The notes under the pieces were generated by a model. It did no database searches. It saw only the letters and a list, made by a program, of their open reading frames with translations, and was not told the DNA's origin. The translations under genes and the position numbers were made by a program. This document shows positions 1 through 33,114 of a stretch of DNA of 33,114 nucleotides, in pieces; within the stretch, counting starts at the first letter, position 1; each line of letters begins with the position of its first letter. The stretch lies in NCBI GenBank assembly GCA_007135805.1, contig SLID01000087.1, forward strand, positions 1-33,114, written 5' to 3'. This stretch comes from Candidatus Omnitrophota bacterium. Lineage in GTDB: Bacteria > Omnitrophota > Gorgyraeia > Tantalellales > Tantalellaceae.

Positions 1-1250
1 ACAGCTGGACGCTGCTTACCATGACGGATCTTGTAACGGGTATGGTAACGGAAGTTACCGCATACCACGCTTCCGGGGCTGTAAGTGAAGCGCTGATAAG
101 TGACGCCGCGGGTAATGAGCTGGCGAGAATAACGTATGAAGACGCGGATGCGCGTAACGAGTTTGGTTTTATGGCGAGTCAGGAAATACTTGACCCGGAC
201 GCGGATGATTTTGGTGTTACGTATACGTATACTTGGGATATAGATGCTATGGAAGTTACTGGAGTTACCGATCAGGATCCGGCGGTAATATTTGTGTGGC
301 AGGCCGGTAGAGACAGTGAAGGTAATTACATTTTGGGTGATGTGATAAGCGAGACGGTGGAAGGTGAGACTCGTAAAGAGTTTGAGTTTGAAGTGCCGGC
401 CGCGGGTCAGGTTACGATGACCGAATCGGTATGGGACGCGGATGCCGGCGCGTGGAGCGCGATACGCGAATATGTATATGATTATGAAGGTGACAGGACG
501 GATATGGACAGCTGGACGCTGCTTGAGATGACGGATCTTGTTATTGGAATAAGGCTGGAAGTTGTTGATACTTATGCTTCCGGGGCCATACGCGAAGCTA
601 TCATGTATGATCTTGATGGTAACACTCTTTCCAGGATAACGTATCAGGACGATGGTGAGCGTAACGATTTTGGTCTTATGGCGACACAGGAAATACTTGA
701 TGCGGACGCGGATGATTTTGGTGTTACGTATACGTATACGTGGAATATCGAGGCCATGGAAGTTACGGGCGTGACCGACCAGGATCCGCCGGTAATATTT
801 GTGTGGCAGGCCGGTAGAGATAGTGAAGGTACCTATACGATAGGTGATGTGATAAGCGAGACTGTGGAAGGCGAGACGCGTAAAGAGTTTGAGTTTGAAG
901 TGCCGGCCGAGGGTCAGGTCACGATGACTGAATCGGTATGGGACGCGGATGCCGGCGCGTGGAGCGCGATGCGTGAATATGTATATGACTACGAAGGTGA
1001 CAGGGCGGATATGGACAGCTGGACGCTGCTTGCGATGACGGATCTTGTTATTGGAATAAGGCTGGAAGTTGTTGATACTTATGCCTCCGGGGCCATACGC
1101 GAAGCTATCATGTATGATCTTGATGGTAACCCTCTTTCCAGGATAACGTATCAGGACGATGGTGAGCGTAACGATTTTGGTCTTATGGCGACACAGGAAA
1201 TACTTGACGCCGACGCGGATGATTTTGGTGTGATCTATACTTATGTTTGG
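1..1250 (+). repeat. 507-bp (169-codon) in-frame tandem repeat, about 2.4 copies, continuing off the left edge
   Basis: Sequence at position 1 recurs at 508 and 1015 (ACAGCTGGACGCTGCT), giving an exact 507-bp period. Copies start at ATG 21, 528 and 1035. The third stays nearly identical to the second for about 200 bases (I count four substitutions) and then diverges around 1231-1250. The protein unit is beta-rich with YTYTW, VIFVWQAGRD and REYVYDYEGD motifs. A whole number of codons per unit lets copy number change without breaking the frame. High DNA identity implies recent duplication. Confidence 0.95.
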
Positions 1251-4200
1251 AACCATCCGTCTACGGGAAGGGTTACAGCCACAACAAATGACGGCGTGAC
1301 CTATACATGGGCCTATACGATGGATGATAACAGAAACCCGATATTGGGCGATCTTCTTGAAATGACGGACGTGGATGGCGTCCTGACGAGGTTTACCTGG
1401 GATCAGCCCGAAGCTGGCCAGGTTACGGGCGTCACGAGTGATGGATATACTTATGTTTGGACCTATTATTTAGGACCCCGCGGCAATCAGATAATAGACG
1501 AATTGATATTTTCACAACTTACCGGGGAAAACTATTTCACATACGACTGGGACCATCCGGATCATCCGGGCATGCTGGTTGTCACGGAGAGGATGGATAA
1601 TGGCGCATTGGTCGGTATCTATGTTTTCGCGTACACGTCGATGTCGGATTTCGACACTTGGGAACTGCGTTTTGACATACGGCCCGATGGAAGCTATCTG
1701 GTAATAGACGAGTATCATCAGCCGTCCGGCGCCATATTGTCGGCCAGGGAATTTGATGCCGAGGACGAGCTCGTAAGGACCATTACTTACGCGGACTCGG
1801 GTGTCCGCAACGAGTACGGGCTTATATATATCGAAGAATTGGAAAATCCGGATGCTTTCGGGATGATAAGGTACGTGTACTATCTTGAAAGATTTTTTGA
1901 AGAGGACGGGGGAGAGTGGGGCAGGCTCCGGTCAGCGCATCACGAGGATGGGCACAGTTTTGAATATGTAAGCTATTATACCGATACCGACAGAAGGGCT
2001 GAGGTCCATGAGTTTGACTCTGACGGGAATCTTACCGGGGAGCTTTTCTACTACTACGATGATGATGGCGAAGAGATAGGTTTCAGGAAGTACTCGTATG
2101 AAGATTGGCAGACCGGAGAAATAATGAACGAGGTCCAGCAGATACTGGAACTTCGGAAAAGAGACGGAGAATACGCTATTTATTATAAAAAAGACATGCA
2201 AACGGGTAAAGAGTTCTGGTACCAGTGGGACCAGGAAGCCAGGGTTCTTAAGCCGTGGCAGATGGTGCTGTACGTTTTAGCCTGGATAGTTGACGCGATC
2301 ACCTGGCTTGTAGGTCTTCCGTTCGGATGGAGTGGGACAGATCTTGCCGGACCCATAGGGATGACCGATAGTTTTATGCTGACAGTTTATGACCCTCACG
2401 GGGCAGGGATTGTGGTTAATGTGGATCGCTGGACGGGTCAGGCCGAACTTGCCTATCAGGATGATCGCTGGAACGCTTTTCTTTTCGACCCGGACGCTAA
2501 CCCGTTAGATCCTACTGAGGAATGGGTAGGGTTGAGCGCATGGGAAGACAGGCATATTCCGGCAGTCGCTCTCAGCCAGGCAGACAGGCAGAAATGGCAG
2601 TTGCCGGCCTGGGATGAGAGTCGTGTTGAAACGCCGCGGGACGAGGTGCGTCCTCCCGTGAAGGACGCGAGGATATTGGTTGACGAAAGCGGTGAGGAGA
2701 TAGATCTTAACAAGTATTCTCCCGCAATGGCCCGGTTTATCGAGAAACACGCGAAAGTAGAAGATGTCGAACATGTGGATGTTCCGGAGGAGATCGTTGA
2801 GATCCCCGAAGTCATTAGTGAGCCCGTTCCGACCTTGATGGAAGATGTGATACGCGCGCTGGTAGCCGCGGATAAACTTCCTGAGGGAAGCGATATACAG
2901 GCGGGCTTATACGATAATGTGGTGGCTTTAAGGGATGGGGACGGATATGTTACGGGATATATTGTATATCGCCGGGATGACAGGATGATAAATTACGAGG
3001 AAATAGAGCTTGATATGTACGGAAGTGTGACCTATTCCCAGGCTTTCACCGCGGAAGATACCGCTCCCCGGGATTTTGAAGTATCTTTTGAGCTGCCCAA
3101 CGGTATTACCTACACGTTTACTGAAGACGGTTATGTCCAGACTGAAACTACGCCTTACGGTTATAGTTTTTTCGAGTATTATGAGGACGGATCTTTTTCA
3201 GAATACAGATATGACAATGCCACAGGTACCGCCAGGGCGTTTACATATAATATTGACGGCTCATATGTAGAGACAGTTTACGGTGATGATGACCTCGCGC
3301 TTGGTCAGATATCATATGACTCTTTCGGGAATATTACAGATGTCTCCTCAGCTCAGGAAGACATAGCCCCGGAAGGATATCTTCCTTTTCCCTGGGCTGC
3401 CGTTTTTCCGGCGTTTTTTAGCGCTATGCCGGAAGTTTCCATTGCTGACGGTGTAAGTTTTCATGGTGGGGATGTTTACGGATGGCTTCTCGGAGGAGAT
3501 CCGGAAAAGACCATAGCTAATCCCGCTGTACAGGAAGCGCTCAGGGCGTATCTCGCGGACTGGCAGGGTAAAACGGCGAGGCTTTTTATGTTCGGAGACG
3601 GAAGGGGGATCCTGGAAGTGCGTGACGGGAAAGTGGTCATGACACAGGATGTATCCGAGATCCGTCAAAATATGCGTACACTTCTCGAGATATTCCGGGA
3701 ATCGGGTGTTTCAGTCCGCCTTGATATTTTTGACCATAAAGCTCCCCGGGAGATATTGTCGCAACCTCGGGAAGTCTGGAATATGATGGCTCCGATAGTG
3801 AGCGAGATAGGCGAGTTTTCGGATGTTGTAAGATCTGTAAGCCCTGTGAATGAACCGCAATTCGCCGAATTCGAGGGCAGGCCGTCTTTTGATAATATGT
3901 TCATGTTCGTTTCCCGGGGGATACTTGCCATAAGAGATGGTAGTTCTCTTCCTGTGAGCGTAAGTGTGAGTACTGATATGCTGGGGGATCCCGTCAGGAT
4001 AGCCGAACTCGAAAGGTTTTACACATTTTTCAGCATCCTTAGGGAAGGAGATGTCGCTGATGTGCATCACTACGGGGATGTGCTCCCTTCAGTGGAAGAA
4101 CTCAGGGAGCTCTACGGTATCCGGGAAGGGGTAAATTTCATAGTGAGCGAGGTCTGGCCCAAAGATTTTGACGATGTCTCACGCGTAGCCAAAGATAAAG

Positions 4201-7200
4201 GGTACAGTGAGGTTTACATATGGGATGATGAAATTGATCTTTTCCGCGACGAGGTTGCTCCTGTTGAAGTAACTGTTACTCCGGAAGTTGAGATCGCCCC
4301 GGAACCGGAAATCCCGGCAGTCGCGTATGTAGAAGACGAAGAAATACCGGTTACGCCGGTTGACCCGGTCGATCCGGCCGTCGGATTTATGCAGCTTCTT
4401 CGCGGTCACACGCAACAACGCCGAGAAAGGCTGGAGCAGTTTTACGCTAATATGGGGTTGGATGAGAATGTATCCGTACATGTCGCTGAAAAGGACGGTG
4501 TAATGCTGGATGTTACTACCGGCAGTTACGAAAACGCTTTCATGGTAGCCGTTCTCCCAGAATCTGCCTCAAGTGTCCGAAGAGGAGAGATTTCAGAAAT
4601 GCCGAAGGGAACCGTAGTTTACGGCGATGGTTTCAATGAGGCGAGAGAGCTGGCTTTTTACAATATTGAGGATGGAGAATACAGGATAATAAGGCCTTCG
4701 GACGATATGTACAGGATACCCGATGCCGTACGTGTTGATGGGGTGATTTACCACCTCGAGATAGCGCGAATGATAACTGAAGAACGCGAAACTGGAAATA
4801 TTAGTGTTTATCCCAGCAGAGAGTCAGCCCGTCTGGCTGTTGAAGGGTTCCATGAAGGTGTTGTTTACGCGAAAGACGGAACTCCGGTAAGTCCTTTTCT
4901 GAGGATGCCGGCAGAGGTCATGTCTCCCGTTCATTTTCTGGCGGGTGTTCTGGAAAGCAATCCGGGTACCATGGTGACTACGTCAGCAGGGGACTATTTC
5001 TCCGCGGACAGGCTGGTCCTCGGGTCCCACTTAGGAAGCGGCAGAAGAGTAGATGTTATAGAAAGCGCGCGGGAAACAAGGATAATGCCCTCCGCTGATG
5101 AGGCAAGAGGGTGGCAGATAAGCGAAAATACGGTTACAGATACCCAGGGCAGAGAGTGGGATATCAGCAGGGATGTCTACATCGCGGTTTTGGACGAGGC
5201 TGGAGAGGTGGATCGGTATTATCCGGATATGAGCGATTTTGTCGAGGATTTTATGGCTACTCACGCTGTGTACGTACCTGCCGCCAGCGGGGAGTGGGAG
5301 CTTGTGGATATGTCGCCGGTCGCGGACCTTCATGAGACTCAACTTACGGACGAGATACGGACGGCAAAGGAAGCCATGAGCCTTTACCAGATAAGTTTTT
5401 CTGAGGGAATAACTTGTGATTACAGGGGAGAGGTATACACGCTTCAGGCTGATGGCCGATGGCTTTCTTCTGAGGGCGCCGTCCTTACCGAGGTAGGGCC
5501 GCGGCATCGCAGAGCACCGATGCCCGGTATTTCCAGGGAGATAGATCCCGCGGCAGTTCTTGCTTTGATACGCGCCGGAGCGGTCTTTAAGGATGCCGGT
5601 CTTGAGATGTTCGCCCATGATAAAGCAGAGAGAAGAGGCAGGAACATCGAACGTGAGCTTACGGTCATTCTTTCTAATATGCGCTATCTTCACGAAGCTG
5701 GGATAAGGGATCTGGCGCTGGCTGACCATCTTTCGCGAGAAGAACGGGAAGATGTCATCGCGCGGATAATATCGAATACGCCGCAAAGTATGAGGGCTTA
5801 CCTGAATGTTATCGCCTCTCACGGCCAGGCGGATACAATTTCTAAACAAGGTGTTGAATTGATGCTATCCCTGGGCTTGCCGGGATTTGTTCCTTCTCTT
5901 AGTCTGCAGGTTACAATAGACCCAGCCAGAGAAACCAAGGTAAGAGAAGCTATCGCTCGAGCTGAGAAACAAGGGCATTTTGTAGATCATCAGATGGCCA
6001 GAGATCTGCTGGACCTACTTGACAGACACTTTATCCGAGAACAGGCCGTAGAGACCATAGACCTTTTGAACGAATATGCCGCGTCTATACGGAAAGATCT
6101 TGCGGATGGATTAGTGGAACCTGGAATGGAACAGATGGCGCAGTCAAAGATAAGGGGCATAGACTCCGATATCGCGCACATGCGCAACATGGTTTCCGAC
6201 GCCGAAAGAGATATAAGGGTGCTTTTATCGATGGATCCTGAAAGAGAAATAGGTATCGTTTCCGAAATAGATCTGGAAACCATATTGAAAGCCGCGGAAA
6301 AAATGGGTTTTTCCCAAAGGGTAGCCCGGGACATACTGGGTCTTAAACTGGCCGAGAAAGAGGCCGGTATAGCGGTTGAGATAGCTAGTGACAGAAGAGC
6401 CACGACCAGGATAGCTATAGGGATACCTTTCGTATTCTCCTTTTCAAGGGCCAGACCCACGCAACTCCAGACGGCGGTAGCTACGCTTTACGCTGAGATG
6501 GAAGAGAAGGTAGCCGAAATAGCCACGCACAGCAGGGTAGGGGAACTCAGGCGAAGGGCGGATCTTGTAAAGAGTCTGTTTGAGACTTATGAGGACATGA
6601 TAGAAACTTTGCAGAGCAGAGTCGGTGTTCTTGAACAGAACCTGGCCGAGACTGTAAGGTGGCAGATAGATAGCGGAGTGAGGTATACATACCTGCTTGA
6701 GGTTAGAGAGGAACTTTTGGAAGCAAGAACGGCTTTACGCCACGCGCAGAACCTGAGGGAAAGCCTCGAGGCCGAATACGAGCAGGAATTGGCGATGCTG
6801 GATACATACATAGGTCCCGATACGAGAGAAAGAATGGGCGTTCTTACGCCGGAGGCGGCCTGGGAGTTAGCTAAAGAAAAGTTTTACAGCGCCAGCGGGG
6901 ACGGACGGGAGTCCGGTTATTATCTTGAGATGCTGAATGGATTGCTTTCCGCCTGGGAGGACGAAGGCAAAAAAGTCAGCGCTCAACGTTTCGGGATAAG
7001 TTTCACTCAAAGCGGGATCACCCTTGACGCGCGTCTGGTAACTCAGATATTCGCCAGGCCCAGCATGATGGAGTATCTGGCTAAGGAGAGGGAAAAGGCA
7101 ATGATGCTGGATAGGCATGGTCTTGCTCTTCTTGCCCAGGATTTCAAAATACTGTGGAACAGTGTGGCCTCTCTTCAGGAAAGGTATGAATCACAGAAAG

Positions 7201-10200
7201 AAATAGTGGAGCTTGCCGGGGAGAATGTCGCGAATGCTGAAAGGACACGGGACGGTCTTAAGATAAACGACGCCAGAGGATTGCTGGCGTCCGAACGGCA
7301 GAGGCTCCAGACCCTTCGAGCCGAACTGGATAACGCCAGAACGATGTTCACGGGCCTTATAGGCCCGAGTTTTGCAGAACTGGTTTCGACGGAAGCTCTG
7401 GAAAGTATGGTCATGCCGAGCCCGGATCCTCTTCTTATGAGGAAAGTACACGCCATAAGCCTCGAGCAGCAGCCTCTTCTCAGGAAAGCGGAGATACTGG
7501 GAGACGCGGCTCTCGACATAGGTGTGGGCTTTACATACGACGACGGATTTTCGTATATTTCCGCCACTACTGATTTCTTCAACATGTCAAGGATATTTGC
7601 CGCTTTGGAAGGTGATGTGAGATCTGAAATGGCGCGTTACCAACTCGAGCAGGAGCCCTCAAGGATACGCGAACTGATGGTAATGACCGAATCCAGGTTG
7701 AGGCAGGCGGAAGATAATCTTGACGCGCAGACGCGGGAACTCGCCCTTCACGGCAGAAGGATAATGAGCCTCGTGGCCGAAAGGGAAGATACGTTGACCC
7801 CGCAGTTGGACGTGACTGAGTACGACCTCAACAGGGAACTTATCGAATACCGGATAAAAGAGAATCAGGTAAGGGATGCTTACAGATGGGTTGAGGAGGA
7901 GGCCACGAGAGCGGCCATTTTCAGTTCAGTGCAGTACAGAGATGAAGATCTTCCCGCCATATCGGAAGAGCGTATGCGTGAACTTGAGGCGAAACTTGAA
8001 CTTTTGAACGCCAGCAGAAAAGTCTTTGAAGGACTTGGTGTTGTAGTGGGAGCCACGGTTACCCGAGGTTATGAATTTGACGAAAAGGCCAATGAAAGAC
8101 TCAACCAGCTGGAGGAAGCGGCGTATCTTGTTAACTATATAGCCGGTCTTGAGACTTGGCAGCTCGCTTTTCCCGGGAGTTCCACGGTTCTGCGTGTACC
8201 TTTCGGTAAGGCGGGGGACACGCCCGTTAATCCCAATCTCATAGGATTTGTTTTTGACGCGTGGCGCGAACACTTGGCCCCGCAGCGTGTAGTAAAGGTC
8301 GAAGGGATCCTGACCCTGAATTTCAGTATTACCGTAGCGGATCTTTATGACGCGGCCCGTCACAGACAACTCGCCGAAGCTTCGAGGCAGAGAGCCCGTC
8401 AGGAACGTTTGCGCGACATAGAAAGGGTAGTGCGTATGGCGTCAACGTATCATGTAGGTTTACGCCGCCTGGATGTGATAAAGAAGGAGATAAACCGGAT
8501 AGAAGCTGAACTGGATGTAGCCAGAGAACGCGCTATAGAAGGAAGATCACTGGACGTGAGCAGAGTTGACCGCATGGAAAGGCATCTTATCGGCAAGATG
8601 GGGGAGCTTAATGCCGCGGAAGAAGCTGTCCAGGAAGCCAGGTCGCTTTTCAGGTTGTATCTTTCCGACAGGATGGAACTTAAGTATATATCGGTAGATG
8701 GCCTTGAAGACCCGTCCTTTATAGCGAGTATTCCGGCGGAACAGTTGGATGAACTGTGGAGAGAGTTCGAGGAAAAACACCCTCTTCTCAGGGAAATGAA
8801 CGCGAGAGTGAGGGCTTCGGAATTGGGGTATGAGGGATCCACCTGGCTGGCCCAGCTTTTAGGGTTCTATATGAGTTTCAATATACTGGACGGTACTGTA
8901 GGGGCCGGTATAAACCTGAGGCTATTCGATTCGGCCCAGCCTTCCCGGCAGTTTGAGGAATTCGTGAATATGGTTTCTACCAAAGCTCTGAGGGAGCATG
9001 CCGGTAAGGAACTTGCCAACGAACTCGCGTCTATAGCCCGCAACCTGCCGAGGCTTGTGGAGCGTGTTGACAGCGCCAGGGAGGCTTGGATGGCCGCCGA
9101 AGATCATTACCAGAGAGTCCGGGAACAACATCTTCGGGGAGAAAAGACGTTGGATGATATCACTACGGCGATGCTGGCAGTGAACGCCCAGCAGGACAGG
9201 TTTTTGGCCGCTCTTGGAGATTTCCTTAGGGAGTCGGTGTCTTTCAGCGAGAAGATGAACTATCTTGGTATAGAACTCGGTGTCTCCGAACTTCGTTCAC
9301 TGGACGTTCCATCTCATCAGGTGGAAATGGAAGCTTTTCGCGTCGTTCCCGAACCTGTAAGTGAGAGTGAGATGGCCAGGATACTCAGGGAACCACCGGC
9401 AGTCCCGAGAGTTGAAAAAGTCGTGACCACTGGAGAAATAAGCGCCGCTGTTGATCGTTACCTTAGCGCTATGGGCAGTTTTGGTGACGTGGGGTCGGTT
9501 CTTCGTCTTAAATCCCGTCAGGAATTCAGGGAACTTTTCGCTTTAATGGTTAATTCCATGGAGCTTGACGCCTCTTCCGCCAACCAGCACATATCCCGTA
9601 TGGCATACTGGCGTTCGAGGACTAACAGGCACAAAGCCCTCTTTGAGGGGCAGGATTTCTTTGCCATGTTCCCGGACAGGAATACCCGTCTTGATGTAAG
9701 CGGAAGGATAAACGACCCTGAAACCGGAATGTATCCTGATATGTCCACTATGCTCGGGCTGGATAATTTTCTGGCTGGTCTGGAAGGTTATTATGAAACA
9801 TTCTGGGGACAAAGCAAAGAGGACGCCCGTAAAATGGCGGATGAGTTCTTTACGCGTTCGCTGGAAGTTCTGAGAGACAGGACTTCCGCGGATTATCATC
9901 TGTGGAGGGACAATGTCCAGCAGATGATGGGTACCGTCGGGCTGCAGCTTACTTCAACTACTCTGAACACCAGCAGGGCTTCCATGATACCTTACGCGGG
10001 AATATTGGGTATGGACCTTGATCCGTGGAATGAGAACGATGCCGCGGTGCTGGACCTCTTATATAACTATATCTCCTTGTCTGGTCTTACCGATCAAGAG
10101 TTTACCTCTCTACTGGAACTCGCGGTAATGGCGAGTCCCATACTGGACGCCAATTGCGGTGATGTGAGAGACGCGTCAAGATGGTCCGCTGAGAGCCTTT

Positions 10201-13200
10201 TAGGAGAGGCCGAAGCGGCGAAGCTGGCTTTTATGATGAAGTCAGGATATTCCGAGAGAGAGATAGCCATAGAAGAGTCGAGGGCCAGGGAACGTATACG
10301 TTTGTCCCGGATGCTTGATACGGCGGTTGCTATCGCTGAAGGGGCTTCTAAAGGGGAATCTCTCGGGAGAGCTCTTTCTTCCGGAAAATACCTTAAGGAT
10401 ATAAGCGGAACGCTGCGCCTTCTGGACAACATTCTGAAAGGTCTTGATGTGTCATCGGTTACGGATTATACGGAGAGTCTGGATATGCTTTTTACGGCGT
10501 TTTATTACATGTTTGAGTTTGGTAGCGCTGATATAGCCGTATCGAACGGGCAGATATTCATATTGTTGAACGAGGACTATCAGCTTTCCGAGCTGGAGCT
10601 CATAAGGGCGGGCCATACGCTTGTATTCAGCCTTGCCGACGGCAACATGATGGAGATACGAAGGGATATGTCTATCCGGGATGGGCGTATTACCGCTGAC
10701 GGAAATGTATGGAAAAAGTTTGAATATGAAAGCTTCACCGGTACAGTGAACTTGAATTTCATGGGGGAGGGTTTCGAAAGGGGTTACAGGGAGTTTGCCC
10801 CCGGGAGTGAAAAGGTCACGATTACCGAGTATGATGAACAGGGTGAGGTTTTCGGCGTCGGATACACTTTTGTGGATGAATCTGGGAAAGAGAGGGTTTC
10901 CCTTTCCCCAATGTCCAACCAGATCGTGGAAGGTCTTGATGAGCCCCAGCAAGTGGTATGGGCCAGTTTTTATGACAGGGAAAGCACGACCGAAAAGTAT
11001 CTGGCGGATCTGGATATCAGCGCAAACCGGGCTGTTGTTCGCCCGACAATCGCTGAAAGGCCCATATTGTCCGAGAGGACATATCGTCCCGGCGGCCGGC
11101 ATGACCATCTCATAATGCAGAAGTTCGGTATCTTTAACGCGGTTGACCCCATAGAGAATAAGTTTTTCCAGATAGCCGAAGACGGAGAGATGCTGTGGGG
11201 GATGTCCCTGGAATATACAGATACTTTTCAACACGGAAAACTGGTGATATTTCAGAGGGTTGGAGACAGAACGATAAGGAAGACCGAATATGCCGCCGAA
11301 AGAGGTAAGACACTGAACGAATATCTACGCGAAGGTTACGATGGTCTGGAATGGATAACAGACGGTGTGTACGCGGTGCGAGACGGTGTGGATATTTTCG
11401 GTTACGAAAGAGAGATCTGGGACGCTTTGGAATACAGGCATGTTAACGGTGAGTTTATGAACGTCACTGAACGTAAGGTGATCGATTACCATGGCCAGGA
11501 GGCCATAAGATACGTTTCTGAGGGGCGTGACGAATATGGCAGGGCGTACGAGCGAGCGCACACGGTTCTTAAAAAGAACGGTAATTTGTTGGAGGACATG
11601 AAAATATCTACGGTAAGGGGAGAGGAGACCTATCCTGGCTCTGAGGGGCTTGGTTCCGGAGAGTTTGTCCAGTATAGCAAGGAAACTTCGGTAATACTCC
11701 CAGGAGAGAAACTTTCGGTCAGCCGCGTCAAGGACGCTGAAAGCGTACATCCTGGCGAATCCGTGCTGTTAACATCTGAAGATTTTGTCGACACGGAAGC
11801 TCTTTTTGATTCAACTTCAGTGGAGAGGCACTACATCGACGGGGAGCCCCGCGTCGTGAAAGAGGAAAGAGAAATAATGGACTCGGACGGTCATTTTCTT
11901 TACAGAGAGATAAAAGAATACAGCTATTCCTGGGAGACCCGTGAAATGCGGCAGGATAGCGTAGAGATACTCGAGTACAGGGCAGACGATGAATATGACC
12001 ATACTGTAGATGATGAGATAACCATTCTTAGAGTGGAGTACTCCTCCGAATATCCCTCCGGACGCCTTATGGAGCGGGGTATATACCGTAACAGAGAAAG
12101 ATTTGTTTACCTGGCTTCCGAGGAGATAGCGACAGAAGAGAAGTTCAACTATCTGGATGGAACCGTAAGTACGATAGAATACTACGTAGTCAGACATATC
12201 GACCGTTCAAGAGATGACGAGAACATCACAGTTGAAAGTGAGATCCGTGAAGAGGACGGGAGACGTTTGCAGATAGAGCGCACGTCAAGAACTACAAAGC
12301 GCGGAGTTCCGATAGAGGCGGATACCCTGTCCAGTACGGTACGGAACATAGAACAGCGCGGGGATATTTTCGATGAAGCTCAGAGTTTTGACCGCGCGGA
12401 AATATTCAGTTTCGATAAGATCGACAGTTCCTTCGAAATGGTTGATGGAGCCGGCAGGGTCCTGGCCGAGGTAGATGTGGATGCGGGAACAGTCATGGTG
12501 TACATGGGTGGAGGCAGAGAAAGCGGAGCGGCCTATGTAACGATGGAACTTCCCGCTGAACCCTATGTGGGAATAAATGTCAGGAACAGGCTGGACGAAA
12601 ACAACAATTATGAGAAGATCGAGGAAGTTTACGGCATATATGACGCCAGCGGAAAACCCTACTATAAAAGCATCAGGGAATCCTACCCCGATGCCCCTAC
12701 AAGGGCCGAGGCTCATACTATACTGATCTACGACGAGAGTGCCGGAGAGGTCCATGAATGGCTCTATGTTGTTGGAACAGGTGACGACGCTGATCCGGTG
12801 CAGCGCGTCATAGAAGAAACGGTACCCGTAGTTGAAAAGACTTCAGCTATTACGAGATATCACGATGCCAGGGACGATGAGTACAGGGTTATTCACGAGA
12901 GATCAAGAGCGAGACGATACTACACCTACTATGAGTATGACGAGATCGGTTATATGCTTGACCTTCCCTCCGGAACGCTTCCTGTGCTAAGTGAAACAAA
13001 TCTTCTTCTTGATGACGGGACCATAAGTGATGAGATCCTTGAGAGAGTCGTTTATTTCTACGATGACGAAACCGAAGAAAGGTTCATCGTGAATGTAACG
13101 GACATCAAGGAGGTAAGCGGGGTTCAGTGTTCATACGAGATACTTAAATACCTTGCCGAAAATAAGGTTATGGTGCCGATATACAGGACCCTGGTCCCTG

Positions 13201-16200
13201 AGGAAATGGAATTCGAGGCCCAGCAGTGGCTTACTACTATATCCTGGATAGATGACAGTGTGAGTGAAACCCCAAGACTTACGGAAGTGATCGAGACTGT
13301 TGAAGAACCGGCGCCCGTAGTACCGGAACGCTTGGTGGACGAAGTTACAGTTACTCCGGAAGTTGTTGGTACCCTGTTGGGTCAGGAGATAACTAAAGAG
13401 GGTCAGGGTGTGGTAAACCGTTTTCAGGGTCTTTGGAAAACCCTAAATGACAGCATAACCGATCGCGCTTACGTTATAGGAAGAGGCCGCAATACTGACA
13501 TGGCATCTGTACGCGCCGTTCAGGAAGTCTTTTGGACACTGAATACCGGTGATGTGCAAAGCAGATTTGAGAAGTCCGTTTTTGTGGACGGTCTCTGGGG
13601 GCCGATCACAGAGGGTGTGGCAAGAGATTTTCAGTCAGAACATGGCCAGGTAGTCGACGGGCTTGTAGGTGAAGAAACCGGCGGGGCTATGTTGGGAGCG
13701 TTACTTAATGTGCGCGTGGAAGGTCTTGTGGATCCGGAAACGGTCGATCCGGTGACGGAAATAGAGGTTATTCCTGATGTTGATATCTCCGCTCCGGAAT
13801 ACGATACCTTGAGAGATGAGCCCGAAGCTCCGGTGGGAAGGTTCATAGTGGATTACGAGGACCGGAATGAGGACGCGCTTATTACGCTTGTCAGACAGCG
13901 CCACGAAGACCTCCCCGAAGGGATGCTTATAACGGTCCCGCTTACCGGGAAAAGAGGTTCATATGAGGCGGAAAAAGTGTTTCTCGGTAAGGGCGTGTAC
14001 ACGTTCTACGGGGTTGCCGGCAGAAAAAGGGTAAGAGAGTTCGTGGAAATGCCTAATGATACCGTAACTATCGATCAGGAAACTGGTGAGATAATAGAGG
14101 TCAACCCTGCGATCGTTCAAAAATGGGAAGAGTCTCAGAGCGTTGTTTTCGCTCATGATATGCAGGATGAAACCGTTGTGGTGAATATACCGGGCGTCTA
14201 TGGAGAGACGTCGGTGGCCGGCAACCCCGAGCGCGAGAAGGGGCTTTTTTACCTTCAGAAAAAAGTACACCTTCCCGGCCGAGTAGTAGCTTTTGTCATA
14301 GCCGAGTTCAAGGTCAATTTGAACGGCGCTCGGAATGTCAGCGAGGCTCTTGACAATGTCATATCAAAGATAAATCCGCTTACCGGTGAGATCGATTTTT
14401 CGCGGGAAGAAAGCAGACTGGAAAATCTGGGTACATTGCAGAACCTTTATTTTTCAGCATACGTCGGTGAAGACACCGAAGAGCTGTATCAGATGATAGT
14501 TGGTGTGGATGAGCAGGGTAACATAGGCCGGAATATCACACTGCATCCCATGGACGCGGACTTTACCGTCAATGTTATGGAAGGGCGGGAATTTAAGAAT
14601 ATAAGCGTCCGCGAAGCTGCCGGACTCACTCAGCTGCGCAAGATGGATGAAGGGATAGCGCTTAGTGACGTTGGTATACTGGAAGGCCTGATCCCGCAGG
14701 GACTCGAAGACAGTATGTTTTCCCTTTGGGCCGAGGAAGAAATGAGTTGGAAAAAGACGGTCAAGTCCGAGGGAGATATAGAGGTTAAATATTATAGACC
14801 CGGTGAAACGGAGCATTTTAAGGTAACATGGGAAGTGGGAGCCAATGAAGAAGCCCTGAAGATGGTTCAGGATATTCAGGGGCTATCAGAAGCGGGCAAC
14901 CTGAAGGACAGGGATTTTATCGATAAGATATATACTCTTATAAAAACAGATAAGGCTTCGGTGGAAGATATAGTTTCCGCGATCGATGTTATGACCGGCC
15001 TTATAGGCACGCTTAAAGGAGTGGAAATAGGAGGATCTGAACTTGAGGCTATTTTGCGACATGAGCTTGTTCCCGGCGCGGAAGTAAGGACCAATGTTCT
15101 GGAATGGGTATTGAGCAATGAACAGGAAATACGCAAATACATGGCCGATCATGGTGTTTCGCAAGCAAGGTACATAAGGGACCTCGCCGGGACATTCCGC
15201 GCTGTTCAAAATTACAGTTCCCTGGAGAGATATATCCGCGCGATCAACCGGAACGAAGAAATACCTTATGATGAGCTTACACCACTCGGCAGAGCCGCTT
15301 TGCATTTTGAGGAAATTCTGAATATAGCCAGTAATCAGATGGCATCGGGGATAAGGGATACAAGGTCCGGAGGCGTGTACGATCAACTTCTGGGAAGAGA
15401 AGCCGATCGTATTGAGTTATCGGATGATATTACGCCGGCGGACGCTCCCGAGATCGTGGAAATAGGTACTCACAGAGTGAGTTCGGACAGAATGCAGTCG
15501 TACGCGGGGTATTTTGGTAACGCCGCTTTCGGGGCCTTGATGCTGGCCTTGGGTATAGGTCTCTTTTTCAGAGTAAAGGGTGTGCGCAAGCATTACAAAG
15601 AGTTGAAAGAGATGACAAAGATATCTCCTCCCGATGCCCTGGAACCGGCTTTTCCGGAAAGCGCTCTGATATCCGAAGATTTCGACAAAATGTGGAGCGA
15701 TATGGGAGGTCAGATAACCGCTTTTCAGAAGGGTATGTGGGAAGCTTACAGGGTTATCGAACCATACCGCGTTCAGCCCGATGGCAAAAAGCATAAGCCC
15801 GCGCAGAGACATACTATATGGAATATAGCTTTTTACTGGGTAAGCGGTTTAGGGATACTCGCTGTCAATATGGTTCGTGGTGGAGGGGTTTTCTCTTATG
15901 GATACGGCCCCTCGGTTTTGGTTCCGGCACTTGTATTGACCGCCATGGGAGCCCTTGGATCTTGGAAATATTTTGCCGACAATATCCTTATATTGTTCCC
16001 ATCCCGGAGGGCCGAACGCAGGGAGAACGCTTTAGCTTTCCTGGAAAAAAATATTGATAATCTGGAAATTTATCTCAGGAAACTGGAGGCTCAAAGTGAA
16101 AGTTATGGGTTCACCAGTGAAGAATGGCGGGAACTTCTGACTTTTCCCGTACATGCTCCTTTCGCGGAACCCGAAGATGTCGTGGAGCTCCAGGTCCAGA

Positions 16201-19200
16201 CCATAAATCTGCTGGATTACATTCAGTACGCCCGAAGATGGATAACTTTTCTGCGTTCGGAACAAGGCAGGGAATACAGGTTTTTTTCAAGACTGCATTA
16301 TCCCTCCGACCAGCACAGGCGTGACACTATGCCGACATTCTGGGTATCCGGACCTGATTTTTACTGGGGAGAGACGGTCCAGGGTTACGACCCCAAAAGA
16401 AGATCTTTCGTTGGGCTTGTGCCGGGTAAGGAAAGTGAGTTCAACAACATAGTTTCGGGGGCCCCAAACGAGGAATTGGAAAGGATAAGGGGACTCCAGG
16501 AAAGAATGATGGAGGATCAGACTAGAGTGGCTACCAGTATCACGAGGATAACGGCAAGGGTTTCGGACACAAATCGTGAGGATCCGGCGTTCGAGGCCAT
16601 GCTTGCTTCCATCAAGGGTTTGAGAGAAGAATACGTCGCGATAACTGATGAGTACAACTTGCTGGAAGAAAAAGCTTCCGCGCTTGAAAAAGAGCTTGAA
16701 AAAGATCCTTTCGCTGAAAGGGACCGGCTGGACTCTGGGCTCAAGAAACTCGAGGAAGAAAGGGCCAGTCTTGTGAGAAAGGCCTACCTTTCCGGAAGTG
16801 TTGATGAATCGACGAGGGAACAACTCGCACGTGAGATCGATAGTAAAAACAAAAAAATAACAGACACAAGGGCGAAGTACGCCGAAGTGAACGCCAGGAT
16901 AGGTTTTGGGATTGTCTCACCGAATATCCCCAGGAATGGTCCCAGGGAATATTCCTCAAAGTGGGGTATGCGTATGACCGATCCCATACAGCCGCTCGTG
17001 CCAATAAACAACGTTTACCATTATCTGCCCCTTTTGAGGAAAAGGGTTGAAATGCACCGGATGGAGTCTCAGAAAAGGGCGGGAGAAGAGATACTTCCCG
17101 AAGATTTTCAAAGAGTAACCGAAGATCTCACACGGCTTACTGAGACTACCCAACAGTCCACTGTAGAGGGATGGATGGGGCTTGGCGGGGCAAATCCCGA
17201 GAATACGAGTTACCCCGGTACTATACGCAAGCGGCATCCCTGGAAGATAGTCGCTTTAGGAGCCGCAAGTGTGGCTTTATCGTTCATTGTATACTTTGCC
17301 CGTCCGGTAATATCTTCCGCATGGCAAATGGTACCTGTCCTCCCTGAGCTTTCGCTCGGCGCGGCCTTGCCGGCTATGCTTTTCGCTTCCGGTACGGCTA
17401 TGCTCATAGTTATAGGTGTTTTCAAGCTCATGCTTTTTGTGTTCGGTTATTTCACAGGACACGACGAGATACAGGACCAGGACATAGCTGATTTTGTGCC
17501 GGCGCATATACTTGACAGGGTGTTATCGGAAGTAGCGTCTGAACTGGAGAGTGAAGGGAAAATGGTGCCTGAAGAGCTTATGGAATACAAGAAGGAAGTT
17601 GACCCCGAAACGCGAAAAGAACGCGCGGCTGAAACGTACATAAAGATAGGTAAAGAATACCAGAAAGCCACCAGGTGGGGTGAAGCTTTAGCCAAGGTGA
17701 TCTATTACGGCCGTATGATAATCAATATGTTCACGGCGGGACTTGTTTTCAGTGAAGCTTTGAAAAAACCCATGCCTTCTGACTGGGTGACTTACAGGGC
17801 GCGTTTGCAGCATAATCTGGACGACATAATAAAGATAGCGAACATGACCCATGATGTCGATGGTATAAAAGGAAGGAAGAAACTGCTTGACGCTTTCAGG
17901 GAAGCGGAAACCAACAGGGACCTGATATCCCAAAAATATCAGGAATTAACCGGTGAAGACGTTGGGCATTTTAACCAGAAGATGGACGAATTTAAGCTCC
18001 AAATAGTTGGATGGGAGAAATCCGAGAAAGGGTTTCTTGATTCGGGTAGAATGACGAACCTGGATATTCTGAGAGAGATCGACTATGACGTGCTCAAGGC
18101 CATTATAGAGACTCCGGCTATCGCGCACATGATATTTGACAAAGTGGTCCTTATGGATACGGTCTTCGGCCTCTTCGATCCTGAAGGGTGCGTGAGTGAT
18201 GTCAAGGCGACAATGGAATCGGCCGCGACAAGCCACCGTGGAATAGTGGACATAATACTGGTCATGGATGACGATGACCCCGCTACCTCAGTAATGCAGG
18301 AAAATCTGAAACCCGGCGGCAAACTCGAAAAATACGCCGAAAATGTGATCATATATACAGGTTCGAATTTTGGTTCCAACCTGGGGCTTAACCAGCGGAA
18401 AGTGCGTATGAAACCACCTATGAATGTTGAAGCCGTTCATCATTTAAAGACGCATTATGCCCAGATGAAGGTATCCCTGAAAGAGGCTAAAGAAAAAGGA
18501 CTTCCCGAAGAAGTTATACGCAAGCTAAGGGATGGTTCCACTTTGCCAAGTTTTGTCGAGCTTGTGGACCAGGAAGACAGGCTCCAGCCGCTTCTTCTTT
18601 CCTCAAAGTCAGCTTTGTGGTCAATGAGAGAACGTACCATAAACGACCAGATACGGATCCACGAGGAAAAGAAGATACAAGAAACTGCCGAGAATACAAG
18701 GGATAGGCGCAGGTGGTCGATCGATTACAGGAAAGCTTCGAGAGGCTTGGAAAGGGAGTATGAATCAGCTGTAAACGCCATGAAAGACCAGTTGGAAGGG
18801 CATGATGATATCATCACGCCAAAGGAGCTTAGAGGTCCTGAAGCTGACAGGTCCCAGGTTGAAGCTTACCTCGAGCAGGCCGGAACTGCCCGAAGGGTAA
18901 GATACATGCTGGATTCCTTTAAATATAGCTATAAGAACGTTGATTCTTACATACGTTCGGAGTTCAGAGAGAGGAATATGCCCGTTGTAATACAAACAGA
19001 GCTGAGGTTAGTTCCCATACAGGACTCTCGGTGGAGTTTTATGGCGCATCATGATTATCTTCTGTGGCATAACCAGATACAGCCCGGGCAGACATCCAAG
19101 TTCACTAAATTCCTTTTTCTCGGAGGAACCGGAAATGGTTTTAGGTGGGACATGCTGGCTGGGTCACGGCACGATTTCGTAACGGAATCCGTAACGGACA

Positions 19201-22200
19201 AAACAACGGGTGAAAAAACCGATGTGAAAGAGATGAAAAGATCTTTCCTTAATACACGCGCACAGCTTGACCACAGTTTGTTTACGTTGAGACAGGTTAT
19301 GCTGCGCGAGGAAACGAGAATGCATGAAGAGCTCAGAGAGAAAAGTCTGATAAGAAGGATAATTTTCCATCTGGACGTTTTTAAGAGATCTGTGACCGGA
19401 CGTGTCTCCGACTATACAAAGGTGATAATACCGTCAATGATATTTACAAGACATTTGAACTTTCTCGGACAAAGCGGAACATGGGACCTTTACAACATAA
19501 TAGAGGACTCCGAGCTCGGCAGGAGAATAGCCCAATATAAACTTATGTGTACACGGCTGACCGGTAAGTTTACACAGGTCCTTGAGGATGAACTTCCGGC
19601 TTTGAGCCCGGCCTGGTGGTATCAGAGGTCACGCTGGATAATAATGCAGACGTTCGGGGTGGTTATCTCACATCCCGCGGCCTTTTTTGGCTTTTTCGGT
19701 CAGTATCTTGGAGCCGGACTCGGGTGGATGCTCCTCGGTGGAAGAACAAGCGTGGGACTCGGTTTGATAGGCGCTGTCGTAGGTCTTTTGATCGGTTTTG
19801 AGGTTTTTTACCGAGCAGGGTCGTTCTTTAATAAGATGAGGGTCATGGCGGGCTACCAGAGAGGAGCCGCGTGGCAGATAGATCCTGTTGCGAGTATGGG
19901 CCGCTGGAGATTCCAGCATATAGTGCATCTGGCCGCGGCGGTTCCCGCGGTACTTATGACGGTGGTTACACTGGGTGTAGCGATATTTTACACCTTAACA
20001 AGCGGCGCCGGGATGATCTTCCCCGGGTTTGAGTATGCCGGAGGCCTGGGGTTGTTACTTATGGATGTCATCCAGTGGGGAAATACCTTCATACCTTTTC
20101 TGAACGGTTGGTTAGCGGGGACCATAATAGGTATGGTAGTGTTTTTCGCTCCCCCCATACAGCAGTCATTGCAGATGGTGTTCGCGGCCCTTCGGGCAAG
20201 TATAGTCGATGAAGAGTCTACTACTGAAGCTGTCGACACTTATATTTCCCAAAGGATCTTAGGCGGCCGAGAAATTATAGCGAAAGACAGGGAAATATTC
20301 GACAGTTTCGCGGACGGCTCTTTAGTATTGCCGCAGGATCTGGTCCCGATAAAAACTTTCGAAAAGGACTATTATGATACTTTGTTTGAGCTACGCCGCA
20401 TGGAACAGAGATACAGGGTGTCCAGGTTTTCAGAGAAGAGAAAGATCTACAGGGATATCTGGGAAACCAAGAAAAATATAGAAAAAATACAGCAAGAGAT
20501 CGAAGCATTCAAAAAGTCATATCCGGATAAATACGAACTGTACATGTCTGAATACCGGAACCCGCTTGCCTTATTGAGAGTGAGTGAACATTATTCGGTC
20601 TTCAGCAATGACGATTACGTTGTTGATGTGCTGGACAGGTGTAAAAATAATATGAGGGCAGCGATAGATCTTGTTAAAAAGGAAGACGCCCGGGAGGCCC
20701 TTGCTTTCCATGCTGATGAAATTAATGATGTGGAAGGGCTAAGGCAACTTCTATTGGATGCCAAGGATGAAGCGGATGATGGAGTTGCATTGGATGGCAA
20801 GGCAAGGGCCATTCTTGAATTGAGGAAAGCGATCGGTATAAGTGACGCCGAGATCAGCGGCGCGACACCAAGTCAGATACAAAAAGCCGTTGCCGCCGCC
20901 CTCAATGAAAAGCTTGGTTCCGGAGAGATCCTTGATGGGTTTTTCACCGAAAAATACGGTAATGTGTATGACAGTAGCTCTCTCGAAGATAATATGAGAC
21001 GCGCGCTGTCAGTAATAAGCGGTTTGCGTAAAGAAGTGGAAAAATCAAAGGAAGATTTGGAAAAAGCTAAAAATGAGAAAAAAGGAAAAACAGAGATCAA
21101 GGCGCTTGAAAAGAAAGTAAAGCAAAATAAGAACGTATTCGAAGAAAAGGTCTCCAGTAAGGATATTGTTCGATTGAATATGTCGATATTGGAGTTGGTT
21201 TACGGTGATTTTGTGGAAAGAGCGAAAGACTCTCAGATAGGCGATAACTATTTCGGGTGGTCTCATTTTGGTGAACAAGCCGGTATTAAAAATGTGACCA
21301 CAGCTCTGGGGGCTCACAGGAAGCAGTTCGTTTCGGGTATAAAGCAGGACCTTAAAGTCTTGAGGGATGTTCGCAGGCTTGTCAGGGGAGATGTCGTAAT
21401 GCCGGCTGTCATTCCTTTGGTATTGTTGGGCATGTCTTTATCAATGACCCTTTTCAACTTTACTGTCGCCGGACGCGTCGCTCTCGGCATTACTCTATGG
21501 CTTGTCGGCCTGGGGGTTTACCAGAGGATACTCGAGCGTTTTGCGGATGGATCCCAGTCCGCTGGTTGGTTGGGCCGGAGCGCGTATCATCTAAGAGAAA
21601 GAGCGAGGATAGGACGTCTTCCTTATCATATGCTGAGGGTAATGGTCAGGTCGCCCCTGCAGATAGATTATTTCATGCATCTGATACCGGCGTCTTTTCT
21701 CTCTCTTTATATGTCAACTGACAGGTGGGTCGGGGAAGAATTCTGGCCAAGAGGCCGGCAATCGCTTAAGGCATTGGCTAAAGGAGCCAAGTTGATAAGT
21801 GGTGGATTGTCCGATACCTACACAGCATTGAAGGACAGAGCGAAAGTTTACGGCAAGGAAAGATTTTCTCTTATATCTCTTCTTGGGGTGGCTATGATAG
21901 GAATAGCTGTCCTACCTCTGTGGAACATAACAAGAACGACCCCGGGGCTCAGGGAGGGTCAGGCTGTAGCGGACCTTGCCAGGGAATCGTACAGAAGGGG
22001 TGCGACAGATAGATTCCTGGAATATTCAGATATCCGTCAAGCTTTCGGGGCCGCGGTGGGCGCTATAGAGTCTTATGAAAAGGCCTATTTGGCCGGTGAT
22101 CGTGAAAGTGCCGAAAAGCTGTGGGAGACGATGGTCCACGCTGTCAACGGGGTCAGTGTTTTCGCGGCAAGAGGCGAGGATGAGATAAGGTGGAGAGATA

Positions 22201-24407
22201 TACGGGTACGGTTTGATGATTTCAGGCTTTACGAAGAAATGACAAGGCAGCTTCAGGAAATGTTTGTACGTACAGGTCGTCCTGGGGATTATTACACTTT
22301 TATGGGACTGGAAGGTCCTAAGTCTATAGATGTTTCATCCTGGGTATTGCAGGCTCCCGGTGCGAGTGTTGTCTCCAGGGACGGTGAGATTATCGGGATA
22401 AATGTGACAGAGCTCGGGAACTATGACTCGTTTGAAATGGGAGTCAGTGGTAAATTCGACCTTTCCGAAGGCCGCGAGCTGGTTTTTAGTTTCAGGGTTG
22501 ACGGGGACGAGTCGGCTAAAGAGCGCATCTCAACACGCAGATGGTCGGTAGTTCTTGAAGATAGCAAGGGCAACAAATTCCTGGAACGCTATAAAGATAG
22601 AGATCTTTTGGCGCTCGTGCCTGAGAGGCATATGGGTGAGGGTGATTTTGTTGTAAGGGCAACTCCGAGACCTTATGAAACTGATGTAGATTTCAGTGAT
22701 ATTCACAGGATCTCCATAAGGTTAGAAGGCCAGGGAAGTCTAGATGGGTCGATTTTTGTAGCAGAGCCTGTTATACAGGCATTCCCGGTTTCGACTCACG
22801 CTTTGGGCGAAGATATGCCCGATATGGCGGTTTCTGTATGGGACGGCATAGGAGAATTTGTGGAAAATATCGCTGGAAGGACCGTCAGGCCTATATCTGC
22901 CGGCGCGCGTTCCCTGTTGTTAGCGGGCGTGCTTTTTGGAGGACTTTTCCTTAGTTCGATGTCTGCGGCCGCGGAAATGACGGGAGATGCCTTGCCTGTA
23001 TGGGGAACACAGCTTTTGGGAGCGATTCCCGTAGCGGAGTTCTGCGGAATGATAGGTTTTTCTGTCCCGCTGATCATAGCCGCGGGTTTGGGAATAATAG
23101 CTCTTAGACTATATTCAGTGGACATGAGGGCAAGGACCATATTAGCCCCTCTTTATTCCCTAAGAGAAAGAAGGGAATACGCTAAAAGAATGGAGATACA
23201 GGCTATTGATGGCTTAGTGTCGGATCTGGCCGCGAGAAAAAGGGCGCAACTCGAAGAAACGGTTATCGATGACAGAGGGGTTATTCATGTCATGGGTATC
23301 GAGATGGCCGGTGACGTAGATGAGAATCAGGCCTACCTTGAGGATAACTTTGAGGCTGTTATAGGAGCTGGAGTGGTCCTGGTAGCCCTGCCTGCCGGAG
23401 CGCCTACTCAGGAGAATCTTGACCGGCTTGATGTCGTCCGCAGGGAAAACAATACCCTGTGGTCGAGTTTTGTGGATTCTGAAGCCCTGGAAAGCGCGGG
23501 CGGAAGGGAAAATCTGGGAAGGGTCCTAACCGACATGACCCGTCAGATAGAGCGGGGTGAAACAGGACAGTTTATAAAGGAAAACTACGAAAGGATAAAA
23601 GAACTTTCCGCTTTGGCCGCGGATGACAAAAATATTGAGGATATGGAGGCCATAAGCCGGGAATGGAAGAAGATGCTGGATAGTATAAAACTTCCCGCGA
23701 TGCTTCCCGAAATAGGGCTTCTCAGCCTTTACAACCTCAGGATGACCGAAAGGGTGGAAAGACATGTAAGAACGTCACCCGGACTTGACAGGACAACGGT
23801 TGCCTACATAAACGATGACTCCAGGAAAGAGAGCCTCATGCACATCACTGTGGGGTCGATAGCTGAAGTCAAGATGCAGGCCGAGGCCTTCAGGGCCAGA
23901 AACCCGGAGAACGTCAGGATCAGGATAACCCTGGCGGCGGGTCACGAGGTGCCTGAGAAGGAACTCGCGCTCATGCGGAGCGACAAAGCTATGCTTCTCG
24001 AAAAGATGGAGATAGACGGCATCTTGAGCGAGAACGACCTTGAGATAGTCGCGGCCCATGAAATAGGGACCGGATGGACAGAGAACACCATGCAAGAACT
24101 CAAGGAGTTCGATGGCGCGGTGATAAGCGTTAACAAATATGACGATCCGGATTCGGTGGACGCGGAAAGAGAGGTCATACCCGGGGTTATACTGATGGGC
24201 TATAACCATTACGCTACCGCTGATGTGTTCGATGTGGCTCTGCAGGTCCTGGCGCATGAGGGTGAGCTGGATATGCTGTCGGCGACTGTCGGGCTCTCAG
24301 CGTCGGATAAGGGTATCGTTATCTACTTCAGGAAGATCGAACCCGTGGACATGACGGAGCTCAGCGCCGAGTTCGAAAGATACAGAGAGGTGCTGATAAG
24401 AGCGTAA
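3..24407 (+). CDS. Giant multidomain trans-envelope protein with TolC-like, glycosyl hydrolase and glycosyltransferase 2 modules (5' partial)
   Basis: One uninterrupted frame of over 8,100 codons ends at TAA 24405-24407. It is not complete: bases 3-20 read SWTLLT in the same frame, matching the SWTLLE and SWTLLA that precede the next two repeat copies, so the ATG at 21 is internal and the real start is upstream. Residues below are counted from that ATG. Order: tandem beta repeats (1-750), GH-A type barrel (1125-1410), six TolC/OEP-like half-units (1919-3080), helical stretch (3140-3510), beta repeats (3515-4410), peptidoglycan-binding domain (4494-4563), membrane helices from about 5160, GT2 core (6030-6560), more helices, a jelly-roll-like domain (7437-7589) and a C-terminal alpha/beta domain (7737-8128). 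The best guess is an envelope-spanning glycan synthesis or export protein. Single domain calls are supported by motifs; the combined function is inference. Several stretches (about 4380-5770, 9430-10560, 13720-15490) match no family I recognise. Confidence 0.93.
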   Translation, partial: SWTLLTMTDLVTGMVTEVTAYHASGAVSEALISDAAGNELARITYEDADARNEFGFMASQEILDPDADDFGVTYTYTWDIDAMEVTGVTDQDPAVIFVWQAGRDSEGNYILGDVISETVEGETRKEFEFEVPAAGQVTMTESVWDADAGAWSAIREYVYDYEGDRTDMDSWTLLEMTDLVIGIRLEVVDTYASGAIREAIMYDLDGNTLSRITYQDDGERNDFGLMATQEILDADADDFGVTYTYTWNIEAMEVTGVTDQDPPVIFVWQAGRDSEGTYTIGDVISETVEGETRKEFEFEVPAEGQVTMTESVWDADAGAWSAMREYVYDYEGDRADMDSWTLLAMTDLVIGIRLEVVDTYASGAIREAIMYDLDGNPLSRITYQDDGERNDFGLMATQEILDADADDFGVIYTYVWNHPSTGRVTATTNDGVTYTWAYTMDDNRNPILGDLLEMTDVDGVLTRFTWDQPEAGQVTGVTSDGYTYVWTYYLGPRGNQIIDELIFSQLTGENYFTYDWDHPDHPGMLVVTERMDNGALVGIYVFAYTSMSDFDTWELRFDIRPDGSYLVIDEYHQPSGAILSAREFDAEDELVRTITYADSGVRNEYGLIYIEELENPDAFGMIRYVYYLERFFEEDGGEWGRLRSAHHEDGHSFEYVSYYTDTDRRAEVHEFDSDGNLTGELFYYYDDDGEEIGFRKYSYEDWQTGEIMNEVQQILELRKRDGEYAIYYKKDMQTGKEFWYQWDQEARVLKPWQMVLYVLAWIVDAITWLVGLPFGWSGTDLAGPIGMTDSFMLTVYDPHGAGIVVNVDRWTGQAELAYQDDRWNAFLFDPDANPLDPTEEWVGLSAWEDRHIPAVALSQADRQKWQLPAWDESRVETPRDEVRPPVKDARILVDESGEEIDLNKYSPAMARFIEKHAKVEDVEHVDVPEEIVEIPEVISEPVPTLMEDVIRALVAADKLPEGSDIQAGLYDNVVALRDGDGYVTGYIVYRRDDRMINYEEIELDMYGSVTYSQAFTAEDTAPRDFEVSFELPNGITYTFTEDGYVQTETTPYGYSFFEYYEDGSFSEYRYDNATGTARAFTYNIDGSYVETVYGDDDLALGQISYDSFGNITDVSSAQEDIAPEGYLPFPWAAVFPAFFSAMPEVSIADGVSFHGGDVYGWLLGGDPEKTIANPAVQEALRAYLADWQGKTARLFMFGDGRGILEVRDGKVVMTQDVSEIRQNMRTLLEIFRESGVSVRLDIFDHKAPREILSQPREVWNMMAPIVSEIGEFSDVVRSVSPVNEPQFAEFEGRPSFDNMFMFVSRGILAIRDGSSLPVSVSVSTDMLGDPVRIAELERFYTFFSILREGDVADVHHYGDVLPSVEELRELYGIREGVNFIVSEVWPKDFDDVSRVAKDKGYSEVYIWDDEIDLFRDEVAPVEVTVTPEVEIAPEPEIPAVAYVEDEEIPVTPVDPVDPAVGFMQLLRGHTQQRRERLEQFYANMGLDENVSVHVAEKDGVMLDVTTGSYENAFMVAVLPESASSVRRGEISEMPKGTVVYGDGFNEARELAFYNIEDGEYRIIRPSDDMYRIPDAVRVDGVIYHLEIARMITEERETGNISVYPSRESARLAVEGFHEGVVYAKDGTPVSPFLRMPAEVMSPVHFLAGVLESNPGTMVTTSAGDYFSADRLVLGSHLGSGRRVDVIESARETRIMPSADEARGWQISENTVTDTQGREWDISRDVYIAVLDEAGEVDRYYPDMSDFVEDFMATHAVYVPAASGEWELVDMSPVADLHETQLTDEIRTAKEAMSLYQISFSEGITCDYRGEVYTLQADGRWLSSEGAVLTEVGPRHRRAPMPGISREIDPAAVLALIRAGAVFKDAGLEMFAHDKAERRGRNIERELTVILSNMRYLHEAGIRDLALADHLSREEREDVIARIISNTPQSMRAYLNVIASHGQADTISKQGVELMLSLGLPGFVPSLSLQVTIDPARETKVREAIARAEKQGHFVDHQMARDLLDLLDRHFIREQAVETIDLLNEYAASIRKDLADGLVEPGMEQMAQSKIRGIDSDIAHMRNMVSDAERDIRVLLSMDPEREIGIVSEIDLETILKAAEKMGFSQRVARDILGLKLAEKEAGIAVEIASDRRATTRIAIGIPFVFSFSRARPTQLQTAVATLYAEMEEKVAEIATHSRVGELRRRADLVKSLFETYEDMIETLQSRVGVLEQNLAETVRWQIDSGVRYTYLLEVREELLEARTALRHAQNLRESLEAEYEQELAMLDTYIGPDTRERMGVLTPEAAWELAKEKFYSASGDGRESGYYLEMLNGLLSAWEDEGKKVSAQRFGISFTQSGITLDARLVTQIFARPSMMEYLAKEREKAMMLDRHGLALLAQDFKILWNSVASLQERYESQKEIVELAGENVANAERTRDGLKINDARGLLASERQRLQTLRAELDNARTMFTGLIGPSFAELVSTEALESMVMPSPDPLLMRKVHAISLEQQPLLRKAEILGDAALDIGVGFTYDDGFSYISATTDFFNMSRIFAALEGDVRSEMARYQLEQEPSRIRELMVMTESRLRQAEDNLDAQTRELALHGRRIMSLVAEREDTLTPQLDVTEYDLNRELIEYRIKENQVRDAYRWVEEEATRAAIFSSVQYRDEDLPAISEERMRELEAKLELLNASRKVFEGLGVVVGATVTRGYEFDEKANERLNQLEEAAYLVNYIAGLETWQLAFPGSSTVLRVPFGKAGDTPVNPNLIGFVFDAWREHLAPQRVVKVEGILTLNFSITVADLYDAARHRQLAEASRQRARQERLRDIERVVRMASTYHVGLRRLDVIKKEINRIEAELDVARERAIEGRSLDVSRVDRMERHLIGKMGELNAAEEAVQEARSLFRLYLSDRMELKYISVDGLEDPSFIASIPAEQLDELWREFEEKHPLLREMNARVRASELGYEGSTWLAQLLGFYMSFNILDGTVGAGINLRLFDSAQPSRQFEEFVNMVSTKALREHAGKELANELASIARNLPRLVERVDSAREAWMAAEDHYQRVREQHLRGEKTLDDITTAMLAVNAQQDRFLAALGDFLRESVSFSEKMNYLGIELGVSELRSLDVPSHQVEMEAFRVVPEPVSESEMARILREPPAVPRVEKVVTTGEISAAVDRYLSAMGSFGDVGSVLRLKSRQEFRELFALMVNSMELDASSANQHISRMAYWRSRTNRHKALFEGQDFFAMFPDRNTRLDVSGRINDPETGMYPDMSTMLGLDNFLAGLEGYYETFWGQSKEDARKMADEFFTRSLEVLRDRTSADYHLWRDNVQQMMGTVGLQLTSTTLNTSRASMIPYAGILGMDLDPWNENDAAVLDLLYNYISLSGLTDQEFTSLLELAVMASPILDANCGDVRDASRWSAESLLGEAEAAKLAFMMKSGYSEREIAIEESRARERIRLSRMLDTAVAIAEGASKGESLGRALSSGKYLKDISGTLRLLDNILKGLDVSSVTDYTESLDMLFTAFYYMFEFGSADIAVSNGQIFILLNEDYQLSELELIRAGHTLVFSLADGNMMEIRRDMSIRDGRITADGNVWKKFEYESFTGTVNLNFMGEGFERGYREFAPGSEKVTITEYDEQGEVFGVGYTFVDESGKERVSLSPMSNQIVEGLDEPQQVVWASFYDRESTTEKYLADLDISANRAVVRPTIAERPILSERTYRPGGRHDHLIMQKFGIFNAVDPIENKFFQIAEDGEMLWGMSLEYTDTFQHGKLVIFQRVGDRTIRKTEYAAERGKTLNEYLREGYDGLEWITDGVYAVRDGVDIFGYEREIWDALEYRHVNGEFMNVTERKVIDYHGQEAIRYVSEGRDEYGRAYERAHTVLKKNGNLLEDMKISTVRGEETYPGSEGLGSGEFVQYSKETSVILPGEKLSVSRVKDAESVHPGESVLLTSEDFVDTEALFDSTSVERHYIDGEPRVVKEEREIMDSDGHFLYREIKEYSYSWETREMRQDSVEILEYRADDEYDHTVDDEITILRVEYSSEYPSGRLMERGIYRNRERFVYLASEEIATEEKFNYLDGTVSTIEYYVVRHIDRSRDDENITVESEIREEDGRRLQIERTSRTTKRGVPIEADTLSSTVRNIEQRGDIFDEAQSFDRAEIFSFDKIDSSFEMVDGAGRVLAEVDVDAGTVMVYMGGGRESGAAYVTMELPAEPYVGINVRNRLDENNNYEKIEEVYGIYDASGKPYYKSIRESYPDAPTRAEAHTILIYDESAGEVHEWLYVVGTGDDADPVQRVIEETVPVVEKTSAITRYHDARDDEYRVIHERSRARRYYTYYEYDEIGYMLDLPSGTLPVLSETNLLLDDGTISDEILERVVYFYDDETEERFIVNVTDIKEVSGVQCSYEILKYLAENKVMVPIYRTLVPEEMEFEAQQWLTTISWIDDSVSETPRLTEVIETVEEPAPVVPERLVDEVTVTPEVVGTLLGQEITKEGQGVVNRFQGLWKTLNDSITDRAYVIGRGRNTDMASVRAVQEVFWTLNTGDVQSRFEKSVFVDGLWGPITEGVARDFQSEHGQVVDGLVGEETGGAMLGALLNVRVEGLVDPETVDPVTEIEVIPDVDISAPEYDTLRDEPEAPVGRFIVDYEDRNEDALITLVRQRHEDLPEGMLITVPLTGKRGSYEAEKVFLGKGVYTFYGVAGRKRVREFVEMPNDTVTIDQETGEIIEVNPAIVQKWEESQSVVFAHDMQDETVVVNIPGVYGETSVAGNPEREKGLFYLQKKVHLPGRVVAFVIAEFKVNLNGARNVSEALDNVISKINPLTGEIDFSREESRLENLGTLQNLYFSAYVGEDTEELYQMIVGVDEQGNIGRNITLHPMDADFTVNVMEGREFKNISVREAAGLTQLRKMDEGIALSDVGILEGLIPQGLEDSMFSLWAEEEMSWKKTVKSEGDIEVKYYRPGETEHFKVTWEVGANEEALKMVQDIQGLSEAGNLKDRDFIDKIYTLIKTDKASVEDIVSAIDVMTGLIGTLKGVEIGGSELEAILRHELVPGAEVRTNVLEWVLSNEQEIRKYMADHGVSQARYIRDLAGTFRAVQNYSSLERYIRAINRNEEIPYDELTPLGRAALHFEEILNIASNQMASGIRDTRSGGVYDQLLGREADRIELSDDITPADAPEIVEIGTHRVSSDRMQSYAGYFGNAAFGALMLALGIGLFFRVKGVRKHYKELKEMTKISPPDALEPAFPESALISEDFDKMWSDMGGQITAFQKGMWEAYRVIEPYRVQPDGKKHKPAQRHTIWNIAFYWVSGLGILAVNMVRGGGVFSYGYGPSVLVPALVLTAMGALGSWKYFADNILILFPSRRAERRENALAFLEKNIDNLEIYLRKLEAQSESYGFTSEEWRELLTFPVHAPFAEPEDVVELQVQTINLLDYIQYARRWITFLRSEQGREYRFFSRLHYPSDQHRRDTMPTFWVSGPDFYWGETVQGYDPKRRSFVGLVPGKESEFNNIVSGAPNEELERIRGLQERMMEDQTRVATSITRITARVSDTNREDPAFEAMLASIKGLREEYVAITDEYNLLEEKASALEKELEKDPFAERDRLDSGLKKLEEERASLVRKAYLSGSVDESTREQLAREIDSKNKKITDTRAKYAEVNARIGFGIVSPNIPRNGPREYSSKWGMRMTDPIQPLVPINNVYHYLPLLRKRVEMHRMESQKRAGEEILPEDFQRVTEDLTRLTETTQQSTVEGWMGLGGANPENTSYPGTIRKRHPWKIVALGAASVALSFIVYFARPVISSAWQMVPVLPELSLGAALPAMLFASGTAMLIVIGVFKLMLFVFGYFTGHDEIQDQDIADFVPAHILDRVLSEVASELESEGKMVPEELMEYKKEVDPETRKERAAETYIKIGKEYQKATRWGEALAKVIYYGRMIINMFTAGLVFSEALKKPMPSDWVTYRARLQHNLDDIIKIANMTHDVDGIKGRKKLLDAFREAETNRDLISQKYQELTGEDVGHFNQKMDEFKLQIVGWEKSEKGFLDSGRMTNLDILREIDYDVLKAIIETPAIAHMIFDKVVLMDTVFGLFDPEGCVSDVKATMESAATSHRGIVDIILVMDDDDPATSVMQENLKPGGKLEKYAENVIIYTGSNFGSNLGLNQRKVRMKPPMNVEAVHHLKTHYAQMKVSLKEAKEKGLPEEVIRKLRDGSTLPSFVELVDQEDRLQPLLLSSKSALWSMRERTINDQIRIHEEKKIQETAENTRDRRRWSIDYRKASRGLEREYESAVNAMKDQLEGHDDIITPKELRGPEADRSQVEAYLEQAGTARRVRYMLDSFKYSYKNVDSYIRSEFRERNMPVVIQTELRLVPIQDSRWSFMAHHDYLLWHNQIQPGQTSKFTKFLFLGGTGNGFRWDMLAGSRHDFVTESVTDKTTGEKTDVKEMKRSFLNTRAQLDHSLFTLRQVMLREETRMHEELREKSLIRRIIFHLDVFKRSVTGRVSDYTKVIIPSMIFTRHLNFLGQSGTWDLYNIIEDSELGRRIAQYKLMCTRLTGKFTQVLEDELPALSPAWWYQRSRWIIMQTFGVVISHPAAFFGFFGQYLGAGLGWMLLGGRTSVGLGLIGAVVGLLIGFEVFYRAGSFFNKMRVMAGYQRGAAWQIDPVASMGRWRFQHIVHLAAAVPAVLMTVVTLGVAIFYTLTSGAGMIFPGFEYAGGLGLLLMDVIQWGNTFIPFLNGWLAGTIIGMVVFFAPPIQQSLQMVFAALRASIVDEESTTEAVDTYISQRILGGREIIAKDREIFDSFADGSLVLPQDLVPIKTFEKDYYDTLFELRRMEQRYRVSRFSEKRKIYRDIWETKKNIEKIQQEIEAFKKSYPDKYELYMSEYRNPLALLRVSEHYSVFSNDDYVVDVLDRCKNNMRAAIDLVKKEDAREALAFHADEINDVEGLRQLLLDAKDEADDGVALDGKARAILELRKAIGISDAEISGATPSQIQKAVAAALNEKLGSGEILDGFFTEKYGNVYDSSSLEDNMRRALSVISGLRKEVEKSKEDLEKAKNEKKGKTEIKALEKKVKQNKNVFEEKVSSKDIVRLNMSILELVYGDFVERAKDSQIGDNYFGWSHFGEQAGIKNVTTALGAHRKQFVSGIKQDLKVLRDVRRLVRGDVVMPAVIPLVLLGMSLSMTLFNFTVAGRVALGITLWLVGLGVYQRILERFADGSQSAGWLGRSAYHLRERARIGRLPYHMLRVMVRSPLQIDYFMHLIPASFLSLYMSTDRWVGEEFWPRGRQSLKALAKGAKLISGGLSDTYTALKDRAKVYGKERFSLISLLGVAMIGIAVLPLWNITRTTPGLREGQAVADLARESYRRGATDRFLEYSDIRQAFGAAVGAIESYEKAYLAGDRESAEKLWETMVHAVNGVSVFAARGEDEIRWRDIRVRFDDFRLYEEMTRQLQEMFVRTGRPGDYYTFMGLEGPKSIDVSSWVLQAPGASVVSRDGEIIGINVTELGNYDSFEMGVSGKFDLSEGRELVFSFRVDGDESAKERISTRRWSVVLEDSKGNKFLERYKDRDLLALVPERHMGEGDFVVRATPRPYETDVDFSDIHRISIRLEGQGSLDGSIFVAEPVIQAFPVSTHALGEDMPDMAVSVWDGIGEFVENIAGRTVRPISAGARSLLLAGVLFGGLFLSSMSAAAEMTGDALPVWGTQLLGAIPVAEFCGMIGFSVPLIIAAGLGIIALRLYSVDMRARTILAPLYSLRERREYAKRMEIQAIDGLVSDLAARKRAQLEETVIDDRGVIHVMGIEMAGDVDENQAYLEDNFEAVIGAGVVLVALPAGAPTQENLDRLDVVRRENNTLWSSFVDSEALESAGGRENLGRVLTDMTRQIERGETGQFIKENYERIKELSALAADDKNIEDMEAISREWKKMLDSIKLPAMLPEIGLLSLYNLRMTERVERHVRTSPGLDRTTVAYINDDSRKESLMHITVGSIAEVKMQAEAFRARNPENVRIRITLAAGHEVPEKELALMRSDKAMLLEKMEIDGILSENDLEIVAAHEIGTGWTENTMQELKEFDGAVISVNKYDDPDSVDAEREVIPGVILMGYNHYATADVFDVALQVLAHEGELDMLSATVGLSASDKGIVIYFRKIEPVDMTELSAEFERYREVLIRA
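1251..2255 (+). other. YD/RHS-like beta-repeat region of giant 1
   Basis: After the tandem array the protein keeps a looser repeat built on aromatic-rich beta strands: YTYVWNHP, YTWAYTMDDN, FTWDQPEAGQVTGVTSDG, YTYVWTYYLG, FTYDWDHPDHPG. Units are roughly 50 residues with a G-x-V-T turn between strands. This looks like YD/RHS or propeller-type extracellular repeats. No RHS core consensus or toxin tip is visible, so the family is only suggested. It is probably the surface or periplasmic part of the protein. Confidence 0.5.
2262..2333 (+). other. Isolated hydrophobic helix in giant 1
   Basis: Residues about 748-771 read MVLYVLAWIVDAITWLVGLP, long and hydrophobic enough for one membrane helix apart from one Asp. 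It lies between two regions that otherwise look exported. It may be a true membrane pass, a monotopic anchor or a buried helix; the sequence alone does not decide. Confidence 0.45.
3390..4250 (+). other. Clan GH-A type glycoside hydrolase (TIM barrel) domain
   Basis: Eight beta-strand motifs in the right order suggest a complete barrel: GVSFHGGDVYGW, TARLFMFGDG, VSVRLDIFDH, SVSPVNEPQ, PVSVSVSTDM, DVADVHHYGD, NFIVSEVWPK and YSEVYIWDDE. The NEP motif gives a candidate acid/base Glu1278 (3852-3854); His1349, His1350 and Tyr1351 sit on strand 6; Glu1377 in IVSEVW (4149-4151) is the candidate nucleophile; Trp1401 lies on strand 8. These are the hallmark positions of retaining clan GH-A enzymes such as GH5 and GH39. 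About 290 residues is compact but normal for the fold. Substrate unknown. An acidic Pro/Val linker follows at about 4255-4385. All key residues are present, so activity is plausible. Confidence 0.72.
5775..9260 (+). other. Six consecutive TolC/OEP-like half-units
   Basis: Six successive segments each show a pair of amphipathic beta strands flanked by long helices ending in a GL-x-L-type hinge, the layout of the outer-membrane efflux protein family. Approximate units are 5775-6245, 6268-6815, 6846-7365, 7424-7932, 7959-8668 and 8737-9260. Clear strand pairs are MLSLGLPGF/VPSLSLQVTID (unit 1), RIAIGIPFVFSFSRARP (2), RFGISFTQSGITLDARLV (3), DIGVGFTYDDGFSYISATTD (4), GILTLNFSITVADLYDAARH (5) and FYMSFNILDGTVGAGINLRL followed by FDSAQPSRQF (6). 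Unit 6 starts with HPLLREMNARVRASELG, very like the NP-x-L-x-AA start of family members. A normal TolC-type protomer has two such half-units and works as a trimer. The units are strongly diverged from each other at DNA level, so this is an old arrangement. Confidence 0.7.
9430..10560 (+). other. Unassigned alpha-helical stretch of giant 1
   Basis: This stretch is mostly helix-forming, with SRMAYWRSRTNRHKALFEGQ, a YYETFWGQSKEDARKMADEF segment and Arg/Glu-rich helices near 10250-10330. No membrane segments or catalytic motifs are recognised. It follows directly on the TolC-like array and may be its periplasmic extension or a connector. I do not recognise the family. Confidence 0.4.
10560..13250 (+). 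other. Long beta-strand repeat region of giant 1
   Basis: About 900 residues are dominated by charged, aromatic beta strands, for example FGYEREIWDALEYRHVNGE, YREIKEYSYSWETREM, TEEKFNYLDGTVSTIEYYV and ARRYYTYYEYDEIG. The style matches the RHS/YD-like strands at the N terminus but without strong sequence periodicity at DNA level. It probably forms an elongated beta structure outside the inner membrane. Family uncertain. Confidence 0.4.
13490..13710 (+). other. Peptidoglycan-binding domain (PG_binding_1 type)
   Basis: Residues about 4494-4563 carry the family pattern: VRAVQEVFW at the start, VDGLWGPITEGVARDFQSEH in the middle and VDGLVGEETGGAML at the end. The paired VDG-x-x-G-x-x-T turns are diagnostic of this three-helix wall-binding module. 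It is flanked by acidic Pro/Val linkers (VTVTPEVVG before, VDPVTEIEVIPDVD after). Peptidoglycan contact places this part of the chain in the periplasm. Confidence 0.82.
15499..16005 (+). other. First inner-membrane helix cluster of giant 1
   Basis: Three predicted helices: about 15510-15575 (AAFGALMLALGIGLFF), 15825-15880 (NIAFYWVSGLGILAVNMV) and 15915-16000 (VLVPALVLTAMGALGSWKYF). Helix 1 is followed by RVKGVRKHYK and helix 3 by PSRRAERR, so positive-inside bias puts the N terminus outside and the following coiled coil (about 16470-16900) inside. This is the point where the chain first crosses the inner membrane after about 5,160 residues. Confidence 0.7.
17230..20190 (+). other. Membrane-embedded family 2 glycosyltransferase (cellulose-synthase-like) module
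   Basis: Two helices (17238-17300, 17340-17460) lead into a cytoplasmic GT-A-like domain, then several helices (about 19640-20170), the layout of processive GT2 synthases. Signature positions are present: acidic run D6083-D6086 in LVMDDDDPA (18267-18278), GGTGNGFRWDML (about 19122-19155), E6495-D6496 in NIIEDSELGRR (the TED-type catalytic base, 19503-19508) and Q6535-RSRW6539 (19623-19637), the QxxRW acceptor-site motif. The gap from GTGN to the ED motif is about 120 residues, far longer than in BcsA-type enzymes, because of a charged insertion. The second DxD aspartate cannot be placed with confidence. Likely product: an exported polysaccharide or glycan chain of unknown type. Confidence 0.72.
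20290..21380 (+). other. Charged coiled-coil cytoplasmic linker of giant 1
   Basis: Between the post-GT2 helices and the next membrane cluster lies a helical, Lys/Glu-rich region. The strongest heptad-like stretches are about 20380-20520 and 21020-21150, the latter with a KSKEDLEKAKNEKKGKTEIK segment. Probably cytoplasmic. No enzyme motif seen. Confidence 0.5.
21390..23120 (+). other. Second membrane cluster with an intervening jelly-roll-like domain
   Basis: Helices at about 21395-21460 and 21470-21530 and a weaker one near 21670-21715 precede a helix at about 21865-21930. Then comes an exported stretch that includes a beta-sandwich-like domain (22330-22790): FDLSEGRELVFSFRVDG, RRWSVVLEDSKGNKF and DIHRISIRLEGQGSLDGSI follow the strand pattern of carbohydrate-binding jelly rolls. 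Two more helices follow (22905-22975, 22990-23110). A periplasmic sandwich tethered to helices beside a GT2 recalls BcsB next to BcsA, by analogy only. Confidence 0.5.
23230..24404 (+). other. C-terminal alpha/beta domain of giant 1
   Basis: The last ~390 residues are soluble, alternating strands (GVVLVALPAG, VRIRITLAAG, GAVISVNKYD, GVILMGYNHY, GIVIYFRKI) with helices. The end, IEPVDMTELSAEFERYREVL, resembles the end of the downstream giant protein (MAPVDYQALVDYNRALLRVL). It is likely cytoplasmic, after the last membrane helix. Family not recognised. Confidence 0.5.
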
Positions 24408-24415
24408 CGGAAAAA

Positions 24416-24452
24416 GACTGGTGGCAGGCGCTATAGACGCCTGCCACCGGTC
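24416..24452. terminator. Strong GC-rich hairpin just after giant 1
   Basis: A 15-bp inverted repeat with one G-T wobble, GACTGGTGGCAGGCG / CGCCTGCCACCGGTC, surrounds the 7-nt loop CTATAGA, starting 9 bases after the stop codon. There is no T run directly after it on the + strand. The A5 at 24411-24415 would give a T5 tract only for transcription on the - strand. It may act as a terminator or a 3'-end stabiliser for the giant mRNA. The structure is certain; the function is inferred. Confidence 0.65.
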
Positions 24453-24482
24453 AAACAGGATAGAAATATAGACAAAAAAACA

Positions 24483-24532
24483 GAAACCACCGGAGGCGCG
24501 GCGACAAGATAAAGATCGCGCCAGGTGGTTTC
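24483..24532 (+). promoter_or_regulatory. Second intergenic hairpin, in the probable leader of giant 2
   Basis: GAAACCACC (24483-24491) pairs with GGTGGTTTC (24524-24532), and inside it GGCGCG (24495-24500) pairs with CGCGCC (24517-24522), separated by a small asymmetric internal loop. The terminal loop is 16 nt. T5 and T7 runs follow only at 24555-24559 and 24573-24579. It could be a second terminator-like stem for giant 1 or a 5'-leader structure of giant 2. It matches no riboswitch consensus I know. Confidence 0.5.
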
Positions 24533-24585
24533 GCGGTTTCAGGGCAGGGAAAAGTTTTTAAAAGTAATTGCGTTTTTTTAAAAAT

Positions 24586-24592
24586 AGGAGGG
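24586..24592 (+). promoter_or_regulatory. Ribosome binding site of giant 2
   Basis: AGGAGGG lies 7 bases before the ATG at 24600, a near-perfect Shine-Dalgarno at good spacing. It fixes the start, which also gives a clean signal peptide. Confidence 0.88.
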
Positions 24593-24599
24593 AAGCTGA

Positions 24600-24686
24600 A
24601 TGCGATCTTTCAAGAACTCACTGATTTTGAAGATCATAAGCCTCCTTCTCGTAATAAGCTTCGTCAACCTTGACTTTGCCTGGGCA
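24600..24686 (+). other. N-terminal signal peptide of giant 2
   Basis: Residues 1-29 carry a basic start (MRSFKNS, Lys11), a hydrophobic core (ILKIISLLLVISFVNL) and an A-W-A end at 27-29, a plausible signal peptidase I site before Tyr30. Confidence 0.8.
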
Positions 24687-27600
24687 TATACGGAAGTTTC
24701 ATCACCGAACCGAAATCTTGCCGTATGGAGCGCCTTCCAGAAGCCCATATATTCTTCACATATTGAACCTTTAAGCGAAATTGCCGGCCGGATGGAGCTT
24801 GTTTCGGCAATAGGCGTGATCTCGGGATTCCTTTTCGGCCGTGATGGTAAAGATAAGGGCGAATTCGGCCGGCTTGCCGCTGTCTTACAGGAAAAATATG
24901 GTGATACACTTTCAAATATCGACATTAACCGTGTTTTTCCGCTTGAGTACCTGGAAGAATATAAAGATGCCCTGGAAAATAACAGGCCGATACCAAATTT
25001 CGATTATTCAAGGACTATCTCAGACAAAGATTACATTGTGATACCTTACAAACAGGCAGGGCGTACCACGCTTATTCTTGTATCTAAGAAAGGGCATGTC
25101 CCCGCTTCGGGCATAATGGGATACGAGTGGAAAAACCAGCCGCTGAAAGATTACATGATAACGGTTCTTCCTGTTGATCATGAAATACCTGAAAGCTGGG
25201 ATAAAGACGCCCGGATCGTTAAAGATAGGGAAGTGAAATACCAAGATTTGGCATCTGTTTCAAGGGTAGGACTTCCGGATTATCTAATGCCAAGTAGCAC
25301 GGAGCTTCTTGACGATATTTCGAGTTTAACATCGAGTGCACAAGAGCAACGGGATAGCAAATTCAGTCTCCGTAAACTTCTTGGTATGGCGCTGGCTTTA
25401 ACTTTTATTTTATCGACTAGCGCATTTGCGAGCGATACTAGTCAGACTTTTAGCGAAGAAATCAAGAGTTTGTGGGAAAACTTATCCCAGTTATCTAAAA
25501 TAGTGTTGATCCAGTTAGGGGTTGGCGTGGTTTTGGGGTTTGAATATTTCAAATCCATTGTCATAAAGTTGGGGCGATCAGATCCAAGTATAAAGATTGG
25601 ATATAACCACAAATTTTATTCTTTTGTTAACAATCGGGCTTTCAAATTAATTGTCTTAAGCGGTTTCTTAGGTGGTGCTGCATTAGCGGGGAATATTAGC
25701 ACTATACTAAATCCAATTATCGGCATCTTTTTTGGACTGGCTGCAGCGTCTTATTATTTGAAATATACGAGATCACGTATGGTTTCTGATGGAGGGTTAT
25801 CGTCATTTTTGGATTCGTGGATAGCTATGGGTATAATGGAGAAATTTCGTGCTATTACGATTAAAAAAGGGACTTATCCCGAGGAGTTTGTTGAATATAT
25901 AGCTGATAACTATGTCGGAGAAAGAGATGCTAATATGAGGGGATATCTCGCAAGAATGGCTGTTCAACATGCGAATGTCTCAAACATAAAAGATTTGGAA
26001 AGAATATTTAATTGGGAACTAAACTTTGAAGACAATAATTTAATGTTGATGGAAATTACAAAAGTAATCGAAGAACTTAAGCTTAAGGCTGATAGCGATT
26101 CACATCCTTTTAACGCTATTTCCGGTCTAAGGTGGGGAATTTTCTCAGGGATATTATCGTCAGGGAGTATTGCCACAGGCATTTGGCAGTATTTGGTACA
26201 AGGATCGTTAACTTATGTGACAGGCCTTGCAGTAGCCGTAGGCATGTATTTCGCATGGTCGGCTGCACGGTGCTTTTCTATGGGGTTTAGTACCTACCGA
26301 GTTATGAGAAAAACCGGTCTTACGTTCAAAGAAGCGTGGCACGCTGAGATCGCCAGCTCGGATGGGTGGAGGCATGACGCTTATGAGCGTTCAGACTTGA
26401 TAGAATTGCATGAAAGTTTTGATTCGCATTTTTGGGGAATGTTAGCGATCATGCCGCTTATAAGCGTATCATTATCAATCGCTACGAATATATGGCAGAT
26501 AAAACCGAAACTGCCGGAGGGTGTCGCGGATTATGCTGTGGCAATAGGTTGTTCTATCCAGGAAGACGGTACCGCTAGTACGCATTCCATAGCGGTTGCG
26601 GAAGAAAGTGTAAGTTTGCTTAGAGATGGCAAGGTTCGAAAGATAATATTCAGCGGAGGGAACTCACAGAATGGGATAACAGAGGCGCAAGCGATGAAGA
26701 ACTACGCTTTGCAGATATATCCTGAGGGTGCGGATCGCTTTCTTATGGATATGGCTCCAAAAGATAAATTTGGGACTGAAAAACAGATAGACGCCATACG
26801 CTATACCATAAGGGAAGATCAAGCGGACGAAAGTCTGACAGGTGTAAGTGTTATTGGCGTAGCCCAATATCTGCATGCGAGAAGAGCGATAGGTATCTTG
26901 CGGAAAAAACTGGAAAACGAGGGGGTTAACGTTTATCAGAGTCCCGCGGAAAAAAGCAAATATGAGAAGTATCCCACCCAGCCACAATTTAAGGCCGGGG
27001 AAATGGGGTTTCTTATGTGGGAAATACTAAATTTCATAAGAGTTTGGGCAATGGATGTTTTAAAGGGATTTGGTTTTTATTTTAAGGACAAATCCTACAG
27101 AAGTCCGGGTACGGTTTTCCTCGACAACAATATCGTTGTAAGCTATACCTCCGGGTGGGACCTTATCGATGAACTGACACTCCCGAGTAAAAAGGCAATA
27201 TCGGATGGTTTTAGTCAATTTAGGGCAATGCTTTCAGGTAGGGGGTTTTCGCCGGACCTTATGTCATTCGAAGTCGCGTTCGAAACGATCGAGGACGCCC
27301 GGAAACTTAAAGCGTCCGATATTTATAACGGCAATTGCACTTATCATGTCAAAAAAGTCCGCGATACTATCATCAACCTGGCGGTCAGCGATACTCCGGA
27401 TATTATATCGGATCCGAATAGTGAGTTATACGCAATAGTCACTGAGATCAAACCCCGCTATGTTAGTGTCCATCTGGGCTGGTCGGCTGAAGAGGTAGAA
27501 CTTGGACCTACCCGGGAGCATGAATATGATGTTCCCGCAAAAGGCTATGAAAACCTCGACAGGGACACACTCATGAAAAATATGGTTAAGAACATAAACG

Positions 27601-30600
27601 AACTGAAGAAAAATCTTGGGGAAATACCTCTTTTAGTCGAGATGCTGAACTATCAACCGGACGGAGCATATGAACATGTGACAGACCCCGCTTTTATAAG
27701 GGAAGTATTGAAGAGGACCGGAGTGGGTTTACTCTTTGATTGCGCGCATATGCTGGTCTCGGCCAAAAATATGGGATATACGGGTCCCGGTGCTTACATG
27801 GATTATATAAGGAAAGTTGTCGATGATGACACAGTAAAACATATACATGAAATACATCTGTCGGTCCCGGTGCCGTCTGCCCCCGGCAGTAAACACTCAT
27901 ATGATGATTTTCACCTGCCCTTTTTTACTGAGAGTGAGGCGGCCGGTGAGGTTCAAAACATATTGAGATATATCCTGGACCTTAGGACGAAGAATAATGT
28001 AACTACTCCGTTAACGGTGAATTTTGAGACCGGCATACAAAATGCGGGGAAGGAACTGCCCGTTTTGGCCGGGATATTAGGGGACTTATATGTACCCGAC
28101 AAAGAGTACCTGGATCCGGTGTTTAAAGAATTCGGCCTTGTCCCCTCGTTTACCGTTAATACTTCAAGTTTCGGCGCGAAAGATCGTGGTGATAGGGCGA
28201 TAACGAAACCGCTGAATCTGGAGGTGCCGGTTGTTTACACAGGCCTTGAAAATGAACTTGAGAGTTCCGGACTTGAGAGAGCGCCCAGAACTTTTCATTT
28301 TATGATTATCGGAGATGAAGCTTTAAAGAAAAAAGAAATGTTTTTTCTCCTTAATGACGATGCGCAAGAGATCTTGGAAGACCCCTCACTTTACGAAACT
28401 CTCGCTAAATACCATGCCGAAAGACCTGTTTCGGTGCATCTTGGCTTGGGTGTGAAAGATTTCAGGGTCAAAAGAGGGAAGCTGATGTATGAGCAATTAC
28501 CACCGGACATGACAGAATCTAAAGCCAAGGCTACGATCATCGCGAGAATTGAGCAGTTGAGATCGAATCTTCGAAAAAACAAATTGAACGATCACATTCT
28601 TTTGGAAAACTGTGATTATTTTCCGGGCAACAGATATGTGGTCGCCCCCGAATTTATCAGAGAAATAGCCCAAGCGACCGATAGCGGACTTTTGGTGGAT
28701 CTCATGCATATAGCTGCCACGGCTTTGCATGACAAACCGGAATATTCCAAAGAGTTCAATGATATGTCCCCCCTGGAATATCTCAAGGCTCTTGTCGACC
28801 GTGATAATATAAGCTCCGTGGGCGAGATACATATTGCAGTCCCGGCAATGAATGATGCGGGTGAATGGAAACATGCCAGAATGGAAGGGGCGCCTGACTT
28901 GCCTTTTCATGTTGAGAGTGACGGCGCGATCTTGGTAAAGGGGTTGTTAGCATACATCCTCGGAATGAGAAAAAAAGCCGGTGTTGAAACCCCTCTGATA
29001 ATCAATTTTGAGACCAACGATAAATTTGCCCGTGAAGATGTCGCACATTTGGCTGAATTTATAAAAGAGATAAAAGCATTAGATATGGTCTCATATGCCG
29101 AAGGCATTGACAAAGATTTTATGTCATCTTTCAGAACTCCCGAAATGGAAGGGGGGCGCCCGATATCGGCAGAGAAGAACATCTTGGAGATGTCTGACGA
29201 TGAAATACTTTCTCTGATGGATCCGAGATACGGCGAACTCAGGAAACACGCAAAAGCCGATCTTAAGTTTGCCCGGGCCATAGCTGAAGAGCTTGGTTAC
29301 AGGGACAACGAAGAGTTTATGAACAAATTGCGTGTAATAAGCCTTGCTCACGATATTGGCGGGATACTGGGATATAAGGAACATGAAGCAATTGAGTCTG
29401 GACTGCACGCGCTTATGAAAGACAAAGGGTTGGAATGGAAAGGGGTGGCCCCCGATGAATTGCTGGGAAAAATTAAAGAGAAAGGGATAGAGCTGGATCC
29501 TTCAGAAGAGATCTTTATTCCGGCGATCGATCATGCCAACAATTCTATAAGAGCGCTTGAAAAGGCAGGTATTTTTATCCCCGAAGATGTCAGATTCATA
29601 ATTTCAAGACATATGGACGAGCCCTCTGAAGATGAACTCAAGTCCTGGCCGGACGAGACAAGAGCCCTTTTCGCTATTTTCATGCTTGCTGATGTTTTTG
29701 AGTGCGGAAACAACTTTTATAAACAAAAAGGTGATTACTACAAGCATGAAAGTAAATTTGAAGACCCCAGGGATACCTTAGCTTTTATCCGTGACAAAAA
29801 AATGAGGGGTCGGGATTCTCTGAAATCTTATTTGGAAGCGGCTGAGAGGTCTTTCAGCGGAGAGAAATTCCAAAAAGCCTTGGCCTTCAGCCGGACCCCA
29901 TTGGATCAAACTTCGAGTCCTTTTGTGAAAACCGACGTGGAAATAACAAGATCTTTAGCTACACGCGCGACGCGGTCTTTTAAAAAGTTCAATGTCATCC
30001 CGAGCTACACGCTTAACGCCTCGAAGGATCCGGGCGATCCCAAAGAAGCGGTGTTCCGGCATGGTCTTGAGAGGTTCAGGTCTATCTTTGAAATGTCTGA
30101 AGTAAAAGTGCCGTTCGCGTTCGAAGATCAGTGCCGTAGCGAGGATGAAATAGACAAAATAGAAAAAGAAGATTTGTTCTCGGCGGATAAAAGAACATTG
30201 CATCTGAAAATACTTCAGGCGGAAAGCGCGGAGAAAGCAAAAACCTTGAAAGCGGGGCGGTATGAGATCAATCTTGCCGCTCAAGAGACTATGGAACTGA
30301 TAGCCAATGAGAAAAGCGTCATTTACAGGATAACGGAGAGGATGAACCCGGAATACGTAAGTCTTCATCTAAGCGCTTCGGTAGAGGACAGAAAATTTGC
30401 CACTCAGGACGCTCCTTGGGAAAGCCCTGTCCCCGGGTCGGTAGTCATCGATAGAGACGAGCTTTTACGCAGATTTTCCGAAAATATCATCATGTTCCGA
30501 AATAACCTGCGCAAAACGGGCTATAAAGGGCAGATACTTGTAGAATCCCTGGATTACCATGATTCCGGGGCGTACGAACATATTACGGAACCGTCGTTTA

Positions 30601-32906
30601 TCAAGGAGCTTTTGTATGTTGTAAATAAAGATTTTCCGAAGGGGAACGATCAGGTGGGGCTTCTTGTGGACTGCGCCCATATCGTTCTTGCCGCGCGCAA
30701 TTTAAATTTCAAAAAACTTGGGTACCATGACCCGGATCATGGTTTCATGGGGTTTGTGGAAGATATAGTTAACGGCGATACTATATCCCTTATAAAAGAG
30801 CTTCACCTTGTAGTGCCGGAATATGATGGCGTGGATAAGGAATATCAGGATACGCATCTGCCTTTCATCGCTGAGGGTCAAGGCGCGGAAGATGTAAAAA
30901 AAGTTCTTGAGCACATATTCCGTCTGAGGCGTAAGTATGGTGTGACACAGCCTTTGATCGTTAATTTCGAGTCCAATTCCATGACGGATTCCGCCGAAGA
31001 GCTGATCGCTTTAGCGGATCTCTTAGAGGGTATCGAAAGGAGACTGGCGGAAGATAGGGAGAATATGAAAACCATCCTCGATCTGGCAGAACAGGAGGAA
31101 GGTGTACCTGTCGCCGCGATGGTTTTCAATCATAAGACCGGTGAAAAAATAACAGGATTAAGGGAAAATCTGCCAGATGGGGTGGGGCATGAGCATGGGG
31201 TTGTCGACCACTGCGAAATGGTAGCTTTAAAGGAGGCCGTACGAAAAGGGTGGGACCTAACGGAGTGCACGCTTTACGTTACTATGGAAAATTGTTATCA
31301 CTGCGCAAAGGCTGTGGTCAACAATTTTCGCCCGGGACGTGTTGTTATTGGCAGTATGGATCCTTTGATCAAAGGAAGAGGAGAAGCTGTTATCAAACAC
31401 GGAAAGGTCTTTCACGAATTTGTGCCCGATCTAGATCTTCGTATCAGGGCTGAAAAAATAATTAGAGAGTTCTATGGAGAGGGACCAGCTGCTCTAGACG
31501 TTAGCTCTAGAGTTATGAATGCCGGGGATTTTGATCATGCGGTTGAAGATCCGAAAGGAGTATTGGAAGCTTGTCTTGACGGCAAAGTAGGCCCCGAAGA
31601 TGCCATGGATCTTTTTGATTGGGCCGGCTATCTTTACCTAAAGGATAACCCTGTTTTCGGGACTGACGGCCCCATGCAAATTTATTTAACTAATGCTGAC
31701 ATTTCAGTTAAAGCAATAGATGATAAGAAGAGTGTTGATAATGCTGTTCGCCATATCTTATATGCTAAAAGCAGAATTAATCCTAAAATAGACAATTTTC
31801 GTTTTGTCTTGATCGGAAGCGAAGAGAACTGCCGTAAAGTCGCCGAAAGTGTTATTAAAGAAGCACCGGCAGCGGGACTGGATAATATAGAGGGGAGATT
31901 ATACATAATGACAGATCTTGATGCGTCTCCAGTACCCGCTCAAGATATTCTGAAAAAGGACGCTGGATCGGATGGGCTGAATACCCGGGCAACCGAACTT
32001 TACGAGATCGTGGCAGAAGTCTTCAACAACCGTCGCGCGCGTATGGTGAAAGATGCCGATGACATTATCAGGGATCTTGCCGCCGAGGGCGTAAGGGGGG
32101 ATGAGATCGGCTTCGAAAAGATCGATAAGGACGCTGCCGCGGTTGTTGTTGCTGGACAAGTTAGACATGTCGTAGGCCTTGCCCGCGAATATCCTCTTAC
32201 CGGGGAACTGGATATCAAGTTGAGCGAACTTGAAGACAGCGCCGCCCGTATAATAGCTGAAAACATAATAACAAGCCTTATATCGCTTGGCCGTAATATG
32301 CCAAAAGACCATAAGGGAGTGAGGGAGCCGTTCATTTACGCCTTCGAGACAGACTGGATCCCCGGGTACGAGGACGACGCGAAAGTCAAGAACGCGATGT
32401 TCAGCATTATAAGAGAGGTGCGGGATGGAAACGGCAGGACCGGGATAGGTCAGGCTATAGCGAGTATGGGGCTGGAAAATATAAATATTGTTCATGCGGA
32501 AAGCGGCCGGCTCGCCGACGCTGTTCTTGATGCTGCGGGTGACAGGGCCGATCTTTCAAATGTCGTTATTATGGGTGGGTTGGGGACGGTAGAGAGCGCC
32601 GATTTCCGGGCAAAGCTCCTCGGCCGCGTCCCCGACCAAATGCCTTTTATCGCCGGTATTGATACGTCAAAATTCGACCCTGACGTCATAAAAGCGGGCC
32701 GGTATTATCCCGTGGATATTTTAATGCTTATGTCTCTCGCTCTTGACTTTGCCCGTGGCAGGGAGCTTAGGGGGGTACCTATAGAGTACACGGTCGATGG
32801 TGATAACAGGCGCATGATAGTTTTTGTTCCGGAAATGGCCCCGGTTGATTACCAGGCGCTGGTCGACTATAACAGGGCCCTTCTTAGGGTTTTACAAGCC
32901 GCGTGA
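24600..32906 (+). CDS. Giant exported/membrane protein with DUF218, three DUF692-like barrels, HD and deaminase-like domains
   Basis: A complete 2,768-residue frame, with start fixed by the Shine-Dalgarno at 24586 and stop TGA 32904-32906. Order by residue: signal peptide (1-29), small domain (30-250), a second signal-like segment (255-277), about six or seven membrane helices (300-635), DUF218 domain (640-790), DUF692-like barrel 1 (835-1170), barrel 2 (1177-1500), HD domain (1530-1760), barrel 3 (1797-2150), zinc deaminase-like domain (2155-2297) and a C-terminal alpha/beta region (2300-2768). DUF218 proteins such as ElyC and SanA act in envelope biogenesis; DUF692 proteins are iron oxidases that modify peptides. 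Why they are joined is unknown. The gene follows giant 1 on the same strand, separated by two hairpins, so it may have its own transcript. Base composition shifts to A+T-rich at about 25380-27060, which suggests a mosaic origin. Confidence 0.93.
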   Translation: MRSFKNSLILKIISLLLVISFVNLDFAWAYTEVSSPNRNLAVWSAFQKPIYSSHIEPLSEIAGRMELVSAIGVISGFLFGRDGKDKGEFGRLAAVLQEKYGDTLSNIDINRVFPLEYLEEYKDALENNRPIPNFDYSRTISDKDYIVIPYKQAGRTTLILVSKKGHVPASGIMGYEWKNQPLKDYMITVLPVDHEIPESWDKDARIVKDREVKYQDLASVSRVGLPDYLMPSSTELLDDISSLTSSAQEQRDSKFSLRKLLGMALALTFILSTSAFASDTSQTFSEEIKSLWENLSQLSKIVLIQLGVGVVLGFEYFKSIVIKLGRSDPSIKIGYNHKFYSFVNNRAFKLIVLSGFLGGAALAGNISTILNPIIGIFFGLAAASYYLKYTRSRMVSDGGLSSFLDSWIAMGIMEKFRAITIKKGTYPEEFVEYIADNYVGERDANMRGYLARMAVQHANVSNIKDLERIFNWELNFEDNNLMLMEITKVIEELKLKADSDSHPFNAISGLRWGIFSGILSSGSIATGIWQYLVQGSLTYVTGLAVAVGMYFAWSAARCFSMGFSTYRVMRKTGLTFKEAWHAEIASSDGWRHDAYERSDLIELHESFDSHFWGMLAIMPLISVSLSIATNIWQIKPKLPEGVADYAVAIGCSIQEDGTASTHSIAVAEESVSLLRDGKVRKIIFSGGNSQNGITEAQAMKNYALQIYPEGADRFLMDMAPKDKFGTEKQIDAIRYTIREDQADESLTGVSVIGVAQYLHARRAIGILRKKLENEGVNVYQSPAEKSKYEKYPTQPQFKAGEMGFLMWEILNFIRVWAMDVLKGFGFYFKDKSYRSPGTVFLDNNIVVSYTSGWDLIDELTLPSKKAISDGFSQFRAMLSGRGFSPDLMSFEVAFETIEDARKLKASDIYNGNCTYHVKKVRDTIINLAVSDTPDIISDPNSELYAIVTEIKPRYVSVHLGWSAEEVELGPTREHEYDVPAKGYENLDRDTLMKNMVKNINELKKNLGEIPLLVEMLNYQPDGAYEHVTDPAFIREVLKRTGVGLLFDCAHMLVSAKNMGYTGPGAYMDYIRKVVDDDTVKHIHEIHLSVPVPSAPGSKHSYDDFHLPFFTESEAAGEVQNILRYILDLRTKNNVTTPLTVNFETGIQNAGKELPVLAGILGDLYVPDKEYLDPVFKEFGLVPSFTVNTSSFGAKDRGDRAITKPLNLEVPVVYTGLENELESSGLERAPRTFHFMIIGDEALKKKEMFFLLNDDAQEILEDPSLYETLAKYHAERPVSVHLGLGVKDFRVKRGKLMYEQLPPDMTESKAKATIIARIEQLRSNLRKNKLNDHILLENCDYFPGNRYVVAPEFIREIAQATDSGLLVDLMHIAATALHDKPEYSKEFNDMSPLEYLKALVDRDNISSVGEIHIAVPAMNDAGEWKHARMEGAPDLPFHVESDGAILVKGLLAYILGMRKKAGVETPLIINFETNDKFAREDVAHLAEFIKEIKALDMVSYAEGIDKDFMSSFRTPEMEGGRPISAEKNILEMSDDEILSLMDPRYGELRKHAKADLKFARAIAEELGYRDNEEFMNKLRVISLAHDIGGILGYKEHEAIESGLHALMKDKGLEWKGVAPDELLGKIKEKGIELDPSEEIFIPAIDHANNSIRALEKAGIFIPEDVRFIISRHMDEPSEDELKSWPDETRALFAIFMLADVFECGNNFYKQKGDYYKHESKFEDPRDTLAFIRDKKMRGRDSLKSYLEAAERSFSGEKFQKALAFSRTPLDQTSSPFVKTDVEITRSLATRATRSFKKFNVIPSYTLNASKDPGDPKEAVFRHGLERFRSIFEMSEVKVPFAFEDQCRSEDEIDKIEKEDLFSADKRTLHLKILQAESAEKAKTLKAGRYEINLAAQETMELIANEKSVIYRITERMNPEYVSLHLSASVEDRKFATQDAPWESPVPGSVVIDRDELLRRFSENIIMFRNNLRKTGYKGQILVESLDYHDSGAYEHITEPSFIKELLYVVNKDFPKGNDQVGLLVDCAHIVLAARNLNFKKLGYHDPDHGFMGFVEDIVNGDTISLIKELHLVVPEYDGVDKEYQDTHLPFIAEGQGAEDVKKVLEHIFRLRRKYGVTQPLIVNFESNSMTDSAEELIALADLLEGIERRLAEDRENMKTILDLAEQEEGVPVAAMVFNHKTGEKITGLRENLPDGVGHEHGVVDHCEMVALKEAVRKGWDLTECTLYVTMENCYHCAKAVVNNFRPGRVVIGSMDPLIKGRGEAVIKHGKVFHEFVPDLDLRIRAEKIIREFYGEGPAALDVSSRVMNAGDFDHAVEDPKGVLEACLDGKVGPEDAMDLFDWAGYLYLKDNPVFGTDGPMQIYLTNADISVKAIDDKKSVDNAVRHILYAKSRINPKIDNFRFVLIGSEENCRKVAESVIKEAPAAGLDNIEGRLYIMTDLDASPVPAQDILKKDAGSDGLNTRATELYEIVAEVFNNRRARMVKDADDIIRDLAAEGVRGDEIGFEKIDKDAAAVVVAGQVRHVVGLAREYPLTGELDIKLSELEDSAARIIAENIITSLISLGRNMPKDHKGVREPFIYAFETDWIPGYEDDAKVKNAMFSIIREVRDGNGRTGIGQAIASMGLENINIVHAESGRLADAVLDAAGDRADLSNVVIMGGLGTVESADFRAKLLGRVPDQMPFIAGIDTSKFDPDVIKAGRYYPVDILMLMSLALDFARGRELRGVPIEYTVDGDNRRMIVFVPEMAPVDYQALVDYNRALLRVLQAA
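25362..25430 (+). other. Internal signal-peptide-like segment in giant 2
   Basis: Residues about 255-277 read as a second complete signal peptide: basic KFSLRK, hydrophobic LLGMALALTFILSTS, then A-F-A at 275-277 followed by SDTSQ. An internal Met263 sits in it. No Shine-Dalgarno of note precedes it, so separate translation is not supported. It may be a cleaved or retained membrane segment, and hints that two once-separate genes were fused here. Confidence 0.6.
25500..26500 (+). other. Polytopic membrane module of giant 2
   Basis: Hydrophobic segments at about 25500-25550 (IVLIQLGVGVVLGFEYF), 25640-25765 (two helices, with LSGFLGGAALAG and IIGIFFGLAAASYYL), 26130-26280 (two helices, with GLAVAVGMYFAWSAA) and 26430-26500 (MLAIMPLISVSLSIATN). 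An amphipathic region of about 110 residues separates the second and third pairs. The module leads directly into the DUF218 domain, the arrangement seen in membrane-anchored ElyC-like proteins. Confidence 0.6.
26520..26960 (+). other. DUF218 (ElyC/SanA/YdcF-like) domain
   Basis: Residues about 641-787 follow the family pattern: ADYAVAIGCSIQEDGTAS with S-IAVAEESVSLLRDGKVR, then KIIFSGGNS, TEAQAMKNYA, an FGTEKQIDAI segment corresponding to the usual S-x-N-T-x-E-N, and a VSVIGVAQYLHARRA strand-helix matching the usual V-T-x-x-Y-H-x-x-R. Members affect envelope and peptidoglycan metabolism; the biochemical reaction is poorly defined. Confidence 0.72.
27100..28105 (+). other. DUF692 (MNIO)-like TIM barrel, copy 1
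   Basis: Key matches to the DUF692 pattern: YVSVHLGWS (His958, 27471-27473), LDRDTLMKNMVKNINELKKN, LLVEMLNY (Glu), DPAFIREVLKRTGVGLLFDC with Asp1047 (27738-27740) and the SAKNMGY tail, EIHLSVPV (His), DDFHLPFF with His1105 (27912-27914), and LTVNFET (Glu). These correspond to the metal-ligand strands of multinuclear iron oxidases, though the E in the usual SEHLAW is Val here. A xylose-isomerase-like barrel is the alternative. Confidence 0.68.
28130..29100 (+). other. DUF692 (MNIO)-like TIM barrel, copy 2 (ligand set degraded)
   Basis: Same strand order as copy 1: PVSVHLGLGV (His1280), HILLENCDYF, APEFIREIAQATDSGLLVDL with Asp1367 (28698-28700), GEIHIAVP and LIINFET. The D-x-H motif expected before the LPF stretch is missing: the equivalent reads APDLPFHV. 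The usual N-rich loop after the Asp strand is MHIAATALHD. Probably a structural or partly inactive copy. Confidence 0.6.
29190..29890 (+). other. HD phosphohydrolase-like domain between barrels 2 and 3
   Basis: Residues about 1530-1760. The HD pattern is complete: RKHAKADLKFARAIAEELG (first His), ISLAHDIGG with His1584-Asp1585 (29349-29354), DHANNSIRALEKAGI, FIISRHMDEP, and FAIFMLADVFE for the final Asp. The helical spacing is close to HD/HD-GYP proteins but the GYP loop is not seen. Such domains hydrolyse phosphate esters or nucleotides; no substrate can be named. Confidence 0.68.
29990..31050 (+). other. DUF692 (MNIO)-like TIM barrel, copy 3
   Basis: Residues about 1797-2150. Contains YVSLHLSASV (His1923), IDRDELLRRFSENI, QILVESLDYHD, ITEPSFIKELL, GLLVDCAHIVLAARNL with Asp2024 (30669-30671), ELHLVVPE, QDTHLPFI with the D-T-H motif (His2086, 30855-30857), and LIVNFES. 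It is closest to copy 1 in its presumed metal positions and keeps the D-x-H that copy 2 lost. Confidence 0.66.
31070..31490 (+). other. Zinc-dependent deaminase-like domain (RibD/dCMP deaminase type)
   Basis: VAAMVFNHKTGEKITG is followed by DHCEMVALKEA, where His2204 (31209-31211) and Glu2206 (31215-31217) fit the H-x-E site, and by ATLYVT-like TLYVTMENCYHC with Cys2232 and Cys2235 (31293-31304) as the C-x-x-C ligands. VVIGSMDPLIKGRGEAVI matches the strand and DP-x-x-x-GRG loop of RibD-type enzymes. The middle residue of the H-x-E site is Cys rather than the usual Ala or Val, and the Pro before the first Cys is Asn. Zinc ligands and the catalytic Glu are all present, so activity is plausible. 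No reductase domain follows. Confidence 0.72.
31900..32903 (+). other. C-terminal alpha/beta region of giant 2
   Basis: Helical RARMVKDADDIIRDL and VVVAGQVRHVVGLAREY parts lead to a strand-helix domain (FIYAFETDWIPG, NINIVHAE, NVVIMGGLG, PFIAGIDTS, MIVFVPEM). The tail MAPVDYQALVDYNRALLRVL resembles the tail of giant 1. No known family recognised; perhaps a domain shared by large proteins of this lineage. Confidence 0.45.
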
Positions 32907-32953
32907 TGTTGCGTGGTTCAATTTTTTGGATAGTACTTGTACTATAGCAACAT
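32906..32953 (+). other. Nested inverted repeat after giant 2
   Basis: ATGTTGC (32906-32912) pairs with GCAACAT (32947-32953), and within it ATAGTAC (32930-32936) pairs with GTACTAT (32939-32945) across a 2-nt loop. No T run follows on the + strand. Possibly a 3'-end structure. The region 32954-33114 shows no convincing gene or RNA. Confidence 0.35.
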
Positions 32954-33114
32954 TTGAGGGGGAACGATCATTGGTTGTCGGATTTACATGAGGTGATATG
33001 ACGTATCTTTCTGGAAGGATAATCGGCTCTATGGGCCGTGTAGGAAGGAAAAAAAGGGCCCAAAATGCTTTTGTTAGGATTTAAAAAATTTAGAATTCAA
33101 TGGTTGACTTGTTG

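Follow-up and report, generated by a model that had tools for sequence, protein, structure and literature searches.

The giant frame and its ends

The stretch of DNA analysed here (the window, 33,114 nucleotides) belongs to a Candidatus Omnitrophota genome of 1.63 Mb in 137 contigs that is 90% complete (G000). The window carries two long frames on the plus strand, 3-24404 (8134 aa) and 24600-32906 (2768 aa). The first, called the giant frame below, is open at its 5' end, where it is truncated by the contig edge. Window positions 1-112 match the end of contig C51 of the same genome (reverse strand) base for base, and the gene begins on C51. The joined frame encodes about 10,009 aa, and full-length relatives have 9507 to 10,591 aa. 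Since the window starts within 507-nt tandem repeats, these repeats were the probable cause of the contig break between C51 and the window. The following features were recognized (window coordinates).

3-24404, plus strand: giant open frame, continuing upstream on contig C51 (5738 to 3, minus strand) through an exact 112-nt contig-end overlap
69-1352, plus strand: three tandem 169-aa (507-nt) beta-rich repeats, spacing 507, 74-81% identity
2256-2324, plus strand: predicted transmembrane helix leading from inside to outside (aa ~752-774; score 2.04; N-terminal flank positively charged)
3393-4262, plus strand: GH5-like GH-A barrel (aa 1131-1420); NEPQ at 3849-3860, SEVW at 4146-4157
5640-9347, plus strand: six TolC/OEP-like units starting at aa 1950, 2134, 2324, 2502, 2727 and 2946
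10932-13262, plus strand: beta-rich module A (aa 3644-4420), kept in relatives with E down to 1e-40
13503-13694, plus strand: peptidoglycan-binding-like domain; marginal PF01471 match, 23.3 bits (cut-off 23)
13836-15476, plus strand: module B (aa 4612-5158), preceding the membrane part, kept in relatives
15507-17453, plus strand: helices preceding the GT2 and predicted to span the membrane (aa ~5171, 5272, 5302, 5748, 5799), separated by a cytosolic coiled region
17520-20222, plus strand: GT2 catalytic domain, then membrane helices (from motifs, homologues, hhalign and predicted fold)
21375-21938, plus strand: predicted transmembrane helices (aa ~7131, 7154, 7288; hydropathy)
22290-22802, plus strand: beta-rich domain (aa ~7430-7600), jelly-roll-like, in a loop predicted to lie outside; kept in homologues
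22908-23120, plus strand: final two predicted transmembrane helices (hydropathy)
23415-24404, plus strand: C-terminal domain also present in other giants of the group (G367, E 3e-16; weaker in G154 and G232)

The original prediction had let the chain start at 3390, a position that is near the GH-A domain and is not the start of the gene. On C51 an in-frame TAA (locus L157, 5739-5741, minus strand), which is either a genuine stop or an assembly error, lies directly before the giant frame. Before the TAA comes a frame of 598 aa whose start resembles a signal peptide; in the relatives this segment forms the N-terminus of the giant without a break. The N-terminal domain (signal plus about 500 aa) also starts several long ORFs of the same genome, at nine places on other contigs.

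Homologues in other Omnitrophota genomes

When the GT2 core (aa 5900-6740) was used as query, homologues were found in 23 of 384 Omnitrophota genomes. The named genomes with such relatives are all Candidatus Omnitrophota, including Omnitrophus magneticus. With few exceptions the homologues are located in giant frames (the longest 26,281 aa) or in frames cut by a contig end; the shorter frames examined (G305, G365) reach the contig end, and the weakest match (G268) is a 343-aa frame resembling an ordinary GT2. The O. magneticus homologue (L073) is broken into several frames in the deposited contig.

Domain order is partly conserved across genera, and the N- and C-terminal domains are variable. 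The conserved order for which the original prediction had suggested comparing orthologues was found in part: the plan is similar but varies, in that the GH5-like barrel precedes the membrane part in some giants and follows the GT2 in others. Because homologues with similar order occur in other genomes, comparison of the sequences rules out a chance frame, and the claim that GT2, GH-A barrel and TolC-like array lie in one frame holds: the frame is real and conserved in the relatives. In some of these, cytosolic enzymes are fused behind the GT2 and membrane part, namely HPr with PPDK, or a cytidine deaminase. Fusions with HPr and PPDK domains, or with a deaminase and a NAGPA domain, were seen at L041, L058 (G236) and L034 (G367).

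The GT2 core

The motifs DDDD (position 18267), VDQED (18564), GGTGNGFRW (GGTGNGF at 19122), IED (19500) and QRSRW (19623) are all present in the window protein and conserved across 10 homologues. Invariant in the latter are D70, D170/E172/D173, I481/E482/D483 and Q522/R523/R525/W526, and GGTGN.F is nearly so. The nucleotide-binding D, the DxD-type metal motif, the ED base and QxxRW of the family were all found in the window GT2. In an hhalign comparison with five ordinary GT2 proteins (one each of Shinella, Hyphomicrobiales, Nonomuraea, Listeria and Pseudorhodobacter), the WD.YN..ED...QRSRW (IED-QxxRW) part reached 97.5% (E 8e-12), and GGT.N.FR and D.ED matched collinearly at lower strength. 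No significance was reached with mixed GT2 proteins from the same genomes; it was the closer five-protein set that gave the match.

Pfam and NCBIfam scans of the window protein in 1000-aa slices detected no GT2 domain, and a search of PDB sequences with the GT2 profile gave no relevant match. PF13632 is touched by three of the 10 homologues, and in a whole-genome search the relatives G123 and G367 matched it at E 4e-6 and 9e-6.

An AlphaFold model built from six sequences was of middling quality (pLDDT 55, pTM 0.55). Its structure matches included ArnC (Z 9.4), GtrB (9.3), BcsA 4p00 (8.2) and the cyclic glucan synthase 8rfe (8.2), and the best rows were consistently GT-A or GT-A-like nucleotide-sugar enzymes. 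Foldseek returned no match with E below 0.16, and many of its top rows were GT-A-type enzymes. The predicted fold of the core is GT-A, and together with the motifs and the hhalign match it confirms the GT2 call.

The GH5-like barrel

NEPQ (aa 1283) and SEVW (aa 1382) align with the GH5 catalytic residues, and VHHY is aligned as well. A profile of five GH5 relatives matched the window barrel with an hhalign value of 94.3% (E 1e-7); as a control, five other pieces of the window protein gave at most 0.4% with the same profile. The Pfam and NCBIfam scans of 1000-aa slices gave no Pfam glycoside hydrolase match for the window barrel itself. In the relatives the assignment is clear, with PF00150 at 47 bits, above the cut-off, in G367 and O. 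magneticus. The GH-A barrel that had been proposed is therefore GH5-like by hhalign, and its relatives pass the Pfam cut-off. A GH5-like barrel with both catalytic glutamates was found in the window protein, G367, G363, G232, G236 and O. magneticus. In the last four of these it comes after the GT2, and in G363 it lies inside the loop, behind the beta-rich domain.

The TolC/OEP-like array

PF02321 matched the slice aa 2401-3400 with 30.8 bits (cut-off 22) in three stretches, which confirms the TolC-like array of the original prediction; this cut-off is likewise exceeded in giants of G141, G363 and G343. Six units, each with a hairpin between helices, were counted, mostly by eye, in the window protein, G363, G141, G343 and G197. 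An automatic count of beta-propensity peaks found six clear ones in the window protein and six that lead in G197. In G141 and G343 it found five together with weak ones, one unit being degenerate in each of these two arrays, and in G363 the count was ambiguous. Compared with a profile of 30 ordinary OEP units, unit 6 scored 96%, unit 3 89% and unit 1 weakly, and units 2, 4 and 5 matched poorly or not at all. A two-sequence profile of the array missed it in most relatives. AlphaFold, run on the single sequence without alignment, yielded no fold for the array (pTM 0.27) and drew only six helix pairs, with low confidence.

As in the TolC/outer membrane factor family, the array has helix pairs around a beta hairpin. 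The TolC trimer contains six OEP units, two per protomer, and the giant differs in having six divergent units in one chain. Because the numbers of units are equal, a single-chain TolC-like duct is possible, although the equality is no proof.

Membrane topology and the remaining domains

Topology was derived from hydropathy and flanking charge, not from a trained predictor. The predicted path leads to the outside at the helix at aa 754 and back inside at aa 5171, leaving the GT2 inside; the GH5 barrel is predicted outside at both of its sites, where topology could be judged. Hydropathy and flanking charges thus agree with the proposed layout, in which the GT2 is inside and the rest, with the GH5 barrel and the OEP units, outside.

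Upstream, on C51 (L157, 3-5738, minus strand), the frame encodes a SecA-like domain with GTGK, IDEFD, NVRGT and QLVGR motifs, which matches solved SecA at E 2e-8. It is followed by ten predicted helices with alternating positive sides, and the SecA-like domain would be cytosolic. A SecA-like domain was also found in a giant of G185, on the contig that carries the GT2 core in that genome. Neither this domain nor the ten helices were part of the original prediction, and the same holds for the cytosolic enzymes fused in some relatives and for the split GT2 locus described below.

The PF01471 match of the proposed peptidoglycan-binding domain is marginal and falls to 22.1 bits in a longer slice. 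Searches with modules A and B found no known family, and the beta-rich loop domain matched no family or structure. The identity of this conserved loop domain as a jelly-roll is plausible; in some relatives a GH5 barrel comes next.

Genomic neighbourhood

A check for separate bcs, alg or pga genes had been suggested with the original prediction. BcsB (PF03170) was not found in the giant's own genome (90% complete). The same genome has an ordinary split locus (L082, contig C58), in which a GT2 with QQYRW lies between an ORF resembling an outer-membrane barrel and a GH26-like ORF, both named from motifs only. Because of this locus, the giant is not simply a stand-in for missing genes.

In G367 and G141 an RND pair stands directly before the giant gene, and the coordinates indicate the same for G197; the RND operons of the relatives include OEP proteins of their own. 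The RND pair of the giant's own genome was considered as a preceding neighbour and rejected, since another ORF follows it.

Comparison with known systems

Like the Bcs, Alg and Pga systems, the giant has a processive-type GT2 (D, DxD-like, ED, QxxRW) beside membrane helices, and a glycoside hydrolase and a beta-rich domain that are, in its case by prediction, outside. Unlike in these systems, its parts are fused in one chain, and OEP/TolC-like units are found in place of the BcsC/AlgE/PgaA beta-barrel. From Bcs cellulose secretion it differs also by the BcsB result given above. GT2 and glycoside-active domains are likewise joined in one chain in the NdvB/Cgs cyclic beta-glucan synthases (compare the GT-A match to 8rfe) and in GH17-GT2 fusions. 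Compared with these the giant is three to four times longer, and it adds the OEP array, the wall-binding match and the SecA-like part. Its hydrolase is GH5-like, whereas NdvB/Cgs and the GH17-GT2 fusions have GH94/GH17.

Giant Omnitrophota ORFs have been linked to symbiosis or predation (PMC10066038, PMC12419801), and polysaccharide-synthesis enzymes in giant Omnitrophota proteins are mentioned in passing (PMC12419801). The present protein resembles such giants in its very long secreted or membrane frame, its common N- and C-terminal parts and its Omnitrophota genome. Descriptions of the published giants centre on adhesion or a few domains, and the architecture of the present chain was not found in the open-access literature searched (subscription journals and preprints were outside the scope).

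A proposed model for synthesis and export, and its alternatives

Taking the domains and their predicted topology together, synthesis and export by one chain is a plausible predicted function, and a trans-envelope chain of about 10,000 aa that makes and exports a polysaccharide is in our view the best single explanation, ahead of the three alternatives discussed below, even if we would give it somewhat less than an even chance. The GT2 core would polymerise sugar from nucleotide sugar at the cytoplasmic face, and the growing glycan would exit via the membrane helices next to it, a route known from processive GT2 synthases. In the periplasm it would meet the loop domain, which is beta-rich and carbohydrate-binding-like, and then the GH5-like barrel might trim or release it. 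The peptidoglycan-binding-like domain would anchor the chain to the wall, and the six OEP-like units, equivalent to a TolC trimer, would form one complete tube through the outer membrane by which the glycan leaves. We infer here an intact chain, a tube-forming array, the passage of glycan through that tube and the identity of the glycan. A complete envelope-spanning factory, with cytosolic SecA-like and GT2 parts, periplasmic glycan-handling domains and a six-repeat one-chain TolC-like tube, is a more doubtful proposition.

The GT2, GH-A and TolC calls and the topology speak for the one-chain reading as originally proposed; the split locus, the fused cytosolic enzymes, which do not serve export, and the additional SecA-like part with its ten helices speak against it or go beyond it. 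So do the RND pumps with their own OEP near the giants of some relatives, and the nature of the duct: known synthase systems have large beta-barrels, and no TolC-type duct is known in a synthase-dependent system. The low pTM of the array model, the poor OEP matches of units 1, 2, 4 and 5, the ambiguous or degenerate units in G363, G141 and G343 and the missing Pfam GT2 match of the window protein also count against the model.

Cleavage of the chain as a polyprotein is unlikely; the products would be a synthase, a hydrolase, an OEP protein and cytosolic proteins, working either as subunits of the usual kind or each by itself. The addition of HPr and PPDK or of cytidine deaminase in some homologues, enzymes unrelated to the rest, would suit a polyprotein or a mosaic protein, and the SecA-like domain with its ten helices would also fit cleavage. 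So would the stop codon that already parts the first 598 aa in this genome, where the relatives are contiguous. Against cleavage, neither a protease domain nor a conserved cleavage site could be recognised in the chain, and the order is partly conserved across genera.

It is similarly improbable that the GT2 and the GH5-like barrel work like a cyclic glucan synthase, making a periplasmic glucan or wall glycan, with the OEP array as a separate device, perhaps an RND duct. The match of the GT-A model to 8rfe and the RND pairs preceding the giants of G367, G141 and G197 are in line with such an arrangement; against it, the RND operons have OEP proteins of their own and the RND pair does not adjoin the giant gene in its own genome. 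Least probable is a mosaic surface or predation protein that uses GT2, GH5 and OEP parts for attachment or attack, with the array as an outer-membrane anchor and not an exit. The reported ties of giant ORFs to symbiosis or predation and the variable terminal domains would fit it, but the best-conserved part is an intact GT2 with membrane helices, which points to synthesis.

The complete factory, if correct, would be a system in which one chain both makes and exports the glycan. If the six OEP units form a barrel, the giant would be a TolC that occurs in nature as a single chain, and it would show that export across the envelope is possible without the assembly of separate subunits. With its catalytic residues identified, this giant offers a concrete and testable role for a giant Omnitrophota gene.

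The next gene (24600-32906, plus strand, 2768 aa) encodes DUF218 and MbnB/TglH-like domains, an HD-like stretch and a cytidine deaminase; it has a signal-like start and a C-terminal domain akin to that of other giants.

Follow-up and report, generated by a model that had tools for sequence, protein, structure and literature searches.

Can a single polypeptide carry all the half-units of a complete TolC-type channel? A TolC-family protomer consists of two structural repeats (PMC8277102), and outer membrane factors form trimers (PMC7396618). The window, the whole 33114-base stretch of DNA analysed here, is one entire contig of a Candidatus Omnitrophota genome (1.63 Mb in 137 contigs) and is filled by two open frames, 3-24407 and 24600-32906. 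An initial annotation saw six TolC/OEP-like half-units in a row within the first of these frames and proposed that they could form a covalent pseudo-trimer.

3 to 24407, forward strand: giant open frame of 8,134 codons, N-terminus cut by the contig start, first ATG at 21

Counted from the first ATG, the giant protein has at least 8,128 aa, the frame being open at its 5' end, and it combines the six-unit array with a membrane segment and two further regions, one glycoside-hydrolase-like and one GT2-like. The full-length array-bearing orthologues of genomes G001 and G059 begin with a signal-like N-terminal segment ending in WAQ; the window copy is missing its N-terminus. A common signal-like N-terminus (WKRR...), followed by a conserved IQDAHxSLxAQ-like motif, is found in the giants of L042, L043, L046, L048, L053 and L134. 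Giant open reading frames are known from Omnitrophota, and their roles are poorly understood (PMC10066038). Our giant belongs to the same phylum and size class; TolC is not mentioned in that main paper on such frames, and the literature searched at title and abstract level gave no account of TolC units in Omnitrophota giants or of single-chain TolC channels. Among the papers searched, a single one names both Omnitrophota and TolC, the latter with one occurrence.

The array was divided into six units, numbered U0 to U5, whose residues refer to the giant protein P0001 and whose probabilities and E values come from hhalign against OEP halves.

5688 to 6230, forward strand: U0, OEP half-unit, residues 1890-2070, 97.6%, E 4e-12
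6231 to 6812, forward strand: U1, OEP half-unit, residues 2071-2264, 77.7%, E 1.9e-5
6813 to 7361, forward strand: U2, most diverged OEP half-unit, residues 2265-2447, 12.7%, E 2.3e-3, in register (reversed 1.0%)
7362 to 7925, forward strand: U3, OEP half-unit, residues 2448-2635, 88.1%, E 3.1e-6
7926 to 8663, forward strand: U4, OEP half-unit, residues 2636-2881, 64.8%, E 6.2e-5
8664 to 9278, forward strand: U5, OEP half-unit nearest to ordinary OEPs and best Pfam stretch, residues 2882-3086, 98.1%, E 7.1e-14

A search for relatives with the window slice alone recovered one other genome, and a five-genome profile was therefore built. The region was aligned with four orthologues (L097, L100, L101 and L102), unit boundaries were set by eye on the alignment, and the reference profile comprised 63 OEP halves from the relatives' TolC-like genes. 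In this first count each of the six blocks gave an in-register match, and no reversed block did. The final per-unit probabilities were obtained after extending the alignment by two more full-length genomes and one split genome. Profile-profile matches to OEP halves are strong for U5 and U0, moderate for U1, U3 and U4, and weak for U2, with null reversed-sequence controls (E 0.055 or worse). U0 and U5 align to OEP halves across nearly their whole length, strands included.

Searching the whole region free of preset units returned six non-overlapping matches (U5, U0, U3, U1, U4 and U2, the last at E 0.016) and beyond them only noise (E 0.1 or worse); ordinary OEPs put through the identical procedure gave two strong matches, then noise. 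The Pfam OEP family (PF02321) passed its curated cut-off on the slice singled out by the initial annotation (E 5.8e-8, about 33.2-33.3 bits vs 22), and at a lenient E <= 1 it covered four stretches of the full array, 5688-9278. Single-sequence searches did not pick up U2, and phmmer with the single sequence of the slice found no match in the PDB. The profile comparisons confirm six consecutive TolC/OEP half-units in one chain, as the initial annotation had counted by eye, and its limits of 5775-9260 were nearly right: the first helix starts slightly before 5775 and the sixth unit ends near 9278. By sequence, the units are members of the OEP family, and the architecture departs from the family's two halves per chain, the giant chain holding six.

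The best explanation, to which we assign a probability of roughly 0.6, is that a giant envelope protein contains a TolC-like duct of the outer membrane built from a single chain, each polypeptide supplying the full set of six half-units for one channel. In this view three OEP protomers (U0U1, U2U3 and U4U5), each degenerate, would be fused head to tail, and their six units would together form a single closed barrel and helical tube. Like those of TolC, OprM and CusC, the half-units are predicted to have a long helix of ~60-70 residues and then a shorter helix. The known proteins are trimers with two repeats per protomer, whereas the giant has six halves per chain together with other domains.

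Structural comparisons are consistent with this family assignment. The 14 best matches of the array profile in the PDB were all TolC-type (TolC and its Klebsiella and Salmonella relatives) or CusC, with a modest best E of 9e-4; U5 aligned with TolC 283-407, and U0-U1 with CusC 150-420, across both halves. AlphaFold models were of low confidence, both for the full array (five alignment rows; pLDDT 46.6, pTM 0.23) and for U0U1 (13 rows; pLDDT 58.5, pTM 0.31). The array model contains six TolC-length helix pairs, in which the first helix is the longer (59-72) and the second the shorter (35-51), and these pairs are its better-scored parts.

Model helix pairs (AlphaFold secondary structure): 79-139/145-179, 258-329/333-383, 448-511/522-558, 643-701/711-747, 889-950/955-994, 1087-1149/1155-1192

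Strands precede five of the six pairs, at low confidence. Foldseek ranked TolC, CusC, SilC, OprM and VceC first for both models. These outer membrane factor matches reached probabilities up to 1.0 and a best E of 2e-3, at TM-scores near 0.2; the overall shape is therefore not modelled, and the Foldseek matches are supporting only.

The strands bear most directly on the strongest alternative, a rather unlikely one in our estimate, in which the OEP units have degenerated into a long spacer or scaffold in the periplasm that keeps its helix pairs and has neither barrel nor passage. Such a spacer would suit a model whose confident parts are the helix pairs and whose strand regions have a pLDDT near 30, as well as units that are strongly diverged from one another. 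Residue propensity and inspection nevertheless indicate a beta-hairpin candidate in every one of the six units, both in the window and in its nearer clade (L101, L102 and G135), and in U4 an insertion of ~90 residues, placed by inspection, lies between the two candidate strands. By the same approach, the U2 candidate is absent in L097, L100, G004 and G012. In one clade U2 thus seems to have lost its hairpin yet kept its helices, which again favours the spacer; the retention of short hairpin candidates in most units across diverged orthologues, and the match of U0 and U5 to OEP halves through their strands, speak against it. The loci of the hairpin-less clade are L097 1466-5089, L100 3478-7080, L136 (G004:C198) and L137 (G012:C117). 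Since the U2 hairpin is apparently missing in one clade, twelve strands are not universal, and it is the six helix pairs that are conserved. The proposal of the initial annotation is accordingly supported in its six units per chain, which recur in orthologues, and not in twelve strands as a strict family-wide feature. A closed channel of twelve strands and twelve helices is predicted from unit count and homology.

Orthologues show how old the single-chain arrangement may be. Two genomes outside the profile, G135 and G004, match the array profile end to end (E 2.7e-163 and 4.7e-147), and both carry the six units that the initial annotation had suggested looking for; the G012 array was matched in two contig pieces. 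Five or six successive units are recognisable in a 12,589-aa frame from another family (G301), and a more distant giant (G047) gives no clean count, with six or seven units by eye. In a draw of 384 genomes across the phylum, full-length arrays occurred only in families f1 and f8. Ordinary OEPs from the class, 400-500 aa long, are also picked up by the array profile, chiefly via its last unit.

Comparing the units of two clades one by one gave a diagonal matrix for U0, U1, U3 and U5, which matched their own counterparts at 92-98% and almost nothing else; for U4 the diagonal match ranked first but was weak, and the U2 match was not diagonal. Most units had therefore diverged before the genera split, each keeping its position. 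This pattern argues against the array being an assembly artefact or having arisen by recent tandem duplication and points to an old array, and position-wise divergence fits a ring whose places each differ. It also bears on a second, improbable alternative, in which pairs from three giant copies assemble into ordinary trimeric channels and each chain links up to three of them. Protomers of outer membrane factors normally trimerise (PMC7396618), and the three pairs per chain could each do so; however, the divergence of each pair to its own position is expected if the three pairs face each other, and tethering favours closure within a chain. Least credible is a coiled-coil look-alike of other than OEP ancestry, a very remote prospect because, although long amphipathic helices can inflate matches among unrelated coiled coils, the window and three of its orthologues score above the Pfam OEP cut-off (E 5e-8 to 2e-17), reversed controls are null, and outer membrane factors dominate the PDB and Foldseek matches. 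For the single-chain duct, the comparisons directly support unit homology, number and order, the conservation of most units by position, and the co-occurrence of these parts in one frame.

The initial annotation had considered the array alone, which sits within a wider conserved architecture that includes a glycan-synthase-like region.

3372 to 4262, forward strand: glycoside-hydrolase clan A-like domain (NEP ... SE pattern, motif inspection), upstream of the array
13584 to 13691, forward strand: possible peptidoglycan-binding domain (PG_binding_1, E 2.2e-4, 21.8 bits, just under the cut-off of 23)
15513 to 15569, forward strand: hydrophobic segment (hydropathy), then RVKGVRKH, predicted return to the cytoplasm
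17871 to 19911, forward strand: region resembling GT2 processive glycosyltransferases, flanked by membrane segments (IIEDSELG at 19497, YQRSRW at 19620)

The hydrolase-like domain gave no Pfam match in the window, and its orthologue in L101 matched Cellulase/GH5 under the cut-off (E 0.0023). Matches to the GT2-like region occur in 13 further genomes of the family and lie mostly within giant frames. Its aspartates, IED..ELG and WW.QR.RW are invariant, and ED and QxxRW motifs are present with flanking membrane segments (hydropathy). The giants of G013, G002 and G003 match PF13632 (E 4e-6 to 2e-4), and G013 with its neighbours reaches the cut-off (27.1 bits vs 27). The window's own region received no PF13632 or other Pfam call over cut-off, and a PDB profile search gave no GT2 assignment for it. 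The window-family profile matched ordinary GT2 proteins weakly (E 0.027) with the motifs in register, and a viral-contig search with the glycosyltransferase profile found nothing. In the window itself, the GT2-like assignment rests on motifs. Two related giant genes of >10,500 aa with a GT2-like region occur in G005 (contigs C3 and C32; L045-L048).

In G059, hydropathy places one membrane segment at 3224, before the array, and the next at 7476, after the hydrolase; the array and hydrolase are therefore predicted to be periplasmic, with the synthase region on the other side. Extended to the window, where we infer single-chain closure, membrane topology, substrate and direction, the array and the hydrolase-like and peptidoglycan-binding-like parts would lie in the periplasm, followed by a membrane segment and a predicted cytoplasmic GT2-like synthase region. 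In the most economical reading, the synthase would assemble a glycan polymer at the inner membrane, the hydrolase-like domain would trim it in the periplasm, and the product would exit via the chain's own six-unit duct. That one polypeptide of 8,000-10,000 residues spans the envelope in this way, joining an inner-membrane synthase, a periplasmic hydrolase and a covalently closed outer-membrane channel of six half-units, is a tentative proposal to which we give somewhat less than even odds.

A comparable division of labour has been modelled for the cyanobacterial XcsAB-TolC system, in which an inner-membrane cellulose synthase, an endoglucanase and a TolC-like exit are combined, without experimental proof (PMC12430437). 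As in that model, a synthase, a hydrolase and a TolC-like exit are proposed to act together; there they are encoded by separate genes and joined by an HlyD-like adaptor, whereas the giant is one polypeptide, in which a Pfam search found no HlyD-like adaptor domain. The giant may best be read as a one-polypeptide analogue of the proposed XcsAB-TolC system. A naturally occurring, conserved chain with six halves would amount to a pseudo-trimer whose thirds are each free to specialise, and it provides a test object for how a TolC-type pore is built and gated. Combined with the synthase, the array offers a concrete, testable mechanism for Omnitrophota giants, by which one molecule may both make a polymer and export it across both membranes.

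The same genome encodes an ordinary two-half OEP inside a 917-aa frame (G000:C11 4229-6979, L067), and the organism therefore has conventional TolC-like proteins too. Pfam matches to Epiglycanin_C and Enterotoxin_a, both under cut-off, were regarded as chance, and an NCBIfam match to HrpV was discarded (E 0.009, 15.9 bits vs a cut-off of 150). The second large protein of the window (24600-32906, forward strand; 2,768 aa) combines DUF218, MbnB/TglH/ChrH-type (E 7.6e-19), weak HD-like and cytidine-deaminase-like domains.

Follow-up and report, generated by a model that had tools for sequence, protein, structure and literature searches.

The locus described here raises the question of whether one large protein of an Omnitrophota bacterium carries three MNIO (DUF692) enzymes and, if not, what its three barrels are. 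A preliminary description made from the sequence had placed three DUF692/MNIO-like barrels in tandem in a single exported or membrane protein and regarded the arrangement as unlike the described systems. The window, meaning the whole stretch of DNA that was analysed, is an entire contig of 33,114 bases (G000:C43) from a 1.63 Mb genome assembled in 137 contigs and 90% complete. Two long ORFs are present: the first, with at least 8134 aa, is open at its 5' edge, and the second, hereafter P0001, has 2768 aa and contains the barrels (Table 1). The former (3–24407) shows sequence repeats towards its N-terminal end, contains a region like outer-membrane efflux proteins (PF02321) and is predicted to have 13 hydrophobic segments.

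Table 1. Features of P0001 by position in the window
Feature	Positions	Strand	Evidence
Mosaic protein P0001, ORF of 2768 aa	24600..32906	+	ATG-started open frame; AGGAGG-like site just 5' of the ATG
Signal-peptide-like N-terminal segment, then LAxxS motif (NLAVWSAFQ, ~aa 39–47)	24600..24689	+	KD peak 2.23 at aa 8–26
DUF218 domain (PF02698), aa 663–778	26586..26933	+	E 1.3e-7, 32.1 bits vs cut-off 27.6
Barrel 1, aa 835–1165	27102..28094	+	PF05114 E 4.8e-11; ligand map; AlphaFold2 model
Barrel 2, aa 1166–1480	28095..29039	+	PF05114 E 4.6e-6; ligand map
HD domain (PF01966), between barrels 2 and 3	29262..29879	+	E 5e-5, 24 bits vs cut-off 22; profile match covers ~29262–29420, remaining extent assigned by eye
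Barrel 3, aa 1785–2125	29952..30974	+	BLASTP to barrel 1 E 3e-49; ligand map
TadA/CDA-type deaminase domain, aa 2153–2251	31056..31352	+	PF00383 E 1.6e-12
C-terminal ETDWIPG domain, end ...LQAA	32220..32903	+	Alignment of related tails; predicted model

All three barrels were found in P0001. The term tandem applies to barrels 1 and 2, which are adjacent, but not to barrels 2 and 3, which are separated by an HD domain. The preliminary description had also missed the DUF218, HD, TadA-like deaminase and C-terminal domains, some of which lie beyond the range it gave. The HD domain residues H, HD, H, H and D are legible in the sequence, and the HCE and C..C zinc residues of the deaminase domain are intact; among PDB entries the latter domain matched 3ocq and TadA chains (E 1e-8 to 2e-8). 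The signal-peptide-like N-terminal segment and several hydrophobic segments agree with the earlier suggestion of an exported or membrane protein, and P0001 is probably exported, judging by its hydrophobic N-terminus. This N-terminus can be aligned with that of a protein from a genome of the same Omnitrophota family (G003). A second signal-peptide-like stretch was observed within P0001 at 25371–25439 (aa 258–280, ...LTFILSTSAFAS), as though two exported proteins had fused. With regard to a defence role, PADLOC returned a weak match to a dCTP deaminase model and nothing more.

The three barrels are homologous to one another, with BLASTP E values of 3e-26 between barrels 1 and 2 and 1e-24 between barrels 2 and 3, in addition to that between barrels 1 and 3. 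Since pairwise identity is just 28–34%, assembly duplication was ruled out as the source of the three copies. The MNIO/DUF692 profile PF05114 matched P0001 as a whole in two stretches (E 7.6e-19) and exceeded its 25-bit cut-off for barrels 1 (42.9 bits) and 2 (26.5 bits) taken singly; barrel 3 alone had no Pfam match but is homologous to barrel 1. The xylose-isomerase-like profile PF01261 scored 20.6 bits, under its own cut-off, against 43 bits for PF05114, and the metal ligands are conserved (below), so the profiles do not favour another TIM-barrel family without a metal site. The best NCBIfam match was to the bufferin maturase BufB (E 4.7e-17), far under the cut-off of that model. The barrels of P0001 are the sole PF05114 matches within their own 90%-complete genome. 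Sequence searches of the PDB gave marginal matches only, to the DUF692 protein 3bww and to MbnB, and a genome-collection scan with barrel 1 as query returned no relative.

The fold of barrel 1 was predicted with AlphaFold2 (pLDDT 78, pTM 0.84) and resembles a xylose-isomerase-like TIM barrel, with Z scores of 18–20 and rmsd values of ~3.0–4.2 over ~245–256 residues. An overlay on MbnB had been proposed earlier; the model did match MbnB (7tcw, Z 19.2), but sugar isomerases and epimerases matched it equally well (IolI 19.4, epimerases ~18), with endonuclease IV at 18.0. Because MbnB and the sugar isomerases were not separated, the structure comparison was not used to pick among families.

The putative metal site was mapped from an alignment of the three P0001 barrels with one barrel each from three other Omnitrophota genomes (G003, G014 and G045), the six barrels being 24–43% identical. 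The reference was TglH, which binds three irons through H71, H107, E151, D184, H216 and E258 (sites 1 and 2) and D184, N187, D229 and H231 (site 3) (PMC10880893). Seven of these nine ligand columns are invariant in the six barrels (H71, H107, E151, D184, H216, E258 and the N187 column), compared with 25 invariant columns among 245 ungapped columns overall (hypergeometric P 1.6e-6). The six ligand columns of sites 1 and 2 are thus unchanged in the three copies and the three relatives. At the position of the site-3 Asn (TglH N187, HvfB N175), all six barrels have His, giving D-x-x-H as in endonuclease IV. The D-x-H pair corresponding to TglH D229 and H231 is kept in barrels 1 and 3 and in the G003 and G045 barrels, and is absent from barrel 2 and the G014 barrel.

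The putative ligands are H916, H958, E1014, D1047, H1050, H1086, D1103, H1105 and E1143 in barrel 1, and H1868, H1923, E1982, D2024, H2027, H2069, D2084, H2086 and E2124 in barrel 3. Barrel 2 has H1233, H1280, E1336, D1367, H1370, H1411 and E1471, and its D-x-H is replaced, the aligned residues being H1425 and D1433; the earlier statement that copies 1 and 3 keep this motif and copy 2 does not was therefore correct. In the barrel 1 model, the ligand residues are predicted at, or adjoining, the ends of strands beta2 to beta8, as read from strand boundaries rather than distances. Endonuclease IV has a nine-ligand trimetal pattern with DxxH. Barrels 1 and 3, with nine candidate ligands (H, H, E, D, H, H, D, H, E), would form a three-metal site of this type, while barrel 2 would retain the two-metal part and lack the D-x-H pair, a loss common to another genus.

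When the barrels of the giant-protein type were compared with other families by profile, single-domain barrels were nearest (E 3.5e-23), followed by canonical MNIOs (2.2e-12) and endonuclease IV (1e-5, probability 82), these values being from small alignments. In a tree with few canonical rows and long branches, the three canonical MNIOs formed a clade of their own (support 99/97) that held none of the giant-protein barrels, which were themselves grouped with support of 63/71. Barrel 1 paired with the G003 barrel (94/92) and barrel 2 with the G014 barrel (91/89); copies 1 and 2 therefore probably split before these genera did. Taken from their sequences, the P0001 barrels are probably an old, diverged metal-binding branch, related to the MNIO/DUF692 enzymes and outside them. 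The MNIO identity given in the preliminary description thus holds for the profile match and the metal ligands, but not for the DxNN Asn, which is absent, nor for clade membership, and single-domain barrels from glycan-type clusters are closer. Three tandem MNIO enzymes is too strong a label for P0001.

Barrels of this type within large ORFs were found in 4 of 384 class genomes, with three in the source genome and one in each of the others, so the placement of a barrel in a large Omnitrophota ORF is not unique. A phylum-wide draw of 384 genomes, which overlaps the first, gave no further giant-protein barrel. The G045 barrel belongs to a 21,496-aa open frame in which DUF218 and TPR repeats were found as well. 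This frame (L012–L015, G045:C16:1-64491) runs across the whole contig and includes a beta-propeller-like region.

The nearest relatives by profile are single-domain proteins of 250–290 aa, and their genes adjoin those for radical SAM, NeuB, DegT aminotransferase, SDR, WbqC and AMP-binding proteins. This context is that of glycan-type rather than RiPP clusters. Several of these loci (L016, L017, L022 and L025) carry single-domain, MNIO-related DxxH barrels within NeuB/DegT/SDR/WbqC/radical SAM clusters, and from sequence they are possibly an unrecognised family of sugar enzymes. An assignment of the single-domain barrels beside SDR genes to PtmF of the legionaminic acid pathway was dropped, PtmF being listed as a 326-aa oxidoreductase (PMC4481668).

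The explanation that we favour, at a probability of about one in two, is that the barrels are a metal-binding branch of the xylose-isomerase-like superfamily carried as cargo of a mosaic protein, and that they would act as metal-dependent enzymes on sugars or glycan intermediates rather than as O2-dependent peptide oxidases. Several points stand against it. PF05114 is still the best library match and is compatible with an oxidase, barrel 3 is without a library match of its own, and what surrounds the genes of single-domain relatives may not apply to fused barrels.

The first alternative takes the barrels for genuine MNIO oxidases with a diiron or triiron centre, which oxidise peptide side chains, with the substrate or partner elsewhere or in the same polypeptide. 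P0001 resembles the known members (MbnB, TglH, HvfB and BufB) in its fold, in an E-x-H on beta6, in the site-1 and site-2 ligands, all of which are kept, and in its PF05114 and BufB matches; moreover, MbnB and HvfB are active with a diiron centre that occupies sites 1 and 2 (PMC13419390). It differs in having barrels within a 2768-aa mosaic protein, outside the canonical clade, and in the His that replaces the site-3 Asn in six of six barrels, while the N175A variant of HvfB is inactive (PMC13419390). Neither the DUF2063 partner (PF09836) nor the terminal oxidases COX1 and cyt bd were found in the 90%-complete source genome. Together with the glycan-type clusters of the closest relatives, the changed Asn and these missing genes are the reasons that an O2-dependent MNIO reaction is not favoured, and we consider it unlikely. 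The missing oxidases may nevertheless reflect assembly gaps, and O2 may be usable without respiration.

According to the second alternative, which we find slightly more doubtful again, the barrels have no catalytic role and serve a large surface protein as binding or structural modules. An adhesin or coat role has been proposed for giant proteins of Omnitrophota (PMC10066038), and barrel 2 has lost part of its site, both of which agree with such modules. Against this, few residues of the barrels are as conserved as the metal ligands, and the zinc residues of the deaminase and those of the HD domain are intact. P0001 is like the giant ORFs of that study in its great length, its probable membrane association or export and its phylum, but few annotated domains were reported there (PMC10066038), whereas in P0001 several enzyme domains have their motifs intact and the C-terminal domain is one that other long ORFs share.

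The least plausible alternative is an endonuclease IV-like (AP_endonuc_2, PF01261) trizinc phosphodiesterase or nuclease, perhaps acting with the HD and TadA-like domains as a nucleotide- or nucleic-acid-degrading assembly, which accords with the shared fold (Z 18) and with the nine-ligand DxxH and D-x-H pattern of barrels 1 and 3 (L033 aligned) but not with the absence of that pattern and its D-x-H pair from barrel 2, the MNIO-type E-x-H, or a profile similarity much weaker than that to MNIOs or single-domain relatives.

The setting of the barrels is a frame that P0001 shares with other proteins. Its last 230 residues, the ETDWIPG domain, have no Pfam match and no meaningful NCBIfam match. 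The domain was found in 39 of 292 class genomes across several Omnitrophota families, with up to ten copies per genome and nine in the source genome, and almost every copy closes a long ORF. The upstream ORF (at least 8134 aa) showed no sign of it, its last 43 residues scoring 0.2 bits. Of 34 distinct tails, 27 end in A compared with 6 of 42 other ORFs (Fisher 8.9e-9), and 18 end in AA compared with 1 of 42 (Fisher 2.5e-7), both tests being indicative only as the sequences are related. A hydrophobic, signal-like N-terminus was present in 12 of 14 carriers, the two exceptions being at contig edges, and in 12 of 33 other ORFs. The LAxxS motif follows the signal segment, with small variations, in P0001 and in 8 of 12 other N-terminally complete carriers.

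Between these ends the cargo varies, and includes phosphodiester glycosidase, M20 peptidase, M23 peptidase, HEAT repeats and GNAT. A paralogue of 2953 aa in the source genome (L146:3572-12430, G000:C102) also ends in an ETDWIPG-type domain, and its cargo comprises three radical SAM domains with B12-binding, SPASM, glycosyltransferase and methyltransferase domains. The predicted ETDWIPG model is alpha/beta (pLDDT 91). It had no Foldseek match among solved structures at E <0.001, and the best VIA Z was 4.7; no known fold was identified for the model, and absence of a match is no proof of a new fold.

The ETDWIPG domain thus appears to be previously undescribed, and the frame to define a lineage-specific set of multi-enzyme Omnitrophota proteins. 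The frame consists of a signal-peptide-like N-terminus with LAxxS, enzyme cargo that differs between proteins (DUF218, three barrels, HD and deaminase in P0001) and the lineage-specific C-terminal domain, which probably serves sorting, anchoring or processing. A tentative extension, to which we give clearly less weight than to the favoured glycan-enzyme reading, is an undescribed packaging scheme in which the signal peptide, LAxxS and the Ala-ending ETDWIPG domain label mosaic proteins to be exported, displayed on the surface or delivered into another cell. The triple barrel would be one such cargo, with a specialised two-metal copy between two three-metal copies. Radical SAM enzymes are normally cytosolic. 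As cargo of this type occurs in paralogues, delivery into another cell, or an intracellular role, is possible.

In secretion systems with C-terminal sorting domains, such as the T9SS, a conserved domain likewise ends varied exported cargo; the T9SS domain is a beta-sandwich (PMC11285876), whereas that of P0001 is predicted as alpha/beta without a convincing match, and a role in transport would be by analogy. Since the ETDWIPG domain is common to dozens of mosaic enzymes, it suggests a common route or fate and offers a handle on the role of giant proteins in Omnitrophota. With the barrels, the relatives of the MNIO enzymes would in turn include a branch whose site resembles that of endonuclease IV, which makes it possible to study the divergence within this superfamily of iron oxidases, sugar isomerases and zinc nucleases.

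Among the sampled relatives, one locus in another Omnitrophota genome (L003, G024:C37) had a PF05114 match far above the others (E 1.6e-108). It lies on a 3.3-kb contig and is perhaps the result of binning contamination or recent transfer.
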